From the NCBI GenBank assembly GCA_003222055.1, contig QHUT01000064.1, forward strand, positions 1-59,672: a DNA stretch of 59,672 nucleotides. The letters are read 5' to 3'. The notes under the pieces are model-generated. The model was given only the letters and a program-made list of their open reading frames with translations. It did no database searches and had not been told where the DNA came from. Positions 1-59,672 of this stretch are shown here, piece after piece. Origin of the DNA: Gemmatimonadota bacterium (lineage in GTDB: Bacteria > Gemmatimonadota > Gemmatimonadetes > Gemmatimonadales > GWC2-71-9). Position numbers and translations under genes: made by a program. Numbering within the stretch: position 1 is the first letter of the stretch; every line of letters starts with the position of its first letter.

Positions 1-152
1 GCCCGGGCGCGTGATCCGCCATTCCTGGCGCTTGATCCGCGCTTGACTCCCTCACGCGTCATTGAGGCGCGTGAAGGCCCGGGCGCGTGATCCGCCATTC
101 CTGGCGCTTGATCCGCGCTTGACTCCCTCACGCGTCATTGAGGCGCGTGAAG
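1..152. repeat. Perfect 76-bp tandem duplication at the window edge
   Basis: Bases 1-76 and 77-152 are identical with no mismatch. Copy 2 contains the TTG start used by the RCC1 lipoprotein gene; in copy 1 the same start runs into another frame because 76 is not a multiple of 3. A perfect duplication exactly at a sequence end is typical of an assembly artefact, but a recent real duplication cannot be excluded. Confidence 0.9.
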
Positions 153-1934
153 CGCAACAGTCCCGTACTCCTGGTCCTGTCGGTTCTCCTCCTCGCCGCG
201 TGCGGTGGCGACGGCGGTGGACCCACCGGACCGACCGCTAATGCCAGCGGCGCCTTCGTCTTTCGGGAAACGCTTGCCGACCAGGCCGACGCGATCAGCT
301 GCAGCGATCGGGGAGCGATCACGATCGCCCAATCCGGGGCGAGTTTCACAGGCACCGTCACACAGACAGGAACCTGCGTCGGACCGGCCGGCTCGGCGGA
401 CAACTCCGGCTCGAGCACCATTTCGGGCCAGGTGACCGGCACCGCCATCGAGTTCCGCATGCCGGGGTGCCTGTATCAGGGGCGCGTCGGGGGTGATCCC
501 ATCAACGCCGCCGTCGGCACGCTCTCCTGCACCACACAACAGGGCGGGCACACCTTCGCGTTCGCCGGGGACTGGCAATTCTCGAGCGGCGTGGCGTCCG
601 TCACCATCACCCCGAAGCCCGCGGGCGTAGAATCCGGTGACACGCTGCGGCTCACCGCCGAGCTGCGCGACGCGGCCGGCAATCTCATGTCTGGCCGACG
701 AGTCACCTGGACCAGCTCGGCACCCGGCGTCGTGGCGGTGGATTCCACCGGTCGCGTGCGGAGCGTGGCCCTCGGTCCCGCCGTCATCACGGCAACATCG
801 GTCCCGGTCTTTCCGTTCGAAGACCCGCAAAGCGACTCCGAGACGGTCCGGGCGTACGTGGTCTTCACGTCCGTCAGCGCGGGTGACAGTCACACGTGCG
901 GCGTCACCACGCGACACGCCGCGTATTGCTGGGGATGGCAGCTGGACGGCCGCCTGGGCAACAACACCCCCGGGAGCGACTACCAAACGATCCCCTCTCC
1001 CGTGTTCGGCGGCCTGGTATTCTCCTCGGTGAGTGCCGGGGTCCGCCACACGTGCGGCATCACGACGGATCAGGCCGCGTACTGCTGGGGCCGAGTATCG
1101 GAGGGCGAGCTGGGCAATGGCTCGACCACGGTGTTTGCGGCCGCCCCTGTCCGGGTGTCCGGAGATGTCTCGTTCTCGTCCATCAGTGCGGGCCATGACT
1201 ACACCTGCGCGATCAGCGCGAGCGGCGCGGCGTACTGTTGGGGGCTGAACGACCGGGGCCAGCTGGGCGACGACACGTACGTCAACCGCGCCACCCCGGT
1301 CCCCGTCTCGAGCGTCCTGACCTTCACGGCGATCAGCGCGGGACGCGGTGATCCCGGAGCCCACACCTGCGCGATCACGACCACGGGGACGGGCTCCTGC
1401 TGGGGTCAGGGGTTGGGTGGTCAACTGGGCCGGAGTGACGGGCCGCCGAACGTTCCGGGTCCCGTCGCGGGCGGGCTGAGCCTCGGGTCCGTGACGACCG
1501 GGGGCGAGCATACTTGCGCCGTCGACGCGACCGGCGCCGCCTACTGCTGGGGCTCGAACTTCGTGGGCCAGCTGGGCGACGGCGTGACGTACGGCACCGG
1601 GACGCCCACGGCGGTCGCGGGCGGGCTCACGTTCACGTCACTCACCGCCGGAGGGTCGGTCACCTGCGGCGTCACGACGGCGAGCGCGGGCTACTGCTGG
1701 GGTGGCGGACAGCTCGGGACGGGCGTGCCCCCCTATGTGGCGCAAACCACGCCCGCCCCGGTCCTCGGCGGACTGACGTTCACGTCATTGAGTGCCAACG
1801 GCATCAACGATCACATCTGTGGGCTCACCACGACCGGGCTGGTCTACTGCTGGGGACGCGGGTTCGAGGGTGAGCTCGGCAACGGCTCCACGGTCGACCA
1901 GCCGACCCCGGTGGTGGTGAGCGGCCAGCGATGA
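138..1934 (+). CDS. RCC1-repeat lipoprotein with an Ig-like domain
   Basis: A 598-residue exported lipoprotein. The signal peptide ends in the lipobox LAAC (Cys22) and is followed by a Gly-rich linker. Residues about 150-225 resemble a Big_2 bacterial Ig-like domain (SGDTLRLTAELRDAAGN, then a VAVDSTGRV segment). Residues about 240-598 hold seven RCC1-type blades, each with a paired-cysteine signature of the type HTC...YCWG, so each blade could carry a disulfide in the periplasm or outside the cell. Start TTG at 138 is the furthest start that keeps the basic signal-peptide N-terminus; GTG at 147 is an alternative. The stop overlaps the next lipoprotein start as ATGA, implying translational coupling. 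The function is probably a surface or adhesion beta-propeller, but this is inference. Confidence 0.85.
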   Translation: MRRVKRNSPVLLVLSVLLLAACGGDGGGPTGPTANASGAFVFRETLADQADAISCSDRGAITIAQSGASFTGTVTQTGTCVGPAGSADNSGSSTISGQVTGTAIEFRMPGCLYQGRVGGDPINAAVGTLSCTTQQGGHTFAFAGDWQFSSGVASVTITPKPAGVESGDTLRLTAELRDAAGNLMSGRRVTWTSSAPGVVAVDSTGRVRSVALGPAVITATSVPVFPFEDPQSDSETVRAYVVFTSVSAGDSHTCGVTTRHAAYCWGWQLDGRLGNNTPGSDYQTIPSPVFGGLVFSSVSAGVRHTCGITTDQAAYCWGRVSEGELGNGSTTVFAAAPVRVSGDVSFSSISAGHDYTCAISASGAAYCWGLNDRGQLGDDTYVNRATPVPVSSVLTFTAISAGRGDPGAHTCAITTTGTGSCWGQGLGGQLGRSDGPPNVPGPVAGGLSLGSVTTGGEHTCAVDATGAAYCWGSNFVGQLGDGVTYGTGTPTAVAGGLTFTSLTAGGSVTCGVTTASAGYCWGGGQLGTGVPPYVAQTTPAPVLGGLTFTSLSANGINDHICGLTTTGLVYCWGRGFEGELGNGSTVDQPTPVVVSGQR

Positions 1935-4333
1935 AACGCACCCTGGCAGCCGGCCTGCTGGCCGTGGCGCTCGGCTGCAGCCACGAGACCGCCGGACCGA
2001 ATCAATCGTCGATCACGGCGACCAGCGTCGCGCCCCACCTCGACAGCCTCAAGTTCATCAGCGAGGCGGTCCGCTTGGTGGCGATCTCGCGGACGTCGAG
2101 CGATACCACCGCCGGGATCTACCGCTGGCGCGTGAGCGACACGACGGTGCTCTCCGGCACGCTCGTGGCCCCCGACACATTCGTCGCGTTCGCCCGGGCC
2201 GAGGGGAGCGCGGTGGTACGCGTGTTCGAACTGGGTGGGACGCGCGATTCGGCGGTGATCGTCGTCCGCCAGCAGACGGCGCAGGTCAGGGTCACACCCC
2301 TGCTCGCCTATCGTGCGTGCCCGGTGGGGCTCACGGCGGTCGCCGTGGACTCGGGCGGGACGCCCGTGGCCCATCACGTGAGCGTGACGCTCGTGTCGCG
2401 CGCCCCCGCGCTCGCCACGATCGACTCCACCTTCCTGCTCTCGCCGCGCGCGGCGGGGCTCGACACGATCGTGGCCACAGCCGAGGGCGTCTCGACACCG
2501 ACCGTCTTTCGGATCGACGCCGCGCCCGTCTTCCAGGTGGGGAACACGCCCTTCAGCACGATCGTGATCGGCGCGACGCAGCTCGCCGTGCTCACACCAC
2601 GGGCCATGACCACCACTGGTGCGCCCATTACGCTGCACTTCCAATCGAGCGACTCCGCCGTCGCCCGACTGCCGGTCACGGCTGTCGCCGTACCGCTTGG
2701 GTACCAGGTCCCGCCCGGGACGGACGTCGTCGGGCTCGTGCCCGGGACCGCGCTGGTGCGCGTCATCGCCTGCGACGTCCTGAGCGATTCGGTGACCCTG
2801 CGGGTGACGACGCCCAAGTTCCTGCTCTCCGCAATACCGTCGGGCGCCCGGACGGACGACCGCCCCTCGCGCGTCGAGGTGGACATCGGGGACTCGCTCG
2901 GCGCGTTCGGGTCGACGTTCGCGCCGCTCACCGTCCACGTGTCCGCCACCGACACCGCGGTCATCCATCCCGACTCGGCCTATATCCATGTGCCCGCCCG
3001 GACCTACGCGACCGCCAGCGTCGTGACCTGGGCGAGTCACGGCACCGCGCGGGTCGTGTTCACGGACTCGGCCGGCCGATATCCGCCCGACACGAGCGGG
3101 CCCGTGTCGGTGAGCTTTCCGCCGCTCTTCCTCTCCGTGGTGCGGGATACCATCGCGCTCGGCATGCGGCAGCGGCGCTCGATCGATCTGGGAGTCGACC
3201 GCACGGTGACAGGGGCGCCACTGGTGGTGCACGTCGCCGTGAACGACACGACCGCGCTCATCGAATCCCCCGCGACCCTGACCATGCCGGTGGGGTCGAC
3301 CGGCGGCCCGCCCCTCGTCTTCACCGGACGGGATACGAGCGGCGTGGCTACCATCATCGCGACCGCATACCGCCACGAGCCCACCGCAGTGACCGTCCGG
3401 GTCACCCGTCCCCAGTTCGGCGTCGGGGCCCCGGTGTCGGGCATCCCGCACTATCCCGGCGAGCCCCCGGGCGACGTGATGGTGGGTGCGGGCGATTCGC
3501 TCGACGCGCTCAGCTATTCGGGCGCCGGCGCCCCTATCGAGAATGTGACCGCCGACATCGTGTCGTCGAACCCGAGTATCGCGTCGCTCGATTCGACCAG
3601 CCTCACGATCCCCGCGGGCCAGGGGCCGTCGGGGACGGCGCACCTCTCGTTCAATGCGCCCGGCAACGTGACGATCACCGCGACGGATCCGCGCTCCGCC
3701 TACTACCACTATGGCACTGGGACCTCTGCCACCGTGGTGATCGTGCCGAAGCGCCTGGTGTTTTCGGATTCCGTGATGCTGTTGGGCATCGGGCAGTTCT
3801 GGTCGGACGCCGTGTTTCTCGAGGGCCGGATCGCGACGGACCTGGTGGTCTCCCTGAGCCACACGGCGTCCGCCGTGGCCACGCTCGATCACCCCATCGA
3901 CACACTGTTCAGCACGGGGCCATCGGGGCCGGTCGCGCTCCACGGACTCGCGGCGGGCGTGGACACGGTGGTCGCCACGGCGAGCGGCTGGCTCCCCGAC
4001 ACGTTGCCGGTGAGGGTCGGTCCCGGAACCGTGGTCCTTTGGGGGTGGCCGAGCGCGCTACGGCAGGGGGATTCGGCCCAGGTCTCGCTCCAGGTGGGCG
4101 ATCAGGCCGGGGAGGGGCGGCTGGTGGACGCCGCCACCACGTTCACGCTGGCGCCGAACGGCAACATCGTGTTCACCAGTGCGCCGGGCGTCATCGGCGC
4201 CATCACCGTCCCGGCCAAGAACCAGGGCACGGGCTACTTCTACGTCAAGGCCGTCGCGCCCGGGACGGGGACGGTGAACATCACGAACGCGAGCTACCAG
4301 CCCTACTCGAACTCGGTGTCGGTGACGCCGTGA
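1931..4333 (+). CDS. Large Ig-like (Big) repeat lipoprotein
   Basis: An 800-residue lipoprotein with lipobox ALGC (Cys16). The rest is almost entirely beta-rich. Repeated segments of roughly 90-100 residues carry recurring patterns such as VRVT...P and SSD/TAVARLP, and valine-, threonine- and serine-rich strands, which is what tandem bacterial Ig-like domains look like. No catalytic motif is visible. The gene overlaps the RCC1 lipoprotein by four bases (ATGA), so the two are made together and may form one surface complex. Individual domain borders cannot be set by eye. A convergent peptidase gene lies about 100 bp downstream. Confidence 0.75.
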   Translation: MKRTLAAGLLAVALGCSHETAGPNQSSITATSVAPHLDSLKFISEAVRLVAISRTSSDTTAGIYRWRVSDTTVLSGTLVAPDTFVAFARAEGSAVVRVFELGGTRDSAVIVVRQQTAQVRVTPLLAYRACPVGLTAVAVDSGGTPVAHHVSVTLVSRAPALATIDSTFLLSPRAAGLDTIVATAEGVSTPTVFRIDAAPVFQVGNTPFSTIVIGATQLAVLTPRAMTTTGAPITLHFQSSDSAVARLPVTAVAVPLGYQVPPGTDVVGLVPGTALVRVIACDVLSDSVTLRVTTPKFLLSAIPSGARTDDRPSRVEVDIGDSLGAFGSTFAPLTVHVSATDTAVIHPDSAYIHVPARTYATASVVTWASHGTARVVFTDSAGRYPPDTSGPVSVSFPPLFLSVVRDTIALGMRQRRSIDLGVDRTVTGAPLVVHVAVNDTTALIESPATLTMPVGSTGGPPLVFTGRDTSGVATIIATAYRHEPTAVTVRVTRPQFGVGAPVSGIPHYPGEPPGDVMVGAGDSLDALSYSGAGAPIENVTADIVSSNPSIASLDSTSLTIPAGQGPSGTAHLSFNAPGNVTITATDPRSAYYHYGTGTSATVVIVPKRLVFSDSVMLLGIGQFWSDAVFLEGRIATDLVVSLSHTASAVATLDHPIDTLFSTGPSGPVALHGLAAGVDTVVATASGWLPDTLPVRVGPGTVVLWGWPSALRQGDSAQVSLQVGDQAGEGRLVDAATTFTLAPNGNIVFTSAPGVIGAITVPAKNQGTGYFYVKAVAPGTGTVNITNASYQPYSNSVSVTP

Positions 4334-4433
4334 CTTGCGGTGCGGCGGTGTGGCGCCGCGTATCGTGCGGGGGGCGTCGGACGGGAAACGACCCTGCAAC
4401 GAGACGATGGGACGGTCCGCCAGGAGGGAAGCC

Positions 4434-5942
4434 TCACGGGTCGCGCGGGCGCAGTTCGGCTTTGGCTCGTCTTGCGAGCCTGAGCAGCTCCCACTCGGGC
4501 GCGGTGTAGCCCCGACCCTCCTGGAACCGCGCCGCCCACTCGACCACGCGTTGCTTGATAGCGGCGTGCGCCGTACTGTACCGGAGGAGGCGGAGCCCCA
4601 CCGTCGCGCTCATCCCTTCGGGGATGGGTCCTGCCCGGCCGAAGAGGTTCAGGAACCCGCTGTACACTTTCAGGAGCCTTGCGAGCGGCAGCAGGTACCA
4701 AGAGTAGTCCAGCCTGTCGCCGCGTTCAGCACCGTCGAGCAAGGCTTCGGTGACGACGTTGTCGAGGTGGTCGGAGTACAGGGTCTCGGGGTCGCGCCAT
4801 TCCGCCACTACACGTAGCAGCGGATTGTACTCGAGGTCGGACGGCTCCTGGGGCTTGAGGTTTCTCACGCCGAGCGCGGCGAGCCACGCGGTGACACCCG
4901 GGTTCGAGATGCTCGACATCCCACTCCACAACTTGAGATGGAACTCGTCGAACATCGAGGATAGAACCTGGGAGCAATACATCCCTCTGTGGTCCCGATC
5001 ATCGATCATCTCGAAATTGTAAGGAATGTGGCGCCGCCTGGCGTTCGCGAGGATGCGAGTCGCCGCTTCGTGCGGCAACATGGGGTCGGCGACTAGGGCC
5101 GGCAAATCGGCGCGCAGCCGCAGCACGAGGACGCGTAGCTTCACTTCCTGGAGGTACTGCTCCAGGGTGTGAATCTCCACGCCACGATCGCTTTTGGATT
5201 CGATGACGTACGCGAGGCTCGTCTTGGGCTCCACGTAGGCGATCGCCACATGGGAGAAGACCCCGGGGTGGTCGCTCCCCACCGCGATCAGTGCGGAGAC
5301 GGCATCGCCTGCTCTGGAGACGAGAATATCCCCACTGTGTATGGTCACCCCCAGAACGATCGCCGCCGGGGTCTGCGACCCTTCATCGTCTCCGGGAACG
5401 AGCGCAGGGACCGAACCGTTGGCGCCCTCCAACATGACCTCCTCTAGCGCGGCCCGGCTTCCGTAAAGGAGTCGGTACAATCGATTTGTCGTGGTTGGAG
5501 CGTCGACGTCCCACAGCTCGGACTGGCGCTTCACCGCCGCCCGGGTGGCGGTGACCAAGCGGATGTAGGCGGGCAGCCGTTCGCGACACGCCCCCACCAG
5601 GGTGCCCAGCTCGAAGAGGTTCTCTTCGAGGCTGTCGTACACGGTCGAGGCCGGACCACGTTGGCGGGCCGTGATGTTCGAGACGAAGCTCTCGCCGCGA
5701 CGAAGCGCGTGGTCCGTGGGACCGGCGATTCGAGCGCATCCTAGGGCGCGCGCCTCGTTGAACCGTGTCTCGAGCCAGTCCCAACGGGCATCCTGGTTCC
5801 AGGCGAACGGTTTGCGGTTGGGGTTCGCGAGTAGGGGAGGAGCCCGGTCTGGTATCACGAGCAGGCCGTAGAACACGACGACTACGCTGCACCCGGTGAT
5901 CAAGCGACGACGCTGCCAGGCGCCTGCTGAGAATGGTTTCAC
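4434..5942 (-). CDS. YiiX/YaeF-like permuted papain-fold peptidase, membrane-anchored
   Basis: About 502 residues from the GTG at 5942, which places a short basic N-terminus directly before a hydrophobic anchor (LITGCSVVVVFYGLLVIP). The frame is open upstream to an ATG at 6101, but those extra 53 residues look non-coding. The catalytic half follows the circularly permuted NlpC/P60 (C92, YiiX/YaeF) order: SGDILVSR, then the histidine in GVFSHVAIAY, a glutamate in YVIESKSDRG, and the later cysteine in MYCSQVLSSMF. Family members act as amidases or peptidases on lipid-linked or cell-wall substrates. The N-terminal 150 residues are helical and unassigned. It faces the lipoprotein operon and stands alone. 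The family call is fairly safe; the substrate is unknown. Confidence 0.75.
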   Translation of the reverse strand: MKPFSAGAWQRRRLITGCSVVVVFYGLLVIPDRAPPLLANPNRKPFAWNQDARWDWLETRFNEARALGCARIAGPTDHALRRGESFVSNITARQRGPASTVYDSLEENLFELGTLVGACRERLPAYIRLVTATRAAVKRQSELWDVDAPTTTNRLYRLLYGSRAALEEVMLEGANGSVPALVPGDDEGSQTPAAIVLGVTIHSGDILVSRAGDAVSALIAVGSDHPGVFSHVAIAYVEPKTSLAYVIESKSDRGVEIHTLEQYLQEVKLRVLVLRLRADLPALVADPMLPHEAATRILANARRRHIPYNFEMIDDRDHRGMYCSQVLSSMFDEFHLKLWSGMSSISNPGVTAWLAALGVRNLKPQEPSDLEYNPLLRVVAEWRDPETLYSDHLDNVVTEALLDGAERGDRLDYSWYLLPLARLLKVYSGFLNLFGRAGPIPEGMSATVGLRLLRYSTAHAAIKQRVVEWAARFQEGRGYTAPEWELLRLARRAKAELRPRDP

Positions 5943-6176
5943 GACTTCGGCCTCGGTATCGAGACGACCATGTGCCGCGTGCCCTTCGAGCCCCGCTCGA
6001 TAATCGCGCGCTGAACCTCGGCGCGCCAGATCAGGGACACGCCCAAGATGCGCCGGGGCGGTCAAGCGAGGGTCAAGGGCGTGCCGTGCCGCTTGATGCA
6101 CCCTTGACCGTCGTGCACACTCCTAGAGAGACGGTAACTTGGTCGGTATCGACGTCCCCCCACCCAAGGCCAGAGA

Positions 6177-7769
6177 ATGAGCGCGTTCAGTACGAAGCGA
6201 CGCACGCTGCTGCTCTCGCTCGCCTCCGCGATCGCGGCGTCCCTCGTCGTGACCGTACGAAAGCTCGTGCAGTACGCGGCGGCGCCCGTCGGAGAGAAGG
6301 AGTCCGACTTCGTCTTCCCGCCCTCCACGGACCAGACGCCGCCGACGAGGATCGCGCCGCGCCCGGCGTACCCGGCCCTGCCGTTCGAGCAGCGCGGCGG
6401 CTTCATCAACGATGCCAGCTATCTCAACCGCACCGCCGTCTACGGCGTCGTCAAGGTCACAAGCGAAGCGGACGTCGCGAACGCCTTGCAGTTTGCCCGG
6501 GAGAACGGCCTCAAGGTGACCGCCGCCGGCCAACGGCACAGCATGGGTGGGCAGACGTTCGTCAAGGGCGGTCTGGTGCTCGACATGCGGGGGCTGAACA
6601 GGATCACGCTCGACAAGGCCAAGAAGATCGTGAACGTGCAGAGCGGCACGGTATGGGCGGACGTGCAGCGGGTGCTCGACGGGGAGGGGTTGTCGGTCAA
6701 GGCGATGCAGTCGATCAACATCTTCAGCGTGGGCGGCACGCTGAGCGTGAATGCGCACGGCATCGCGCACCGGCCCGGTCCGATCGCGCCAACCGTCAGG
6801 GCGCTGCGGGTCATGCTGAGCAACGGAGACGTGATGACCGCGACCCCCACGCTCAACGCCGAGCTGTTCCGCCACGTGCTCGGCGGGTACGGATTGTTCG
6901 GCGTGATCCTCGACGTGGACCTCGACGTGGCCGACAACGAGATGTACGTGCGACGCACGAGCTATGTGGACTACCGGGAGTTCGCGGACTATTACAAACA
7001 ACATGTCGACGGCAATGATGCGGTCGGCCTGGTGTACGGGCGTGTCTCGGTCTCCCCCGCGACCTACTTGCGCGAAACGGCGATTCACGTCTACGAACGC
7101 ACGGGATATAGCGGCCGCATTCCACCGCTCACGGCCCACACCCACGACGCGCTCGAGCGCCTGGTGATCAACTTCTCCAAGACCGGAGGCCTGGGCCGCC
7201 GCGTCCGCTGGGCACTGGAGAAGAGCCTCGAGCCACGGCTGCACGCATGTGTCCCGCGCAACCAGGCGATGACCCCCAAGGACGGCTGTCTCGTGTCCCG
7301 CAATCAGGAGATGTACGACTCGATGCACTACCTCGAGAACCGCCTGCGGGACACGGACATCCTCCAGGAGTATTTCGTCCCCTACGACAAGATGGGCGCC
7401 TTCGTGGACGGCTTGAGAACCGTCGTCCAAAGGACCGCCGCCAACCTTCTCAATGTCACCATCCGCGTCGTTCACAAGGACAACGTCACGGCGTTGCCCT
7501 ACGCGAAGCAGGACATGTTCGCCCTGGTGTTGTATTTCAATCAGCGATTCAACGAGGCGGAGAGTCTCGTGCTGCAGCAGACGACCCGGGACTTGATCGA
7601 CGTCGTCCTGGGCGTCGGCGGCACGTACTACCTGCCCTACCAGCTCTTCTATTCACCCGAGCAACTCCGGCGCGCGTACCCGGAGATCGACGGCTGCTTC
7701 GCGGCGAAGCGGAAATACGACCCGATTAGCCTCCTCACAAACAAGTTCCACCACAAATACGGGACGTGA
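6177..7769 (+). CDS. FAD-dependent oxidase (VAO/PCMH fold), exported
   Basis: A 530-residue flavoprotein of the FAD_binding_4 (VAO/PCMH) family. The N-terminus has a twin arginine (TKRRTLLLS) followed by a hydrophobic stretch, suggesting Tat export of the folded, flavinylated enzyme. The FAD domain starts near residue 85 (YGVVKVTSEADVANALQFAR). AAGQRHSMGGQ is the segment that usually carries or packs the flavin-linked histidine, and GGTLSVNAHG follows. The C-terminal region (about 330-530) is the substrate cap, and the very C-terminus resembles sugar-lactone or alditol oxidases (FHHKYG). The substrate cannot be named. The gene stands alone, with a Nudix gene 38 bp downstream on the same strand. 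Confidence 0.8.
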   Translation: MSAFSTKRRTLLLSLASAIAASLVVTVRKLVQYAAAPVGEKESDFVFPPSTDQTPPTRIAPRPAYPALPFEQRGGFINDASYLNRTAVYGVVKVTSEADVANALQFARENGLKVTAAGQRHSMGGQTFVKGGLVLDMRGLNRITLDKAKKIVNVQSGTVWADVQRVLDGEGLSVKAMQSINIFSVGGTLSVNAHGIAHRPGPIAPTVRALRVMLSNGDVMTATPTLNAELFRHVLGGYGLFGVILDVDLDVADNEMYVRRTSYVDYREFADYYKQHVDGNDAVGLVYGRVSVSPATYLRETAIHVYERTGYSGRIPPLTAHTHDALERLVINFSKTGGLGRRVRWALEKSLEPRLHACVPRNQAMTPKDGCLVSRNQEMYDSMHYLENRLRDTDILQEYFVPYDKMGAFVDGLRTVVQRTAANLLNVTIRVVHKDNVTALPYAKQDMFALVLYFNQRFNEAESLVLQQTTRDLIDVVLGVGGTYYLPYQLFYSPEQLRRAYPEIDGCFAAKRKYDPISLLTNKFHHKYGT

Positions 7770-7807
7770 AACACCCTTGGATCGAGCGTTAGGGAAGCGA
7801 TAGAGCC

Positions 7808-8260
7808 ATGCACCCCCGCGACAACATGGCGTTCCGCTTTCCGATTTCGATCAAGGGCGTCCTGTTGCGCGAACAAGCGGTGCTACTCCTTAAGAACGAC
7901 CGGAATGAGTGGGAGCTCCCAGGCGGCAAGCTCGAGCTGGACGAAACGCCGGAGGAGTGCCTCAGGCGCGAAATCAGGGAAGAGACCGGTTTGGTTGTGG
8001 AGGTAGGACCCCTCTTGGACGTATGGGTCTACGCGATTGCTCCCGACGTACACGTCTTCATGGTCGCATACGGATGCTTACCGATCGCCCCCGATGCCGC
8101 CGTGCGTATCAGCGGAGAGCATCGCGAGCATGTCTGGGCAGGAGTCGACGACTTGAGGAAGATGAGCATCCCGCCGGGATATCTTCGGGGCGTGAGTGCC
8201 TGGATGGACGCCTCGCGAGGTGGCCCCCCTCCCAGACATCGTCGACCCTTCAACGCCTAG
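7808..8260 (+). CDS. Nudix hydrolase
   Basis: 150 residues with a complete Nudix box: GKLELDE, seven residues, then REIREETGL, matching GX5EX7REUXEEXGU. The glutamates of REIREE bind the catalytic divalent metal. Upstream, ISIKGVLLREQAVLLLKND is the usual first beta-strand pair, and WELPGG precedes the box. Such enzymes hydrolyse nucleoside diphosphates linked to another moiety; this compact form is often a housecleaning or sugar-nucleotide pyrophosphohydrolase. The start is ATG 7808; a second ATG seven codons in is possible. The natural substrate is unknown. Confidence 0.9.
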   Translation: MHPRDNMAFRFPISIKGVLLREQAVLLLKNDRNEWELPGGKLELDETPEECLRREIREETGLVVEVGPLLDVWVYAIAPDVHVFMVAYGCLPIAPDAAVRISGEHREHVWAGVDDLRKMSIPPGYLRGVSAWMDASRGGPPPRHRRPFNA

Positions 8261-8324
8261 GTGTTGCGCCATCATCAGTGTGTGTGGCGTGGACGCCTCG
8301 CCGCGCCACCGCGGCGACGCACGC

Positions 8325-9902
8325 ATGGCTCTCCTGCACTCGGAACGAGGGTTGCAGCAGGCGCCCGCACCAATCTTGACGTCGGGCACCTTGCGAACGT
8401 CCGCCGATTTGAGCCCCAACTGCGCATGGATGCTGTGGGACACCGCTGCCCGAGGCGGTGGCCGGGCCGCCGTGTCCGAACGCGGCGCCACGACGACCTA
8501 CGCCGCGCTGGTCGCCCGCGCAGCCGCGATCGGGCGTGCCCTCCAGACTGCCGGCGTCGCGCCCGGCGACCGCGCCGCCGTCTTCCTGGAACGGGGAGCG
8601 GACGCCGCGGCCGCGTTCTTTGGGGCCCTCGCCGCGGGCGCGGTGGTCGTGAACGTCAATGAGACCCTGCGCCCCCTCCAGGTGGAGCACATCCTGCGGC
8701 ACGCGGGCGCCCGCGCGCTCGTCACCACCGGGCGGCTGCTCACCAGGCAGCCCCGGCCGCTCGACGCCGACGTCGCACCCCTGCTGGTCGAGACCCTTCC
8801 GCCGGCCGCTTCGCTCGAGCCGGTGGAACGCATCGGGTCGGATGTCGCGGAGCTGATCTACACGTCGGGCTCGACGGGGCTGCCAAAGGGGGTCACGCTC
8901 AGCCACGCGAATCTCTGGGCCGGCACCCGTGCGGTCATCGGCTATCTCGGGATCACGGGGGACGACCGGATCGCGAGCCTCTTGCCCTTCAGCTTCGACT
9001 ACGGTTGCAATCAGCTGCTGTGCGCGGTGGCCACCGGCGCCACTCTGGTCGTCGAGCGCTCGTCGGTTCCCCAGCATATCGCGGCCGCGCTGCGTGCGTC
9101 GGAAGTCACGGTGTTGGCCGCCGTGCCGCCCCTGTGGCTACAGCTCCTGACGGCAGGCGAGTTCCGGTCCCCGCTCCCGGCCCTGCGGGCGATGACGAAC
9201 ACTGGAGGCTCGCTCCCCACCGACGCGGTCCGGGCGCTGCGACAGGCCCAGCCGCACGCCCGGCTGTATTTGATGTACGGCCTCACGGAGGCGTTCCGCA
9301 GCACGTATCTCCCCCCCGAGGAGGTGGACCGGCGGCCGGACTCGATCGGACGCGCGATCCCGGGCGCAGAGATCCTTGTGTTGCGCGAGGACGACACTCC
9401 GGCCGCGCCCGATGAGGTGGGCGAACTCGTGCACCGCGGCCCGACCGTGGGCCTCGGCTACTGGGACGATCCTGCCGCCACCGCGCGGGTGTACCGACCC
9501 CATCCGCTCCGCCCCAAGGGCACCCCGGACGCGGAGCGTGTCGTGTATTCGGGCGATCTGGTCCGCCGGGATGCGCAGGGCTTCATCTATTACGTAGGCC
9601 GCCGGGACCGCCTGCTCAAGGTGCTCGGCCATCGCGTCAGTCCCGACGAGGTCGCCGGCGCGCTGTATGCCTCGGGCGAAATTGTCGAAGCCGTCGTGAC
9701 CGGAGAGCCCGATGCCGCCATCGGCAATCGGCTGATCGCGCACGTCGTGCTCGCGCCGGGCGGGTCGCTCGAGCGCCTCCAGGGCTACTGCCAGGCGGAG
9801 CTGCCGCGTCACCTCCGGCCGGCCCACCTCGAGGCGCGTACCGAGCTGCCGCGCCTGCCAAGCGGCAAGCACGCGAGGCCGGTGCTCAGCGAGGGCGCAT
9901 GA
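8325..9902 (+). CDS. AMP-forming acyl/amino-acid ligase of a carrier-protein pathway
   Basis: ANL-superfamily adenylating enzyme. The P-loop-like core IYTSGSTGLPKGVTLSH, the adenine-binding MYGLTEAF, the aspartate of YSGDLVRRDAQGF, the hinge GRRDRLLKVLGHRVS and the C-terminal catalytic lysine in LPSGKHARPV are all present. It activates a carboxylate as an acyl-AMP and probably loads it on the carrier protein encoded 2.4 kb downstream. The frame is open from 8196, overlapping the Nudix gene. ATG 8325 gives 525 residues, close to the family norm, and ATG 8429 is also possible. The stop overlaps the aminotransferase start (ATGA), so this is the first gene of a tightly coupled four-gene operon. 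Closest recognisable groups are acyl-CoA ligases and DltA-like enzymes. The acyl substrate is not predictable by eye. Confidence 0.88.
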   Translation: MALLHSERGLQQAPAPILTSGTLRTSADLSPNCAWMLWDTAARGGGRAAVSERGATTTYAALVARAAAIGRALQTAGVAPGDRAAVFLERGADAAAAFFGALAAGAVVVNVNETLRPLQVEHILRHAGARALVTTGRLLTRQPRPLDADVAPLLVETLPPAASLEPVERIGSDVAELIYTSGSTGLPKGVTLSHANLWAGTRAVIGYLGITGDDRIASLLPFSFDYGCNQLLCAVATGATLVVERSSVPQHIAAALRASEVTVLAAVPPLWLQLLTAGEFRSPLPALRAMTNTGGSLPTDAVRALRQAQPHARLYLMYGLTEAFRSTYLPPEEVDRRPDSIGRAIPGAEILVLREDDTPAAPDEVGELVHRGPTVGLGYWDDPAATARVYRPHPLRPKGTPDAERVVYSGDLVRRDAQGFIYYVGRRDRLLKVLGHRVSPDEVAGALYASGEIVEAVVTGEPDAAIGNRLIAHVVLAPGGSLERLQGYCQAELPRHLRPAHLEARTELPRLPSGKHARPVLSEGA

Positions 9903-11077
9903 TCCCGGATGAGCTTGCGGTGCTGCTCGCGCCGCTCGAGACCTTCGAGGCGATCCGCCGCGACGTCGTGCACCTGGGCGATCGCCTGTGCGACTTCTCG
10001 TACGCGAACCCGTACGACGGGGTGGCCGAGTCCACGCGTGCCGTACTGGGAGAGGCGCTCGAGCAACGGCGCGCGCTGTCGCTCCAGTACAGTCCGTTCG
10101 GAGGTCAAACGCGTGCGCGCCGGGCAGTGGCCGACGCCCTGCGCCGGAGCCACGGGCTCCCCTGGTCGTACCGCGACGTAGTGCTAGCGCCGGGGGCCAT
10201 GGCCGGCCTGCACGTCGCGCTGCGTCTCGTGGGGCAGCCGGGCGACGAGGTGGTCATCCCCGTGCCCGCGTGGCTCGACTATCCATTGTACGCCCGCCAT
10301 CTCGGCCTGTCGCCGCTGCTCGTGCCTCTGGAAGGGCCGCAGTTCGACCTCGACGTGACGGCGCTCGCGGCGGCGATCACGCCGCGTACCTGTGCCGTGC
10401 TGCTGAGTCAGCCGGCCAATCCCACCGGACGCCACTACCCAGCCACCACCTGGACGGCCCTGGCCGACGTCCTGGCCGCGGCCGAGCGCCGCACCGGGAG
10501 ACCACTCACGCTCATCGCCGACGAGACCCATCGCGACTTCGTGGCGGGGGGGACGTTCTGCAGTCCGGCGGCTGCCTGGCCGGCGACGCTCATCGTGTAT
10601 TCGTTCGGGAAATACCACTTCCTGCAGGGGCAGCGCACCGGATACGTCGCCGTGTCGCCGCGGCATCCGCGTCGGGCGACGCTCGCCGACGAGGCGGTCC
10701 GCTGGAGTCGCATCCTGGGGTTCTGCACGCCGAATGCGCTCATGGAGTCCGCGGTCCCGGCGCTCCTGGCACTGCGCCACGATCTCGGGTGGCTCGACGA
10801 GCGGCGCGCCCGGACGGCGGCCTTCCTGCGCGAAGTGGGCTACGAAGTCGTCCCCGCCGACGCTACGCTGTTTCTGTACGTGGGGACGCCCGACGGGCGG
10901 GACGACTTCGAATTCACCCGTGAGCTCGCGGCGGCGGGCGTGCTCGTGCTCCCCGCCCCGGTGTTCCACCATCGGGGCTACTTCCGGCTGGCGCTGACCG
11001 CCTCGCGCGACATGTGCGAACGCGGTCTGGCCATCCTGCAACGCGCCGCGATGCGACCCGCGTGTTCCGGCTCGTAG
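9899..11077 (+). CDS. PLP-dependent aminotransferase, fold type I (class I/II)
   Basis: 392 residues. The order of motifs is that of the aspartate-aminotransferase superfamily: APGAMAGLHVALRLVGQPGDEV (cofactor phosphate loop), SQPANPTG (Asn that contacts the PLP ring), IADETHRDF (Asp pairing with the pyridine nitrogen) and YSFGKYHFLQGQRTGYV (the Schiff-base lysine in SFGK). It would make or consume an alpha-amino acid that the neighbouring ligase and asparagine-synthetase homologue could use. It is coupled on both sides by overlapping genes. It might alternatively be a C-S lyase-like member, since fold type I contains both. Confidence 0.88.
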   Translation: MIPDELAVLLAPLETFEAIRRDVVHLGDRLCDFSYANPYDGVAESTRAVLGEALEQRRALSLQYSPFGGQTRARRAVADALRRSHGLPWSYRDVVLAPGAMAGLHVALRLVGQPGDEVVIPVPAWLDYPLYARHLGLSPLLVPLEGPQFDLDVTALAAAITPRTCAVLLSQPANPTGRHYPATTWTALADVLAAAERRTGRPLTLIADETHRDFVAGGTFCSPAAAWPATLIVYSFGKYHFLQGQRTGYVAVSPRHPRRATLADEAVRWSRILGFCTPNALMESAVPALLALRHDLGWLDERRARTAAFLREVGYEVVPADATLFLYVGTPDGRDDFEFTRELAAAGVLVLPAPVFHHRGYFRLALTASRDMCERGLAILQRAAMRPACSGS

Positions 11078-12333
11078 ACGAGCTCGACCCAAACTTCGGG
11101 TGGGCGAACGGGCGCGTCGTCACCACGCCGCCCGATCAATACGCCCCGCTCGCGTCGGAGCCGCGTGGCGCCTACGCCTGCGTGGCCCGGGGGCCTGCCG
11201 GCGTCCAGATCGTACGGGACGCGCTCGGGATCAACAAGCTCTTCTGGGCGCGCCGCACCGACGGGGAGCTGCTGTTCGCGGCCCGGCCGCGTCACCTGGT
11301 CGAGGCGGGCTGTCGCTTCGAGGACATCTGGGCGGTGCCGCCCGGAACGGCGGTGCAGGCTGATCCGCCCCGGCGCACGCAGCGCGCGGTAGCGCCCGGG
11401 CCGCTGCCGGTCGCAGCCCTCGCCGTGCGAATCCGGTCCGAGCTCGACAGTTATTGCGCCGCTCTGGCCCGCGAGCTCGGTGACACTCCGGTGTATGTCT
11501 GCCTCTCGGGTGGCCTGGACAGCACCGGGATCGCCGTCGTGGCGCGGCGCCATCTGCCGGGGCTGCGCGCGGTGAGCTTCGATCTCGACTGGGCCGGGAG
11601 TGCGTCCAGTGGTGACCGGGTCACCGCCGCGCGGCTGGCGGCGGACCTGGGCCTGCCCTTGAGCCGGATCACGGTTTCCGCCGACGAGCTCCTCGGGCTG
11701 CTCGACACCGTGTTGTTGGAAGGCATCGACTGGCGCGATTTCAACGTGCACGCCGGGCTCGTCAATGCTGCGCTGGCGCGCGGGATCGCCCAGCTGCACA
11801 CGTCCGACACCACGGCACCAGTCGCGCTCACCGGGGACATCGCCAACGAGCTGCTCGCCGACTACCACGCCGAGCAGATCGGCGGGCGGACATTCTACGC
11901 CCTCCCCCGCGTCCCGCTCTCCCGGCTCCGCGCCGCCCTGGTCCGCGGCCTCGAAGCCTCGCACCGCGAAGTGGGGCCGTTCCGCGCCTGGGGCGTACGC
12001 GCGGTGCAGCCGTACGCCGTGGTCGTAGAGCACTACATGGCGCTGCCGGAGACTTTCCTCGGTCTCGCCGACCGCAAGCCCCGCCTGTGCCGAATGGTGT
12101 TCGGGGACGAGATTCCCGGCTATGTGTACGACCGTCCGAAGACGCGGGCGCAGGTGGGCGGTCGCGAGGACGGCGGTGTGTTGGGGCTGTGTCTGGATCG
12201 GGGGATCGACGGCCAGGTGCTGCGCGCGCGGTTCGCGGCGTTGCACCGCATCACCGACCCCGCGCTACTCTCACGCTTCATCTGCGGGGGGCGTTACCGT
12301 GCGGCGTTACCTGCCTTGGGTGGATCCACATGA
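11062..12333 (+). CDS. Asparagine-synthetase-like amide ligase lacking the glutaminase nucleophile
   Basis: About 423 residues from GTG 11062; GTG 11014 is an upstream alternative, and both overlap the aminotransferase. The C-terminal half is an AsnB-type synthetase domain: the PP-loop CLSGGLDSTGIAV binds ATP, and TGDIANELLADYH corresponds to the usual SGxGxDELFxGY. The N-terminal half keeps a shortened Ntn-type scaffold (VRDALGINKLFWARR, LLFAARPRHLVEAG), but no residue-2 cysteine exists, so glutamine-derived ammonia is unlikely. The same loss is known in beta-lactam or carbapenam synthetases and lasso-peptide cyclases, where adenylation drives intramolecular amide formation or ring closure. 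Because the operon also encodes a carrier protein, a small-molecule amide or lactam product is a reasonable inference, not a demonstrated one. Confidence 0.8.
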   Translation: MFRLVDELDPNFGWANGRVVTTPPDQYAPLASEPRGAYACVARGPAGVQIVRDALGINKLFWARRTDGELLFAARPRHLVEAGCRFEDIWAVPPGTAVQADPPRRTQRAVAPGPLPVAALAVRIRSELDSYCAALARELGDTPVYVCLSGGLDSTGIAVVARRHLPGLRAVSFDLDWAGSASSGDRVTAARLAADLGLPLSRITVSADELLGLLDTVLLEGIDWRDFNVHAGLVNAALARGIAQLHTSDTTAPVALTGDIANELLADYHAEQIGGRTFYALPRVPLSRLRAALVRGLEASHREVGPFRAWGVRAVQPYAVVVEHYMALPETFLGLADRKPRLCRMVFGDEIPGYVYDRPKTRAQVGGREDGGVLGLCLDRGIDGQVLRARFAALHRITDPALLSRFICGGRYRAALPALGGST

Positions 12334-12680
12334 CTCACGATCAGATCGCCGCCCGGCTGGAAGGATTCGTGCGGGGCCACTTCGGCGTGGCGCGCGACGA
12401 TCCCGCCTTCTCTCGCCGCGCCCACTTGTTCCAGGACGGGTACGTGGACTCGCTCGGAGTGGTCGAGCTGCTGGCGTTCATCCACGAGGAGTTCGGCGTG
12501 GAAGTCCCCGATGAGGCATTGGTGCCCGAGCGCTTCGAAACGATCGAAGACATCGCGCGGGTGGTCCACGGCCTCGTCGACGGAAGGGTGGACCGCGGTC
12601 TCGCGGACGCGCCTCCGGGTTCATTGCGCAGAGGAAGCTCACGGGACAGCGGCTTGGACGCCAGGAGAGCCGCCGGGTGA
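12330..12680 (+). CDS. Acyl carrier protein (phosphopantetheine-binding)
   Basis: 116 residues, starting at the ATG that overlaps the upstream stop (ATGA). The carrier fold is clear: helix 1 (QIAARLEGFVRGHF), the phosphopantetheine attachment motif GYVDSLGVVELL with Ser as the modification site, helix 2, then FGVEVPDEAL and FETIEDIARVV. The last 30 residues (Arg/Ser-rich) are a tail not needed for the fold. It is the fourth gene of the ligase-aminotransferase-amide ligase operon and is the likely acceptor of the adenylated acyl or aminoacyl group. Its stop lies 11 bp from the convergent VanZ-like gene. Confidence 0.88.
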   Translation: MTHDQIAARLEGFVRGHFGVARDDPAFSRRAHLFQDGYVDSLGVVELLAFIHEEFGVEVPDEALVPERFETIEDIARVVHGLVDGRVDRGLADAPPGSLRRGSSRDSGLDARRAAG

Positions 12681-12690
12681 CGGGTCCACG

Positions 12691-13983
12691 CTACCGGGCG
12701 ACGGATGCCGCCAACGCTTCCCCGTAAGGGGCGAACCCCGAGCGCCGCACCACGATCCAGCCGATCCCAAGCCCGGCGCACGCCACCAGGGCGTTCGTCG
12801 CGTCGAAGGTGCGATCCGCGATCACCACGTGTCCCAACTCGATCACACCGGCGAGCCACACTCCCGGCCACAGGTGCGCCCAGCGTCCCCTGAGACGCAG
12901 CGGCCAGACCGCCAGCAGGCTGCCGAGCGGCAGATACAAGAGGAACTGTTGCAGCACGTGCAGCGCGCTGAACGCGTCCACCCGCTCCGCCAGCGACGCG
13001 AGCGGAATGAGGTTCGCGGGCTCGAGCTGCGCGGCGATCGCGTGCACATCCGTCCGCGGCATGAACAGACGCCACCCCCACAGCACCAGCAGAGCGCCGT
13101 AGGCGAACACCACCGCGCGCGCCCGTGCCGCTCCGCGCAACAGCTGCGTCAGCGCCGCGAGTGCGCGATGCGCCGTCCACGCGCCCAGCGCCACGCCCGC
13201 CGCGCGCACGAGCACTGCTCCCCACCAGATGGGAAACCCCAGCATCCCGTGCCCCAGCTCCGCCACGAGCGCGAGCGCAGCCCCGGCACCCGCGACGCCT
13301 ACCCAGCGGGCGTCGCGCCCCCGCTCGCGCAACAGCATCACGCAGACAAATCCGGCCGGCGCGAACAGCAGCAGGTCGACCAGCGGGAGCGTGTCGAACG
13401 AGACGGGACCCGCGGCCTGAAACGCCGCGCCCAAGCGCCCGAGCGGTCCACCGGCGGTCCACGGCAGCGCACCCGGCCCGAACAGCGGTGTCAGTGCCTC
13501 GCACAACACCGCACCGCCGTACGCGGCGGCCAGCAGGAAGGTCGGCACGCCCAGGTACGACCGCGCCCCCTTCGCCGCCACGACCGCCGCGATCAACAAC
13601 GCGACCGCGGCCGCGCCCACGAGCGCGCCGAGCGTGTTGGTCGTGACGTCCACGATGCTCGCGGTCCGCACCGGTGAGAACACCTGCAGTCCTTCGACGG
13701 TGGCGCTCAGCGTCAGTCCGACGACCGTCGCCTGCCGGATCTCGGCGCGCACGTTGCCGGACCGGGACGTCACCACCCACACCGCCCCGAGCCCGGCGAA
13801 CAACACCGTGTTCCGCAATCCGTCGATCGCGTCCCGCCAGCCGAGGGATGGGGTGAAGGCGCGCGCCAGCCGCTCCGCGGCGGCCGAGAGGTCGGGAGAG
13901 AAATGAAGCTGGGTCAAGGTCGCGAGGAGGACGATCGCCACATAGCCCCAGCGCGCCGCGCGGAAGCGCTGCCCGGGCGTCAT
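12691..13983 (-). CDS. Membrane protein with two VanZ-like domains
   Basis: 430 residues with about ten hydrophobic segments. Two copies of a VanZ-like pattern are visible. Near residues 45-130: DGLRNTVLFAGLGAVW, then VEGLQVFSP and a SIVDVTTNTLGALVG motif. Near residues 315-415: PANLIPLASL, LHVLQQFLLYLPLG, then GVIELGHVVIADRTFDATNALVA. VanZ domains occur in glycopeptide-tolerance proteins and in polysaccharide or teichoic-acid loci, but their chemistry is undefined. The gene converges on the carrier-protein operon with only 10 bp between stops, so it is not co-transcribed with it. Confidence 0.75.
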   Translation of the reverse strand: MTPGQRFRAARWGYVAIVLLATLTQLHFSPDLSAAAERLARAFTPSLGWRDAIDGLRNTVLFAGLGAVWVVTSRSGNVRAEIRQATVVGLTLSATVEGLQVFSPVRTASIVDVTTNTLGALVGAAAVALLIAAVVAAKGARSYLGVPTFLLAAAYGGAVLCEALTPLFGPGALPWTAGGPLGRLGAAFQAAGPVSFDTLPLVDLLLFAPAGFVCVMLLRERGRDARWVGVAGAGAALALVAELGHGMLGFPIWWGAVLVRAAGVALGAWTAHRALAALTQLLRGAARARAVVFAYGALLVLWGWRLFMPRTDVHAIAAQLEPANLIPLASLAERVDAFSALHVLQQFLLYLPLGSLLAVWPLRLRGRWAHLWPGVWLAGVIELGHVVIADRTFDATNALVACAGLGIGWIVVRRSGFAPYGEALAASVAR

Positions 13984-13999
13984 GCGCGAGCGGGCACGC

Positions 14000-16189
14000 T
14001 CAGCTCACCACACGCAGCTGGTCTTTGACCGGGAGCTTCCGGATCCGCTTCCCTGTCGCGGCGAAGATCGCGTTCGCCACCGCCGGCATCACGCACGACG
14101 TGCCCGGCTCACCCACGCCCCCCGGCGCTTCCGTGCTCGGCACGAGATGCACCTCGATCACCGGCGCTTCGTTGATACGCAGCATGCGGTAGTCGTTGAA
14201 ATTGTGCTGCTCGACGCGCCCGCCCTTGATCGTGATCTCGCCGAACAGGGCGCCCGTCACGCCGAATACGATGCCGCCCTCCATCTGCGCTTGGACCGTG
14301 TCGGGATTGACGATCGTGCCGCAGTCGACGGCGCACACCACGCGCGTCACGCGTACGTCGCCCTGAGGCGACACGGCGACCTCCGCAACCTGCGCGATGT
14401 AGCTCCCGAAAGCGTGCAGCAGGGCCACGCCGCGCCCGCCGCGCGGGGCCAGCGGCTGTTCCCACCCCGCCTTCTCGGCCGCCAGGTCGAGCACGGCCTT
14501 CGCTCGGGGCGAGCGGTCGAGCAGCGCCCGCCGGTACGCGACCGGATCCCGCCGCGCCGCCGCGGCCAGCTCGTCGATGAAGCTTTCCACGACGAAAATG
14601 CTGTGGGTCGGCCCCACACCGCGCCAGAACGCGGTGGGAATCCCCGGCGGCTCCTGCCGCACGTACTCGACGCGGATGTTGGGCAGCTCGTAGGGCGGCT
14701 CCACCGCCCCCTCCACGGCGTCCGTGTCGAGGCCCTTGATCGAGGCCATCAGCTGGTGCAGGCCCAGCGCCCGGATCACCCGCAGGTTCTTGGGGAACAG
14801 CTCGCTCGACACACGCGCCAAAATCGACGAGCCGGCGACGCGATGCGTCCACGCGACCGGTTTGCCGCCGGCATCGAGACCGGCCGCGATCCGGTCGTAG
14901 TAATAGGGCCGGTACATGTCGTGCTGGATGTCTTCTTCGCGGGTCCACACCACTTTCACGGGCCCGCTCACCTGCTTGGCGATCTGCACCGCCCGGACCA
15001 CGAAGTCCACCTCGAGGCGTCGGCCAAACCCGCCGCCCAGCAGGTGATTGTGCACGCGCACCTGGCCGCGCGGCAGCCCGGTCAGCTTGGCGGCCGCGGT
15101 CTGGGTGAACGTCGGCACCTGGGTGCCCAGCCACAGGTCGCAGCCGTCCGGCCGCACGTGGACGGTGCAGTTCACCGGCTCGAGCGTGGCGTGCGCGAGG
15201 AACGGCAGCTCGTACACGGCCTCGATTTTTTGCGCCGCGCCCGCCATCGCCCCCGCGACATCGCCCTCAGCCCGTGCGACCACGCCTGGCCTCTGCGACG
15301 CTTCGGCCAGCGCCCGTACGATGTCCGCGGTGCCGAGGCCGGCGTTCGGCCCTTCATCCCAGCGGATGTCGAGGGCAGCGAGGCCCTGCTTGGCGGCCCA
15401 CATGTGATCGGCGACCACCGCCACCGCGTCCTCCAGGCGCACGATCTGGCGCACCCCCGGAATGGCCTTGGCCTTCGCGTCGTCGACGCTCGCGAGCTTG
15501 CCGCCGAACACCGGACACGCGGCGAGCGTGGCGACTTTCATGTCCGGGAGTCGCACGTCGATGCCGAACTGCGCCGTGCCGTCGACCTTGCCGGGAGCGT
15601 CCACCCGCTTCGCCGGCGTGCCGATCAGCCTGAAGTCCTTCGGGTCTTTGAGCGGCACACGGCCCCGCACCCGCAGCGTGGCCGCCTTGTCGACCAGGGC
15701 GCCGTACCCGAGGGTGCGATTCGTGGGAGCGTGAATCACCTTCCCCCCCGCGGCGTGGCACGAGGCCGGATCGACGCTCCAGGTCGCCGCCGCGGCGGCG
15801 ACGAGCAGGCTGCGTGCGCTCGCGCCAGCGCGGCGCAGCGGCTCCCAGTTGCCGCGCACCGACGTCGATCCGCCCGTCTCCTGCACGCCGAACAGCGGCT
15901 CCGCGTACCGGGCGTCGTCGGGGGGCGCATGCTCGAGCCGTACGTCGCCCAGGTCCACCTCCAGCTCCTCGGCCAGGAGCATCGACATCGACGTATAGGT
16001 CCCTTGTCCCATTTCGACCTTGTGCATGATCAGCGTCACGCGGCCGTCGCGGTCGATGCGAATGAATGCGTTGGGCGAGAACGAGGAGGGAGGCGGTGCC
16101 GGCAGCTCGAACCCAAGGAGCAGGCCCCCGCCGACGGCGGCGCTGATGCTCAGGAACTCCCGGCGCGACACACGCGGCCGGCGGGCCAT
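14000..16189 (-). CDS. Molybdopterin-binding subunit of a periplasmic aldehyde/isoquinoline-type hydroxylase
   Basis: 729 residues from the ATG at 16189. The N-terminus is a textbook Tat signal (SRREFLSIS followed by a hydrophobic run), unlike cytoplasmic xanthine dehydrogenases, and matches the IorB/aldehyde-dehydrogenase type. Recognisable segments are VEMGQGTYTSMSMLLAEEL (molybdopterin contact), LGGGFGRRLEVDFV, and the C-terminal GVGEPGTSC carrying the catalytic glutamate next to the Mo site. It hydroxylates an aldehyde or N-heterocycle and passes electrons to the 2Fe-2S subunit encoded one base upstream. The open frame continues to 16492, but that stretch overlaps the small-subunit gene and has no export signal. 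Confidence 0.9.
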   Translation of the reverse strand: MARRPRVSRREFLSISAAVGGGLLLGFELPAPPPSSFSPNAFIRIDRDGRVTLIMHKVEMGQGTYTSMSMLLAEELEVDLGDVRLEHAPPDDARYAEPLFGVQETGGSTSVRGNWEPLRRAGASARSLLVAAAAATWSVDPASCHAAGGKVIHAPTNRTLGYGALVDKAATLRVRGRVPLKDPKDFRLIGTPAKRVDAPGKVDGTAQFGIDVRLPDMKVATLAACPVFGGKLASVDDAKAKAIPGVRQIVRLEDAVAVVADHMWAAKQGLAALDIRWDEGPNAGLGTADIVRALAEASQRPGVVARAEGDVAGAMAGAAQKIEAVYELPFLAHATLEPVNCTVHVRPDGCDLWLGTQVPTFTQTAAAKLTGLPRGQVRVHNHLLGGGFGRRLEVDFVVRAVQIAKQVSGPVKVVWTREEDIQHDMYRPYYYDRIAAGLDAGGKPVAWTHRVAGSSILARVSSELFPKNLRVIRALGLHQLMASIKGLDTDAVEGAVEPPYELPNIRVEYVRQEPPGIPTAFWRGVGPTHSIFVVESFIDELAAAARRDPVAYRRALLDRSPRAKAVLDLAAEKAGWEQPLAPRGGRGVALLHAFGSYIAQVAEVAVSPQGDVRVTRVVCAVDCGTIVNPDTVQAQMEGGIVFGVTGALFGEITIKGGRVEQHNFNDYRMLRINEAPVIEVHLVPSTEAPGGVGEPGTSCVMPAVANAIFAATGKRIRKLPVKDQLRVVS

Positions 16190-16190
16190 G

Positions 16191-16643
16191 TCAGCCTGCG
16201 GCCGCGCGCTTGATCGCGGCGCGGATGCGGGAGTAGGTACCGCAGCGGCAGATGTTTCCCGCCATCGCCGCGTCGATGTCGGCGTCCGTCGGGTGCGGTT
16301 TCGCCGCGAGCAGCGCAGCGGCGGCCATGATCTGACCTGACTGGCAGTAGCCGCACTGCACGACCTCCACGTCCAGCCAGGCCTGCTGGGCCCGCTTGCC
16401 GCTCGACGTCTCGCCAACGGCCTCGATGGTCGTGATGCTCTTCCCCGTCGCGGCGGAAACCGGCGTGACGCAAGAGCGGATCGGCCGGCCATCGAGGTGC
16501 ACCGTACAGGCGCCGCACAGCGCCATGCCGCAGCCGAACTTGGTGCCCGTGAGACCGATCACGTCGCGCAGCACCCACAGCACGGGCATGTCGGGCGGCA
16601 CGTCCACCGTGTGCGGCGTGCCGTTCACTCGCAGGGTGATCAC
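16191..16643 (-). CDS. 2Fe-2S subunit of the molybdenum hydroxylase
   Basis: 150 residues. The first cluster is plant-ferredoxin type: [11 protein letters not shown] with a fourth Cys in RPIRSC. The second is in the helical domain: [11 protein letters not shown] and GNICRCGTY. This is the full IorA/CoxS two-cluster pattern. It carries electrons from the molybdopterin subunit. The stop TGA and the next ATG are separated by one base, so the two subunits are translationally coupled and exported together as a Tat hitchhiker pair. No flavin subunit is present, consistent with the IorAB-type enzymes that use a cytochrome or other acceptor. Confidence 0.93.
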
Positions 16644-16668
16644 GGCCGCGCGCCCGGCCGGGCCTGGC

Positions 16669-17277
16669 TCATCCCGTCTCCTGGCTGGTCCTGAGCCGGC
16701 GAGGGGCCGGCGGGGCGACGCCGCCGTACAAGCGCTGGTAGTGTGGCCGCTCGATGATCCGGTAGAACGCGAGAATCGCGGCCTGCGAGAACGCGGCCGC
16801 GGCGAGCCCCGGCGCCGACGCCACGAGCAGGGCCAGCCCGTACGTCTGGAGGTAGCCCACGGTGTACATGGGGTTCCGCAGCCAGCGGTAGGGGCCGGCG
16901 GTGCTGGGCGCCGGCCGGGTATCGGGGTCGAAGAAGTCCCGCCAGTAGTAACCGTCCTCGCCGAGGGTCGCGGCCGCCCACACCTTGACCGCTACGCCGA
17001 GGGCCACGAGCGCGGCGCCCGCGACTCGCCAGGCGAGCGGCAGCGGGAGGTCGAGCGTCCCGCGGGTGAGGAGACAGACTGCCACGAAACTGACGCCGTC
17101 ATGGTTCATCACCAATGCCACGCGGCGGCGGAACCGTGCGTAGGCCGCGACGCCCCCGCCCGACGTCTCGGGTGCCGCGTCGGCACGACGCAGAGCCACC
17201 GCGATGTACATGATGTACGCCAGGCGGCTGGCAACGGAGTAGCCGAGCGCGAGCAGGTCCTGGAGCTGGAGATGCAG
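16669..17277 (-). CDS. Membrane methyltransferase of the isoprenylcysteine/phospholipid methyltransferase type
   Basis: About 200 residues with four or five membrane helices. The C-terminal signature [17 protein letters not shown] and the later [10 protein letters not shown] are the cofactor-binding motifs of the ICMT/PEMT family, which methylate lipids or small acceptors with S-adenosylmethionine at the membrane. The start is unresolved. The frame lacks ATG/GTG/TTG between the upstream cupredoxin stop and codon [11 protein letters not shown] 17211 removes most of helix 1, and the boundary used here is a CTG at 17277. It lies between the sulfocyanin-like gene and the hydroxylase genes on one strand, so it is probably part of one transcript. 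The substrate is unknown. Confidence 0.65.
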
Positions 17278-17312
17278 CGGGAAGTCGGCGATGGGCGGTG
17301 AGTCCTCGTGGA

Positions 17313-17846
17313 CTAGTGAGACGTGGCCGCTGTGGCCAGGAGCGTCGGCGCGGCGGCGGTGGCGCTCACGCTCAAACGAATCCACATGCCCGCCGCGCCA
17401 TGCCCCGGCACGCCACAGAAGATGAGATACTCGCCCGCCGGTTGCGCCGTGAAACGCATCGTATCTGTCGCTTCCGACACGAGGCCCTCCGTGAGCTTGA
17501 GCGTGAACGCCCGGGGGATCGCTGGGCTGACGGGCTGCACGGGGAGCGGAGTCTCTGGCGCGATGATCTCCGCGCTGTGCGGCAGCATGCCGTCGTGGTT
17601 GCGGAAGTCGATCTCGGTGTGCCACCCCACAGGCACGACCAGCGTGAGGCCACCGTCGCGGAAGCCGTTGAAGTTGAGCGCGCCGTTCAGCCCGGTGAGC
17701 CCGGCGATGAGCTGGAAGCGCGTGGTCTTCGCGGGAGTGTCGAAGCTGAGCCAGGCCGGGTCGATATCCGGGCCGGACCCCGTGGCGGGGGTAATAGAGA
17801 GCGCCAACAATACTGCCGGCGCATACCCGAAGCTGCGTGCCGTCAT
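17313..17846 (-). CDS. Sulfocyanin-like exported cupredoxin
   Basis: 177 residues with a cleavable signal peptide (MTARSFGYAPAVLLALS...). Type I copper ligands are recognisable: a histidine in LPHSAEI, then CGVPGHGAAGM near the C-terminus, giving Cys, His and Met in the loop order of blue copper proteins. WHTEIDFRNHDGMLPH is the hydrophobic-patch strand typical of the sulfocyanin group. It would carry single electrons in the periplasm, perhaps from the neighbouring molybdenum hydroxylase or to a terminal oxidase. The start ATG 17846 lies just downstream of a perfect palindrome (17871-17888) that probably binds the adjacent MarR-type regulator. Confidence 0.82.
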   Translation of the reverse strand: MTARSFGYAPAVLLALSITPATGSGPDIDPAWLSFDTPAKTTRFQLIAGLTGLNGALNFNGFRDGGLTLVVPVGWHTEIDFRNHDGMLPHSAEIIAPETPLPVQPVSPAIPRAFTLKLTEGLVSEATDTMRFTAQPAGEYLIFCGVPGHGAAGMWIRLSVSATAAAPTLLATAATSH

Positions 17847-17870
17847 GATGAGGATGCTCCGTGTTGCACC

Positions 17871-17888
17871 GTAATCAAGCGTGATTAC
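17871..17888. promoter_or_regulatory. Perfect palindrome GTAATCA-N4-TGATTAC, candidate operator
   Basis: A 7-4-7 inverted repeat with no mismatch lies 25 bases upstream of the sulfocyanin-like start and overlaps the stop codon of the MarR-type regulator gene. Spacing and symmetry suit a winged-helix dimer. It could control an internal promoter for the sulfocyanin, methyltransferase and hydroxylase genes. Confidence 0.55.
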
Positions 17889-18307
17889 CGCAGGGCCGAA
17901 AGGGCGCGCTCGAGGGCGACGCTGTCCACGCCGTCGAGGGCCCGGGCGAGCTGCCGGCTGGCGGCGGCCAGCCGTTCGGCGCCCGCCTCCTGCCGCGCTG
18001 CGCCGAGCGACGTGAGCGCGATGGTGACGCGCCCGCCGGCCGCGCCAGCCGCGAGACCTTGGACTAGTCCGTCGCGCTCGAGCATCACCACCAGCTCCCG
18101 CCGATCGTCGCCCCGCGGCTCTGGCAACGGCAGGCCTTCGCGCGCCTGCGCCAGCTCGGTGAGCAGGTCGAGCCCCGCGGGGGAGAGGCCCAGCCCGGCA
18201 AGCGCCTCCGCGAGCCGAGCCGTTACAGAGTGAGCGGTGCCGAGCAGCTGGAACAGGAGGGATCCCGGGCGTGTCTCCCGCACAGGGGCTCGTTCGGTGA
18301 CGTTCAT
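17885..18307 (-). CDS. MarR-type winged-helix transcriptional regulator
   Basis: 140 residues from ATG 18307. The layout is MarR-like: helix LLFQLLGTAHSVTARLAEAL, LSPAGLDLLTEL (recognition core), the segment RRELVVMLERDGLVQ, a short wing with RVTIALTSLGAAR, and a long C-terminal dimerisation helix. The wing is shorter than in canonical members and lacks the usual DRR triad, so the family call rests on overall layout. It precedes the sulfocyanin, methyltransferase and molybdenum hydroxylase genes on the same strand, and a perfect palindrome overlaps its own 3' end. It probably senses a small phenolic or oxidative ligand. Confidence 0.65.
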   Translation of the reverse strand: MNVTERAPVRETRPGSLLFQLLGTAHSVTARLAEALAGLGLSPAGLDLLTELAQAREGLPLPEPRGDDRRELVVMLERDGLVQGLAAGAAGGRVTIALTSLGAARQEAGAERLAAASRQLARALDGVDSVALERALSALR

Positions 18308-18478
18308 GTGGCTCGCGAGTGAGGGTTCGGGAATCAATCGGGGGTGGTGCTCCGGCTTCGCGCAGCCACCGCATAGCGCGTAACGAGCGCCGCCGGTAAC
18401 CGGTTCCGGGAACTGCGCGCCGGGCCGAATCCTTCTCAACGAGTCCGTGGACCACGCCCAGGAAAGGATCACGACGCC

Positions 18479-18913
18479 GTGAAGCACAACTCGTTATGGG
18501 AGGGCACCAGGCTGGGGCTGGTCGTCGCGACCACCATCTGGGTGTGGCTGGCCGGGATCGACGCCGTGGTCGGCCAGCCGTTCCGCACGTTCGCCGTGCT
18601 GGGGGGCATCGCGCAGTTCACGGCGCTCCACTACGTGCTCAACGTGGCATATGGCGTGGCGATCGTGTCTGCGCTACATCGCGCTGCGCGCGAGCCGAGT
18701 CTCGTGCTGGGCGTGGCGTTCGGCTTCTTCGTCGTCGAGTTCGGGTTCGCGATGCTGACCGTGCTGTTGTCGCACCTCGGCCTGGGTCGCCTGGCCTGGG
18801 TCCGGATCCTCGGCGGCAACCTGGTGGGCGCGGCCGTCGCCGCCGTTCTGCTGTTCCGGACCCATCCCGTGGTCGAGGAGGTGCGACGGGCCGAGGCGCA
18901 GGAGAACGACTGA
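18479..18913 (+). CDS. Small four-helix integral membrane protein
   Basis: 144 residues starting with GTG 18479. Four hydrophobic helices are evident: GLVVATTIWVWLAGI, HYVLNVAYGVAIVSAL, LVLGVAFGFFVVEFGFAML and ILGGNLVGAAVAAVLLF. The C-terminus is short and acidic. There is no family signature I can name. It is divergent from the MarR-type regulator and precedes the DUF1207-like gene, from which it is separated by an operator-like palindrome. Confidence 0.7.
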   Translation: MKHNSLWEGTRLGLVVATTIWVWLAGIDAVVGQPFRTFAVLGGIAQFTALHYVLNVAYGVAIVSALHRAAREPSLVLGVAFGFFVVEFGFAMLTVLLSHLGLGRLAWVRILGGNLVGAAVAAVLLFRTHPVVEEVRRAEAQEND

Positions 18914-18949
18914 TCGCGGGCCGATCGGCGGGAACCGGCGCGCCAGATA

Positions 18950-18963
18950 GTTCATTACTGAAG
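18950..18963. promoter_or_regulatory. Operator-like GTTCA-N4-TGAA site upstream of the DUF1207-like gene
   Basis: GTTCATTACTGAAG is a 5-4-5 inverted repeat with one mismatch in the last position. It matches the perfect copy at 20501-20514 ahead of the efflux operon. It lies 4 bases upstream of the ATG at 18968, a position where a bound repressor would block initiation. Confidence 0.5.
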
Positions 18964-18967
18964 CACC

Positions 18968-19819
18968 ATGCGCACCCGCATTGCCGTCGCGGCTCGATGG
19001 TTGCCGCTGGCGGCGCTCGCCGTCTTCGCACCGGCGGCCGCCCAAACATCGGCCGGCCCGGGCGACCCCGGCGGACCCGTGTTCCAGCCGCTCCTGGCCG
19101 ATCCGAAAGAGCCGCAGTTTTTCGCCGCCTACCTGTGGGAGGACTCGCCCCGGCTCGCGCCCCGCCTCGGCAGCGTGGGGTTCGGTCAGACGATCGCCGT
19201 GATGAGCGCGCGCGCGTGGCAGGTCGCGATCGCCGCCGCCGTGTTCTCGCAGTTCAACCTCGCCCGGCCGACCGCCGATCTGATGAACACGGACTATCGG
19301 GTCGGCCTCCCCGTGACCTACCGGCACGCCCGCGTGACCGCGCGGCTCCAGCTGTACCACCAGAGCTCTCACCTGGGCGACGAATACATGGTGCATGCCA
19401 ACGCCCAGCGGGTCGACTTGACCTTCGAAGCGGCGGAGCTGCTCGTGTCGCAACAGCTCGCCGCGTGGCGCGTGTACGGCGGCGGCGAATACGTCTTCAC
19501 GCATTCGCCGGCCGACCTGAAGCCGGGGGTGCTCCATGGAGGAGTCGAGTATCGCCAACCCGGCGTGCTGCTCCACCTGGGCCGGGTGGCGACGGGTCGC
19601 GTCGTGGCCGCCCTGGACGCGAAATCGTTCCAGGACCGCGGTTGGGACGTGGGCTGGAGCGCCATCACCGGCCTGGAGCTGGGCGATCCGCGAGCCCGCC
19701 CCGAGGGCGGCTGGCGGTGGAGCATGCTCGTGCGGGCGTACACGGGTCCCGCGCCCTATGGCGAGTTCTTTCGCGATCGTGTCGCTTCGCTCGGGGTGGG
19801 CCTGGGGCTGGCGCTGTGA
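18968..19819 (+). CDS. Exported DUF1207-like outer-membrane protein
   Basis: 283 residues with a signal peptide ending near AAAQTSA. The mature part opens with FQPLLADPKEPQFFAAYLW and VGFGQTIAVM, which fits the DUF1207 family of predicted outer-membrane proteins. Alternating short amphipathic strands (RVTARLQLYHQSSHLGDEYM, WRVYGGGEYVF) indicate a beta-barrel. The gene has its own operator-like site just upstream and is followed by a remnant of another beta-barrel gene. No enzymatic motif is seen. Confidence 0.65.
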   Translation: MRTRIAVAARWLPLAALAVFAPAAAQTSAGPGDPGGPVFQPLLADPKEPQFFAAYLWEDSPRLAPRLGSVGFGQTIAVMSARAWQVAIAAAVFSQFNLARPTADLMNTDYRVGLPVTYRHARVTARLQLYHQSSHLGDEYMVHANAQRVDLTFEAAELLVSQQLAAWRVYGGGEYVFTHSPADLKPGVLHGGVEYRQPGVLLHLGRVATGRVVAALDAKSFQDRGWDVGWSAITGLELGDPRARPEGGWRWSMLVRAYTGPAPYGEFFRDRVASLGVGLGLAL

Positions 19820-19851
19820 GGCCGGCCGCGCGGGAGCTATGCCGCTATGTA

Positions 19852-20289
19852 GTTCATTACCACCGACTGGCGAGTCGGCTGGATCGGTTCGCTCGACGGC
19901 ACAGCCTGGCTCGACTCCCACGTTGGCGTCCGCGCGAGCGGCAGCTGGGCGCAGGACAGCATTTCCAACGCCGCCCTGGCGGGGCGCAGCAAGTTCAACA
20001 AGTTCACCTACGACGCCGACTTGGTGCTGCGCTATCCGCTGCAGGCCGGCTCCGCAACGCTGTACCCCTACGTGCTGGGCGGTGTCGGCGCGATCAGCGT
20101 GCATCAGCTCGGTGCCGACAGCACATGGTCGAAATTCGCCGGCAACTTCGGGGCGGGGCTCGAATACCGCTTCGGCAGAGTCGGCCTCCGCGCCGAGGGC
20201 GCGACTTCGTCTACAAGTTCGACCGCTACGGCTTCGACAAGACGCAACACGACATCGCCTGGCAAGGCGGCCTGACGCTGTCCTTCTAG
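19852..20289 (+). pseudogene. 5'-truncated, frameshifted outer-membrane beta-barrel gene
   Basis: Reading from 19861, TDWRVGWIGSLDGTAWLDS continues through barrel strands ending in GAGLEYRFGRVGLRAEG near 20200. The frame then has to shift by one base for the natural end, DFVYKFDRYGFDKTQHDI...GGLTLSF with an aromatic C-terminus and TAG at 20289. A single lost G in the run at about 20195-20200 (GAGGGGCGCGAC to GAGGGCGCGAC) would explain it. The 5' part with start codon and signal peptide is missing. The coding remnant begins directly after TAGTTCATTAC, which is identical to the operator region before the DUF1207-like gene, suggesting a deletion or recombination through that promoter. Confidence 0.7.
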
Positions 20290-20303
20290 ACCGACCGTCA
20301 CCC

Positions 20304-20332
20304 CGGCCGGCGCGCAGTTTCGGCGCCGGCCG
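20304..20332 (+). terminator. GC-rich hairpin after the barrel remnant
   Basis: A perfect 10-bp stem CGGCCGGCGC/GCGCCGGCCG with a 9-base loop starts 15 bases after the stop at 20289. It lacks a long T-run, so termination is likely but not proven. Confidence 0.5.
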
Positions 20333-20500
20333 TCTTGGATCGGCTCATGCCGGCAAACACCTACAGGTGACCGAGGGTACGGTGGCATCGCGCCACTGAG
20401 GCCCCCCCGAGCGGCCTCTGCCGACCGGGTGGTGAGCCCCCACCCAACTGGGCGAGCCCAGGCTGGCCCGACGACCTCGCGGGAACCTTGGGGACCGATC

Positions 20501-20514
20501 GTTCATTGGTGAAC
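20501..20514. promoter_or_regulatory. Perfect palindrome GTTCA-TTGG-TGAAC upstream of the efflux operon
   Basis: A 5-4-5 inverted repeat without mismatch, 44 bases before the adaptor-protein start at 20558. It matches the sites at 18950 (one mismatch) and 19852 (left half only). It is a candidate operator for a MarR- or TetR-type repressor of the RND pump. Confidence 0.55.
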
Positions 20515-20557
20515 TAACGCCTCACGGTCGTCCTCACCTTATCCGACGGGTACCGAG

Positions 20558-21748
20558 ATGAACCGTTTGATCAAATCAGTCCTGTGGACCGCGGCTGTCG
20601 CGGTTTCAGTGCTTCTTGTCGGCGCGGCGGCGGCGCACCGGCGGCCCGCGGTCGCCCCGGCTGCCCCTCCGGCCCCTGAGGTGTCGGTGCTCACGGTCGT
20701 GCCCGAAACCGTAGCCGCCCGTTACGAGTACGTGGGGCAAGCCGCCGCCTCGCGCTCGGTCGAGGTTCGCTCGCAAGTCACGGGGGTCATCGTCGCGCGG
20801 CCGTACGCCGAGGGCACCGACGTCGCGAGGGGAACGCTGCTCTTCCGGATCGACCCGACCACGTACGAGGCCGCGTACCGCAGCGCCCAGGCCCGGCTCG
20901 CCAATGCGGACCGCACCTTGGCGCGGCTCAAGCCGCTGCTCGCGGCGCGCGCGGTGGCGCAAAAGGACGTGGACGATGCGCAGCAGGCTTTGGACCAGGC
21001 GCAGGCCGCGGCGGACCAGACCAAGAAAGACTACGAAGACACGTTCGTGCGCGCCGAGATCTCGGGGCGCGCGGGACGCGCGCAGCTGGAGCTCGGCGCG
21101 CGCGTGACCGGTCCGGGTGACCTGCTGACGACGGTCGAGCAGGTGGACCCGATCTACGTGAATTTCAGCCCGTCCGACGAGGACCTGTTGGGCCTGCGGC
21201 GCGACATCGCCGACGGGCGGCTGCTCATGCCGCCCGCGCCCCGCGCCCTCGCGGTTCAAGTGACGCTGGCGGACGGCAGTCTCTTGCCTGCAGCGGGCGA
21301 GCTGAACTTCGCCGACCTGGCGCTCCAGCCGGCGACCGGCACACTGCAACTGCGCGCACAGCTCAAGAACCCGCAGCACGTCCTGCTCCCCGGGCAGTTC
21401 GTGCGGGTCCGCCTGCTCGGCCTCAAGCGCCCGAGCGCGATTCTTGTCCCGCAACGCGCCGTGCAGCAGGGCCTGACCGGGGCGTTCGTCTACCTGGTGG
21501 GCGACAGCGATAAGGTCGCGGCCCGCAACGTCGTGGCCTCGTCCTGGGAGGGTGGGTCGTGGCTCATCGAGCAGGGGCTCCACGTCGGCGATCGCGTGGT
21601 CGTGGACGGGGTGCAGAAGGTCGCACCCGGGCAGCCGGCGCGGCCGGTGGCCTACCGACCCGCGCCCAATAGCGCTGCGGCCGGGCCCCAGGACAGCGCG
21701 TTGATCGCTCCTCCCGCAGCCCCCCTTCGCATCAGGAGCCGCCCGTGA
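20558..21748 (+). CDS. RND efflux periplasmic adaptor (membrane fusion protein)
   Basis: 396 residues. An N-terminal membrane anchor (VLWTAAVAVSVLLVGAAAAH, no lipobox) is followed by the barrel-sandwich hybrid or lipoyl halves (VRSQVTGVIVARPYAEGTDVARG and RAEISGRAGRAQLELGARV), a coiled-coil hairpin in between (AQARLANADRTLARLKPLL), the beta-barrel domain and a membrane-proximal domain. It bridges the inner-membrane pump and the outer-membrane channel encoded downstream, in the AcrA/MexA manner. The stop overlaps the pump start (GTGA), and a palindromic operator lies 44 bases upstream. Confidence 0.93.
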   Translation: MNRLIKSVLWTAAVAVSVLLVGAAAAHRRPAVAPAAPPAPEVSVLTVVPETVAARYEYVGQAAASRSVEVRSQVTGVIVARPYAEGTDVARGTLLFRIDPTTYEAAYRSAQARLANADRTLARLKPLLAARAVAQKDVDDAQQALDQAQAAADQTKKDYEDTFVRAEISGRAGRAQLELGARVTGPGDLLTTVEQVDPIYVNFSPSDEDLLGLRRDIADGRLLMPPAPRALAVQVTLADGSLLPAAGELNFADLALQPATGTLQLRAQLKNPQHVLLPGQFVRVRLLGLKRPSAILVPQRAVQQGLTGAFVYLVGDSDKVAARNVVASSWEGGSWLIEQGLHVGDRVVVDGVQKVAPGQPARPVAYRPAPNSAAAGPQDSALIAPPAAPLRIRSRP

Positions 21749-24700
21749 GCGACGCGCCCCAGATCCGCAACCTGTTCATCCGGCGTCCGATTTTCTCGGC
21801 CGTCATCTCGATCGTGATCGTGCTGCTCGGGCTGTTCTCTCTCTCCCGGCTTGCCGTGGAGAGTTATCCGCCGCTCACGCCGCCCGAGATCCAGGTGCAG
21901 GCCGTGTATCCAGGTGCGACGGCGCAGGACGTGGCCGATGCAGTAGCGGCCCCGATCGAGCAGCAGCTGTCGGGCATGGAAGGCCTGCTGTATTTCAAGT
22001 CCGCGAACTCGAGCGATGGGGTCATGAACCTGTCGGCTTTCTTCGACGTCTCGCGGAATCCCGATCTGGCCGCTGTGGATGTGCAAAACCAGATCGCGCG
22101 CGCCCAGCCGCAGCTCCCCCAGGAGGTGGTGCGCAACGGCATCACGGTGCAGAAGCGCCAGACCGCCTTCCTGGTCGTGCTCGCGCTTTCGTCCGACGAT
22201 CCTCGCTACGACACCGAGTACCTGAACAATTACGCCAAGATCTACATCGATGACGAGCTCAAGCGGCTCCCCGGCGTGGGCGATGCGAGCACCTTCGGCC
22301 AGCTCGACTTTTCCATGCTCTTGAGCCTCGATCCCGACCGCATGGCCCAGCTCGGCCTCACCGTGTCGGACGTCGCCGCCGCGGTTCAGGAGCAGAACAC
22401 GACGAACCCCGCCGGCCGCATCGGGCGCGAGCCCGCTCCGCCCGGCACCGAGCTCACGATCCCCGTGATCACGAGCGGCCGGCTGAAAGAAGCGAGCGAC
22501 TTCGAGCGCATCATCGTCCGGGGCCGGCCCGACGGCTCGCTCGTGCACCTCTCGGACATCGGGGACGCTCACCTGGGCGCGCGCAACTACGATCTGGCCG
22601 GCCGGTTCGACGGGGCGCCGACGGCGCTGACCCCCGTATTCCTACGTCCCGGCGCCAATGCCCTCGAGGTGAAGCGCGCGGTCGTGGCACGCATGACCGA
22701 GCTCGCCAAGAGCTTCCCCCCGGGCGTGCGCTGGTCGATCGCGTTCGATACGACGCCCTACGTCACCGCGTCGATCCACGAGGTGGTGAAGACGCTGTTC
22801 GAGGCGCTGTTGCTCGTGACGTTGGTGGTGTTCGTCTTCCTGCAGAGCTGGCGGGCGACCCTGATTCCCGTGGTCGCCGTGCCGGTGTCGGTCATCGGCG
22901 CCTTCTTCGGCATGCAGGTGCTCGGCTTCTCGATCAACCTGCTGACGCTGTTCGGTCTGGTGCTCGCGATCGGCATCGTGGTGGACGACGCGATCGTCGT
23001 GATCGAAAACGTAGAGCGGATCATGGCCCAGGACGGAGTCCCCCCCGCCGTCGCCGCAGACCGGGCGATGCACCAGGTGAGCCGGGCGCTGATCGCCATC
23101 GTGCTCGTGCTGTGCTCCGTGTTCGTCCCGGTGGCGTTCCTGGGGGGCATCACCGGACTCATGTACAAGCAATTCGCCATCACTATCGCGGTTTCGGTGG
23201 TGCTGTCGGGCATCGTGGCGTTGACGCTCACGCCGGCGTTGTGTGCCGTGCTGCTCCGGCCTAACCTCACCCCCCATCCCCCTCTCCACGACGTGGAGAG
23301 GGGGAGCGGGGGGGTGAGGTCACTCGCGAGCCGGTTCTTCGATCGCTTCAACCGCGGCTTCCGCGCGGCTACCGATCGCTACCTCGGCGCGGCCGGTCGC
23401 GTGATCGACCGCCCCCGGACGTTCTTCGCCGCCTTTGCCGTGGCCGTCGCCTTGCTGTTCGTGCTCGTGCGGTCCGTGCCGGCCGGGTTCATTCCCAGCG
23501 AGGACAAAGGGTACTTCGGGATGCTGATCGAGCTCCCCGACAATGCCTCGCGTCAGCGCACGGAGGCGGTCGTGAAGCAGGTCGAAGGCTTTCTCAAGCA
23601 GCAGCCGGCGATCAATCACGTCGTCTCGCTCGTCGGCCTCAATTTCATCCAGAACGCGAACCAGACAAACGCGGCGATCATGTTCGTCATGCTGAAGCCG
23701 TGGGAGGAGCGGACCGGCTCGCGCGACCAGTTCGCGGCGGTGCTCGGCGCCGTCAACGGCTATCTCTTCCAGCTGCAGCAGACGCGCGGCTTCGCGTTCA
23801 ACATGCCCGAGATCATCGGCCTCGGGACCACGGCCGGGCTCGAGATGAACCTCCAGGATCGCGGCGTGAACGATATCACACGGTTCGCTGGGCTGACGGG
23901 CGCGTTCGCCGCTGATGCCAACGCGCTTCCCGAGCTGCGGGGTGTGTACCCGACGATCCGCGTGAACACGCCGCAGCTGTACGTGGACGTGGACCGGGCC
24001 AAGGTCAAGGCGCTGGGCATCTCCTTGACGGACCTGTTCGAGACGCTGCAGGCGTCATTGTCCACGCTGTACATCAACGACTTCAACCGCTACGGGAAGA
24101 CCTATCGGGTGCAGGCCGAGGCGCAGGCCCGCTTCCGCCAGACGCCAGAAGACATCGGTCGCCTGTACGTGCGAGGGCCCAATCAACAAATGGTGCCGGT
24201 GTCGGCACTGACCCGGACCGAATTCCGAGCCGGCCCGAGCGTCATCACGCGGTTCAATGGCTTCACGTCGGCGCTGGTGGTCGGGGCCCCCGCGCCCGGG
24301 AAGAGCTCGGGCGAGATGCTCGCCGCAGCCGAGCGGTTGGCCCAAGACAAGTACGCCAGCCAGGGCGTGGGATACGCGTTCAGCGGCCAGTCGTACCAGG
24401 AGCGCGCCTCGGGCGGGCAGGGAAGCCTGGTGTTCGCCCTCGGGCTGGTGATGGTGTTCCTGGTGCTCGCCGCGCAATACGAGAGCTGGTCGATCCCGTT
24501 CGCCGTGCTGCTCGGTGTGCCGTTCGGCACGCTCGGCGCGCTGCTCGGCGTGTGGCTGCGCGGCATGGCGAACGACGTGTACGTGCAGATCGGCCTGATC
24601 GTCGTCGTGGGTCTCGCAGCGAAGAACGCGATTCTGATCGTCGAGTTCGCGAACGAGCTGCGCGCCCAGGGGCGGTCGATTCGGGATGCGGCGCTCGAAG

Positions 24701-24975
24701 CCGGCCGGGAGCGGCTGCGGCCGATCCTGATGACTTCGTTCGCGTTCATCCTGGGCGTCACACCCTTGCTCACGTCGAGCGGGGCGGGCGCCGCGAGCCG
24801 TCATTCCATCGGCACCGGCGTCTTTTTCGGGATGCTGGTGGCGACGCTGGTCGGCGTGTTCTTCATCCCGCTCTTCTTCGTGGCGATTCGCACCCTGAGC
24901 GAGCGGGGCCTGCTGCGCCGCGGCGCGCGCTCCGTCGTCCCGCACGCGCCGCCGCTCGCGGCGGAGGGCGACTGA
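21745..24975 (+). CDS. RND multidrug efflux transporter, HAE-1 type
   Basis: 1076 residues with the twelve-helix AcrB/MexB layout. Helix 1 is IRRPIFSAVISIVIVLLGLFSL. The proton-relay aspartates are in GIVVDDAIVVIENVERIM, and the relay lysine is in VGLAAKNAILIVEFANEL. Both porter domains are complete (for example ESYPPLTPPEIQVQAVYPGA). Drugs are captured from the periplasm and driven out by proton antiport. Oddly, the cytoplasmic loop after helix 6 (PALCAVLLRP) contains about 18 extra residues, NLTPHPPLHDVERGSGGVR, encoded by a 55-bp palindromic repeat that keeps the frame. That position is length-tolerant, so the pump is probably still active. Confidence 0.95.
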   Translation: MSDAPQIRNLFIRRPIFSAVISIVIVLLGLFSLSRLAVESYPPLTPPEIQVQAVYPGATAQDVADAVAAPIEQQLSGMEGLLYFKSANSSDGVMNLSAFFDVSRNPDLAAVDVQNQIARAQPQLPQEVVRNGITVQKRQTAFLVVLALSSDDPRYDTEYLNNYAKIYIDDELKRLPGVGDASTFGQLDFSMLLSLDPDRMAQLGLTVSDVAAAVQEQNTTNPAGRIGREPAPPGTELTIPVITSGRLKEASDFERIIVRGRPDGSLVHLSDIGDAHLGARNYDLAGRFDGAPTALTPVFLRPGANALEVKRAVVARMTELAKSFPPGVRWSIAFDTTPYVTASIHEVVKTLFEALLLVTLVVFVFLQSWRATLIPVVAVPVSVIGAFFGMQVLGFSINLLTLFGLVLAIGIVVDDAIVVIENVERIMAQDGVPPAVAADRAMHQVSRALIAIVLVLCSVFVPVAFLGGITGLMYKQFAITIAVSVVLSGIVALTLTPALCAVLLRPNLTPHPPLHDVERGSGGVRSLASRFFDRFNRGFRAATDRYLGAAGRVIDRPRTFFAAFAVAVALLFVLVRSVPAGFIPSEDKGYFGMLIELPDNASRQRTEAVVKQVEGFLKQQPAINHVVSLVGLNFIQNANQTNAAIMFVMLKPWEERTGSRDQFAAVLGAVNGYLFQLQQTRGFAFNMPEIIGLGTTAGLEMNLQDRGVNDITRFAGLTGAFAADANALPELRGVYPTIRVNTPQLYVDVDRAKVKALGISLTDLFETLQASLSTLYINDFNRYGKTYRVQAEAQARFRQTPEDIGRLYVRGPNQQMVPVSALTRTEFRAGPSVITRFNGFTSALVVGAPAPGKSSGEMLAAAERLAQDKYASQGVGYAFSGQSYQERASGGQGSLVFALGLVMVFLVLAAQYESWSIPFAVLLGVPFGTLGALLGVWLRGMANDVYVQIGLIVVVGLAAKNAILIVEFANELRAQGRSIRDAALEAGRERLRPILMTSFAFILGVTPLLTSSGAGAASRHSIGTGVFFGMLVATLVGVFFIPLFFVAIRTLSERGLLRRGARSVVPHAPPLAAEGD
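23265..23319. repeat. Palindromic CCCTCTCC element in frame inside the RND pump
   Basis: An extended inverted repeat centred on CCACGACGTGG, with arms that run CCTCACCCCC...CCCCTCTCC and back to GGAGAGGGG...GGGTGAGG. The same arms occur at 51369-51408 and 53477-53577. Here it encodes part of a cytoplasmic loop of the pump without breaking the frame. Confidence 0.85.
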
Positions 24976-24976
24976 C

Positions 24977-26500
24977 ATGCGACGCGTCGCGGTGCGCGCG
25001 GTGGGCGCGCTGATCGCACTGACTGCGCTCACCGGGGCGTGCGCGGTGGGACCGGGATATCACCGGTCCGGCCTCGGCATGCCGGACGGCTGGCGCCCGC
25101 GCGCGGCGTCGGAGGACTCGCTCCGGCCGTTCTACGACTCGTTGCGTACCAGCCGTGATACGCTGCTGCCGGCCGGGACCGACACGGCACGCGTGCCGTT
25201 CCGATACGACACGACGTCCTCGAGGTCCGGCGCGGACTCGGGTGCCACGCTGCGGTGGCTCGATCTGATCCAGGATTCCGTGCTCCGGCAGCTCGTGGAC
25301 ACGAGCCTGCGGCAGAATCGTGACGTCCGCACCGCCCTCGCCGTGATCGACGAATTCCGCGCGCAGTACCGGGCCACGCGGGGCGCGCTCGTGCCCGAGC
25401 TGACGGCCAACGGTCAGGCCGGCCGTAGCCGTGCGGTCTTCGGGACTTTCGGGGCGCAAACGTTCGACGTGTACAAGGCCACCGCTGACCTGAGCTGGGA
25501 GCTCGATGTGTGGGGGCGGCTCCGCCGCGGCACCAGCGCCGCGCGCTCAGATCTCGTGGCTCGGGAGGAAGACCGGCGCGCGTTGCAATTGTCCCTGATC
25601 GGCGACGTGGCGACGGCGTATTTCGACCTGCGCGCGGCGGACTTGAACCTCGCGATCGCGCGCCGCACCCTCGACTCGCGGCGGCAAACGCTCGCGCTCG
25701 CACGCCGACGGCTCGATCAGGGGTTGATCTCGGAGCTCGACGTGCGACAGTTCGAGGCCGAGGTGGCGAGTCCTGCGGCGAGCGTCGCGGACTTCGAGCG
25801 TCAGGTGGCGCAGCAAGAGAACGCCCTGAGCGTCCTGGTCGGACGCAACCCCGGAGTCATCGCCCGGGGCCGCTCGCTCACGGACATGGCGGCGCTGATC
25901 CCGGTCCCGGCCGGCGTGCCGTCCGCCCTGCTCGCGCACCGGCCTGACGTGCGAGGCGCCGAAGCGACGCTCCGTGCCGCGACGGCTCGGATCGGCGTGG
26001 CGCAGGCCGCCTGGCTGCCGACCTTCACGATCACCGGTCAGTACGGCACCCAGAGCGCCGAATTCTCCCGGTGGTTCGCGTCCGGGAGCAACATCTGGCA
26101 GGCGTTCGCCGGAGTGTCGATCCCCCTGTTCAGCCAGGGCCGGCCGGGGGCCGGCGAGCAGGTGAACATCGCTCGCGCGCGGGCGGCGCAAGCGCGGTCG
26201 CGCTACGAGCAGACGGTGCTGGTGGCGCTGCGCGAGGTCGAGGACGCGCTGGTTGGACTGCGGACGGCTCAGGATCGAACCGCCGCGCAGGAGCGCCAGG
26301 TGATCGCGCTGCGGCGCGCGCTCGAGCTCGCCGACCTGCGGTATCAGAACGGCGTCTCGAGCTATCTCGACGTGCTCGACGCGCAGCGCGGCCTGTTCGG
26401 CGCCGAACTGGCGCTCACGCAGGCGGAGCGTGACCAGCTCGTCGCCGGAGTGCAGCTGTACCAGGCCGTGGGCGCCGGGTGGCCCCGCGCCGTCGACTGA
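24977..26500 (+). CDS. Outer-membrane efflux lipoprotein (TolC/OprM type)
   Basis: 507 residues with lipobox TGAC (Cys22). Two tandem OEP domains each consist of long helical hairpins: WELDVWGRLRRGTSAARSDL then AYFDLRAADLNLAIARRTL in the first, and ARIGVAQAAWLPTFTITGQYG then VALREVEDALVGLRTAQDRT in the second. The N-terminal linker (about residues 35-100) is longer and more Ser/Arg-rich than in OprM. It is the exit duct for the pump encoded 1 bp upstream. Confidence 0.92.
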   Translation: MRRVAVRAVGALIALTALTGACAVGPGYHRSGLGMPDGWRPRAASEDSLRPFYDSLRTSRDTLLPAGTDTARVPFRYDTTSSRSGADSGATLRWLDLIQDSVLRQLVDTSLRQNRDVRTALAVIDEFRAQYRATRGALVPELTANGQAGRSRAVFGTFGAQTFDVYKATADLSWELDVWGRLRRGTSAARSDLVAREEDRRALQLSLIGDVATAYFDLRAADLNLAIARRTLDSRRQTLALARRRLDQGLISELDVRQFEAEVASPAASVADFERQVAQQENALSVLVGRNPGVIARGRSLTDMAALIPVPAGVPSALLAHRPDVRGAEATLRAATARIGVAQAAWLPTFTITGQYGTQSAEFSRWFASGSNIWQAFAGVSIPLFSQGRPGAGEQVNIARARAAQARSRYEQTVLVALREVEDALVGLRTAQDRTAAQERQVIALRRALELADLRYQNGVSSYLDVLDAQRGLFGAELALTQAERDQLVAGVQLYQAVGAGWPRAVD

Positions 26501-26501
26501 T

Positions 26502-26529
26502 TTGACCATGCCACGAAGCGGGGTATCAT
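26502..26529 (+). promoter_or_regulatory. Candidate sigma-70-type promoter of the second MarR gene
   Basis: TTGACC (26502-26507), a 16-base spacer and TATCAT (26524-26529). The expected transcription start is at about 26536-26537, on the ATG itself, implying a leaderless or near-leaderless mRNA. Confidence 0.5.
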
Positions 26530-26536
26530 TTTCGTG

Positions 26537-26983
26537 ATGCACAAGCGGTCTCGGAAACCGGCGCGCCGTGGGGCGACGGCCAGCGGGCTGGTCTTCTCTT
26601 TTCTGGAAACGGCCGAAGCAGTGGAAGCCCGTCTCGAAGCGGCCGTGAATCCGCTGGGCCTGTCGCTCGCGAAGCTCGCCGTACTCCATTTCCTGGCCGA
26701 CGCGAAGGAGCCGCTGCCGCTGTCCGCCTTGGCGGAGCGTCAGCACTGCGTGCGGTCTAACATCACCCAGCTGGTCGACCGGCTCGAGAAGGACGGACTC
26801 GTGCGCCGCCGGGCGGACTCCAACGATCGTCGCAGCGTCCGGGCCGCCCTGACGGCGGCGGGGACGCGGGCGCATGCCGAGGGCATGGACGCCCTGCGGC
26901 AGGTGCAGCGAGCGATCATGGGCCCGCTCAACGCGGGCGACGCGGAGAGCCTGCGGGCCGCCCTGAAAGCACTGGGGTCGTAA
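26537..26983 (+). CDS. MarR-family transcriptional regulator
   Basis: 148 residues. Helix 1-2 spans FLETAEAVEARLEAAVNPLGLS. The DNA-binding core is LSALAERQHCVRSNITQLVDRLEKDGLVRR, where SNITQLVDRL is the recognition helix. The wing contains the family hallmark DSNDRRSVRAALT (Asp-x-x-Asp-Arg-Arg). The C-terminal helices dimerise. It is placed directly after the RND operon and is its best candidate local regulator. Start ATG 26537 is preferred because the promoter upstream predicts transcription to start there; GTG 26534 is one codon earlier. No Shine-Dalgarno sequence is visible before it. Confidence 0.88.
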   Translation: MHKRSRKPARRGATASGLVFSFLETAEAVEARLEAAVNPLGLSLAKLAVLHFLADAKEPLPLSALAERQHCVRSNITQLVDRLEKDGLVRRRADSNDRRSVRAALTAAGTRAHAEGMDALRQVQRAIMGPLNAGDAESLRAALKALGS

Positions 26984-27000
26984 CTCACCTGGAGGGTTCG

Positions 27001-27423
27001 ATGCGCTACATCGTAGCGGTGGGTCGGGTGTTGTACTCCCTCATTTTCTTGATGACTATCCTCGGCCACTTCTCGCAAGGCTATATCGGGTACGCCGCGC
27101 AGGCGGGCGTGCCGGCGGCCGCGCTCTTGGTGCCCCTCTCGGGTGTGATCGCCATCGCCGGCGGCCTGAGCGTGGCACTGGGTTACCAGGCCAAGCTCGG
27201 CGCGTGGCTGCTGGTCCTGTTCCTGGTGCCCGTCACGCTCGCCATGCACAACTTCTGGACGGTGACCGATCCCATGATGAGGGGGATGCAAATGGCGCTG
27301 TTCATGAAGAACGTCTCCATGCTTGGAGCCGCCCTCCTGATCGCGTATTTCGGCGCGGGCCCCGTCAGTCTGGACGCCCGCCGCAGGGGGCAGGCGGCGG
27401 CCGCGCCGGCCACGCGCGCGTGA
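27001..27423 (+). CDS. DoxX-family membrane protein
   Basis: 140 residues with four membrane helices (RYIVAVGRVLYSLIFLMTI, LLVPLSGVIAIAGGLSVALG, LGAWLLVLFLVPVTLAMHNF and NVSMLGAALLIAYFGAG). The spacing and the F/HNFW element before helix 4 fit DoxX-like quinone-associated or redox-stress membrane proteins. A clear GGAGG Shine-Dalgarno lies 5 bases before ATG 27001. It follows the MarR gene by 17 bp and is probably co-transcribed with it. DoxX genes are often under MarR control in stress loci. Confidence 0.8.
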   Translation: MRYIVAVGRVLYSLIFLMTILGHFSQGYIGYAAQAGVPAAALLVPLSGVIAIAGGLSVALGYQAKLGAWLLVLFLVPVTLAMHNFWTVTDPMMRGMQMALFMKNVSMLGAALLIAYFGAGPVSLDARRRGQAAAAPATRA

Positions 27424-27465
27424 GCTGGTAACGTCGAGCAGGGCCGGGAGGTTGTAGCGGGGCGG

Positions 27466-29079
27466 TCAGTAGTGAACGCCCTTGCGGACCGCGAACCCCC
27501 AGCGGCCGCCGGTGAACCCCTGGCCGAAGCGGTAGCCGACGGCGAACTCCGCCACATCGCCGCGCACGGCGCGGGTTGGGCCGATGCGCAACGACACGCC
27601 GACATCGCCGCCCAGGCGGGGCGCCTCGGTCCGATACCATGCGCCGCCGTAATCGAAGAACGGCGCCAAGCCGACTCCCATCAGCCCCCAGGCCTCATCC
27701 GCGACCAGGATGCGGTCTTCCAGCGCGAGCCAGGCCATCCGCCAACCCGTGAACTGGTGGATTCCGAACACGCGCGGACCGTTCTGCGTCGTCCACAGAT
27801 CGAACTCCTCGCCGAACTTGGGCCGCCGCAGCCGGGCACCTTCAAGGTGCAGGATCAGCGTGTGGCGCGGCACGTTCTGACTCGCCACGGTGAGCGCGCC
27901 CGAGACGCGACCCGAGTCGGGCGCTCCGGCGGTGAAGACGCCGTGCCCGGCTCCGCGCAACACCGCGAATCCCCCGGCCCAGGGGACCGCGACCTGGGCG
28001 CTCAGCTCCGTCCCGATGCCCGCCTCAGTCGGGGCGTACCCCCATGCGCGCGGCGCCACCCACAGCCCGACGCGGAGCGACTGGGACACGTCCACATCCT
28101 CGCGGCGTGCGTACGAGTTGAACCGCTCCAGCACCTGGAACCGGGAGTGCGCGACGTCCACCGCCGCTCCCGCCGTTCCGAACAGCGATCGCCTGATCGC
28201 CGGGGCACCCACGGCGTCGAAATCCTCCCGCCGCCACTGCGCGGCGAACCAGATCCGTACATAGTCCCGCGAGGTGGCGTGGGCGGCGAACCCGACCGTC
28301 ATCCCCAAGCGCAACGCGCGCCGCTCCCGGTCGAGCGACTCGACGTGCGCGCCGTCCTGGTAGTGCAGCACGCGCTCTGACGCCGCCTCGCCGTCGGTGG
28401 TCAGCGCCCGCCGCGCGGCGGTCTCGTAGAATGGGACGCCGAACAGCCACGTGCCCTCCTTCCCGTCGGTCTTGCCCTTGTAGAGGCCCTGCAATTGGAC
28501 GCGGCGGGAAAAGAAGTGGGGATTCACGTAGCCGAGACTGAAGACGCCCCGGTCGGGGGTCCTGTTGTAGACGGCGGTGAGCGACGTGGCCGTTCCCAGC
28601 AGGTTGTCCTCGACGAGCCCCGCCAGCCAGCTGGCGTCGCCCCCCGCGGACGAGTAGCCGAGCTGGGGCTTGGTGCTCCAGCCGTCGGTCGTCGCCACGC
28701 GCAGCGCGAGGCGGCCAGCGAGCCGTGTCGTGTCGATTCGTACGCGGCTGAAGACGCTCAGATTGCGCAACGCCCGCTCGCTCTCGGCCACCCGCGCCGA
28801 GTCGTAGCGGTCCCCGGGGTTGACCGGCAGCGTGCCGCGGATGACGCCGGGGCGCGTCCGGGCGTGCAGCCGGTTGGCGAGCCGGGCGATGAAGCCGGGC
28901 GCGTCGGTCTCCTGCAGGTCGAACACGTTGCGATTCACGACGATGATCGTGTCGATCGTCGCGAGGGGAGATTGGCCGGACAGGCGGACGGGCGGACCGG
29001 CGGTCAGGAGTGCCGCAGCCGTTCCGACCGCCAGTCCGCCCGTCCGCCAGACCGCCGCCGGTCTATTTGACCAAGTCAA
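27466..29079 (-). CDS. Omp85/BamA-like outer-membrane protein with a POTRA domain
   Basis: 537 residues. After a signal peptide (mature near GQSPLATID), residues about 40-120 look like one POTRA domain (VRGT...PVNPGDRYDSARVAESERALRNLSVFSRVRID), the usual N-terminal interaction module. The remainder is a large beta-barrel with a typical C-terminal strand (GYRFGQGFTGGRWGFAVRKGVHY). The single POTRA plus barrel points to a TamA/BamA-like or patatin-associated barrel rather than the essential BamA, which carries five. The signal-peptide region is encoded by a long inverted repeat (28976-29055). The gene overlaps the upstream lipoprotein stop by 17 bases. Confidence 0.75.
   Translation of the reverse strand: MTWSNRPAAVWRTGGLAVGTAAALLTAGPPVRLSGQSPLATIDTIIVVNRNVFDLQETDAPGFIARLANRLHARTRPGVIRGTLPVNPGDRYDSARVAESERALRNLSVFSRVRIDTTRLAGRLALRVATTDGWSTKPQLGYSSAGGDASWLAGLVEDNLLGTATSLTAVYNRTPDRGVFSLGYVNPHFFSRRVQLQGLYKGKTDGKEGTWLFGVPFYETAARRALTTDGEAASERVLHYQDGAHVESLDRERRALRLGMTVGFAAHATSRDYVRIWFAAQWRREDFDAVGAPAIRRSLFGTAGAAVDVAHSRFQVLERFNSYARREDVDVSQSLRVGLWVAPRAWGYAPTEAGIGTELSAQVAVPWAGGFAVLRGAGHGVFTAGAPDSGRVSGALTVASQNVPRHTLILHLEGARLRRPKFGEEFDLWTTQNGPRVFGIHQFTGWRMAWLALEDRILVADEAWGLMGVGLAPFFDYGGAWYRTEAPRLGGDVGVSLRIGPTRAVRGDVAEFAVGYRFGQGFTGGRWGFAVRKGVHY
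28976..29055. repeat. Inverted tandem repeat of a GGCGGACN unit inside the Omp85 signal-peptide region
   Basis: The left arm (28976-29005) and right arm (29026-29055) are reverse complements over about 28 bases with three mismatches. Each arm is itself made of repeated GGCGGAC/GTCCGCC units. It encodes the hydrophobic stretch and cleavage region of the Omp85-like protein. Confidence 0.75.
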
Positions 29080-29635
29080 TGCGCTGGTGCAGCGAATAGG
29101 TCGCGTGGCGAGCGGGGTCGCTCCATTCCGTGAAATACAGCGTCGCGTCTACGCGGCCCGTGATCTGGCGCAGGCCCCGCGTCGCCAGCCGGAAGGTGCC
29201 ACGCACCGAGTCGGGTTTGAGCGGGTGGCAGAAACAGGTCACGGTGGCATACGCGGGAATGCGAGCGTCCGTGCCCCCGAGCGCATACGGGACGTTCTGC
29301 CGAAGATCGTGTGCACGCCCCAGGTCGAGCGCCAGCGTCAACGAGTACTCGTCCCCCTCGCCCTCGGCGGGATTGAAATCGTAGCGGGCCAGCCCCACGT
29401 CACCACCGCCGTGCCCCGTGTCGATCGCCAGGCGCGTCAGGGTGAACCGGGGATCCTGCGTGACCGTGATCCGGCCGTGCCACTCCCACCGAGCGGACGA
29501 TTGAACCCCGAGCGTGTCGTCGAGGCGCGAGGTTGAGTCGCATGCGAGACACAATAACGGCAACAGCGTCGAGCAGAAGCGTCGCGCGACGGCGTTGCAC
29601 AAAAACGTCCCGCGGAGGCATGAAACGGATGCCAC
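29063..29635 (-). CDS. Putative small lipoprotein of unknown function
   Basis: Up to 190 residues from GTG 29635. The lipobox LACD follows a hydrophobic run (STLLPLLCLACDS), so the mature protein is lipidated. The mature part is beta-rich: RWEWHGRITVTQDPRFTLTRLAID, then YSLTLALDLGR, ATVTCFCHPLKPDSV and GRVDATLYFTEWSD. No family is recognised. Start choice is uncertain; a TTG nearer the hydrophobic run is possible. The 5' coding region (29565-29613) overlaps a dispersed 44-bp repeat, so the signal peptide may have been recruited from repeat DNA. It overlaps the Omp85-like gene and is probably co-transcribed with it. Confidence 0.6.
   Translation of the reverse strand: MASVSCLRGTFLCNAVARRFCSTLLPLLCLACDSTSRLDDTLGVQSSARWEWHGRITVTQDPRFTLTRLAIDTGHGGGDVGLARYDFNPAEGEGDEYSLTLALDLGRAHDLRQNVPYALGGTDARIPAYATVTCFCHPLKPDSVRGTFRLATRGLRQITGRVDATLYFTEWSDPARHATYSLHQRIDLVK
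29565..29613. repeat. Dispersed GCGTC-GCAGA-GCGTC element, copy 1
   Basis: Reads GCGTCGAGCAGAAGCGTCGC and then CGACGGCGTTGCAC, AAAAACGTC. It aligns along about 44 bases with 43864-43897 and 57715-57750. This copy lies in the 5' coding region of the lipoprotein gene. Confidence 0.6.
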
Positions 29636-29665
29636 GCTCAGCGATGCCTCCTCCTATCGTGTGCC

Positions 29666-30034
29666 ATGACGCTGCGCGCCTATGCTCGTCGGTTGTGGGT
29701 ACACGAGGTCGCCGTGGAGGTCTCCGTCCGGGTAGCTCGATTGAGCAAGAAGCTGTCCGGACCGGGAGCGGCGCCGCGGGCGGACCAGCTCGTCCGGGCG
29801 GCGCTCTCCGTCAGCTCAAACATAGCGGAGGCCTGCGGCCGCGGCACGATCCCGGAATTCCGCCAGTTCCTGCAGTATGCGAGGGGGTCCGCTCAGGAAA
29901 CGCTGACGCAGTTGCGCGTCGCGGCGGCGCTCGATCCGGTGCATGCAAACGCCATTCACGAGATCGAGGCTCGAGTCGCGCTCATCATCAAGACGCTCGG
30001 GCGTTTGATGGCGCACCCGCCGCCAGATAGGTGA
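29666..30034 (+). CDS. Four-helix-bundle protein (23S rRNA intervening-sequence family)
   Basis: 122 residues. The family signature is complete: LVRAALSVSSNIAEACGRG, EFRQFLQYARGSAQETLTQL and a last helix IEARVALIIKTLGRLM. Members were first described as ORFs inside 23S rRNA intervening sequences, but many are free-standing, as here; no rRNA is visible nearby. The protein forms a pentameric four-helix bundle in solved homologues and its role is unknown. It is followed by a 115-bp array of 13-bp repeats. Confidence 0.85.
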   Translation: MTLRAYARRLWVHEVAVEVSVRVARLSKKLSGPGAAPRADQLVRAALSVSSNIAEACGRGTIPEFRQFLQYARGSAQETLTQLRVAAALDPVHANAIHEIEARVALIIKTLGRLMAHPPPDR

Positions 30035-30040
30035 CGCCTT

Positions 30041-30155
30041 CGTGCTACGTCTTGTGTTACGTCTTTGTGTTACGTCTTTGTGTTACGTCTTTGTGTTACG
30101 CCTTTGTGCTACGCCTTTGTGTTACGTCTTTGTGTTACGCCTTTGTGCTACGTCG
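30041..30155. repeat. Tandem array of about nine 13-bp units (CTTTGTGTTACGT)
   Basis: CTTTGTG(T/C)TACG(T/C) repeats head to tail with only T/C variation, from just after the four-helix-bundle gene to the stop of glnA on the other strand. The unit is the reverse complement of the CGTAGCACAAAGACG piece of the element at 57715-57850. No spacers, so it is not CRISPR. Confidence 0.9.
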
Positions 30156-31505
30156 TCAATATTGCCCGAGGTATCTATCGAGCTCCCATTCGCTGACCTG
30201 CCCGATATACTCCTGCCACTCCTCGCGCTTCGCCTCCACGAATCGCTCGTAAATGTGGGCGCCCAGCGCGTCGCGGATGACGTCGTCCTTCTCGAGCATG
30301 TCGAGCGCTTCGTGCAGATCGCGCGGCAGCTCGTCGATGCGGTACTTGCGCCGCTCGCGAAAGCTCATGGTGAAGATGTTTTTGTTCACCGGATCGGGAG
30401 GGATGAGCTTCTGCTTGATGCCGTCGAGGCCGGCGGCGAGCTGGACCGCGAGGGCGAGGTACGGATTCGCCGAAGGGTCCGGCATCCGCAGCTCGCAACG
30501 CGTGCCGATGCCGCGGCGATCGGGGATCCGCACCAGCGGCGACCGGTTGCGCTGGGACCAGGCCACGTTGGTCGGCGCCTCGTACCCGGGCACCAGCCGT
30601 TTGTAGCTGTTCACCAGCGGATTGGTCACGGCGCAGAAGCCGCGGGCGTGCTTCAGGAGCCCGGCCACGTACTGGATCGCGGTTGCCGAGAGCTCCCACT
30701 TCCCGGCGGGATCGTGAAACGCGTTCTTCCCGCCCTTGAACAGCGACTGGTGCGTGTGCATCCCGGAGCCGTTCTGTCCGAAGATCGGCTTGGGCATGAA
30801 GGTGGCGAGGAAACCGTGGCGGTACGCGACGTTGCGGACCATGAACCGGAACGTCGCGAGGTTATCCGCAGTCTCGAGGGCCGCCGCATAGCGGAAATCG
30901 ATCTCGTGCTGGCCCGGCGCGACTTCGTGGTGGCCCGCCTCCACCTCGAACCCCATCGAGACCAGATCCCGGATGATCAGGCGCCGGATCTCCTCGGCCC
31001 GGTCCACGGGGGTCTGGTCGAAGTAGCCGCCGTGGTCGTGCGTCTCGGTGGTGGGCTCGCCGCTCGCGTCGAGCTGGAAGATGAAGAATTCCGCCTCGGC
31101 CCCGGCCATCATCTCGAAGCCCAGCGCCTTCGCCTCCGCGATCTGTCGCTTCAGCGCCTGCCGCGTGCACCCCGCGAACGACGATCCGTCGGGGTTGTAG
31201 ATGTCGCAGATGAGCCGGGCGATGCGCCCCCCCTCGTCGTCGTACGGCAGCACCCGGAACGTCTCGAGGTCGGGCTTCAGGACCATGTCCGACTCCTCGA
31301 TCCGGACGAACCCCTCGATCGACGACCCGTCGAACATGATGTCGCCCTCGAGCGCCTTCTCGAACTGGCTCTCGGGCACCTCGACGTTCTTGTTGACGCC
31401 CAGGATGTCGGTGAACTGGAGGCGCAGGAAGTTGACCTCCTGCTTCTTGCAGAGCTCGAGCAGCTCGCGCTTCGTCGCGCCGGTGGTCTTGAGAGCGGTG
31501 GCCAT
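30156..31505 (-). CDS. glnA: Glutamine synthetase, type I-alpha-like
   Basis: 449 residues from ATG 31505 (ATGGCCACCGCTC). ATP-dependent ligation of ammonia to glutamate in the cytoplasm. GS-I landmarks: FTDILGVNKNVEVP, MFDGSSIEGF, the metal ligands in AGAEAEFFIF and GHHEVAPGQHEIDFR, and NGSGMHTHQSLF, NKNIFTMS and FRERRKYRIDELPRDL. The short length and the absence of the NLYDL adenylylation segment place it with feedback-regulated GSI-alpha (Bacillus type), unlike its neighbour. It follows the second glnA by 99 bp, a gap filled by an inverted-repeat hairpin. Confidence 0.95.
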   Translation of the reverse strand: MATALKTTGATKRELLELCKKQEVNFLRLQFTDILGVNKNVEVPESQFEKALEGDIMFDGSSIEGFVRIEESDMVLKPDLETFRVLPYDDEGGRIARLICDIYNPDGSSFAGCTRQALKRQIAEAKALGFEMMAGAEAEFFIFQLDASGEPTTETHDHGGYFDQTPVDRAEEIRRLIIRDLVSMGFEVEAGHHEVAPGQHEIDFRYAAALETADNLATFRFMVRNVAYRHGFLATFMPKPIFGQNGSGMHTHQSLFKGGKNAFHDPAGKWELSATAIQYVAGLLKHARGFCAVTNPLVNSYKRLVPGYEAPTNVAWSQRNRSPLVRIPDRRGIGTRCELRMPDPSANPYLALAVQLAAGLDGIKQKLIPPDPVNKNIFTMSFRERRKYRIDELPRDLHEALDMLEKDDVIRDALGAHIYERFVEAKREEWQEYIGQVSEWELDRYLGQY

Positions 31506-31511
31506 AGAGAC

Positions 31512-31594
31512 GAAGAGGATGTAGAAGACGGTAGAAGGCGGTAGAGGACTGCGCAACCTCTACCGACCTCTACCGTCTTCTACCGTCCTCTACC
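31512..31594. repeat. Inverted tandem repeat of a GGTAGAAGAC unit between the two glnA genes
   Basis: The left arm (31512-31547) has about four GGTAGAAGG/AC units. The right arm (31557-31594) holds their reverse complement, CCTCTACCGTCTTCTACC and so on, over roughly 36 bases with few mismatches and a 9-base loop. It fills almost the whole gap and would form a long hairpin in the transcript. Confidence 0.85.
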
Positions 31595-31604
31595 CCGTCT
31601 CACC

Positions 31605-33074
31605 TCAGACGTCGTAATACAAGAAGAATTCGTATGGATGCGGCCGCAGGGCGACGGGGTCCACTTCCTTGGCGCGCTTGTACGCGAGCCACGTCTCGAT
31701 CAGATCGGGCGTGAACACGCCGCCCTCGAGCAGGAAGGCGTGGTCCGCCTCCAGCGCCGCGAGCGACTCGTTCAGGGAGCCCGGCGTGTTCTTCACATGC
31801 TGGCGCTCTTCGGGCTCGAGGTCGTACAGGTCCACGTCCATCGGCTTGGGCGGCTCGATCTTGTGCTTGATGCCGTCGAGGCCCGCCATCAGCAGCGCCG
31901 CGAACGTCAGGTACGGGTTCGACGACGGATCGGGCGCCCGGAACTCGACGCGCTTCGCTTTGGGCGACTTGGAATAGACCGGAATGCGGCAGATCGCCGA
32001 GCGGTTGCGCTGCGAGTAGATCAGGTTGATCGGCGCCTCGTACCCCGGCACCAGCCGCCGGTAGCTGTTGGTCGTCGGCGCCGCGAACGCGAGCAGCGCG
32101 GCCGCGTGCTTGATCAGCCCGCCGATGTACCAGCGCGCCGCATCCGACAACAGGGCATACCCCTTGGCGTCGAAGAACAGGTTCGTCCCGTCCTTCCACA
32201 AGCTCATGTGCACGTGCATGCCCGAGCCGTTGTCCCCGAACATCGGCTTGGGCATGAACGTCGCCGTGTAGCCGTTCTGATGACACACGTTCTTCACGAT
32301 GTACTTGTACATCATCAGCTGGTCGGCCATGCGCGCCAGGGTCGTGAACCGCATGTCGATCTCGGTCTGCCCCGCTGTTCCCACCTCGTGGTGATGCACT
32401 TCGACGTCGACCCCCGACGCGATCAGCGCGAGCATGATCTTCGAGCGCAGGTCCTGCAAGCGGTCGACCGGCGGCACCGGGAAGTAGCCCTCCTTGTGCC
32501 GCGGCCGGTGTCCCTGGTTCGGGCTCCCGTTCGTCCCCGAGTTCCAGATCCCCTCCTCGGAGTCGATGTGGTAGTAGCCTTCGTGCGCGTTCTGATCGAA
32601 GCGCACCGAATTGAAGATGTAGAACTCGGCTTCGGGCCCGTAGTACGCCGTCGTGGCGATCCCCGACTTCACCAGGTGCTGCTCCGCCTTCTGCGCCACG
32701 TAGCGCGGATCGCGCGAGTACCGCGCACCCGTCACGGGGTCGGACACGTCACAGGTGAGCGACAGCGTCGGCACCTCGAGACACGGATCGACGAACGCGC
32801 TCGCCGGGTCGGGAAACAACAGCATGTCGCTCTCGTTGATCGCCTGGAACCCGCGGATCGACGACCCGTCGAATCCGATCCCTTCCTTAAAGAGGTCCTC
32901 CGTGAGCTCCTTGAGCGGAATCGAAAAGTGCTGCCAGGTGCCCGGCAGATCGGTGAACCTCAAGTCCACGACTTGGACCCCGGCGTCTCGCGCCTTGCGG
33001 ATCACGTCGACGACCGTCGCGGTCGCAGGCTTGCCCGCCTGAGGGGTAGTGGTGGGCTCCAACGTCGCGGTCAT
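31605..33074 (-). CDS. glnA: Glutamine synthetase, type I-beta-like with adenylylation site
   Basis: 489 residues with start ATG 33074 preceded by a GAGGAG Shine-Dalgarno. GS-I core motifs: FTDLPGTWQHFSIP, GFDGSSIRGFQAINESDM, YYGPEAEFYIF, VEVHHHEVGTAGQTEIDMRF, NGSGMHVHMSLWKDG and YSQRNRSAICRIP. DLYDLEPEE near the C-terminal third contains the tyrosine that GlnE adenylylates in GSI-beta, so this copy can be switched off covalently. A TTGACA-17-TACCTT promoter and a TGCACA-N6-TGTGCA palindrome lie upstream. It is probably the main assimilatory enzyme, with the alpha-type gene behind it. Confidence 0.95.
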   Translation of the reverse strand: MTATLEPTTTPQAGKPATATVVDVIRKARDAGVQVVDLRFTDLPGTWQHFSIPLKELTEDLFKEGIGFDGSSIRGFQAINESDMLLFPDPASAFVDPCLEVPTLSLTCDVSDPVTGARYSRDPRYVAQKAEQHLVKSGIATTAYYGPEAEFYIFNSVRFDQNAHEGYYHIDSEEGIWNSGTNGSPNQGHRPRHKEGYFPVPPVDRLQDLRSKIMLALIASGVDVEVHHHEVGTAGQTEIDMRFTTLARMADQLMMYKYIVKNVCHQNGYTATFMPKPMFGDNGSGMHVHMSLWKDGTNLFFDAKGYALLSDAARWYIGGLIKHAAALLAFAAPTTNSYRRLVPGYEAPINLIYSQRNRSAICRIPVYSKSPKAKRVEFRAPDPSSNPYLTFAALLMAGLDGIKHKIEPPKPMDVDLYDLEPEERQHVKNTPGSLNESLAALEADHAFLLEGGVFTPDLIETWLAYKRAKEVDPVALRPHPYEFFLYYDV

Positions 33075-33210
33075 GGGTCGCTCCTCAGAGGGCTCGGTTC
33101 ACTCACGCACGTGCACGCTTGATGCCACGAACGACGCGAGCCCCGCGCCCGGCCGGGCGCGATGGGCTCGCAGCAAATTCCCCTATCGGTGGTTACGGCA
33201 GGCATGCGGG

Positions 33211-33239
33211 AAGGTACTGAGGCCGTTGCACGGTGTCAA
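33211..33239 (-). promoter_or_regulatory. Candidate promoter TTGACA-N17-TACCTT of the GSI-beta gene
   Basis: On the minus strand, -35 TTGACA (33239-33234), a 17-base spacer and -10 TACCTT (33216-33211), about 140 bases before the start codon. The same hexamers and spacing occur before cspA at 47784-47812. Confidence 0.6.
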
Positions 33240-33307
33240 CCACTTCGTGTCGCGAGCGCAACATTAATACATCGCCTAGCACGGCCGCGCGGTGTCTAGA
33301 CGCCAGA

Positions 33308-33325
33308 TGCACAATAAAATGTGCA
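33308..33325. promoter_or_regulatory. TGCACA-N6-TGTGCA palindrome, NtrC-site-like
   Basis: A perfect 6-6-6 inverted repeat, with a further TGCAC half-site at 33331. It resembles the TGCAC-N-GTGCA core of NtrC enhancer sites and lies about 70 bases upstream of the glnA -35 element. No sigma-54 promoter was found, so an NtrC role is uncertain. Confidence 0.45.
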
Positions 33326-33354
33326 AAAACTGCACGGTTCTCAACACGGCCGTG

Positions 33355-33636
33355 TCAGCTATTCACGGCCTCCACGAAGTGCCATAGCTCGACGGCCGAA
33401 AATTCCCCGAAGCGCTCCTGGACCTCGCGCTCCGACCACTCCAGGAAGATCCAGCTCGTGGTGCGGTGCCGCTCGCCGCTCGCGAAGTGCAGCCGCCCCC
33501 GCACCGCCCCGGGCCCCACTTCCGGGTCGGGCTGTACCTCCATGAAGACGTCCCATCGCTCATCGCCACGCTTCAGCTCGCCCATGTGCTTGGCGCGGTC
33601 ATGCCCGGGAAACGGAGCGCTCATGGGCCGTCGCAC
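33355..33636 (-). CDS. Small conserved-looking protein of unknown function
   Basis: 93 residues. No family recognised. The composition is that of a real soluble protein: [42 protein letters not shown] and ELWHFVEAV read as mixed beta strands and a C-terminal amphipathic helix. The start ATG at 33636 could be replaced by a second ATG at 33624. It is divergent from the zinc-ribbon gene, with a repeat hairpin in the gap. Confidence 0.5.
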   Translation of the reverse strand: MRRPMSAPFPGHDRAKHMGELKRGDERWDVFMEVQPDPEVGPGAVRGRLHFASGERHRTTSWIFLEWSEREVQERFGEFSAVELWHFVEAVNS

Positions 33637-33705
33637 GACGCCACGACGCCACGTGCCACGAGCGTTCGCCTTGTACCTCGTGTAACGTGGCGTCGTACCG
33701 TCGTA
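33634..33705. repeat. Inverted repeat of ACGACGCC units in the divergent gap
   Basis: The left arm 33634-33662 and right arm 33677-33705 are reverse complements at about 23 of 29 bases. Both are made of CACGACGCC-type units. It overlaps the start of the 93-residue protein gene. Confidence 0.65.
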
Positions 33706-33771
33706 TCACGGGTCATGCCGAGTACACTACGCTGCCCTGAGACTTCCCGCCAGTTAGATTTCCCGCCCTCC

Positions 33772-34488
33772 ATGAACTGTCATGCGTGCGGAGCGGCGCT
33801 CGCGGCCACGGCAAAGTTCTGTCACCGGTGCGGCGCCCAGGTCAGCGGCGCCGCGGCCGCCGGCTGGCGAGCCGGGCTTCCCTGGGGCGTGGCTGGGGCG
33901 GCGGTGGGAGCACTGGTTACCGTGCTGGCGCTCCGCATCGGTGCCCCCACGGGAGGCGGGACGAGGGAAGGGGGAAGCGAGTCGAGCGATGACGCATCCC
34001 GCTTCCCCCTTCCCGCTTCCCGCCCCACGCCTCCCGATATTGCACAGATGTCTCCCGAAGAGCGCGCCACCCGGCTGTACAATCGGGTGATGTCGCTCCA
34101 CTCGCAGGGGAAGGCCGACAGTGCGGAGTTCTTCCTGCCCATGGCACTGCAAGCGTACACCATGTTGCCCGCGCTCGACGTCGACGCCCGCTACCACGTC
34201 GGCGTTCTCGATTTGACCGGCGGCAACACCGCAGCGGCCCTGGCTCAAGCCGACACGATCCGGCGGGCGGTGCCCACGCACCTGTTCGGGTTCATGCTGC
34301 GCGCCCGTGCTCTCGAGCTGACGCACGACACCCCAGGCGCCCTGCGCGCCTACCGCGCCTTCCTGCAGAACGAGACGGCCGAGCGGGCGCGGCGGCGGCC
34401 GGAGTACGGTGACCACGCGCAGAACCTCGATTCCTTCCACGACGAGGCGAGGCAGGTGACCGCCGGCAAGTCGACGCGTGGCCGCTGA
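33772..34488 (+). CDS. Zinc-ribbon, single-pass membrane protein
   Basis: 238 residues. The N-terminal zinc ribbon CHACGAALAATAKFCHRCG (two CxxC pairs) is followed by a membrane helix (LPWGVAGAAVGALVTVLALRIG). A Gly/Ser/Pro linker comes next, then a helical domain with TPR-like helices (RLYNRVMSLHSQGKADSAE, GALRAYRAFLQNETAERAR). The linker is encoded by an inverted repeat (33951-34035), so its length may vary between strains. The topology places the ribbon in the cytoplasm. Function unknown. The 3' end overlaps the MqnD-like gene by 11 bases. Confidence 0.75.
   Translation: MNCHACGAALAATAKFCHRCGAQVSGAAAAGWRAGLPWGVAGAAVGALVTVLALRIGAPTGGGTREGGSESSDDASRFPLPASRPTPPDIAQMSPEERATRLYNRVMSLHSQGKADSAEFFLPMALQAYTMLPALDVDARYHVGVLDLTGGNTAAALAQADTIRRAVPTHLFGFMLRARALELTHDTPGALRAYRAFLQNETAERARRRPEYGDHAQNLDSFHDEARQVTAGKSTRGR
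33951..34035. repeat. Inverted repeat of GGGAAGC-type units encoding a protein linker
   Basis: Arms 33951-33979 and 34000-34035 share a perfect 15-base core, GGGAAGGGGGAAGCG with CGCTTCCCCCTTCCC, plus a GGGAGGCG/CGCCTCCC outer pair. The whole element is in frame between the membrane helix and the helical domain of the zinc-ribbon protein. Confidence 0.8.
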
Positions 34489-35362
34489 GTCCCCCCTTCC
34501 CCGCCCGCCGCTCCGCACCATCCACCTGGCACACAGCCCGGACGCCGACGACGCCTTCATGTTCTGGGCGCTGGCGGCCGGAAAGATCGACACCGGCGGC
34601 CGGCGCTACGAACACGAGCTGGGCGACATCGAATCGCTCAACCGGCGCGCGTTACAGGGGGAGCTCGAAGTCACGGCGGTCTCACTGCACGCCTACGCGT
34701 ACCTCGCGCAGCGCTACGCGCTGCTCGCCCATGGGGCGAGCTTCGGCGACCGCTACGGGCCGCGGATCGTGGCGCGCGCCCCGCGGCCAGCCGATCCGCG
34801 CGCGGCGCTCGCCGAGTCCACGGTGCGCGTTGCCGTCCCCGGCGAGCTCACCACGGCGTTTCTCGGCCTCAAGCTGTTTCAGCCCGCGGCCCGGTACGTG
34901 GTCGTGCCGTTCGATCAGATCGAACAGTACGTGGTGGCCGGCGGGGCGGACGCGGGACTGCTGATCCACGAGGGCCAGCTGACCTACGCCGACCGCGGCC
35001 TGCACCTCTGGGTCGACCTCGGTGAGTGGTGGCACGCCGAGACAGGGCTGCCGCTGCCGCTCGGCGGCAACGTGGTGCGCCGTGACCTCGGGCAGGCCCT
35101 CATGCGCGACATCGCACGGGACCTGAAGGCGAGCATTCAGTACGGCCTTGCCCACCGTTCCGAGGCGCTGGCGCACGCGAAGGGCTACAGCCGCGGGCTC
35201 GACGACGCCCGCACCGATCGCTTCGTCGGCATGTACGTGAACGCCTACACCGTGGACTACGGAGAGACCGGCCGCCTGGCCGTGTCGGAGCTGCTGGCGC
35301 GGGCACATCGGGCGGGACTCATCCCGGCCCCGGTCGAGCTCACGTTCGTCGCGGCGGCCTGA
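34478..35362 (+). CDS. mqnD: MqnD-like 1,4-dihydroxy-6-naphthoate synthase (futalosine menaquinone route)
   Basis: 294 residues starting with GTG 34478. The opening HSPDADDAFMFWALAAGKID and the GELEVTAVSLHAY segment belong to the MqnA/MqnD family, periplasmic-binding-protein folds that make the naphthoate ring of menaquinone from cyclic de-hypoxanthinyl futalosine. Further matches are PGELTTAFLGLKLF, FDQIEQYVVAGGADAGLLIHEG and LPLPLGGNVVRRDL. The order suits MqnD more than MqnA, but the family split by eye is not absolute. No other mqn gene is in the window. It overlaps the zinc-ribbon gene by 11 bases. Confidence 0.75.
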   Translation: MAAESPLPRPPLRTIHLAHSPDADDAFMFWALAAGKIDTGGRRYEHELGDIESLNRRALQGELEVTAVSLHAYAYLAQRYALLAHGASFGDRYGPRIVARAPRPADPRAALAESTVRVAVPGELTTAFLGLKLFQPAARYVVVPFDQIEQYVVAGGADAGLLIHEGQLTYADRGLHLWVDLGEWWHAETGLPLPLGGNVVRRDLGQALMRDIARDLKASIQYGLAHRSEALAHAKGYSRGLDDARTDRFVGMYVNAYTVDYGETGRLAVSELLARAHRAGLIPAPVELTFVAAA

Positions 35363-35440
35363 GCGCCGCCGCCCGGCCGGGACTATCCAGACGCACCGGG
35401 CGGCGCCATTATCCCGTCAATCACCCAAGGAGTCGCGAGA

Positions 35441-36517
35441 GTGGCCGACATGGCGGGGCCCGTTCAGATCCTGGTCGTGGACGACGAGGAGCCCATCCGG
35501 AACGCCCTCAAGAAGTTCCTGCAACAGCAGCAATTCGACGTGTATGCCGCCGGCTCGGGAGACGAGGCGCTGCAGCAGCTCAAGCGCCATCGCATCGCCC
35601 TCATGCTGTGCGACATCCGCATGCCCGGGACGAGCGGCGTGGACCTCGTGCCCGCCGCGATCGAGATCGAGCCGGAGCTGGCGATCCTCATGCTCACGGC
35701 CGTCAACGACGCGACCAGCGCCGCACTGTGCATGCAGCGTGGAGCCATGGACTACCTCACCAAGCCGATCGAGCTGGCCGACCTGGGCCGCGCCGTGCAA
35801 CGCGCGCTCAAGCGCCGCGAGATGCTGCTCGAGAACCGCCAGCTCAACCAGTGGCTGAAAGAGGAAGTCACCACCCGGACCGCCGAGCTGCAGCGCGAGC
35901 GCACGAAGCTCGAGCGCCTGTCGATCGCGACACTCGAGGCCCTGGTCAATGCCCTCGAGGCCAAGGACCCCTACATGCGGGGCCACTCGGCGCGCGTGGC
36001 CGACCTCTCCGCCACGGTGGCCCACCACTTGGGCATGTCGGAAGAGGACGTGGAGCTGGTGCGCATCGCGGGCCGGTTGCACGACATCGGCAAAATCGGT
36101 ACGCGAGAAGCGGTCTTGAACAAGCAGGGCGCGCTCACGCCGGAGGAGTTCGAGCACGTGCGGCAGCACGTGATCATCGGGTCCCAGATCCTTGCCCCCC
36201 TCACACACCTTGGCGACATCATCCCGGCAGTACGGCATCACCATGAGCGCTTCGACGGGACGGGCTATCCGGACGGGCTGCGCGGCGAAGCGATCCCGCT
36301 CTCCGCGCGCGTCATCGGGGCCGCCGAGGTCTACGACGCGCTCACGACCTCGCGGGCGTACCAGGAGAAGATGACGCCGGACAAGGCCATCGGCCGGATC
36401 GCCGATCTCGCGGGGACGGTGCTCGATCCCGCGGTGTTCGAGGCGCTGTCGAGCGTCGTGGCCCGGCGCCGGACGCTGGTGTTCCTCGACGAGGGCGGCG
36501 TCACCAGTACCGACTGA
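35441..36517 (+). CDS. Response regulator with HD-GYP phosphodiesterase output (RpfG type)
   Basis: 358 residues from GTG 35441, preceded by a good AAGGAG. The receiver domain is residues about 8-125: ILVVDDEEP acidic pocket, the phospho-acceptor in LMLCDIRMPG, then the Thr in LTAV and the Lys in YLTKPIE. A coiled linker with REMLLENRQLNQWL follows. The HD-GYP domain is residues about 165-345: HSARVADLSATVAHHLG, GRLHDIGKIG and HHERFDGTGYPDGL with the metal and GYP residues. It should degrade cyclic di-GMP under phosphorylation control. The partner kinase is not in the window. Confidence 0.93.
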   Translation: MADMAGPVQILVVDDEEPIRNALKKFLQQQQFDVYAAGSGDEALQQLKRHRIALMLCDIRMPGTSGVDLVPAAIEIEPELAILMLTAVNDATSAALCMQRGAMDYLTKPIELADLGRAVQRALKRREMLLENRQLNQWLKEEVTTRTAELQRERTKLERLSIATLEALVNALEAKDPYMRGHSARVADLSATVAHHLGMSEEDVELVRIAGRLHDIGKIGTREAVLNKQGALTPEEFEHVRQHVIIGSQILAPLTHLGDIIPAVRHHHERFDGTGYPDGLRGEAIPLSARVIGAAEVYDALTTSRAYQEKMTPDKAIGRIADLAGTVLDPAVFEALSSVVARRRTLVFLDEGGVTSTD

Positions 36518-36536
36518 GCGGTCCTCCCCCACCCCT

Positions 36537-37436
36537 GTGCTGATCGCCGTCACCGGAGCCAGTGGATTCGTGGGACGGCACGTCACCACACTGCTCGCGC
36601 ATCGCGGCCATCGCGTCCGCGCGCTGATCCGGAGGGACGGCCGCCGACGGGCGCTCGACGGACTCCCCATCGAGCGCACGCCCGGCGATTTGGCGGACCC
36701 GGCGGCCATCACGGCGTTGACCCAAGGCGCCGACGTCGTGGTGCATCTGGTTGGGATCATCGTGGAGCGGGGCACAGCGACGTTCGAGGCCGTGCACGTC
36801 GAGGGCACGCGGCGCCTGCTCACAGCCGCGCGCGGCGCGGGCGTCGGCCGGTTCGTGCACATGAGTGCGGTAGGTGCGCGTGACGAGCCGCGGGCAACCC
36901 GCTATCACCGGACCAAATGGCGCGCGGAGGAGCTGGTGCGGGGCTCCGGCCTGTCGCACGCCATCTTCCGGCCATCCATAATCAGCGGTCCCGAAAACAA
37001 ACCGATCCGCACGCTCGCCCGCCTGCACCGTTGGTCACCCCTCGTGCCCGTGTTCGGTGACGGCCGCTTCCCGACGCAGCCCGTCTGGATCGACGACGTC
37101 GCCCTCGCGTTCGCTCTCGCGGTCGAGCGTCCCGCGCTCGAGGGCGCGTTCGAGGTCGGGGGACCGGCGGCGCTGACCTACGAGGAGTTCGTGCGCGCCA
37201 TCGGCCGGGCCGCCGGTCATCCGCGCCCGCTCGTGCACGTGCCGCTCGCCGTCGCGCGCGCGGCGGCCGCGGCACTCGGCATGGCGGGGCCCCTGGCTCC
37301 GCTCACCGCGGACCAGCTCCAGATGCTGGTGGAAGGCAGCGCCACTCCCGCAAACGCGCTCGAGTCGGTGTTCGGCATTCGGGCGCTGCCTTTCGAAGCG
37401 GGGCTGGCGCGATACCTGGGCGGGGGACGGCGATGA
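36537..37436 (+). CDS. NAD(P)-binding SDR protein, NDUFA9-like
   Basis: 299 residues starting with GTG 36537. An extended short-chain dehydrogenase fold: cofactor loop VTGASGFVGRHV, then GDLADPAAITAL, VVHLVGI, a catalytic-region segment YHRTKWRAEELVRGSG (Tyr-x-x-x-Lys) and FRPSIISGPEN. The sequence is closest to the atypical SDR group of NDUFA9-like and nucleoside-sugar epimerase proteins. In bacteria such genes often accompany electron-transfer or quinone genes, fitting the MqnD-like gene 1.2 kb upstream. The substrate is unknown. The stop overlaps the next start as ATGA. Confidence 0.8.
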   Translation: MLIAVTGASGFVGRHVTTLLAHRGHRVRALIRRDGRRRALDGLPIERTPGDLADPAAITALTQGADVVVHLVGIIVERGTATFEAVHVEGTRRLLTAARGAGVGRFVHMSAVGARDEPRATRYHRTKWRAEELVRGSGLSHAIFRPSIISGPENKPIRTLARLHRWSPLVPVFGDGRFPTQPVWIDDVALAFALAVERPALEGAFEVGGPAALTYEEFVRAIGRAAGHPRPLVHVPLAVARAAAAALGMAGPLAPLTADQLQMLVEGSATPANALESVFGIRALPFEAGLARYLGGGRR

Positions 37437-38059
37437 CGCCGACGCGGTGTGTGCTACTCGGCGCCGCCCTCTGGTGCGGCCCCGCTGTGGGGGCCGCACA
37501 GGCCGCCGGGCGCGATTCCCTGGTGTACGTCCTCACGCCCGCGAGTCGCTTCGAAGTGAAAACCGGCAAGGCCGGGCTGCTCGGGTTTGCGGGACACGGG
37601 CATGTCGTCCGTGCCCGCGCTTGGTCCGGGCGGATCGTCTATTACCCGACCAGCCCCGCCGACTCGCGCGTCGACGTGGTCGTACCCGTCGACAGCCTCG
37701 AGGTGGTGACGCCCCCCGACACGGCCGAGATCCGCAAGGTCGCCGAGACGATGCGGCGTGAGGTGCTCCACCCCGATCGGTATCCGATCATCACATTCGT
37801 CTCCACGGCGGTGACGCCCACGGGCGACGGGCTCCAGGTGCAGGGACGATTGACGATCGTCGGACAAACGCGCGACGTCGCGATGGCGGTGCGGCTGCAG
37901 ACCGCCGGTGACACGCTGCAGGCGACCGGGCGTTTCTCGGTGAAACAGAGCGACTTCGGCATCAAACCGTATCGTGGGGGCCCGGCGGGGACGGTGCGAG
38001 TCGCCGATCGGGTCGAGTTCAACGTGGCCGCCGTGGCGCTCCGCTCTCTCCCCCCCTAA
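37433..38059 (+). CDS. Exported YceI-family lipid-binding protein
   Basis: 208 residues with a signal peptide (MTPTRCVLLGAALWCGPAVGAAQA). The YceI lipocalin-like fold is clear: YVLTPASRFEVKTGKAGLLG, HVVRARAWSGRIVY, VVVPVDSLEVV, VLHPDRYPIITFVST, GRLTIVGQTRDVAMAV and FSVKQSDFGIKPYRGG. These proteins bind polyisoprenoid or fatty ligands in the periplasm, an appealing match to quinone metabolism. It is translationally coupled to the SDR gene. A strong hairpin follows its stop. Confidence 0.9.
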   Translation: MTPTRCVLLGAALWCGPAVGAAQAAGRDSLVYVLTPASRFEVKTGKAGLLGFAGHGHVVRARAWSGRIVYYPTSPADSRVDVVVPVDSLEVVTPPDTAEIRKVAETMRREVLHPDRYPIITFVSTAVTPTGDGLQVQGRLTIVGQTRDVAMAVRLQTAGDTLQATGRFSVKQSDFGIKPYRGGPAGTVRVADRVEFNVAAVALRSLPP

Positions 38060-38069
38060 AAAAACCAGA

Positions 38070-38092
38070 CCCGGGGCTTACAGCGCCCCGGG
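38070..38092 (-). terminator. CCCGGGGC hairpin between yceI and the pseudopilin gene
   Basis: A perfect 8-bp stem with a 7-base loop. On the minus strand it is followed by TCTGGTTTTTTT (the A-run after the YceI stop), so it should terminate the pseudopilin transcript and may also slow the YceI transcript. A second hairpin (GAAGTG...CACTTC, about 38108-38140) and CGGATGTTTCATCCG at about 38175-38190 lie in the same gap. Confidence 0.65.
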
Positions 38093-38234
38093 CTGGCGGT
38101 CGGGCGAAGTGGCCGTCACACTTCGGCCGCGACCCTTGTGATGCTCTGCCTGTTGTCGTACGACTGAGGGCGACGGATGTTTCATCCGCCACGTGTGTTT
38201 GATGCTCTCCGCCCTGCCAATGGTTGCATTGCCC

Positions 38235-38663
38235 CTACCAGCGCTTCACCCGGCCCAGGCGGGACAGGGTGATCGTTTCAGAACGCACACCCCGCCGCAG
38301 CACGACCTTGGTATTGGACACGCCCCACGGGAGCCCGATCGGGTCGAACACCACCACGGGGGTCGACACCTCGAGGGTGACCCCGTGCCGATCCGGGCCG
38401 GGCCAGCGCTCCAGAGGCGCCCAGGAGTCCCCCGCCCAGCGGTCGATGCGGAGGGAATCACGCGCGATGACCAGCCGGCGCCGGCTGCCCTGCATGATCG
38501 CGGCGTTGCGGGTCACCGCGACGGCGGCGGTGACGTCTTGGGCGGCGGTGTTGACGGCGATCCAGTCCCGCAGCCCTCGCAGGCGGGGGAGTGTGATCGC
38601 CGTCACAACGGCCAGAATCGCGAGCACGACCGCGAGTTCGGCGAGTGTAAAGCCCCGGCGCAT
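38235..38663 (-). CDS. GspH/FimT-type pseudopilin
   Basis: 142 residues. Prepilin-like N-terminus MRRGFTLAELAVVLAILAVVTAITLPRLRG: cleavage after Gly4, the phenylalanine as new N-terminus, the conserved Glu5 of the mature protein, and a long hydrophobic helix. The C-terminal domain is a GspH/FimT beta-sandwich (VTAAVAVTRNAAIMQGSRRRLVI, VVVFDPIGLPWG). It should be a minor pilin or pseudopilin processed by PilD-like peptidase. It is a singleton here, with no other secretion genes beside it. Confidence 0.88.
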   Translation of the reverse strand: MRRGFTLAELAVVLAILAVVTAITLPRLRGLRDWIAVNTAAQDVTAAVAVTRNAAIMQGSRRRLVIARDSLRIDRWAGDSWAPLERWPGPDRHGVTLEVSTPVVVFDPIGLPWGVSNTKVVLRRGVRSETITLSRLGRVKRW

Positions 38664-38757
38664 GGGCCGAATAAGGGGAGGGAAAGCCTCCCGCGTGGCA
38701 TCCGAACCGTGCGGCGAATGGCGAGAAAACGCGGGAATTGCGGCCTAACGCGGCGCC

Positions 38758-40128
38758 ATGGAAAACACTATGTTCCGACCCGGCCGCGCGTTGCACCGAG
38801 GCATGACCCCTGCCTTGGGCCTGGCTTGGGACACGACCAGCCAGTCTGACTGGGAGACCGACCGGATGCCGGCTTCGCGCCTGAAATTCGAATCCTTGCC
38901 TCACGCGATATTCCTGCAGCGTGTGTCGGGCCCTGGGGGCGCGACTTCGCTCGAAGCGCGCCTCGGCCAGGGCGCGTTTCTCGCGCTGCGGCTCGTCGAT
39001 TTACTCGCGCCGGACCGCGCGTACGTGTCCGCTGATGCGTTCCACTACCAGTGGATCGCGACCGACCGCTTCTGCGCCGAGCTGCGGGGAGCGGCAACCG
39101 AAGGCGCGCACGTGCACGGCATCGCCGAGAGCACGGCGGACGCCCATCGCCTGGGCGACATCCGGCTGATGGCACCCGCGCTGTTCGCGTATGCGCACTT
39201 CCTCGAGGAGGAGTTGCGCCTGGAGGAAGCGGTCGACGTGCTGACGACGCTGCTCGTGGTAATCGCGAGCCGTTTGTCGGCCCGGGACGCGGTAGCGGCC
39301 CGGCTGCGGTTCGCGCGCGCGCACCGTAAGCTCAACCGGTTCGACGAAGCGGAAGCCGCGTACGCGGAAGCGGGTGAGATGGCGAGCGCGGCCGGCGACC
39401 GCTATTCGGCGCTGCTCGCCCGCATCGGCGTCGCGAACACGATCCTGGGCCGCGGCAATCTCGCGGAAGCGGAGCGGAGGCTCCGGGGGATCCTCGCGGA
39501 CGCGCACGCCGCGGGCGAGCGGGACGCGGAAGCGCGTGCGGAGCACGGCATCGGCGTCGCGCTCCATTTCATGGGGCAGGCTCCCGACGCCATTCCCCAC
39601 ATCTGGCGCGCCTTCGGGCTCTACGACGAGGACGACTCCCGGATGCGCGCCCTGAACGACGTCGGGCTGATGCTCCTGACCTTGGGCGACGCAATGGGTG
39701 CGGAGCGAGCGCTGTCAGAGGTCGTCCGCCGCGGCGGGACGCCCGACAATACCAGCAACGCCTTGGTCGAGCTGATGCACTCGGCCTCGTACCGACGCGA
39801 TCACGTCGGGTTCGCGCGCTGGCGCGAGCGCTGCGACGAGCGCCTGGAGCACATGCCGCCGAACATCCTGGCGGATTTCTACCTCAAGCAGGGAATCGGG
39901 CAAGCGCGGTTCGGCAGGTTCCGGCGCGCGGACGCCCTCTTGAACCAGGCGCTCGAGATCGCCGGCGCGGCCGGGCTACACGAGCTGGAGTTCCGCGTCG
40001 AGCGGATTCGGAGTGGGCTGTCGGACTGCGAGCGGGTGCTCGCCGTGGAACCGCTCGCGACGGAGAGGGCGGTGCAAACCGACGAGCTGCGCGCAGTCGC
40101 AGCGTCCCTGGCGCAGCTCGTCGGCTAG
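38758..40128 (+). CDS. TPR-repeat cytoplasmic protein
   Basis: Up to 456 residues. Several degenerate TPR helix pairs are recognisable: LRFARAHRKLNRFDEAEAAYAEAGEMA, ALLARIGVANTILGRGNLAEAERRL, EARAEHGIGVALHFMGQAPDAI, VGLMLLTLGDAMGAERAL and LKQGIGQARFGRFRRADALLNQAL. There is no enzymatic domain and no signal peptide, so it is probably a scaffold or regulator. The first 36 codons may be untranslated; ATG 38866 (PASRLKFESLPHAIF) is a good alternative start. It converges on the 41-aa lipoprotein gene. Confidence 0.7.
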   Translation: MENTMFRPGRALHRGMTPALGLAWDTTSQSDWETDRMPASRLKFESLPHAIFLQRVSGPGGATSLEARLGQGAFLALRLVDLLAPDRAYVSADAFHYQWIATDRFCAELRGAATEGAHVHGIAESTADAHRLGDIRLMAPALFAYAHFLEEELRLEEAVDVLTTLLVVIASRLSARDAVAARLRFARAHRKLNRFDEAEAAYAEAGEMASAAGDRYSALLARIGVANTILGRGNLAEAERRLRGILADAHAAGERDAEARAEHGIGVALHFMGQAPDAIPHIWRAFGLYDEDDSRMRALNDVGLMLLTLGDAMGAERALSEVVRRGGTPDNTSNALVELMHSASYRRDHVGFARWRERCDERLEHMPPNILADFYLKQGIGQARFGRFRRADALLNQALEIAGAAGLHELEFRVERIRSGLSDCERVLAVEPLATERAVQTDELRAVAASLAQLVG

Positions 40129-40147
40129 AACGGACTCTTGATTGTCG

Positions 40148-40273
40148 TTACTTGCAGGTATTGCTGTTCTGAACGTCGCAGCCGTGGCGGGGACCCGTGG
40201 CATCGGCACACGCGACGGTGGAGAGGGCGAACGCGACGACGAGCAACGCGAAGAGGGCGCGAATACGGGACAT
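40148..40273 (-). CDS. 41-residue lipoprotein, very short gene
   Basis: ATG 40273 to TAA 40148. The protein begins MSRIRALFALLVVAFALST and has a lipobox VACAD (Cys27 region), then a short mature tail with two further cysteines (HGCDVQNSNTCK). A strong GGAGG Shine-Dalgarno sits 5 bases before the ATG, which argues for translation. Signal peptide, SD and in-frame stop all agree, so this is likely a real gene despite its length. Family unknown. It sits between the TPR protein (convergent) and the pseudo-receiver/AraC gene (divergent). Confidence 0.75.
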   Translation of the reverse strand: MSRIRALFALLVVAFALSTVACADATGPRHGCDVQNSNTCK

Positions 40274-40405
40274 TTGACCTCCGCAACCGTGTGTGGTGAC
40301 GACGCAACAGGACACATCAACCTCGGAGCGGAAGCGTCCGTTTCTTAGGGTGTTTTTGCGGCATCGTAGGGCGATTTCGCGACTTTTGGGGGTTTTAGGG
40401 GATTC

Positions 40406-41203
40406 ATGCTCGTCCTAGCGGCCGTCCCTGACGTCCAGTTCCACAAGCTGCGCCGCACCGCCGGAGGGCGCTTCAGTGTCGTGCACACGCTGAGGTGGGA
40501 CGACGTCCTGACGGCGATTCGCGGGCGCCCGGTCGAGCTCGCCGTCGTCGACCCCCTCTTGTCCGGCGAGGCGCGCTCGCAGGAGATCGAGCGGCTGCGC
40601 GTGCTGTTCCCCTCGCTTCCCCTGATGCTGTACACGACCCTCACTCCGCGGACGGCGGGCGTGCTGCTCGCGCTCGGTCAGCGGGGCATTCAGCACGTGG
40701 TGTTCGCGAACTACGACGACCACCCGACCCGGTTGCGAGAGGTGCTGAGTCAGGAGGAAGCGCGCTCCTCGTCGCGGCAGCTGCTCGACCAGCTCGCCGA
40801 CGCTCTCGCGCCGTTGCCGAGCGAGCTCCGCTGGGTGCTGGAGGAGGCGCTGCGCGCCCCGGGACAGGTGCAGACGGTGAGTCAGGTCGCCGTGCGCGCG
40901 CGCGTGGACCGGCGCACGTGCGAGCGCTGGTTCACCCGAGTGGGGCTGCCGTCGCCCCGGCATTTCCTCTCGGCCGCGCGCGTGCTGTACGCGCATCGCC
41001 TGCTGCAGGACCCCGGCTTCACCATCGAGGACGTGGCGAAGCGGCTCGGCTACGCGCAGACGAAGACGCTGCAGTTGCACGCGCGCGCTTACCTCGGCCT
41101 CACCGCCGGCGAGATGCGGCTGTCGCTCAGTCCGGACGAGGCGCTGGCGCGCGTGGTGCGCCGTTTCCTGACGCCCGCCAGCGCGCGGGCGTCCGTCTCA
41201 TGA
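40406..41203 (+). CDS. AraC-type HTH regulator with an N-terminal pseudo-receiver
   Basis: 265 residues, ATG 40406 preceded by AGGGG. Residues 1-115 look like a receiver domain (VELAVVDPLLSGEARS with an aspartate at the acceptor position), but the N-terminal acidic pair is replaced by LAAVPDVQ, so phosphorylation is doubtful. The C-terminal AraC double HTH is clear: VSQVAVRARVDRRTCERWF, then PRHFLSAARVLYAHRLLQDP and FTIEDVAKRLGYAQTKTL. It overlaps the downstream receiver gene by 4 bases (ATGA), suggesting a two-protein regulatory unit. Confidence 0.82.
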   Translation: MLVLAAVPDVQFHKLRRTAGGRFSVVHTLRWDDVLTAIRGRPVELAVVDPLLSGEARSQEIERLRVLFPSLPLMLYTTLTPRTAGVLLALGQRGIQHVVFANYDDHPTRLREVLSQEEARSSSRQLLDQLADALAPLPSELRWVLEEALRAPGQVQTVSQVAVRARVDRRTCERWFTRVGLPSPRHFLSAARVLYAHRLLQDPGFTIEDVAKRLGYAQTKTLQLHARAYLGLTAGEMRLSLSPDEALARVVRRFLTPASARASVS

Positions 41204-41610
41204 GCGAGCATCCGCGCACGATCCTCGTCGTGGACGACGAGGCGCCGCTGCGCCGCGTGCTGGAGCGCTCGCTCACGCGGGCGGGCCATCGCGTGATCGC
41301 CGCGGGCAGCGCCGAGACGGCGTATCAGCTGCTCGCGTCCGCGCAACCGGACGCGCTGCTCTTGGACATCCACCTCCCCACCATGTCGGGCCTGGCCCTG
41401 TACCTCGCCATCATCCACCGCTGGCCGGCGCTCGAAGGGCGCATCGCGATCATGACGGGGGATGCGGAGGCGGAGGAGGTGCGCAGCTGGCTCGAGCGCC
41501 ACCGCTGCACGGTCATCCGGAAGCCGTTCAACCTGCACCAAGTCACGGATTGGCTGGCCGCCGTGTTCCGGCTCGCCGACGAGCGCGGGCGGGGAGGCGC
41601 AGAGGCGTGA
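41200..41610 (+). CDS. Single-domain response regulator receiver
   Basis: 136 residues. The receiver landmarks are all present: ILVVDDEAPLRRVL (acidic pocket), LLLDIHLPTMSG (phospho-acceptor Asp), IMTGDAEA (Thr) and VIRKPFNLHQV (Lys). There is no output domain. It is coupled to the pseudo-receiver AraC protein upstream and the MerR-type gene downstream by overlapping start and stop codons, so it may pass the signal to either. Confidence 0.92.
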   Translation: MSEHPRTILVVDDEAPLRRVLERSLTRAGHRVIAAGSAETAYQLLASAQPDALLLDIHLPTMSGLALYLAIIHRWPALEGRIAIMTGDAEAEEVRSWLERHRCTVIRKPFNLHQVTDWLAAVFRLADERGRGGAEA

Positions 41611-42245
41611 CGGGCGCACCACACCACGAGCCGGTGCACGTGCTGCGGGAATACCGCAACCTCGCACCCTGGAATCTCCGCGACCTGGCGGCGCTGGTCG
41701 GCGCGATCCTCGACGCCTCGGCGATCACTCCGATCAACGCGGCGGCGCGCGCCCAGCCGAGCGAGCGGACCATCCGCTTCTATGTGACCAAAGGCTTGGT
41801 GAGTCCCCCCGAGGGGCGGGGCACGGCCGCGACGTACTCCTATCGTCACTTCCTCCAGCTGCTGTGGATCAAGCTCCGGCAGATGGAGGGAGCCACCCTG
41901 GCGGCGATCACCAAGGACATGCAGGACCAGACGGGCGACGTGCTGGAGCGACGGGCGGCACAGGCGCTGGGCGCTTCGCTGCCGGTGCCGGACCAGCTCC
42001 CCCTCAAGAGCAAGGGCGCTCCGCCACGCGGGAAATCGGGACGAGCGTTGACCGCGTGGATCGCGCGCGACGCGACCCGCGACCCCGACAGCGCGAGCTC
42101 CTGGCGCCGCATTCCGATCGGACGGGGCCTCGAGCTCCACATCGAGACCGCCCACCCCCTGGCACGGCTCGGGCCCGACGACCCGGCGGTCGCGGAGGCG
42201 GTGCGACAGGCGCTCGCGAAACTCCTCCCGCCCAACACCGCGTAA
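41607..42245 (+). CDS. MerR-type HTH regulator
   Basis: 212 residues from GTG 41607 (GTGA overlap with the previous stop). The N-terminal HTH reads ITPINAAARAQPSERTIRFYVTKGLVSPPEGRG with the wing TAATYSYRHFLQLLWIKLRQMEGATLAAI, the classic MerR layout including the dimerisation helix start. The C-terminal 100 residues (from about QDQTGDVLERRAAQALG) are unusual and not a known ligand domain. It is the third gene of a coupled regulator chain, with LemA and an M48 protease behind it. Confidence 0.82.
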   Translation: MTGAPHHEPVHVLREYRNLAPWNLRDLAALVGAILDASAITPINAAARAQPSERTIRFYVTKGLVSPPEGRGTAATYSYRHFLQLLWIKLRQMEGATLAAITKDMQDQTGDVLERRAAQALGASLPVPDQLPLKSKGAPPRGKSGRALTAWIARDATRDPDSASSWRRIPIGRGLELHIETAHPLARLGPDDPAVAEAVRQALAKLLPPNTA

Positions 42246-42272
42246 GAGGACTCACTTCGACACGGAGCTCAC

Positions 42273-42857
42273 ATGGCGCCGCTCGCATTCCTGCTCGTTC
42301 TCGTCGTGGTGGCAGCGTGGCTCATCGCCGCGTACAATGGGCTCATCGCTCTCAAGAACCAGACGCTCAACGCCTTCAAGCAGATCGACGTCCAGCTCAA
42401 ACGCCGCCACGATCTGATCCCCAACCTGGTGAACGCCGTCCGGGGCGCGATGGACTTCGAGAAGTCCACCCTGGAGGCCGTGATCCAGGCCCGGAATCAG
42501 GCGGTCAAGGTGAACGCGACGGGCCCCGAGGGCATCAAGCAGATCAGCCGGGCGGAAAATGCGCTGTCGTCCGCCCTGCAGCGCCTGATGGTCGTGGTGG
42601 AGCAGTACCCCCAGCTCCGGGCCACGGGCAACATCGGCCAACTGCAGGAAGAGCTCACGTCGACCGAGAACAAGGTGGCCTTCGCCCGGCAGCTGTACAA
42701 CGACACGGCGACGCAGTACAACACGAAGCAGCAGCAGTTCCCGACGAGCTTCGTCGCGGGGCTCGCCAAGGCGCAACCCGCCGACCTGTGGGAGATCGAA
42801 GACCAGGGTGAGAAGGCCGTGCCGCAGGTCGATCTCTCCCTCAAGCCGAAGACGTGA
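42273..42857 (+). CDS. lemA: LemA-family membrane protein
   Basis: 194 residues. N-terminal membrane helix (LAFLLVLVVVAAWLIAAYNGL), then the LemA signature NAFKQIDVQLKRRHDLIPNLVNAVRGAM, long alpha-helical bundles (ISRAENALSSALQRLMVVVEQYP, STENKVAFARQLYNDTATQYN) and a C-terminal PADLW. LemA proteins are extracytoplasmic helical bundles frequently paired with an M48 protease, as here, where the stop and the next start overlap (GTGA). Confidence 0.95.
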   Translation: MAPLAFLLVLVVVAAWLIAAYNGLIALKNQTLNAFKQIDVQLKRRHDLIPNLVNAVRGAMDFEKSTLEAVIQARNQAVKVNATGPEGIKQISRAENALSSALQRLMVVVEQYPQLRATGNIGQLQEELTSTENKVAFARQLYNDTATQYNTKQQQFPTSFVAGLAKAQPADLWEIEDQGEKAVPQVDLSLKPKT

Positions 42858-43855
42858 GCGACGAAGCCTCCCTGAATCTCTTCCAACAACAGGACGCCAA
42901 TCGCCGGCGCACCGTCGTACTCGTGGCTGGCTTCGTGGCCTTCTTCGCCTGGCTGGGATTCGGCGGCGACTACATCTACTACCTCATCACCCGCGATGCG
43001 CCGCGCCAGGCGTATCACCACGCCTTTCCCTGGTTCGGCATCGGCCTGTCGCTCGCCGCCGCGGCGATCGCCTGGTACGCGTACCGGACCGGGCCCCAGA
43101 AGGTGCTGTGGTCCACGGGCGCCCGGGAGATCGTCGACCCCCGAACCGACAAGGAGCGGCAGCTCGTCAACGTGGTGGAGGAGATGGCGATCGCCGCCGG
43201 CGTCCCCCGTCCCCGCATCTGGATCGTCGACGATCCCGATCCGAATGCGTTCGCGACCGGCACGGACCCCCTCCATTCGCACATCGCGGTGACCCAGGGC
43301 GTGCTCGATCTGTGCACGCGCGACGAGCTCCAGGGAGTCGTGGCCCATGAGCTGGGACACGTCAAGAACCTGGACGTGCGGCTCATGACGATGCTCGCCG
43401 CGCTGGTCGGAGCCGTGGCCCTGATGCACGACGGGACGTCGCGCGTGCTGCGACCGGGCGGCGGGTCGAGCGACGAGCGGAAGCCCAGCCCGCTGGTCCT
43501 CATTCTGCTCGTGGTGTGGATCGTCTCGTGGATCCTGGCTCCGATCATCGCCCAGCTGCTCGCGCTGGGCGTGAGCCGGAAGCGGGAGTACCTCGCCGAC
43601 GCGATGAGCGCCCAGTTCACGCGCAACCCGCTCGCGCTGGCGAGCGCGCTTCAGAAAATCGAGGGCGCGGAGGCCCCGACCACGCATATCAAGCGCGGGG
43701 CCGCCCACTTGTGCATCGCGGATCCCCTGGGGCGACGGCTGACGAGCCACGAAGGGCTGTTCGCCGACGCCCTCGCGACGCACCCACCCATGGCCAAACG
43801 CATCGCGATCCTGCGCGGGATGGGATACGCCCAACTGAAACAGGAAAAGCGTTAA
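42854..43855 (+). CDS. M48-family membrane metalloprotease (HtpX-like)
   Basis: 333 residues from GTG 42854. Two N-terminal membrane helices, then the zinc motif HELGHVKN (HExxH) and, further on, the third ligand in KREYLADAMSAQFTRNP. Two more helices follow (VLILLVVWIVSWILAPIIAQLLALG). It should degrade misfolded membrane proteins with its active site in the cytoplasm. The neighbour LemA is typical. The gene ends 8 bases before a dispersed repeat and the convergent small gene. Confidence 0.93.
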   Translation: MSDEASLNLFQQQDANRRRTVVLVAGFVAFFAWLGFGGDYIYYLITRDAPRQAYHHAFPWFGIGLSLAAAAIAWYAYRTGPQKVLWSTGAREIVDPRTDKERQLVNVVEEMAIAAGVPRPRIWIVDDPDPNAFATGTDPLHSHIAVTQGVLDLCTRDELQGVVAHELGHVKNLDVRLMTMLAALVGAVALMHDGTSRVLRPGGGSSDERKPSPLVLILLVVWIVSWILAPIIAQLLALGVSRKREYLADAMSAQFTRNPLALASALQKIEGAEAPTTHIKRGAAHLCIADPLGRRLTSHEGLFADALATHPPMAKRIAILRGMGYAQLKQEKR

Positions 43856-43863
43856 AGGCCAAG

Positions 43864-43897
43864 GCGTCACGCAGAAGCGTCACGCGACGGCGTCGAG
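43864..43897. repeat. Dispersed GCGTC-GCAGA-GCGTC element, copy 2
   Basis: GCGTCACGCAGAAGCGTCAC, then GCGACGGCGTCGAG. It aligns with 29565-29613 and 57715-57750. It lies at the convergent 3' ends of the M48 protease gene and the small gene on the other strand. Confidence 0.6.
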
Positions 43898-44079
43898 AGG
43901 AGACGTGCCACGCCGCGCTCCGCGCGAGCGATCTGGTCGATCACGTGCAGCAGCAGCTCCCGCACCATGAGCTCGCGCGTCCCGAGCCCGGCCAGGCGAG
44001 CCGCGCACCGCGCGGCGGCGAGGGCGTGGCGGACTTCCGAGATTTGCGCCTCGCGTCGCCGCGTGACCGCGTCCGGCAT
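43867..44079 (-). CDS. Small helical protein of unknown function
   Basis: 70 residues. Two amphipathic helices dominate (AQISEVRHALAAARCAARLAGLG and LMVRELLLHVIDQIARAERGVARLL). No family recognised. The frame is open upstream, but ATG 44079 is the natural start; GTG 44094 is an alternative and neither has a good Shine-Dalgarno. The 3' end overlaps a repeat copy. The codon usage and helix periodicity support a gene, but evidence is modest. Confidence 0.45.
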   Translation of the reverse strand: MPDAVTRRREAQISEVRHALAAARCAARLAGLGTRELMVRELLLHVIDQIARAERGVARLLSTPSRDASA

Positions 44080-44162
44080 CCGATACGTCGGGGACACAGC
44101 GGCGAAGCTAGGGACGCCTCGCGACCGGCGAGGCACCCTTTTCCCCCGCACGCCGTCGCTTT

Positions 44163-45086
44163 TTAGGCGAGCTCGGTCTCGAGCTTCAGCAGTCGCCAGC
44201 CGGTCAGCATCGCCCCCAGCAGCAGCACGGGGAGCACCTGCAGCCCCTGCAGCGCCAGCCCCGCGGCCACCGCTTGCTCCGGCGCCACCCCGAACGGCAG
44301 CAGGCCCACCACGAGCGCGGCCTGGGTCACACCGACGTTGGCCGGCGTGGGGCGCAACAGGCCGCTCAGATTCGCCGCGATGAGGGCCGTAAACGACGCG
44401 GCCAGGGACACCGGAAGGTGGGTCGCGCGCAGCACGAGATGGTAGGTGGCCCACTGCGTGGCCCAGTTGTACAGGGCGAACAGCGTGGGCAGGAGCAGCC
44501 GCCCGCCCCGCCCCATGGTGCGCAGCACCGCCAGGCGGGCGGCCAGCGCGGATGGGAGCTGCTCCGCGAGCCAGGACCAGCCGCGCGCCCAGGCGAGCAG
44601 CAGCACGACGACCAGCGCCAGCCCCACTCCCACCTGTAGCGCGCGCAACCAGGGCTCGAGCTGGAGCAGGCTGGGCGCCATGATCAGGAACACCGCCAGC
44701 GCGAGCGCCTCGGCCAGTCGGGTCCACACCACCGACGACACGGCGGCGGCGATCGGCACGCCCGCCCGCTGTGCGATCACGTGCACGCGCGCCGCTTCCC
44801 CCGCCACGGCCACCGACAGGTCGTTCACCGCGGCACCCACGAGGTTCGCCTCCTGAGCGTGGCGCCAGCTGTGCGGCGCCGCGGGGTTCAGCACCAGGTG
44901 CCACCCCCATCCTTTGGCGACGAGCGACGAGAGATTGGCCGCCAACGCGATGGCGAGCAGCAACGGGTTGGCGCCGAGCAGCGCCGCGAAGGTGACGCGC
45001 CACGGAAACGCCGTGAAGAACTTGAGCGCGAAGCCGACGCCCACGAGAGCCAGGAGCCACCACACCCAGCGCCACCGCCTCGACAT
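44163..45086 (-). CDS. Flippase-like membrane protein (UPF0104/LPG-synthase TM family)
   Basis: 307 residues from ATG 45086 with about eight membrane helices. The family fingerprints are LFALYNWATQWATYHLVLRA, PTPANVGVTQAALVVGLL (the NVG..QA element) and an N-terminal GWGWHLVLNP. These proteins resemble the membrane part of lysylphosphatidylglycerol synthase (MprF) without its synthase domain, and some flip lipid-linked intermediates. The start overlaps the deacetylase stop by one base (TGATG), so both are made together, suggesting an envelope-polysaccharide role. Confidence 0.85.
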   Translation of the reverse strand: MSRRWRWVWWLLALVGVGFALKFFTAFPWRVTFAALLGANPLLLAIALAANLSSLVAKGWGWHLVLNPAAPHSWRHAQEANLVGAAVNDLSVAVAGEAARVHVIAQRAGVPIAAAVSSVVWTRLAEALALAVFLIMAPSLLQLEPWLRALQVGVGLALVVVLLLAWARGWSWLAEQLPSALAARLAVLRTMGRGGRLLLPTLFALYNWATQWATYHLVLRATHLPVSLAASFTALIAANLSGLLRPTPANVGVTQAALVVGLLPFGVAPEQAVAAGLALQGLQVLPVLLLGAMLTGWRLLKLETELA

Positions 45087-45796
45087 CAGGCGACCAGCTC
45101 CGTGAGCGAGCCGAACGTGTAGCCGGCGGCACGCGCATCCGCGATGATGCCCGGCAGCGCCGCCACCGTCCGGCTCCGGTCCCCGCGCGGATCGTATCCG
45201 TCCCCATCGTGCAACAGCACGATGGCACCGGGGCGGAGCCGGGCGCGCACCCGCCGCCGGATCTCCTCCGCCGCCACTCGGGGGTCCGAGTCCCACACGC
45301 CGAAGGTCCAGCCGAAGACGGTATATCCGAGCCGGCGTGTGGCACGCGCGACGAACGGATTGCGGTACCCGTGCGGGGCGCGGAACGCGCGCGGCGCGCG
45401 CCCCGTCGTCTCGACGATCAGCGCGTGGGTGCGCTCGAGCTCCTCGCGGATGCGGGCCGGGCCGGCGAAGTGCAGCTTGCGGTGGCGCAGGGTGTGGTTG
45501 CCGATCTCATGGCCCGCCGCGGCGACGCGGCGCCCCACGCCGGGAAAGCGCCGCACGTGCTCGCCGACCATGAAGAACGCCGCGGGGATGCCCTCGGTCG
45601 CGAGGGTCTCGAGAATCGGCTCAGTGGCCGCGGGGTTGGGCCCGTCGTCGAACGTGAGGTAGACCACGCGCCCGGCGCGCGACCCGCGGCCGATCACGCG
45701 CCCGAACAGCGGGCTATTGGGCTCGTAGGTGCCGTAGGCCCAGGCGCCCAAGACGGCGCCCGTGGCGGCGAGGGGAAGAAGCAGCATGGAGGGCAT
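45086..45796 (-). CDS. Polysaccharide deacetylase (NodB/CE4 type)
   Basis: About 236 residues with an N-terminal hydrophobic anchor (LLLPLAATGAVLGAWAYG). CE4 motifs in order: VVYLTFDDGPNP (base and metal Asp), HEIGNHTLRH (metal histidines), FRAPHGYRNP, and the C-terminal LRPGAIVLLHDGDG (Leu...His). It removes acetyl groups from chitin-like oligomers, peptidoglycan or an exopolysaccharide. ATG 45796 is chosen; GTG 45805 is upstream. A strong hairpin (45809-45842) sits in the leader directly before the gene. Confidence 0.9.
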   Translation of the reverse strand: MPSMLLLPLAATGAVLGAWAYGTYEPNSPLFGRVIGRGSRAGRVVYLTFDDGPNPAATEPILETLATEGIPAAFFMVGEHVRRFPGVGRRVAAAGHEIGNHTLRHRKLHFAGPARIREELERTHALIVETTGRAPRAFRAPHGYRNPFVARATRRLGYTVFGWTFGVWDSDPRVAAEEIRRRVRARLRPGAIVLLHDGDGYDPRGDRSRTVAALPGIIADARAAGYTFGSLTELVA

Positions 45797-45808
45797 AATA
45801 AACACGAA

Positions 45809-45842
45809 GCCCCCGGGACGGCATCAACTGCCGCCCGGGGGC
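45809..45842 (-). terminator. Strong GC hairpin before the deacetylase gene
   Basis: A 9-bp outer stem GCCCCCGGG/CCCGGGGGC, one bulged base, a 5-bp inner stem CGGCA/TGCCG and a TCAAC/GTTGA loop. On the minus strand it is followed by TTCGTGTTTATT. It could end an upstream minus-strand RNA or regulate the deacetylase leader. Confidence 0.6.
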
Positions 45843-45853
45843 CCCGCACATCG

Positions 45854-46231
45854 GTTACCCGGAGCCGGGGGATTGCTCCCTCCGTTCTTCATCCTGCCGC
45901 CGCCGGTTGACTGATTCGTCGCTCGGTAGGGCGAACAGGAGCTCCGGCTTCCATCCCCAAGCAGCCTGGCCGGGCCGCAAGGTTCACCGATGTGAGTGCT
46001 GCGGGTCAGATCGGGTCGCGGACCGACCTTCCGCACTGCACGTCGAGGCACCACGTCGACGCGGATGGGGCACGCGACTGGCCCCATCTATCCGAGCCGG
46101 AGAGCCTGCTCCCGGATCGCCGGCCGCCTGAGCCCTTGTTTGCGTCGGCGGCCTCCCCGGAATTTCCGCTCGGACCCGTCTTGAAGGCGTAGCTGAGACA
46201 CCAGGTCCCGACCCTTCCCTTCAAGCCGCGT
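45854..46231 (-). ncRNA. Possible ncRNA locus, no ORF
   Basis: A gene-free stretch of about 690 bases between the deacetylase and the gene at 46487. On the minus strand a promoter-like TTGCGC-16-TATATT (46265-46238) precedes about 380 bases that end at the 45809-45842 hairpin. Several local hairpins, for example GGAGC-N9-GCTCC at about 45861-45879, suggest folding. I compared it by eye with RNase P, tmRNA, SRP, 6S and common riboswitches and saw no match, so this is only a hypothesis. Confidence 0.25.
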
Positions 46232-46237
46232 GACATC

Positions 46238-46265
46238 AATATAGGGGCCTCTCCTAGACGCGCAA
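46238..46265 (-). promoter_or_regulatory. Promoter-like TTGCGC-N16-TATATT
   Basis: Minus-strand -35 TTGCGC and -10 TATATT with a 16-base spacer. The -10 matches the TATAAT consensus at five of six positions. It would drive the possible ncRNA locus and then the deacetylase. Confidence 0.4.
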
Positions 46266-46386
46266 GTGCCGATATTTCTTCGGGTTAGCTCACTTCAGTG
46301 TGCATCGGATGTGGAGGGTAACCTAGCCCCGTGTTTACCATTGCCGCGCCCGTCCACATGATGTGGAGTTGTGAATCAACACGAGA

Positions 46387-46482
46387 AGCAGGTTGTGGAG
46401 GATCGGGAGGTTGGGGAGGTTGGGGGAGGTTGTCCCGCTGCGATGCAACCTCCCCCAGCCTCCCGAACCTCCCGAACCTGCT
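46387..46482. repeat. Inverted tandem repeat of GGGAGGTTG units
   Basis: The left arm (46387-46432) has about five GGGAGGTT-type units opening with AGCAGGTT. The right arm (46446-46482) is the reverse complement, CAACCTCCC... ending AACCTGCT, with a 13-base loop. The same AACCTCC unit recurs as a one-arm array in the alpha/beta hydrolase gene at 51806-51850. Confidence 0.85.
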
Positions 46483-46486
46483 TTAG

Positions 46487-47113
46487 CTAGCCTGCTTCAG
46501 CTCCCACTTCACAGTATGTGTACGGCTCGTCAGCGTGGTGGGGGAGGAACAGGACGCCCGCGCCGGCGGTCGCGAACCAGCCAGCGAGCATGCGCGTGGA
46601 CCCGGTTTCTCCCGCGGGCTCGGCGAACACCGCCTGCAGCCAACGGCGGACGTGGCGCAGCTCGGGCGGGCGCCGGCCGAGCATCGCGATGACGGCGCCG
46701 AGTCCGAGACTGGCGCGGAGGAAGTGCGCGATGGCGTGCACGCGCTGCGCAAAGATGTACGCGCGCACGCCGGGTTCGTCGTACAGGAGCGTCCCTTCGT
46801 AGGGGTCGGCGGGAGGCGCGTCCATGCGGGGCCCGAGGTAGATAAACACCCGCTGATCGCCGTCCTTGCGCTCCACGACGGCCGCGGCGCTGTCGGCGCC
46901 CACGCGCGCGGCGTGCATCAGATCGTCGGCGGCGAGGATGCCGACCGCGACCGTCCACTCCAGCGCGGCGATGGCCTGGTCGAGCGGGCAGCCGACCGCG
47001 TCGTCGTAGGCGAGGAGCCGCGGGGCTTCGCCGGCCCGCAGGAAGAAATGCGCCAGGGCGTCGGCGCGATCTTCGAACGTACGGGTCTGGCGCGAGGTTG
47101 CGGGAACGGTCAT
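46487..47113 (-). CDS. Protein of unknown function
   Basis: 208 residues, soluble, no signal peptide. No family recognised. The core is alpha/beta: LAHFFLRAGEAPRLLAYDD, LEWTVAVGILAADDLMHAAR, RVFIYLGPRMDAPP, and the C-terminal WFATAGAGVLFLPHHADEPYTY with a possible catalytic-looking HHADE. It is divergent from the exported protein at 47159. The repeat hairpin lies just after its stop. Confidence 0.55.
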   Translation of the reverse strand: MTVPATSRQTRTFEDRADALAHFFLRAGEAPRLLAYDDAVGCPLDQAIAALEWTVAVGILAADDLMHAARVGADSAAAVVERKDGDQRVFIYLGPRMDAPPADPYEGTLLYDEPGVRAYIFAQRVHAIAHFLRASLGLGAVIAMLGRRPPELRHVRRWLQAVFAEPAGETGSTRMLAGWFATAGAGVLFLPHHADEPYTYCEVGAEAG

Positions 47114-47158
47114 TGTGACATTATAACCAGGGCTTCCCGTGACACCCAGAGGATCCTG

Positions 47159-47701
47159 ATGCGCTGCCTGGCCGTGTTGCTCTGTTTCGCTGCGCTCCCG
47201 CTCGGAGCGCAGACGCCGCCTTCGCTCCCGGACTCGACGCGGGCCGAGTCCACCCCTCCACCGCCACCGCCCAGTCCCGAACAGAAACGTTTCCTGGACG
47301 GGCTGCGCACGGCGACGCGCGGCATCGCGCAGCTCAAAGACGCCCTGGGCCGCGTCACACGCGCGGGAGGACGCGACTCCGCGGCGCAGCGGCGTGCCGG
47401 TCGCTTTCTCGCCGGCTTGTGCGGCTCGAGCCGCGGCTTCCTGAGACGGGGGCGCCCCCAGATGAGTCCCACGGTGTACGAGGATTCCGTTCAGCTGAAG
47501 GCGAAGCGACTCGTCACGCAGGTGGACTCGCTGATCAAGTACACGACGACCTGCGAGCAGAACGCCGCCGCCGCGCCGGATGTGACGGCGGTCGAGCTTG
47601 GCAAGCGGATGAAAACCTACGACACAGCGTTTCGCGACTTCCGGTTCGCCATCGGGTTGCCAGTGCGGGAAGACAGCGCCAAGGCCGCCAAACGCCCGTA
47701 G
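47159..47701 (+). CDS. Exported protein of unknown function
   Basis: 180 residues. Cleavable signal peptide (MRCLAVLLCFAALPLGAQ), a Pro-rich linker (PPPPPPSPEQKRF), then helices (LRTATRGIAQLKDALGRVT, SVQLKAKRLVTQVDSLIKY, MKTYDTAFRDFRF). AGAGGA upstream of ATG 47159 fits a Shine-Dalgarno. No family recognised. A periplasmic helical protein. Confidence 0.6.
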   Translation: MRCLAVLLCFAALPLGAQTPPSLPDSTRAESTPPPPPPSPEQKRFLDGLRTATRGIAQLKDALGRVTRAGGRDSAAQRRAGRFLAGLCGSSRGFLRRGRPQMSPTVYEDSVQLKAKRLVTQVDSLIKYTTTCEQNAAAAPDVTAVELGKRMKTYDTAFRDFRFAIGLPVREDSAKAAKRP

Positions 47702-47783
47702 CCGGTGGTGGCGCTATGCTGTCGTTATGGTGACAATATGCGCTTGCGAACGCAACCGCCGTAGGCCCTGTCATTTACTTCTA

Positions 47784-47812
47784 TTGACAGGGTTCCGATC
47801 GGACCCTACCTT
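47784..47812 (+). promoter_or_regulatory. Candidate cspA promoter TTGACA-N17-TACCTT
   Basis: A perfect -35 TTGACA (47784-47789), a 17-base spacer and TACCTT (47807-47812). Predicted transcription start is near 47819, giving a leader of about 150 nt. It is identical in hexamers and spacing to the GSI-beta glnA promoter. Confidence 0.65.
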
Positions 47813-47861
47813 TTGCCCCGGTTCAAGCAATACGTGGCACCGTCACCGGTTTGTCTGCGCT

Positions 47862-47960
47862 CCGCGAGGACCACTTGTCTCGCGGTTTTTGTTTGAGCCC
47901 GTCTCTGGTCGCGGTGACCAGAGTCGAACATGTCCGGGGCAGTGCCCCTCAGTGCTGAGG
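47862..47960 (+). promoter_or_regulatory. Structured cspA leader: terminator-like hairpin and SD-sequestering hairpins
   Basis: In order: CCGCGAG/CTCGCGG with TTTTT after it (47862-47890, an intrinsic-terminator or attenuator shape), CTCTGGTC/GACCAGAG (47903-47923), GGGGC/GCCCC (about 47936-47948) and CCTCA-GTGC-TGAGG (47947-47960). The last stem contains GAGG, the only Shine-Dalgarno-like sequence before the ATG at 47971, so pairing would hide it. Confidence 0.55.
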
Positions 47961-47970
47961 TTCAAACGGT

Positions 47971-48171
47971 ATGGCAAAGGGTAAGGTGAAGTGGTTCAAC
48001 GACGCGAAGGGCTTTGGCTTTATCGCGCAGGAGTCGGGTCCGGACGTGTTCGTCCACTTCACGGCGATCCAGGCCGAGGGCTTCCGCAGCCTCGCAGAGG
48101 GCGACACGGTCGAATTCGAGGTCGCCCAGGGTCCGAAGGGCTTGCAAGCGCAGAACGTCCGCAAGGTCTGA
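47971..48171 (+). CDS. Cold-shock protein (CspA family)
   Basis: 66 residues forming a single OB-fold cold-shock domain. Both RNA-binding motifs are exact: KGFGFI (RNP1) and VFVHF (RNP2), and WF at residues 8-9 is the usual aromatic pair. It melts RNA secondary structure and probably acts as a chaperone for translation at low temperature or as a general RNA-binding factor. The unusually structured leader suggests post-transcriptional control, as in cold-shock mRNAs of other bacteria. A 14-bp hairpin follows. Confidence 0.96.
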
Positions 48172-48191
48172 CCGACGCGGATCGCAACTGC

Positions 48192-48222
48192 AACGGGTCC
48201 GGAGCGACGCTCCGGGCCCGTT
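48192..48222 (+). terminator. cspA transcription terminator
   Basis: A 14-bp stem AACGGGTCCGGAGC/GCTCCGGGCCCGTT with one G-T pair and a GAC loop, starting 21 bases after the cspA stop. The T-run is short (GTTTGCGTT). Confidence 0.75.
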
Positions 48223-48249
48223 TGCGTTGTGGCGCCTTATATTGGGCCC

Positions 48250-48795
48250 ATGATTCCGGTTCGGGGCACCATGCTGGCCCTGCTCCTCCCCGCGCAGCTG
48301 GCCGGTCAAGCCGCCGCGCCGGCTCCCCCGGCCTACCGCGGCTTCACGCCCGGCATCGGCTATCGGGCGTTCGTGCAGCAGGCGCGGGCGCTCGCGGACA
48401 ACGACGTGCTGCGCTGCCAGACGTCGCCGCGCACGGCGCAGATCATGGAGTGTGCCGTCCTGATCCGCGATCCCCGCGATGGGGCGCGGTTCTATCTGAG
48501 CGCCCACTTCATCGAGAGCGACGCCGACATGGTCGCGCTGTACGATTCGGCGGGGTTCGGCAACGCGCACGGCGTGGCGCTGCTGGACCGCACGAAGCGC
48601 GATCTCACGCGCGTCTTCGGTAGGCCCCACGTGCTCGGGGCTGGCGCCTGGCAATGGCGCTATGGCCGCCGCGTGGTGCGGCTCAGCTGGCGAGGGCGCG
48701 GGACGGCCCGCTGGGTGTCCATCACCCTCACCGACGGCGTCGTGATGGACCGGATCAGCCGGTACGCCAGAGCAGCCGCAAGGCGTAAGCCCTAA
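48250..48795 (+). CDS. Exported protein of unknown function
   Basis: 181 residues from ATG 48250. Signal peptide around LALLLPAQLAGQAA. The mature protein is mixed alpha/beta: GFTPGIGYRAFVQQARALA, MECAVLIRDPRDGARFYLSAHF and KRDLTRVFGRPHVLGAGAWQWRYGRRVVRLSWRG. There are two cysteines, but no family signature. The 3' end runs into the repeat at 48783, so its basic tail (AAARRKP) may be repeat-encoded. It is convergent with the ADP-ribosylglycohydrolase gene. Confidence 0.6.
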   Translation: MIPVRGTMLALLLPAQLAGQAAAPAPPAYRGFTPGIGYRAFVQQARALADNDVLRCQTSPRTAQIMECAVLIRDPRDGARFYLSAHFIESDADMVALYDSAGFGNAHGVALLDRTKRDLTRVFGRPHVLGAGAWQWRYGRRVVRLSWRGRGTARWVSITLTDGVVMDRISRYARAAARRKP

Positions 48796-48880
48796 GCGGA
48801 CGCAAGCCTCAAGCCGTAAGACGTTCTTGCGACTGGCCGTCAGCGACTTGCAACCGCTTACGGCTGGCGGCTGGCGGCTT
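48783..48880. repeat. Inverted repeat of AAGCC/GTAAGC units between convergent genes
   Basis: The left part (48783-48825) is built of AGGCGTAAGCC, AAGCCTCAAGCCGTAAG. The right part (48857-48880) has CTTACGGCTGGCGGCTGGCGGCTT. The arms are imperfect reverse complements, so a transcript from either gene would form a hairpin. Confidence 0.65.
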
Positions 48881-49775
48881 GGACCAGCTTTTCCGCCAAC
48901 TCCGACACGCCGCGTGCGCTCCCCCTCCCCAGCTGATCGAGCCAGCGCGGCGGGATGCCGGTCTCCCCGTGCCGCGCCCCCAGCAGCGCCCCTGCCACCG
49001 CGGCGTTGGTGTCCGTGTCGCCGCCCGCTTGCACGAGAAAGATGAGGGCCTCTTCGAGCGACGGGTGGTGTACCGCGCACCACAAGGCGATCTCGACACA
49101 GTGAACGACGTAGCCGAACTCGTTGGGCACGGCCACGGGGAGGTCGCTCTCTTGCTCCCAGAGGACGCGCCGGATGGCCTCGATCAGCACGCGCGGTGCC
49201 GCCCCCTGCAGCCGGTGCAGCACCTCCTCGATGAAATACTGGTTGCCGTGGAGCAGCTCGCGCGCCGCGAGATTCACGGCCGCCGCTCCCCAGGTGCAGC
49301 GCTCGTCGGCGTGGGTGATGGCTGCCTGCTGTGTCGAGACGCGAATGAGCTTGTCGACGTTGTCGTGGTAGCGGAGCGCCACCGGGATGCACCGCATCAC
49401 CGCCCCATTGGACGCGGTGGCCCCCGCGCTGCGCGCCTGGCGGCCGGCCTCGAACGGCTCGACACCGCGCTCGATCAAGCGCAGCGCCCGCTGCGTGGTC
49501 AGGCCCACGCCGCGCCCGTCGACCTTCATCCACTTCACCCACCGCCCTGCCACGTCGGTGGCGTCGAGGTCGCCTCGCTCCGCCAGCGATTCCGCCAGCA
49601 GCAGGGTCATAGCCGCGTCGTCGTCGAAGGGCGACCCCTTGGGGGGCGGCTGGAGATCGCGTACGCCCTGGGGAAACGCTTCCCGAATCGCCTTGGCGGT
49701 GCCGAGCCGCTCGGTGGGCACCCCGAGCTGATTGCCGACGACCAGCCCCAGCAGGGCGCCGCGGGCCCGGGTCAG
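48858..49775 (-). CDS. ADP-ribosylglycohydrolase
   Basis: About 305 residues. Family hallmarks: ARGALLGLVVGNQLGVP at the N-terminus, FDDDAAMTLLLAESL (first metal site), ASNGAVMRCIPVAL, AITHADERCTWGA and the second metal site GGDTDTNAAVAGALLGARHG. It removes ADP-ribose from proteins or small molecules. No ATG, GTG or TTG exists in frame before the conserved N-terminal helix. CTG 49775 or ATT 49805 would be needed, and the frame overlaps the end of the kinase gene, so translation may depend on coupling to it. Confidence 0.85.
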   Translation of the reverse strand: MTRARGALLGLVVGNQLGVPTERLGTAKAIREAFPQGVRDLQPPPKGSPFDDDAAMTLLLAESLAERGDLDATDVAGRWVKWMKVDGRGVGLTTQRALRLIERGVEPFEAGRQARSAGATASNGAVMRCIPVALRYHDNVDKLIRVSTQQAAITHADERCTWGAAAVNLAARELLHGNQYFIEEVLHRLQGAAPRVLIEAIRRVLWEQESDLPVAVPNEFGYVVHCVEIALWCAVHHPSLEEALIFLVQAGGDTDTNAAVAGALLGARHGETGIPPRWLDQLGRGSARGVSELAEKLVQAASRQP

Positions 49776-49798
49776 GAGCTGGGCGTCGGGGGCGTGCG

Positions 49799-51511
49799 CT
49801 AGAATTCGAGCACCACGGCCCCGCCCGGCGGGGTCACGCGCGCCGCGAAGCCCTCCCGGTCCACGTGCGGCCCCGTGTAGGGGTGGGCGCTGTTGTACGC
49901 AGCGACGGTGGAGTTGCGGTACAGCCGATAGTAGCCGATGTGCGAACGGACGGCCCCGCGGAGGACGAGGCAGCCACAGCGCGCCACGGCAGCGGTCCCC
50001 GGGTTCACCTCGAGAGTGATGTCCGACGCGCTGGTGTTGGTGATCAGCGGCGCGAAATAGGTCTGACGTCCCACCGCTGCCGCGACCTGGGCGACGCGCC
50101 GTCCCCGGATCCGCGTGAAGGGACCGAGCGGCCCCTCCATCGGCTCGCCCAGCGGAGGGTTGCCGGGCCGGAGCAGTCGCCAGCCGAACCCCGTGTCGCG
50201 CCCACGCGAGAGCCAGAGGCGCCGGGTGCCGTCGGGTCCGACCGTGTCCAACGGGACGCCGTCGCGCAGGATCTCTACCGGCTCGACGAGCGCGTTGTGA
50301 ACGAAGGCGACCCCGGACCCGAGGTAGCCGGCGCGGCGCGCCACGCCGCCCCCGACGAGCACGGCCAGCGCCCCGGCGGCCCACCAGCCGAGCCGCGCGG
50401 TGCGGGAGCGTATTTCCCCCGAGCGCCGCACCTGCCGCTCGAGCGTGCGGGCTCCGACCAGCCCGGTCGAGCCGGACGCCCGGCCGGCCGCGAGCGCCGC
50501 CAGCACCTCGTCGGCGCTCTGATAGCGGTCTTCCGGTTTCTTCGCGAGGCACTTGACGATCACGCTCGACAGCCAGCGCGGGATCTTGGCGTTGACTTCG
50601 CTTGCCACCGGCACCGGATCGGCGAGGTGCTTGCCGACGATCTCGGCGCTCGAGGCGCCGTCGTAGGGAGGCGTGCCCGTCACCATCTGGTACAGCATGG
50701 CGCCGAACGCGTACAGATCGCTGCGCCCGTCGATGTTCGGCTGGCCGAGGGCCTGCTCGGGGCTCATGTATTGCACCGTCCCGACGGTGAAGCCCGTGGC
50801 CGTCTTGGTGCTGCCCTCGCCCGACCCGGGATCGAGCAGCTTCGCGATCCCGAAGTCCACCAGCAGGGCGCGGCCGGTTTTCGCTTCCAGCATCACGTTG
50901 TCCGGCTTGATGTCGCGGTGCACCAGACCCTGGGCGTGGGCATGCGCCAGCGCCTGCAGCACGGGCTCGGCCACCGTGAGCGCGGCCTCGGTGCCATAGG
51001 TGCCCCGGCGCCGCAGCGCGTCGGCGAGCGACTCGCCTTCGACGAACGGCATGATGTAATAGACGAGCCCTTCCCCATCGCCCGTGAAGTGAATGGGCAG
51101 GATCGCCGGATGCTGCAGGCGGGCCAGCGCCTTCGCTTCCTGGCGGAAGCGCGCCAGCATGCCCGGCGTCCACGCGATCTCGGGGTGGAGCACCTTACAG
51201 GCCAGGCGCCGGTCGAGCTCCTTGTCCCACAGCTCGTACACCTCGGCGAACCCGCCCCGGCCCACCAGGCGGCGCACTTCGTACTTGGACCCGAGCGCGC
51301 GTGCAAGGCGCTGCGCCGTGGGCACACCGGCCAGCGCCGGCGCGGGCACCGCGGTCGTTCTCCCGATGTCCCCCCTCTCCGGAACGGAGAGGGGGACAGG
51401 GGGTGAGGACGTCGTGACGACCGTGGGCGACGGCGTGCCGCAGGCGGGGCAGAACGCCGAGCCCGACGGGATTTCCGCGCGGCACGAGGGACAGGTAAGC
51501 TGAGTCGTCAC
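49799..51511 (-). CDS. Serine/threonine kinase with N-terminal zinc ribbon and membrane helix
   Basis: 570 residues. N-terminal zinc ribbon CPSCRAEIPSGSAFCPACG, then the kinase domain (about residues 77-330): GRGGFAEVYELW (glycine loop), ACKVL (Lys), HRDIKPDN (catalytic loop), VDFGIAK (DFG) and GTVQYMSPEQ (APE). A membrane helix (WWAAGALAVLVGGG) leads to an extracytoplasmic domain of about 190 residues with no known family. A 40-bp palindromic repeat (51369-51408) encodes SSPPVPLSVPERGDIG in the linker between ribbon and kinase. It is a PknB-like sensor kinase with the ADP-ribosylglycohydrolase as its tightly linked neighbour. Confidence 0.93.
   Translation of the reverse strand: MTTQLTCPSCRAEIPSGSAFCPACGTPSPTVVTTSSPPVPLSVPERGDIGRTTAVPAPALAGVPTAQRLARALGSKYEVRRLVGRGGFAEVYELWDKELDRRLACKVLHPEIAWTPGMLARFRQEAKALARLQHPAILPIHFTGDGEGLVYYIMPFVEGESLADALRRRGTYGTEAALTVAEPVLQALAHAHAQGLVHRDIKPDNVMLEAKTGRALLVDFGIAKLLDPGSGEGSTKTATGFTVGTVQYMSPEQALGQPNIDGRSDLYAFGAMLYQMVTGTPPYDGASSAEIVGKHLADPVPVASEVNAKIPRWLSSVIVKCLAKKPEDRYQSADEVLAALAAGRASGSTGLVGARTLERQVRRSGEIRSRTARLGWWAAGALAVLVGGGVARRAGYLGSGVAFVHNALVEPVEILRDGVPLDTVGPDGTRRLWLSRGRDTGFGWRLLRPGNPPLGEPMEGPLGPFTRIRGRRVAQVAAAVGRQTYFAPLITNTSASDITLEVNPGTAAVARCGCLVLRGAVRSHIGYYRLYRNSTVAAYNSAHPYTGPHVDREGFAARVTPPGGAVVLEF
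51369..51408. repeat. Palindromic CCCTCTCC element in frame inside the Ser/Thr kinase
   Basis: CCCCCTCTCCG-GAA-CGGAGAGGGGG with an ACAGGGGGTGAGG arm, matching the elements at 23265-23319 and 53477-53577. It lies in frame in the linker before the kinase domain. Confidence 0.85.
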
Positions 51512-51562
51512 GGGTCGAAAGATTCGCGGTCAGGGCGCCTCGTGCAATGGTGGCGCCGCGTA

Positions 51563-51584
51563 GGGGCGCAGCATGCTGCGCCCC
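51563..51584. repeat. Perfect 22-bp palindrome upstream of the hydrolase gene
   Basis: GGGGCGCAGCATGCTGCGCCCC has no mismatch and no loop. It is followed by TTACTTTTTCGC and the ATG at 51601. It may be a cruciform, a terminator for the kinase-side transcript or part of the leader. Confidence 0.75.
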
Positions 51585-51600
51585 TCCATTACTTTTTCGC

Positions 51601-52500
51601 ATGCTCGCTCTCCGGATCGCGCTCGGGCTCGCGCTGGCGTACGCGCTGCTCGTGCTGCTCGCGTGGCGGTTCCAGGAGCGGCTCGCCTTTCCGGCGCCGC
51701 GCGCTCCGGTCCCGGATCCGAAACGCGTCGGCGTAGCGAACGGCGAGCAGATCGAGGTGACAACGGCGGACGGAACGAGACTGGTGGGGTGGTACTTGAA
51801 ACCCGAAGTCCCCCAACCTCCTCCAACCTCCCCAACCTCCCCTAGCCTCCTCTGGTTCTACGGCAACGGCGAGACCATCGCGGCCATCTGGCCCATCGTG
51901 CGCGAGTTTCAGCCGCCCGGAACGGCCGTCCTGGTGGTCGACTATCCGGGCTACGGTGGGAGCGCGGGCCGGGCGACCGAGACGGCAATGTACGGCGCGG
52001 CGGACGCCGCCTACGCCGCTTTGGTCGCGCGGCCCGGGGTCGACACGGACCGCGTTTACGTCTACGGCCGCTCGCTCGGCACCGCAGCCGCGACGTGGGT
52101 GGCGGCGCGCCATCCCGTCGCCGGCCTGATCCTCGAATCCCCCTTCACCAGCGCGGCCGCGATGGCGCGCCAGCTGTATGCCCTGTTGCCGCGCTTTATC
52201 GTCCGCCTGTCACTCGACAACCTCGGGCGCATGAGGCAGATCCGCTGCCCGGTGCTCGTGTTCCACGGGGATGCCGACCGCCTCGTGCCGACGGCGATGG
52301 GAAGAGAGGTCGCTGCAACTGCCCCGGGACCGGTCGAGCTGGTCCTGATCCACGGCGCGGGGCACAACGAGACCTACGACCGCGGCGGGCGGGCGTACCG
52401 CGATAAGATCTGGGAGTTCATCTCCCGAACGGGACGGGGGACGGGGGAAGAGGGACGGGGCCACACCACCCGTCCTCCGTCCCTCGTCCCCCGTCCCTAG
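51601..52500 (+). CDS. Alpha/beta hydrolase, membrane-anchored
   Basis: 299 residues with an N-terminal anchor (LRIALGLALAYALLVLLAW). The fold is clear: LLWFYGNGETIA (oxyanion region), VYVYGRSLGTAAATWVA (nucleophile elbow GRSLG with the serine), FHGDADRLVP (acid) and LIHGAGHNET (histidine). Short-chain esterase or thioesterase activity is likely; the substrate is unknown. Two repeat segments are in frame: a Pro/Ser-rich run from AACCTCC units near residue 75, and a C-terminal tail (TGRGTGEEGRG...) from an inverted repeat at 52431-52497. Confidence 0.85.
   Translation: MLALRIALGLALAYALLVLLAWRFQERLAFPAPRAPVPDPKRVGVANGEQIEVTTADGTRLVGWYLKPEVPQPPPTSPTSPSLLWFYGNGETIAAIWPIVREFQPPGTAVLVVDYPGYGGSAGRATETAMYGAADAAYAALVARPGVDTDRVYVYGRSLGTAAATWVAARHPVAGLILESPFTSAAAMARQLYALLPRFIVRLSLDNLGRMRQIRCPVLVFHGDADRLVPTAMGREVAATAPGPVELVLIHGAGHNETYDRGGRAYRDKIWEFISRTGRGTGEEGRGHTTRPPSLVPRP
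51806..51850. repeat. AACCTCC tandem units inside the hydrolase gene
   Basis: CCCCAACCTCCTCCAACC is followed by further AACCTCCCC units. The unit matches the right arm of the hairpin at 46387-46482. It encodes the Pro/Ser-rich loop PQPPPTSPTSPSLL. Confidence 0.7.
52431..52497. repeat. Inverted repeat of GGGACGGGG units at the hydrolase 3' end
   Basis: The left arm (52431-52460, GGGACGGGGGACGGGGGAAG...) and right arm (52469-52497, ending CGTCCCCCGTCCC) are near reverse complements. The element supplies the last 20-odd codons and stop of the hydrolase and sits between convergent genes. Confidence 0.75.
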
Positions 52501-52503
52501 CTC

Positions 52504-53346
52504 TTAGATGACCACCACCGGCACGATCCGATCCCGCCGCTGATCGAATTGGCGTTCCGCGTCGTCGAGCGTGCGCAGCACCGCCGGATCGTCACCGTCG
52601 GCGAACTTCGAGCTCGGCGCCACGCGTCCCGTGAGCCGGCGCACGGCCACGAGGGCCCGGGTCACCTCGCAGCGCTCCACGTCGGGGTCGGTGTGGCCCG
52701 TGACGAGCAGCTCCTCGAACAGCGGGAGGGTGCGCTCCTCCGCGAGGACGTACAGCGACTCGAGAATCTTGGGACCGAGGAAGCGGCGCAGCAGCTGGTC
52801 GCCGCGGATGCGCTGAAACAGGCGCTCCAGCACTTCGGCGTGCCCCACGTAGAACCGCGCCGCTTCCACCGCCGCGGCGACGAACGCGTGGTGCGCTCCG
52901 GGAGTCACGAGATAGCGCTCGAACAGCGGCCAGGCGCCTTCCGGATGGCGCTCCGCGAGCGCGAGGAACGCGAAATAGCGGCGGCCCAGCGGAGCCGCCG
53001 TATCGGCGATGACGGTGCGCAACCCGGCCACGCCCCAGCGCGCCCCGGCGAGCGCCGCGGCGGCCGCGTGCTGACAGCGCTCCAGCTCGGGAACGCGGAA
53101 GGTCACGAGATGCGGATCGAGGAACGAGCGGCAGCGCTCCAGCACGGCGAGGAGCCGGCGGTCCACCGCGTGGAGGGCGGGCTCGAGCGCCGCACTGTTC
53201 GCCCGTCGGGCGAGCGCCAGCGCCTCCCACGCGAGGCGGTCGAGATGTGCGGCGTCCCACGCCCGCTCGAAGGCGGCGGCATCGGGAGCGACCAGGAGGG
53301 GTTCGAGAGCACCGGCAAACCGATACAGGGCGCGCGACGGTTCCAT
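52504..53346 (-). CDS. Protein of unknown function, alpha-helical repeat type
   Basis: 280 residues from ATG 53346. Nearly all alpha-helical, with a periodicity close to HEAT-like repeats: ALEPALHAVDRRLLAVLERCR, RYFAFLALAERHPEGAWPLFERYL, AAAVEAARFYVGHAEVLERLF and QLLRRFLGPKILESLYVLAEE. No catalytic motif. It may be a scaffold. It is divergent from the substrate-binding lipoprotein, with a repeat element in between. Confidence 0.6.
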   Translation of the reverse strand: MEPSRALYRFAGALEPLLVAPDAAAFERAWDAAHLDRLAWEALALARRANSAALEPALHAVDRRLLAVLERCRSFLDPHLVTFRVPELERCQHAAAAALAGARWGVAGLRTVIADTAAPLGRRYFAFLALAERHPEGAWPLFERYLVTPGAHHAFVAAAVEAARFYVGHAEVLERLFQRIRGDQLLRRFLGPKILESLYVLAEERTLPLFEELLVTGHTDPDVERCEVTRALVAVRRLTGRVAPSSKFADGDDPAVLRTLDDAERQFDQRRDRIVPVVVI

Positions 53347-53476
53347 CTGCACCAAGCTACGCCCCCGCCGCACGCTGGCAAACGGCGTTTGTCCACATCC
53401 ATCTGGAAAACCGGGTGGAAACCCTGCGGGAATGTTGCGATTCACCCCGTGCGCGCTTAACCTTGCCCCGCATCGA

Positions 53477-53577
53477 CCTCACCCCCTGGCCCCCTCTCCA
53501 CAACGTGGAGAGGGGGAACGGATGACCGTCCGCCGTTCCCCGTCTCCGCCGTGCGGAGAGGGGGTCAGGGGGTGAGG
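53477..53577. repeat. Paired CCCTCTCC palindromes in the divergent promoter region
   Basis: The outer 23-base arms CCTCACCCCCTGGCCCCCTC... and ...GAGGGGGTCAGGGGGTGAGG are reverse complements with one mismatch. Two smaller palindromes lie inside, CCCTCTCCAC-AAC-GTGGAGAGGG and GTCTCCGC-CGT-GCGGAGA. This is the same family as 23265-23319 and 51369-51408. Confidence 0.88.
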
Positions 53578-53581
53578 CCAC

Positions 53582-54700
53582 TTGGAGGGCCCTCTGCGAA
53601 CCCCAGCTCTCGTCATCGCTGTCGCGCTGGCGGCGTGCTCCCGCCCCACGGGGCCGATCACCATCGGCCTCGCGGGCCCCTTCTCCCAACCGCGCGGCGC
53701 GTCCATGCTGCGGGCAGCCCAACTGGCGGTGAACCAGATCAATGCCAGGCGCGGCGTACGCGGCCGGCCGCTCGAGCTGCGGGTCGCCGATGACTCGGGG
53801 AGCGAAGACACCGCCGTGCGGGTGGCGGAGCAGCTGTACGCGGATCCGACGGTCGTGGCGGTGGTGGGGCACCTCTCGTCCGGCACGACGATCGCCGCCG
53901 CACGGGTGTACGGCGCCGGGGCCACTCCCGTGGCGATGATCTCGCCCTCGGCGTCGAGCCCCGATCTGTCCGGGTTGAGCCCGTGGGTGTTCCGGGTGTG
54001 TCCAAGCGACCTGCAGCACGGGCCCGAGCTGGCCCGCTTCGCCTGGCAAGGGCTGGGCGCGCGGCGGGCGGGCATCATCTACATCAACAATGACTACGGG
54101 CGCGGGGTCCGCGGCACGTTCGCGGCGGAGTTCACGCGACTGGGTGGAGCCGTGGTGGAAGCGGATCCGTACGTCGCGGCGACGCTCTCGCTCGAGCCGT
54201 ACCTGTCCCGCATGCGGCGGGAGGGGATCGACGTGCTGCTCATCGCCGGCGAGCGGCCGGGGGCGGAGCTCGCGCTCCGGGAGATGGCGTCGCTGGGCGT
54301 GCGCTGGCCGGTGCTCGGAGGCGACGCGCTCACGGGCATCGAGGCCGACGGGGCTCTCGCGGAGGGGGTGCGGATCTCCTCGGCTTATCTGCCCGACCGG
54401 CGCGACGAGCGCAACGCGACGTTCGTGGCGGATTACGCCCGCGCCTTCCCGGGGCTGCGCCCCGACCACCGTGGGGCCGGGGCGTACGATGCCGTGCTGC
54501 TGCTGGCGCGGGCGGTCGAGCGCGCGGGGGCCGGGCGGGACGCGGTCCGCGACTATCTCGCGCATGTCGGCCCGGGCCGGGGGCAGTTCGAGGGCGTCAC
54601 GGGCACGATCGCGTTCGACGCCAACGGCGACGTGCGGGGGAAGACGGTGGTGATCGGTGTGGTGCACGACGGCGCGTTGGTGACCCAGGCGGAGCGGTGA
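53582..54700 (+). CDS. Substrate-binding lipoprotein (branched-chain amino acid type) for chemotaxis
   Basis: 372 residues from TTG 53582, starting 5 bases after the repeat. Lipobox LAACS. The Peripla_BP_6 fold is clear: [93 protein letters not shown] and [17 protein letters not shown]. No ABC permease is next to it. The stop overlaps the chemoreceptor start (ATGA), so it probably delivers a ligand to that receptor. Confidence 0.85.
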
Positions 54701-56397
54701 TGCGGAGTCCCCTCGCCACCATCCGGAACCGGATTCTGGTGGGGCTGGTGCTGCTCATGGTCGGCCTGGTAGTCACGGCGATCGCCGGCGCGGCCACGCT
54801 CCGCCGTATGCGCAACGCCGTGGCGGAGGAGCTGGCCGGGCTGCGGGCGTCGACCGAGGTGGGGAGCGGTCTGGTCACGAGCGTGCTCGAGGAGATCCGC
54901 GCGGCCGAGCAGTATCTCGCATCCCCGGGCGCCGATGCGCGGCGGCAGTTTCAGACGACCGCCGAAGACGCGTTCCAGTACGAGCGGCGGCTGGACGCCC
55001 TGGGCGGCCTCACCGCCGAAGACCGCCTCACCGTCAACCGCCTCGAGCGGCTGCACGCCACGATCCAAACCGAATACTCGATCGCCCACGCGTTGAAGGA
55101 CCTGGGGCGGGATCAGGAAGCCGTGGCCCGGGCCGCTCTAGTCCGGTCCCAGGCGACCGAGTTGACTCGTCTGGTGCGCGATCTGTCGCGGCGCCAGGCC
55201 CAGAAGGCGGCGAAGGCGGCGGAACGGCTGACCGCGGACGCCGCCGAGCGGGAGCGCAAGCTCTGGGCGTTCGTGGTCGCGCTGGTCGTCGCGGGCGTGT
55301 TCCTGTCGCGCTATACGCTCCAGTCGGTGCAGGGCCCGCTCGCGCGCCTCGTGACCGCCGCGGAGCGGTTCGGGGCGGGCGACCTGCGGCCGGTCACGAC
55401 CGGCGACATGCCCCGCGAGTTCCGGGTGCTCGCCGACGCGATGCAGCACATGGGGGACCGGCTGCGCCGGATCGTCGGCGAGGTGATCACCGAGGCGGAC
55501 CGGATCGCCGGGTCGGCGGGGGATCTGTCCGCGGTGAGCGAGCAGCTCGCCGCCTCCTCGAGCGAGGTGTCGACGGCGATGGTGGAGATCTCCAGCGGCG
55601 CGGATCAGCAGCGCGCCGCGCTCGGCTCCATGGGTACGGGACTGGACCAGCTGGGCAAGGCGACGGGGGACATGGCGGACGCGGCGGAGCGGGCGGCGAA
55701 GCTGGGCGAGGAGATCCGCACGGTGGCCGAGCGGCACCGCGGCGACGTGGCCGCCGCCGGCGGCGTGCTGCTGGACGTGCGCGAGGTGGTTCAGACCAGC
55801 TCCAAGCAGATCGCACAGCTCACGGAGCTCTCCAGCTCGATCGACGACTTCGTCGATCTCATCAAGCGCATTTCGTCGCAGACGAACCTGCTCGCCTTGA
55901 ACGCCGCGATCGAGGCGGCGCGCGCCGGCGAGCACGGCCGCGGGTTCGCCGTCGTGGCCGAAGAAGTCCGCCAGCTGGCCGACGAATCGGCGCGCGCGGC
56001 CGAGGAGGTGACGCGCACCACGGGCCTGATCCGCGAGCAAATGGAGGACGTCACGGCCACGATGGCGGCCGGTCAGGCCAAAGTGCGGGGCATCGAGTCC
56101 GTCGCGGAAGGGGCGGCGCACGGTCTCGCCGAGATCGCCGCGGCGGTGGAGCTGGTGGAGCAGGCGGCGGCGCGGGTCCGCATGGCGGCGCAGTCGAACC
56201 GCGAAACGACGGTGCGCCTGCAGGCACAGGCGCAACAGGTGTCGGGGCGCGCGACGGCGCATGCGAGCGGAGCGGAGCAGGTGACGGCCGCCGCGGAGCA
56301 GCAGGGCGCATCGACCCAGGAGATGGCGGCCGCCGCGGGGAGCCTGCAGCAGGCGGCCGACAAGCTACACGAATTGGTGCAGGGGTTCCGGGTCTAG
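54697..56397 (+). CDS. Methyl-accepting chemotaxis protein
   Basis: 566 residues. Membrane helix 1 ([22 protein letters not shown]), a periplasmic helical sensor of about 155 residues, helix 2 ([19 protein letters not shown]), a HAMP segment ([20 protein letters not shown]), then a long coiled coil. The signalling tip is the family signature [20 protein letters not shown] and [22 protein letters not shown]. Ligand is most likely supplied by the coupled binding lipoprotein. No C-terminal pentapeptide for CheR is seen. No che genes are in the window. Confidence 0.95.
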
Positions 56398-56407
56398 GGC
56401 CGCGAAT

Positions 56408-56731
56408 TCACCGGCGCGACTTCTTCTTGGCGGGTTTCTTCTTCGGCGCCGGTTTGGGCTTGGCCGCGCTCTTGGGGGGCCTGCGCTTGAGCGCGCCCTG
56501 GACGTCGGCGAGGACGCGGTCGCCTTCCTCCGGCCCGATCAGGCCGCGGCGCACCGCGTACCGGATGAGCTCCTCGGCGTCGTCGACGGTGAACTCGCCC
56601 AACCCCGCGGCGCCGCGGATCGCCTTGACCAGGGCGTCCGCCACGGGGCTGCGCAGCACACTCGCGATGCCGGGGAGGGCTTCGAGCAGCGAAGAAATCT
56701 GCGACCCGCCGAGCTCAGCTGGGGGGGGCAT
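56408..56731 (-). CDS. Small protein with a lysine-rich tail, unknown function
   Basis: 107 residues. The N-terminal part is helical (ISSLLEALPGIASVLRSPVADALVKAI). The middle, FTVDDAEELIRYAVRRGLIGPEEGDRVL, reads like a small winged or helical module. The C-terminal 30 residues are basic (KPKPAPKKKPAKKKSRR), as in DNA-associated proteins. TTGACG-17-TAGCTT lies upstream. No family recognised; the tail suggests nucleic-acid binding, an inference. Confidence 0.6.
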   Translation of the reverse strand: MPPPAELGGSQISSLLEALPGIASVLRSPVADALVKAIRGAAGLGEFTVDDAEELIRYAVRRGLIGPEEGDRVLADVQGALKRRPPKSAAKPKPAPKKKPAKKKSRR

Positions 56732-56764
56732 GGAACGCGCTGCTCCGGCGCTGAAGGTCGCGCC

Positions 56765-56793
56765 AAGCTACATCGACCCCTCGGGAGCGTCAA
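56765..56793 (-). promoter_or_regulatory. Promoter-like TTGACG-N17-TAGCTT
   Basis: Minus-strand -35 TTGACG (56793-56788) and -10 TAGCTT (56770-56765) with a 17-base spacer, placed 34 bases before the small lysine-rich protein's start. It matches the other candidate promoters here. Confidence 0.5.
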
Positions 56794-56809
56794 GGATTTT
56801 CCGCCGGAA

Positions 56810-57073
56810 CTACGGCTGTGCCGCGCGGTTACGACGCTGGCGCAACGCCTGGACCAGCCCGCCCGGCGCCCGACGCGAGATCGTCAAATCGGAGTGCGAC
56901 AAGAGCTCGCCGAGCACGCTGCGGGTCTTGGCGTCGAGCGGCATGCCGAAGTGCAGGTCGAGCTGGTACTCGGCGTGATCGGCGCCCTGGCCGGTGAGCG
57001 TGAAGCCCTGAGGGTCGGGTCGAGCCGCATCCACCTCGATCTCGGCGACAGGCTCGTACTTGGGGCGGTCCAT
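56810..57073 (-). CDS. Small protein of unknown function
   Basis: 87 residues from ATG 57073, preceded by CGGAGG. Alpha/beta: KYEPVAEIEVDAARPDPQGFTLTG, YQLDLHFGMPLDAKTRSVLGELL and DLTISRRAPGGLVQALRQRR. No family recognised. A promoter-like TTGACA-16-TATCTC lies about 25-50 bases upstream on the same strand, supporting a real short gene. Confidence 0.55.
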   Translation of the reverse strand: MDRPKYEPVAEIEVDAARPDPQGFTLTGQGADHAEYQLDLHFGMPLDAKTRSVLGELLSHSDLTISRRAPGGLVQALRQRRNRAAQP

Positions 57074-57098
57074 CTGGCGGAACCTCCGGGCTGGATGA

Positions 57099-57126
57099 GA
57101 GATACGCCCCCCGGCAAGGCTGTCAA
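57099..57126 (-). promoter_or_regulatory. Promoter-like TTGACA-N16-TATCTC
   Basis: Minus-strand -35 TTGACA (57126-57121) and -10 TATCTC (57104-57099), spacer 16, before the 87-residue gene. The SD sequence CGGAGG follows. Confidence 0.5.
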
Positions 57127-57202
57127 GCAGGCTCGAAATCGTTCCGCTGGAAGGCCTTCCTGGGGTGACTAGATTCCCAGGTCGGAGGCGCGAACGAGAG
57201 CC

Positions 57203-57475
57203 GTGGGACGACGCGGAGTAAAGGAATACCGGGCGCCGGAAGCGCTGGCGCTGATCGCGGCGGACCGCGAGCATGTGCCCCTGGTTTGCCCCTCGTGCGG
57301 GACGCGGTCGATCGTGCGCGCACCCCGGCGACGCGGGGGGAGCAAGCTCGGGCCGCTCGCGCCGGAGCGCGTGACGCTCACCTGCCAGAGCTGCGGCCGG
57401 CATGCGTCGTACATCGAGCGGGGCCGGGAGCCCCCGCGGGACGAGACGATGGATCCGCACGCGGCGCGGGCGTAG
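57203..57475 (+). CDS. Small zinc-ribbon protein
   Basis: 90 residues starting with GTG 57203. Two CxxC pairs, [10 protein letters not shown] and [10 protein letters not shown], form one zinc ribbon. The segment between them is basic ([12 protein letters not shown]), which suggests nucleic-acid binding. No family recognised. It is 20 bp upstream of infA and probably co-transcribed. Confidence 0.6.
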
Positions 57476-57495
57476 GACGAGGAGGCGACAGGGAC

Positions 57496-57711
57496 GTGGC
57501 GGGCGACGCGATTCAGATGATGGGCACCATCACCGAGGTGCTTCCCAACACCACCTTCCGCGTGCAGCTCGAGAACGGACACGAGGTGCTGGCGTACGTC
57601 AGCGGGAAGATGCGCAAGAACTACATCCGGATTCTGCAGGGAGATCGAGTGGCGGTGGACCTCTCTCCGTACGACCTTACTCGCGGAAGAATTACCTACC
57701 GTTACAAATAG
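57496..57711 (+). CDS. infA: Translation initiation factor IF-1
   Basis: 71 residues from GTG 57496, with AGGAGG 11 bases upstream. The S1-type OB fold is nearly identical to other IF-1 proteins: [39 protein letters not shown] and [18 protein letters not shown]. It binds the ribosomal A site during initiation. The N-terminus is shorter by a few residues than the usual MAKEE... form. It is followed by a large hairpin-rich convergent gap. Confidence 0.95.
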
Positions 57712-57714
57712 AGG

Positions 57715-57850
57715 CGTCAAGCAGAGACGTAGCACGATGGCGTAGCACAAAGACGTCACGCACCAACGTAAGAGGCCGGGATCGCTCCCGGCCTCTTGAC
57801 GTATCTGCGTGACGTTTCTGCGAGACGTTCTCGCTCGACGCCTTTTTTCT
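57715..57850. repeat. Long inverted repeat with terminator core; copy 3 of the GCGTC element
   Basis: The left part (57715-57769) begins GCGTCAAGCAGAGACGTAGC and aligns with copies 1 and 2. A perfect 11-bp stem AAGAGGCCGGG/CCCGGCCTCTT (57770-57797) forms the core. The right part (57798-57842) is GACGT-rich and complements the left. It ends CGCCTTTTTT. It should terminate both infA and the convergent porin gene. Confidence 0.75.
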
Positions 57851-57851
57851 C

Positions 57852-59078
57852 TTAGAAGAACAGCATGAACCCGGCTGAGACGTCCGTCTGCGCCGGCGAG
57901 GCACCGCCGACACCTTCCTGCTCGCGCGTGCCCTCGAACACGAGCTTCATCGACTTCGTCCACTGGTGGTAGATGCCCACCGTGTACGCGGTCCACTGGG
58001 TACGCACGGCGCTGTTGTTCACTGCCGCTCCTTCACCCGAGCTGGCGTTCTTCAGCCGACTGAAGCCCCAGCTCCCGGACAGCGTGGTCTTCTTGTTGAA
58101 CGTATAGCCAAACTGCACGTAACCACCGTCGCCGGGGCGGCCGGTCGAGTCGTTCGCCGACACCGGGCCACCCGCGACATCACTGAATCCCAGGACAGTG
58201 CCGAGGCCCTTCGACACGTACCCACTGACCACGACCGACAACTCCTGGAAATCGCCACGCAGGCCGACGGTGCCTCCGAACGAACTGAGGCTCGCGCCAC
58301 CCGTGTCGGGCGCGTTCGACGTGGTTTGCCAGAGACCACCGGCCCACGCCGTGTACTTGTTCTTGCCGGACCGCTGGTTCCAGGTCAGTTCGGCTTCCAC
58401 TCGGGGTATCTTCGTGTAGAGGTACGGGCTCGCCCCGACGACGCTCGGTTGGAAGAGACCGATGCTCAACTGTGCAGGCGTGCCCGGCCTGGTCGAATAC
58501 GTCACCTGCGCGTTGAAGTTGGGATAGACGTAGCCGTAACCGATCCGGCCCAGCGTCGTCCCACCACCACCGCCACCACCCACCCCCACGGCGCCGACGC
58601 CGAACAGGGTCTGGTCATTCAAGATGTTCTGGCGTCCGAACAGCGCGAGCTCGCGGCCCGCGAGGATCTGGCCCCACTGACCACCCACGGTCAGATATAC
58701 TTGGCGCATGTCGATCTGCGCGCCGGCCTGAGTGCCGTTTCCGAAGTTGTCGTGCGTGGACCCGCCGTCATAACCGGGTCCGGAACCCGCTGGCACACCG
58801 TTGTTGATTTGCGGCGCAAACCCAAAGTGGACTGCCAGGTTCATCCCGGATTCCTTGCCGCGTGCCTCGAACGTCGCGAACGACGGCAAGAGGCCGGTGC
58901 GAACGCTCGAGTTGGTTGGACCACCCTGCGTCGCTTTCGAGAATACCCAGAACGCATTCACGTTCCCCGAGAAGGAGAACGCCCAGCCATTCGACATCTG
59001 CATCGTCAGGCCTTGCGCCCTGGCCGTCGCCGTGACGCCGAGCGCGAGACCCAACAACAGCAACGTGAGACGCTTCAT
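57852..59078 (-). CDS. Outer-membrane porin-like beta-barrel protein
   Basis: 408 residues with a signal peptide (MKRLTLLLLGLALGVTATARA) and an AAGGAGG Shine-Dalgarno. Barrel strands are visible throughout: FSFSGNVNAFWVFS, ATFEARGKESGMNLAVHFGF, QVYLTVGGQWGQILAGRE (constriction region with an RxE) and a C-terminal phenylalanine (FMLFF). The layout is the general Porin_4/OprO type. A Gly-rich loop (GVGGGGGGG) is an oddity. It is a diffusion pore for small solutes. It converges on infA across a large hairpin. Confidence 0.85.
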   Translation of the reverse strand: MKRLTLLLLGLALGVTATARAQGLTMQMSNGWAFSFSGNVNAFWVFSKATQGGPTNSSVRTGLLPSFATFEARGKESGMNLAVHFGFAPQINNGVPAGSGPGYDGGSTHDNFGNGTQAGAQIDMRQVYLTVGGQWGQILAGRELALFGRQNILNDQTLFGVGAVGVGGGGGGGTTLGRIGYGYVYPNFNAQVTYSTRPGTPAQLSIGLFQPSVVGASPYLYTKIPRVEAELTWNQRSGKNKYTAWAGGLWQTTSNAPDTGGASLSSFGGTVGLRGDFQELSVVVSGYVSKGLGTVLGFSDVAGGPVSANDSTGRPGDGGYVQFGYTFNKKTTLSGSWGFSRLKNASSGEGAAVNNSAVRTQWTAYTVGIYHQWTKSMKLVFEGTREQEGVGGASPAQTDVSAGFMLFF

Positions 59079-59546
59079 ACGAGAACCCCTCCTTAGGGAG
59101 TTGGCCTGCTAGGTAGCCTGCTCGTCTGGCTTCTCACTACGCCTGTGGATGACTGACCTGATAAGGAAAGGTGCGGAACCCACCTCCTCTTCGAGAGCGA
59201 CTCCCGCTCCCGCAGACCTTATACTTGCTCGCAGGAGTGGCCGCCAGGGACGGCGTCCGAGGTGTCCCGGGGGACCCAAGGGCAAACCCACCTTCTGGGC
59301 GCCCCTGGCCCAGAATCCCGCAAAATATTGGGTATGACCCCCCCCTAAATGCAATAGCGGGCGGGTTTTCGGCCCCTTGCGACCTCAGGTCCCGCTACAA
59401 CGGGAGTTTTGGGCCGACTGGGGCCAACCTGGCGCAACTCGCCCTGTGGGAAGGGGATGGGGGCCCAAGGGTCCACCAGCGGGGTCTCCCGGAGCGCCTG
59501 CGTCTTTTTGTCGCGCAGGGAGGCCCCGCTGGGGGACCCGGCGCGG
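59079..59546. other. 468-bp gene-free block between porin and dehydrogenase genes
   Basis: The first ~130 bases are the porin leader with an AAGGAGG SD and a TATAAG-like -10 at about 59219. The rest (59230-59540) has homopolymer runs (CCCCCCCC, GGGGG) and a local AT-rich patch (GCAAAATATTGGGTATG). A stem CCAGCGGGG...CCCCGCTGG lies at about 59479-59537. No ORF with coding character or recognised RNA. Confidence 0.4.
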
Positions 59547-59672
59547 CTACGGCTTCGGCAGCCCGAACACAAAGAGCGAGTTGCCGAGCGGATAGCTGAT
59601 CTGGAAGTTGCCTCCCGCCGCCACCGCCACGAACTCCTCACCATCCACCTCGAACACCGCGGGCGCCGCGTT
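59547..59672 (-). CDS. C-terminal end of a PQQ-type quinoprotein dehydrogenase (partial)
   Basis: The last 41 codons and the TAG stop of a gene that continues past the window edge. The residues read APAVFEVDGEEFVAVAAGG, then NFQISYPLGNSLFVFGLP, which is the closing blade of PQQ-dependent methanol/glucose dehydrogenases (usually xPAVYEVDGxQYVAVAAGG). The length and cofactor motifs cannot be judged from this fragment. Confidence 0.65.
   Translation of the reverse strand, partial: NAAPAVFEVDGEEFVAVAAGGNFQISYPLGNSLFVFGLPKP

Follow-up and report, generated by a model that had tools for sequence, protein, structure and literature searches.

In vicenistatin assembly, the ligase VinN places 3-methylaspartate on the free-standing carrier protein (ACP) VinL, and VinO then decarboxylates it (PMC11284099). 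The specificity features of VinN are given in a review of adenylation domains as Asp230 (for the beta-amine), the bulky Phe231, Ser299, and a loop one residue shorter with Lys330 and Arg331 (PMC11253843). A related ligase belongs to the exosortase-A (XrtA) gene set, whose NCBIfam models carry hypothetical-equivalog names only. The cassette described here combines a ligase predicted to be of the VinN type with a PLP enzyme, a truncated AsnB-like enzyme, and an ACP.

The window, the whole stretch of 59,672 nucleotides that was analyzed, lies within the 3.7-Mb draft genome of a soil bacterium of the Gemmatimonadota. On the plus strand, the putative VinN-type amino acid:carrier-protein ligase (AMP-forming, 8391..9902) is followed by a fold-type I PLP enzyme resembling PRK06836 and aspartate aminotransferase (9899..11077), a truncated amide synthetase of the AsnB/beta-lactam-synthetase type without a working glutaminase half (11062..12333), and a dedicated carrier protein (12330..12680). 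Their Pfam domains are AMP-binding (256 bits) with its C-terminal domain, Aminotran_1_2, Asn_synthase, and PP-binding, respectively, and the ligase also matched NCBIfam TIGR03098 at 502 bits. The phosphopantetheine serine of the ACP lies in DSLG, and G..DS is invariant in the family alignment. The ligase and PLP genes share an ATGA at 9899-9902, as do the AsnB-like and ACP genes at 12330-12333, and the GTG start of the AsnB-like gene at 11062 gives a 16-nt overlap with the aminotransferase stop (11075-11077). The three overlaps, at 9899, 11062, and 12330, had led the preliminary description to treat the genes as one unit, and the order kept in 16 complete loci bears this out.

The closest relative of the locus is in a soil Gemmatimonadetes metagenome-assembled genome (L007), with 88-95% protein identity. 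The dN/dS values against this sister species are 0.09 for the ligase, 0.15 for the aminotransferase, 0.17 for the AsnB-like protein, and 0.33 for the ACP, and the four genes evolve under purifying selection. Chance open reading frames are ruled out by these values and by homologues in the same order in other phyla. Three ligase starts are open in frame, namely TTG 8391, ATG 8325, and GTG 8196. Because an indel relative to L007 lies immediately downstream of ATG 8325 and family homology begins at about 8403, TTG 8391 is probably the start and ATG 8325 is doubtful, although the assignment is uncertain. A NUDIX hydrolase gene (7808..8260, plus strand) lies just upstream of the quartet; it is kept in L007, and one also adjoins the cassette on a Kitasatospora plasmid. 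It is possibly an accessory to the cassette without being required.

About 85,000 species genomes were searched with the AsnB-like protein as the query, which yielded 24 loci plus the Kitasatospora plasmid. Protein-specific profiles detected the full quartet, identical in order and strand, in 16 loci from the Gemmatimonadota, Actinomycetota, Myxococcota, Acidobacteriota, Planctomycetota, and Rokuibacteriota. Two further copies of the quartet are cut or broken (L022 and L028), and three of the four genes are present in L008 and L021. The distribution is rare and patchy: the cassette occurs in 2 of 201 genomes of the order of the window, 2 of 346 Streptomycetaceae, and 2 of 331 genomes of the phylum of L012, and no copies beyond those already known were found in the latter two sets. 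Pairwise identities in one protein of the quartet correlate with those in the others (Mantel-type r 0.70-0.90, with none of 2000 permutations as high). This correlated divergence fits a quartet inherited and transferred as one unit, and common host ancestry also raises such a correlation. The neighborhood check proposed in the preliminary description showed a quartet conserved across at least six phyla, and within the libraries and papers searched it corresponded to no known route.

The pocket region of the ligase was compared with PDB entries, and the top eight matches were all beta-aminoacyl-ACP ligases, led by VinN (3wv4, 100 bits). The alignment to VinN is ungapped across the specificity loop, Arg331 included. 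In the cassette ligases, the equivalents of Asp230 and Arg331 are invariant, as is a Tyr at the position of Phe231; position 299 is Ser or Thr, and the shortened beta13-beta14 loop of the VinN type is present. Lys330 of VinN is not retained, and Phe takes its place. By these pocket features, the protein would qualify as a VinN-type beta-amino-acid:ACP ligase, and its substrate is predicted to be aspartate or a 3-substituted aspartate linked through the beta-carboxyl group. The preliminary description had envisaged a cassette that makes an amino acid, loads it on the ACP, and closes or joins an amide. The dedicated carrier protein and the amide-forming logic are supported; since the pocket predicts aspartate, the cassette does not have to produce the amino acid itself.

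The best named family of this ligase is the exosortase A-associated TIGR03098, which favors an improbable reading in which the cassette would be a variant exosortase-A-associated exopolysaccharide set that decorates a surface polysaccharide. The pocket of XrtA ligases is near-identical to that of the cassette ligases, with a single change (FDYGxSQ vs FDYGxNQ). However, the score of 501.9 bits is below the curated cut-off of 592.35, the XrtA ligases form a clade separate from the cassette ligases in the tree, and the next position in the XrtA loci is occupied by a TIGR03099 decarboxylase, which lies beside the ligase in all three loci scanned. Membership in the exosortase-associated set, which the preliminary description had named as a possible refutation, was rejected on this low score, the separate clade, and the different partner gene.

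A profile search placed 3ele and bacterial aspartate aminotransferases closest to the PLP enzyme, and Foldseek matched its AF2 model (pLDDT 91.2) to the same structures. Judged against class I/II aminotransferases, the equivalents of the PLP lysine, Asp222, and Arg386 are present as Lys238, Asp208, and Arg363 in 19 of 19 cassette enzymes, and those of Tyr225 and Asn194 depart from the class. The Tyr225 position is His211, with His in all 19, and the Asn194 position is Asn in 12, Ser in 4, and Cys in 3; 3ele retains Tyr and Asn at these two positions. A plain transaminase is possible, and because of the changes around O3' of the cofactor, another reaction at C-alpha appears at least as likely from the residues. 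An ordinary transaminase fold with the PLP lysine and the alpha-carboxylate arginine would suit an enzyme that makes the amino acid from a keto acid before loading, with the AsnB-like enzyme amidating with free ammonia. We regard this arrangement as decidedly improbable, because the predicted substrate, aspartate, comes from primary metabolism and requires no enzyme of its own, and the change of Tyr225 to His and of Asn194 to Ser or Cys is atypical for transaminases.

The PLP enzyme might instead be an alpha-decarboxylase in the role of VinO, giving beta-alanyl-ACP, with the AsnB-like enzyme in the role of VinM attaching a second acid to the free amine as a cap. The ligase pocket and the free-standing ACP match vicenistatin, the related exosortase-A ligase adjoins a decarboxylase, and fold-type I decarboxylases exist, with CobD among the weaker matches of the PLP enzyme. 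Against this, the enzyme resembles aspartate aminotransferase in both sequence and structure and retains the alpha-carboxylate arginine, and no polyketide synthase (PKS) adjoins; neither a VinO-type decarboxylase nor a PKS was found among the neighbors scanned in the window and in related loci. A vicenistatin-like course is rather unlikely, and the reading given below is preferred.

The AsnB-like proteins start about midway in the glutaminase fold, and the first half of this domain is missing in all relatives with a complete N-terminus (the L026 sequence is a fragment). Family alignments show that the catalytic Cys2 is missing as well. The preliminary description had noted the loss of the residue-2 cysteine, and the loss proved larger, comprising the whole N-terminal half of the domain. 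It had also allowed that a different start might restore an active cysteine, which is excluded because the truncation is family-wide and the DNA upstream is the aminotransferase gene. The synthetase half is intact: the SGGLDS motif reported earlier is present within the Pfam Asn_synthase domain, and the PP-loop and Lys360 are invariant across the family. The invariant motifs are SGGxDS, DWRDFNVH, TGDxxNExxxDY, RExG, and KxRAQ, of which DWRDFNVH stands where asparagine synthetase has ETYDxTTxRAS. In the motif alignment, position 348, which is Glu in AsnB, corresponds to an invariant Asp259. In beta-lactam synthetase this position is Tyr, which belongs to the catalytic Tyr-Glu dyad.

The AF2 model of the AsnB-like protein (pLDDT 88.1, pTM 0.90) was searched with Foldseek; the top match was the beta-lactam synthetase 1mc1 (E 2e-15, query-normalized TM 0.66), followed by AsnB. 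The structure prediction suggested in the preliminary description thus returned the beta-lactam-synthetase/AsnB fold, with Asp rather than Tyr or Glu at position 348. As beta-lactam synthetase is the top structural match and likewise has no glutaminase activity, a lactam synthetase closing a ring on an ACP-bound or released amino acid could be proposed. However, the invariant Asp at the diagnostic Tyr348 and the replacement of the PPi/substrate loop by DWRDFNVH make it very improbable, and a strict beta-lactam synthetase was rejected on Asp259 despite the matching fold. Asparagine synthetase B was rejected as well, since Cys2 is absent, the glutaminase domain is incomplete, and TIGR01536 scored 53.6 bits against a cut-off of 267.1. 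A lasso peptide cyclase was discarded too, as the window protein has no NF033535 match. Because the synthetase signatures are intact, the glutaminase half is lost, and position 348 is Asp, catalysis is likely to be retained, the nitrogen source is likely not glutamine, and the substrate is likely unlike that of both known types. We class the AsnB-like enzymes as a new branch within the AsnB family.

In a variant type (L009, L010, L025, L027, and L029), the truncated AsnB-like gene and the ACP occur with a full-length, glutamine-hydrolyzing AsnB, which replaces the ligase and the PLP enzyme. The constant core is the truncated enzyme and the ACP, because the variant type falls at two places in the tree. 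No cassette-type ligase was found in the genomes G203 and G204, and together with the variant loci this implies that the AsnB-like step does not always depend on a ligase-made aspartyl-ACP. The full-length AsnB resembles TIGR03108, and polysaccharide genes flank L025, L027, and L028; both observations favor the exosortase-A reading, whereas the Streptomyces and Planctomycetota copies lie in contexts resembling those of secreted metabolites.

The loci were identified by way of the AsnB-like gene and are therefore a non-random sample, in which acyltransferases lie near cassette genes in at least 13 loci by raw count. A GNAT-type acyltransferase is near the ACP in L011, L012, L015, and L030, GNAT and CysE-like acyltransferases occur together in L014, L017, and L019, a CysE-like (hexapeptide) one in L024, and a GNAT one in L009, L010, L016, L021, and L027. 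A large polysaccharide-deacetylase protein is encoded in L005, L020, and L023, and deacetylases in L027 and L028. The Kitasatospora plasmid carries an amino-sugar cluster with an ABC exporter, and in L013 (Planctomycetota) a C-A-T-TE NRPS directly follows the ACP. Neighbor functions thus vary among phyla. Because acyltransferase, deacetylase, amino-sugar, or NRPS genes flank the cassette elsewhere, its carrier-bound product probably acylates an amine. No acyltransferase was found adjoining the cassette in the window, and searches run without a positive control found no relatives of two cassette-linked acyltransferases in the genome. A tie to the single NRPS of the genome was not supported, as a C-domain protein also occurs in genus members in which no cassette was detected.

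From the parts, their conservation and linkage, the pocket residues, and the glutaminase loss, we infer every chemical step and the product. As the pocket residues suggest, the ligase would treat its substrate, aspartate or a 3-substituted aspartate, as a beta-amino acid; after adenylation, the beta-carboxyl group would be joined to the carrier, and the alpha-amine and the alpha-carboxylate of the bound unit would stay free. The PLP enzyme would then act at C-alpha of the aspartyl unit or provide its amino group. The truncated AsnB-like enzyme, judging from its fold and residues, would adenylate a carboxylate and couple it, in an amide bond, to an amine or to free ammonia, independently of glutamine. 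Finally, as the neighborhoods elsewhere suggest, the finished group may be transferred to an amine, often that of an amino sugar released by a deacetylase; the transfer would be the work of an N-acyltransferase or, in the one Planctomycetota genome, of an NRPS condensation domain. Our confidence is evenly balanced on whether the cassette is such a self-contained pathway, in which an aspartyl unit is modified on a dedicated carrier protein and passed to an amine acceptor. The wider proposal is offered tentatively: a horizontally spread, previously unrecognized route that combines side-chain-tethered aspartate, C-alpha processing by a re-purposed aminotransferase, and amidation by a new, glutaminase-free AsnB branch to yield an N-acyl group that no described route is known to make and that is destined for sugars or peptides.

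If so, the cassette family would represent small gene sets with which many phyla attach an aspartate-derived group to sugars or peptides. It also points to an uncharacterized amide-forming branch of AsnB that is linked to a carrier protein and has its own invariant signature. The likeness to VinN makes the first step concretely testable, and the shared pocket yields a testable guess for the exosortase-A ligase, namely aspartate to beta-alanyl-ACP. The preliminary description did not recognize the set as a described pathway; this agrees with the libraries and open-licence papers searched, the latter of which gave no published description of the gene set or its product.

Compared with known systems, the cassette shares a ligase and a free carrier with DltA/DltC, but its pocket is of the beta-amino-acid type. 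The D-alanylation pair, which the preliminary description had also raised, was rejected, as DltB and DltD are absent among the annotated or scanned neighbors. The XrtA ligase has a near-identical pocket (FDYG..Q, TNSGG, and EAFRS) and an adjoining PLP gene, but this gene is the TIGR03099 decarboxylase where the cassette has an aminotransferase-fold gene; no truncated AsnB-like gene was seen in the short XrtA loci examined. With asparagine synthetase B, the AsnB-like enzyme shares the PP-loop synthetase domain, TG[D/E]xxxE, and the C-terminal Lys, but it lacks Cys2 and the glutamine site, and it has Asp for Glu348, Asn for Asp351, and DWRDFNVHCA for ETYDxTTxRAS. It resembles beta-lactam and carbapenam synthetases in the AsnB fold, the synthetase P-loop, the catalytic Lys, and the absence of glutaminase activity, but differs in that the N-terminal glutaminase half is gone, Tyr348 is replaced by Asp, and the partner is a carrier protein. 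VinN/VinL shares the equivalents of Asp230, the aromatic residue 231, Ser299, and Arg331, the short loop, the free-standing ligase and ACP, and a partner PLP enzyme. The cassette differs from the vicenistatin system in its fold-type I, aminotransferase-like PLP enzyme, in having no PKS, and in an AsnB-type synthetase in place of the second adenylation enzyme. In our judgment, the cassette extends carrier-protein-based amino-acid activation in a form that is new to the literature searched.

A single-module NRPS (C-A-T-TE) directly follows the cassette in a Planctomycetota genome (locus L013, 11376-15893), with a sigma factor upstream. Near the cassettes of two actinobacteria, we found FxLD-type/isoaspartate O-methyltransferase-like proteins (L020, 11701-17138; L023, 7504-10977), some of which are large fusions; a related fragment lies at the edge of locus L026. 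A CysE/EpsC-like hexapeptide acetyltransferase adjoins the cassette ACP in four loci (L014, L017, L019 and L024).

The genome containing the window yielded a single protein with an NRPS condensation domain, on contig C114 (7532-8854, in an ORF of ~1970 aa), and some members of the genus without a detected cassette have it too. Within the window itself, an RCC1-repeat protein carrying a Big_2 domain precedes a long protein that is lipoprotein-like and has no Pfam match (138-4333). The window also contains an RND efflux operon comprising a membrane-fusion protein, an AcrB-type pump and an outer-membrane factor (20558-26500).

The truncated AsnB-like gene also occurs with an ACP and a full-length AsnB, without the ligase or PLP enzyme (loci L009, L010, L025, L027 and L029). 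Polysaccharide loci are a frequent setting of this arrangement, which Pelagibacteraceae also carry.

In a further unnamed carrier-protein set (L039, 5715-10572; L037, 3163-9333), a related ligase occurs together with an ACP, a full-length AsnB and a NadE-like protein (PRK00876); L037 has a PgaB-like deacetylase as well. The L037 ligase is VinN-like with a KR loop, and in that of L039 Val replaces the key Asp.

A beta-amino-acid pocket of the type seen in VinN, the vicenistatin 3-methylaspartate:ACP ligase, is also present in the exosortase A-associated ligase TIGR03098 (XrtA loci L040-L047). The PLP decarboxylase TIGR03099 adjoins this ligase in all three XrtA loci scanned, and the pair is predicted to convert aspartate to beta-alanyl-ACP.

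Follow-up and report, generated by a model that had tools for sequence, protein, structure and literature searches.

The closest described counterparts of the elements reported here are the intervening sequences (IVSs) of the 23S rRNA genes of Coxiella and Leptospira, in which an S23/IVP (23S rRNA intervening-sequence protein) ORF lies inside an inverted-repeat stem (428 nt) and which, according to the accessible part of PMC4990558, earlier authors suspected of having a mobile origin. The Avd protein of diversity-generating retroelements is homologous to the IVP family, PF05635, by sequence and structure (PMC10053308, in extract). The heptamer repeats GGGAATC and GGGGA(T/C)T of Xanthomonas and Nostoc have been taken as simple repeats or G-quadruplexes, and two Xanthomonas genomes contain 70 and 75 inverted heptamer pairs (available portion of PMC4692102); neither "S23" nor "four helix" occurs in the main text of that paper. 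In the Beggiatoaceae, TAACTGA heptamer arrays lie between genes and also inside ribosomal-protein operons, and a repeat-binding protein was proposed as a possible mobile element (PMC4679880, in extract).

We analyzed a 59,672-nt stretch of DNA (the window) from a Gemmatimonadota soil MAG, in which long hairpins with arms of short tandem words had been noticed at gene boundaries. We conclude that these hairpins are probably miniature, ORF-less members of dispersed mobile elements of the 23S-rRNA-IVS type, rather than terminators formed in situ. Like the rRNA IVSs as PMC4990558 presents them in its accessible part, the full elements enclose a PF05635-type ORF in an inverted-repeat stem (~500 bp in L218, against 428 nt); unlike them, they lie between protein genes, with about ten IVPs per genome, tandem-word arms and ORF-less derivatives. 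They resemble REPINs and RAYT, as described in PMC3116915, in being short, non-autonomous extragenic hairpins of several sequence groups that spread within a genome and are tied to specific partner genes, but here the arms are tandem words of 7–13 nt and the partner gene encodes a four-helix bundle for which no transposase activity is known. With the Xanthomonas and Nostoc heptamers (PMC4692102, same portion) they share intergenic G-rich arrays whose position is conserved while the sequence varies, whereas the Beggiatoaceae arrays, in the accessible text of PMC4679880, are direct repeats with one inverted, and without an IVP link. Searches of the open PMC library gave no earlier work connecting IVP genes with arms of inverted tandem words, although the link may already be in print elsewhere.

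Hairpins of the window

All eight hairpins of the original prediction were found at approximately the same coordinates (Table 1), and the idea of one architecture with different words was borne out. Relative to 200 dinucleotide shuffles, seven of them have RNA MFE z-scores of −5.7 to −9.7, and the remaining one (48783) has a z-score of −2.1. Our hairpin finder, which is ungapped, returned ten inverted repeats with a score of at least 48 in the window, six of them with tandem arms, compared with one in total in ten dinucleotide shuffles and none in five further shuffles. The hairpins at 48783 and 57715 are not among these ten and were detected by gapped folding. Judged by eye, the former is similar to the arms found at L200/L245, an IVP locus of the genome G001, and the word of the latter is of the same class as that of the window's own IVP element.

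Table 1. Hairpins and the IVP element of the window, with MFE z-scores
Feature	Coordinates	Strand	Word or product	z	Remarks
Hairpin without ORF	28976..29055	.	8-nt word GGCGGACN	−8.6	
Left arm of the IVP element	29574..29608	.	degenerate 13-nt word ..AAAAACGT		L220
IVP gene	29666..30034	+	122 aa, PF05635 23S_rRNA_IVP, E 1.6e-20		
Right arm of the IVP element	30034..30154	.	9.4 copies of 13-nt word ACGTCTTTGTGTT		
Hairpin without ORF	31512..31600	.	10-nt word GGTAGAGGAC	−9.6	between two glutamine synthetase genes
Hairpin without ORF	33622..33717	.	8-nt word ACGACGCC	−6.0	word matches IVP element L217 (G000:C7)
Hairpin without ORF	33950..34035	.	7-nt word GGGAAGC	−5.7	word matches IVP element L218 (G000:C17)
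Hairpin without ORF	46386..46483	.	9–10-nt word GGGAGGTTG	−9.7	word matches IVP element L213 (G000:C17)
Weak hairpin	48783..48880	.	AAGCC/GTAAGC words	−2.1	partly deleted in G009
Right half of hairpin	51809..51850	.	AACCTCCCC word		N-terminal part of 51601–52500 hydrolase ORF
Hairpin without ORF	52431..52497	.	7-nt word GGGACGG	−6.4	3′ end of hydrolase ORF
Hairpin	57715..57850	.	13-nt GACGT-type word	−6.6	

Most loci had been thought to use a different unit, with unrelated sequences throughout. This is so inside the window, but sampling of the genome ruled out locus-private units: the 33 tandem-unit hairpins found in 618,484 bp draw on a small vocabulary, in which ATTGCGG, GGGAAGC, GGCGGACN, GGTAGAGGAC, ACGACGCC, AACCTCCCC, AAAGACGTAGCAC, and others recur. 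The predicted observation was confirmed in part. As short palindromes, these hairpins are scattered through the extragenic space of the genome, with tandem units of ~7 nt (period 7 in 20/33). The 5′ arm is the G-richer one in 29 of the 33, so that arm order is mostly the same; we rejected a G-rich 5′ arm as a functional feature, as the ACGACGCC and CGTCATC words, inspected by eye, are without it.

IVP genes lie between inverted arms

The arms of the window's own IVP element pair weakly (IR score of 42 vs. a shuffle maximum of 33). Its right array, which abuts a glutamine synthetase stop codon, is much longer than the left arm, and the best-pairing part is 30085–30119. The closest solved structure to the encoded protein is 2GSC (XCC0516). 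The dN/dS ratio is 0.13 for this IVP and its counterpart in the close congener G009, and 0.03–0.14 across four IVP pairs, showing that purifying selection acts on the IVP.

There are 11 PF05635 matches above the cut-off in the own genome, and the loci analyzed from relatives are 30 of the 48 matches listed. An IR score of at least 46 was found around 33 of 41 IVP genes, compared with 2 of 119 control genes, and a score of at least 36 around 37/41 and 13/119, respectively. The eight IVP genes below 46, some of which still adjoin visible arrays, are the window's own (42), L248 (44), L251 (40), L252 (36), L216 (33), L240 (31), L222 (30), and L214 (29). Both hallmarks of the 23S rRNA IVSs, a PF05635 ORF and terminal inverted repeats enclosing it, are thus present, although the repeats of the window's own copy are weak. 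An Rfam scan of the window matched no family and hence gave no 23S rRNA gene around the window's element; we therefore regard the elements as IVS-type, and not as rRNA IVSs.

Hairpins share words with IVP elements

A word common to the arm of an IVP of the same genome was found in 28 of the 33 hairpins, compared with 3/33 when the flanks of 11 of the control genes were used. All three control matches are GGCGGACN hairpins, and we put them down to a control gene that is presumed to lie beside the 28976 hairpin. The five hairpins lacking a matching IVP in the genome comprise three of the GGCGGACN word, for which no cognate IVP was found in the own genome, and two more that fail the test. Loci L009–L013 were chosen via BLAST matches and were tallied apart in this count. 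By eye, genome-specific pairs of hairpin and IVP words were also evident: GGTGTCA in G035, GGGCAGAGTC in G019, and CGTCATC in G001. IVP identity correlates with arm similarity (Spearman 0.175; 16/2000 permutations), but the correlation is not significant among within-genome pairs alone (p 0.15), so the link between protein and word may be simple co-inheritance.

Tandem hairpins are nearly restricted to IVP-rich genomes. In the six genomes whose samples contained tandem hairpins there are 7–12 IVP genes, and hairpins are densest in G001 (13.6 per 100 kb), whereas nine other genomes have 0–8 IVP genes and no hairpin in 387 kb. G031 and G039 have eight IVPs apiece, yet 40 kb of each yielded no hairpin.

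It is unlikely, in our view, that the hairpins are instead moved in a REPIN-like manner, either by a RAYT, which is a Y1 tyrosine transposase, or by a reverse transcriptase, with the IVP genes as passengers in the arms. REPINs, too, are doublets that form hairpins and fall into several sequence groups (PMC3116915), and Y1_Tnp genes are present in G000, G009, G019, G024, and G035. However, Y1_Tnp (PF01797) has no match in G001, the genome densest in hairpins (a draft, 93% complete), and we rejected RAYT as a needed partner on this basis. A reverse transcriptase of the DGR or retroelement kind was likewise rejected, as RVT_1, found in 5 of the 61 genomes searched, is unmatched in the six hairpin-bearing genomes, whereas Avd belongs to reverse-transcriptase systems (PMC10053308, in extract). 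Neither enzyme is therefore present in all hairpin carriers, and if the IVP gene were a passenger, its occurrence in some ten word lineages of each genome would be unexpected.

Gene context, slots, and termination

Several hairpins had been placed between convergent genes, where a long hairpin would terminate both transcripts. By our gene calls, this applies to just one of the eight (52431); those at 31512, 48783, and 57715 are between co-directional genes, and those at 33634, 33951, and 46387 are in divergent gaps. The context of 28976 is co-directional by our simple caller, which sets gene starts itself and over-calls ORFs, whereas leaving out the ORF at 29063, which matches no Pfam family, makes it divergent. 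That three hairpins lie inside coding sequence was borne out in part: 52431 lies over the 3′ end of an alpha/beta-hydrolase ORF, and the previously unlisted array at 51809–51850, the surviving half of a hairpin, lies inside the same ORF, both arms being kept in G009 (+51 nt, a multiple of three). Across the sampled 618,484 bp, gap types were co-directional for nine, convergent for five, divergent for five, and edge for two hairpins. With 5 of 19 placed hairpins, compared with 23 of 203 background gaps (49 of which are divergent), convergent gaps are somewhat over-represented.

Position is conserved while the unit is not, which supports the original interpretation. A hairpin lies between two glutamine synthetase genes at 23/23 loci that keep the gene pair, with differing words. 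These loci represent 22 distinct sequences (L055 and L060 are identical), and L055 and L057 come from one MAG; 26 loci were examined, with L062, L063, and L099 left out for having no hairpin and no second glutamine synthetase end there. In relatives from another family of the same order, the slot is occupied by a non-tandem GC hairpin (L115 and L119 by scan, L114 by eye). Two further slots have swapped words, GGATTGC here and GGAACGC in the congener.

Alignment with G009 covered 19 sites, at six of which the hairpin is absent and at four of which it is replaced by another element; in one case, an IVP element of ~500 bp here corresponds to a different palindrome at the same site. Two of the hairpins absent from G009 sit inside the S10 ribosomal-protein operon of their own genome, one in the tuf–rpsJ gap and one in the rplB–rpsS gap. 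Whole hairpins are cleanly present or absent at 52431 (absent from G009), L029:18132, and L023:3940; at the absent sites 53477, which belongs to a non-tandem family, and 16726, the junctions are not clean. At the 28976 site, G009 has a degenerate left arm and no right arm. There was no clear target-site duplication at the aligned presence/absence sites, and absence from G009 could reflect deletion in G009. One GGAACGC hairpin matches 37 places in G009, among the matches listed.

These data make it very improbable that the hairpins are structural terminators which end transcription both ways and are kept by selection while the word drifts. Such a role would account for the strong hairpin in every glutamine synthetase slot despite word change, for the GC hairpin in the other family, for the excess in convergent gaps, and for the avoidance of called ORFs (12/33 inside vs. 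29.5 expected). However, TTTT occurs within 10 nt of an end in just 2/33 hairpins, so that the T-run of an intrinsic terminator is mostly lacking, five lie in divergent gaps, and a strong terminator at the two S10 sites would silence ribosomal genes. We therefore rejected bidirectional termination as the general role. It also leaves unexplained the words common to loci and IVP arms. Loss of Rho as a driver was dismissed, since Rho is present in hairpin-bearing genomes.

Change of words within elements

Units are homogenized within elements: the variable letter is alike in 83/125 within-hairpin pairs compared with 214/695 between hairpins (0.66 vs. 0.31; 0/20000 permutations), a count that drops two GGGAGGT hairpins and becomes 104/146 vs. 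248/1129 when they are included. This fits slippage and arm-to-arm copying as the route of word change. The original prediction invoked slippage plus template switching as a shared generating process, and single-armed arrays do exist (51809–51850, and the longer right array at 30034–30154). A purely mutational origin of that kind, in which each locus independently gains a tandem array by slippage and an inverted arm by template switching, is hardly tenable for the hairpins themselves, though the process may still explain word change: the same words occur at many loci and also flank IVP genes, mostly in the same arm order, and whole hairpins are cleanly present or absent at the three sites above. 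The claim that these structures are "not a copied element" is not supported, given the recurrence of words, their match to IVP arms, and their presence/absence between close relatives; the interpretation as a whole is supported in part.

A model for IVS-type elements

In the IVS-type reading, the architecture, word sharing, presence/absence between close relatives, and slot replacement are observed, and the scheme built on them is as follows. A full element begins with an arm of tandem 7–13-nt units, followed usually by about 30–100 nt, the gene of a four-helix-bundle IVP (PF05635) of 117–151 aa, and, at the stop codon or immediately after it, the same arm in inverted orientation. The word would be particular to the IVP lineage and, with about ten IVP genes per carrier genome, this would yield many words with one architecture. 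Elements would become established downstream of a stop codon, ahead of the following gene, or within parts of proteins that tolerate them, slots are reused by different element families, and words would change via slippage and arm-to-arm copying inside the element. The IVP, which is oligomeric in its solved relative, may bind the arm carrying its own word, whether this is hairpin RNA or single-stranded DNA, and may promote copying of that arm in trans, which would make it the driver of movement. By analogy with rRNA IVSs, RNase III would cut the long stem from transcripts, and we propose that this would render intercistronic insertion harmless. The element contains no enzyme gene, and transposition was not observed. 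We know of no catalytic activity of the IVP.

A broader reading, which we advance tentatively, is that PF05635 four-helix-bundle proteins might be dedicated mobility factors of a class of elements without their own transposase, integrase, or reverse transcriptase, each lineage recognizing its own tandem word and spreading its own element and the ORF-less hairpins. The rRNA IVSs and the IVP-flanking cyanobacterial heptamer repeats would be included, and the Xanthomonas heptamer hairpins are predicted members. If the IVP does mobilize hairpins, it would stand apart, as a mobility protein, from the transposase, integrase, and reverse-transcriptase families known to us. The IVS-type reading offers one testable explanation for three old puzzles, namely, the origin of 23S rRNA IVSs, the role of the widespread PF05635 "four helix bundle / S23" genes, and the tandem-heptamer hairpins found across many bacterial genomes. 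Repeat words would become footprints of identifiable element lineages, such that activity, specificity, and host range could be read from sequence.

The same layout in other taxa

IVP genes of cyanobacteria, Bacteroidota, and Gemmatirosa were also found between inverted arms. Among the plasmid loci (15 of 22 records found), all 15 IVPs exceed ten shuffles, compared with 3/25 other CDS of those loci at a score of at least 45. All six IVPs of the Bacteroidota genome G061 exceed five shuffles; in further Bacteroidota genomes, 16/27 exceed 20 shuffles and 11/27 do not. The arms of L255, the right side of which is cut by a contig end, and L256 do not exceed shuffles. The cyanobacterial plasmid IVPs have heptamer arms, and the STRR repeats of heterocystous cyanobacteria are intergenic G-rich heptamer arrays. 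Finally, an Azospirillum insertion that does lie in 23S rRNA, and is thus a classical IVS, carries the same tandem arms.

Hairpins and their words across the source genome

The window is the whole of contig C63 from a genome of 3.69 Mb in 173 contigs, whose relatives are soil MAGs of Gemmatimonadota; its glutamine synthetase is 99% identical in the nearest named record, QHUU01000063.1. Folding each of the eight structures of the original prediction recovered all of them, with z of -5.7 to -9.7 for seven and -2.1 for that at 48783, and an ungapped scan found ten inverted repeats in the window vs one in total over ten shuffles. Separately, an exact 76-bp tandem duplication opens the contig (1-152), possibly as an end effect of assembly.

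A scan of 618,484 bp of the source genome, in 41 pieces, turned up 43 hairpins scoring at least 48: 10 in the window, 25 in 35 pieces not selected for hairpins (458,812 bp), and eight in five BLAST-chosen pieces. Shuffled controls gave 0-2 (five shuffles per sample set). Arms are tandem in 33 of the 43 (1.2 expected by arm shuffling), 20 of these repeat with period 7, and 12 of the 33 are centred within called ORFs, against 29.5 expected. The repeated units, here termed words, had been taken as private to each locus. This was a misreading, since words recur among loci of the 41 pieces: GGATTGC, GGGAAGC/GGGATGC/GGGACGG, GGCGGACN, GGTAGAGGAC, ACGACGCC, GGGAGGTT, AAAGACGTAGCAC, GGGGCTC, and GGAACGC. 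Both the architecture and the sharing of words are direct observations.

IVP genes carry the same words

A 13-nt array adjoins the window's gene for a 23S rRNA intervening-sequence protein (IVP, PF05635), one of 11 above the family cut-off in this genome. We examined the flanks of these 11 and of 30 of the 48 matches listed in five relatives. Inverted repeats flank 37/41 at a score of at least 36 and 33/41 at 46 or above, vs 13/119 and 2/119 for control genes of similar size. Many IVP arms consist of tandem words, the same ones as in the hairpins (Table), and 28 of the 33 tandem hairpins resemble a same-genome IVP arm beyond shuffled arms (control flanks, 3); the five lacking a match carry GGCGGACN (three), GGGATGC, and GGGACGA. 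By eye, rarer words also pair an IVP with a hairpin in three other genomes: GGTGTCA in G035 (L229 and L141), GGGCAGAGTC in G019 (L231 and L173), and CGTCATC in G001 (L224 and L164). The IVP is under purifying selection (dN/dS 0.03-0.14, four pairs). Its identity correlates weakly but significantly with arm similarity (Spearman 0.175 over 528 pairs; 16/2000 permutations), within-genome pairs alone being non-significant (p 0.15).

Table. Sites compared with the congener G009, and IVP arm words (L, fetched sequence piece, with position)
Site	Feature	State in G009
31512		word kept
33634		word kept
46387		word kept
29666-30034 (+)	IVP gene	
30034-30154	13-nt array	word kept
L029:6210	IVP element	word kept
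28976		partial
33951		partial
48783		partial
51811		partial
52431		absent, clean
L029:18132		absent, clean
L023:3940	rplB/rpsS gap	absent, clean
L023:1180	tuf/rpsJ gap	absent, ten other bases instead
53477	non-tandem family	absent, junction diverged
L023:16726		absent, junction diverged
23270	non-tandem family	different element
L029:3861	IVP element	CCCCGGGC palindrome
L029:5347	GGATTGC	GGAACGC instead, both arms
L029:14920	GGATTGC	GGAACGC instead, both arms
57715		no alignment
L217	IVP arm word ACGACGCC	
L218	IVP arm word GGGAAGC	
L213	IVP arm word GGAGGTT	
L212	IVP arm word GGGGCTC	
L221	IVP arm word GCGGAAT/AATCCGC	
L220 (window's own element)	IVP arm word, the 13-mer (weak)	

Presence, absence, and replacement

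G009 can be aligned to almost all of the window, at 89-96% identity for the most part and at 77% over the last 1.5 kb. Of the 19 of 20 sites that aligned, the word is kept in five, the structure is partial in four and absent in six, and a different element stands in four, so that presence/absence and slot replacement are observed directly. No clear target-site duplication was seen at the sites compared. Absence could in principle reflect a loss by deletion from G009, but the few places matched there for the GGATTGC family favour insertion in the window genome. The original prediction's view of the hairpins as terminators probably misread them; insertions lie between tuf and rpsJ and between rplB and rpsS (genes by Pfam).

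Two more palindrome families lack tandem words (CCTCACCCCC..GAGAGGGGG and CCCCGGGC..GCCCGGGG). Such palindromes (window 23253-23331 and 53477-53577; the L029 3861 site) use slots common to tandem hairpins, and one sits within an AcrB-family transporter ORF.

A possible mechanism

Dispersed IVS-type elements with word-specific arms, together with miniature hairpin derivatives, are a better reading than locus-private terminators, well supported in anatomy and distribution; the mechanism we infer. The IVP would recognise its own word and promote copying in trans. Y1 transposase had no match in G001, nor RVT_1 reverse transcriptase across six hairpin-bearing genomes; as far as these drafts tell, both are dispensable as partners. 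The solved relative, XCC0516 (2GSC; E 1.6e-9), is described in PMC4990558 as a pentamer of four-helix bundles, and rRNA IVSs as cut by RNase III. By analogy, long intercistronic stems might be cut harmlessly from mRNA, which would also fit the S10-operon insertions.

Earlier work has discussed IVSs and a suspected mobile origin for them (PMC4990558), and Xanthomonas heptamer hairpins (PMC4692102), TAACTGA repeats (PMC4679880), IVP genes within cas loci (PMC3936711), and IVP domains within rRNA inserts (PMC11270868) are already in print. A link from repeats to the IVP gene was not found in searches of the open PMC literature, and may be in print elsewhere.

Distribution among genomes

Hairpins per 100 kb numbered 13.6 in G001, 11.9 in G019, 5.2 in G009, 2.9 in G024, and 2.0 in G035; none occurred in samples totalling 387 kb, each of 20-100 kb, from G013, G022, G036, G027, G015, G029, G031, G037, and G043, or in 40 kb of G039. 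IVP genes number 7-12 in the five hairpin-bearing relatives and the window genome, and 0, 0, 1, 2, 2, 3, 3, 3, and 8 in the nine hairpin-free genomes, where G031, with eight, stands out as an exception. Two relatives at the level of the order, G053 and G060, have tandem hairpins or arrays near IVP genes, in pieces selected for those genes. Rho (PF07497), possibly unrelated, is single in all six hairpin-bearing genomes; of the nine without hairpins, seven have two copies and G013 and G027 one.

The IVP-plus-arms layout reaches beyond Gemmatimonadota. In Bacteroidota, 6/6 IVPs of G061 exceed five shuffles, and 16/27 further IVPs exceed 20 shuffles, 13/27 scoring at least 42 vs 2/91 pseudo-gene controls. 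Two other IVP loci fall short of shuffles: L255, where the contig is cut, shows one array, and L256 shows none. All 15 plasmid IVPs examined, from 22 records, exceed ten shuffles, that of Stanieria barely (45 vs 44); 3/25 non-IVP CDS in plasmid loci score at least 45. The Azospirillum one lies within 23S rRNA (RF02541), has tandem GGACGGA/GGACAGA-type arms, and is a classical IVS. On two cyanobacterial plasmids, an IVP with short tandem-unit arms lies between cas6 and cas4 (L288 1131-1908; L296 1285-1966), which suggests insertion into cas operons rather than a role in cas.

The glutamine synthetase slot

A hairpin between adjacent glutamine synthetase genes is present at 23/23 loci keeping the pair, in 22 distinct sequences (z -3.5 to -15.8; window -9.0); three more loci, all without the pair, have no slot hairpin. 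Position is kept, as had been proposed for checking, and words differ, from GGTAGAGGAC to GGCGGCAAGG, GACGGTAAGG, GGCGGTTN, and GGTGGAGGTC. The G035 word, GGCGGTTN, is also that of another hairpin and an IVP element in that genome. In six hairpins of the GGGAxGx class, units are more alike within a hairpin (83/125) than between (214/695; 0/20000 permutations), so words change in concert within one element.

A record titled Acidobacteria (AA50; L053), perhaps mis-binned, has the same hairpin slot in a glutamine synthetase locus of the kind usual in these Gemmatimonadota, at 88% identity. By eye, a CGTTACC-type heptamer hairpin (L126, G041) and a CTCACCT-type array (L116, G046) lie beside glutamine synthetase in genomes from two further families within the order, and the hairpin habit may thus extend past the clade.
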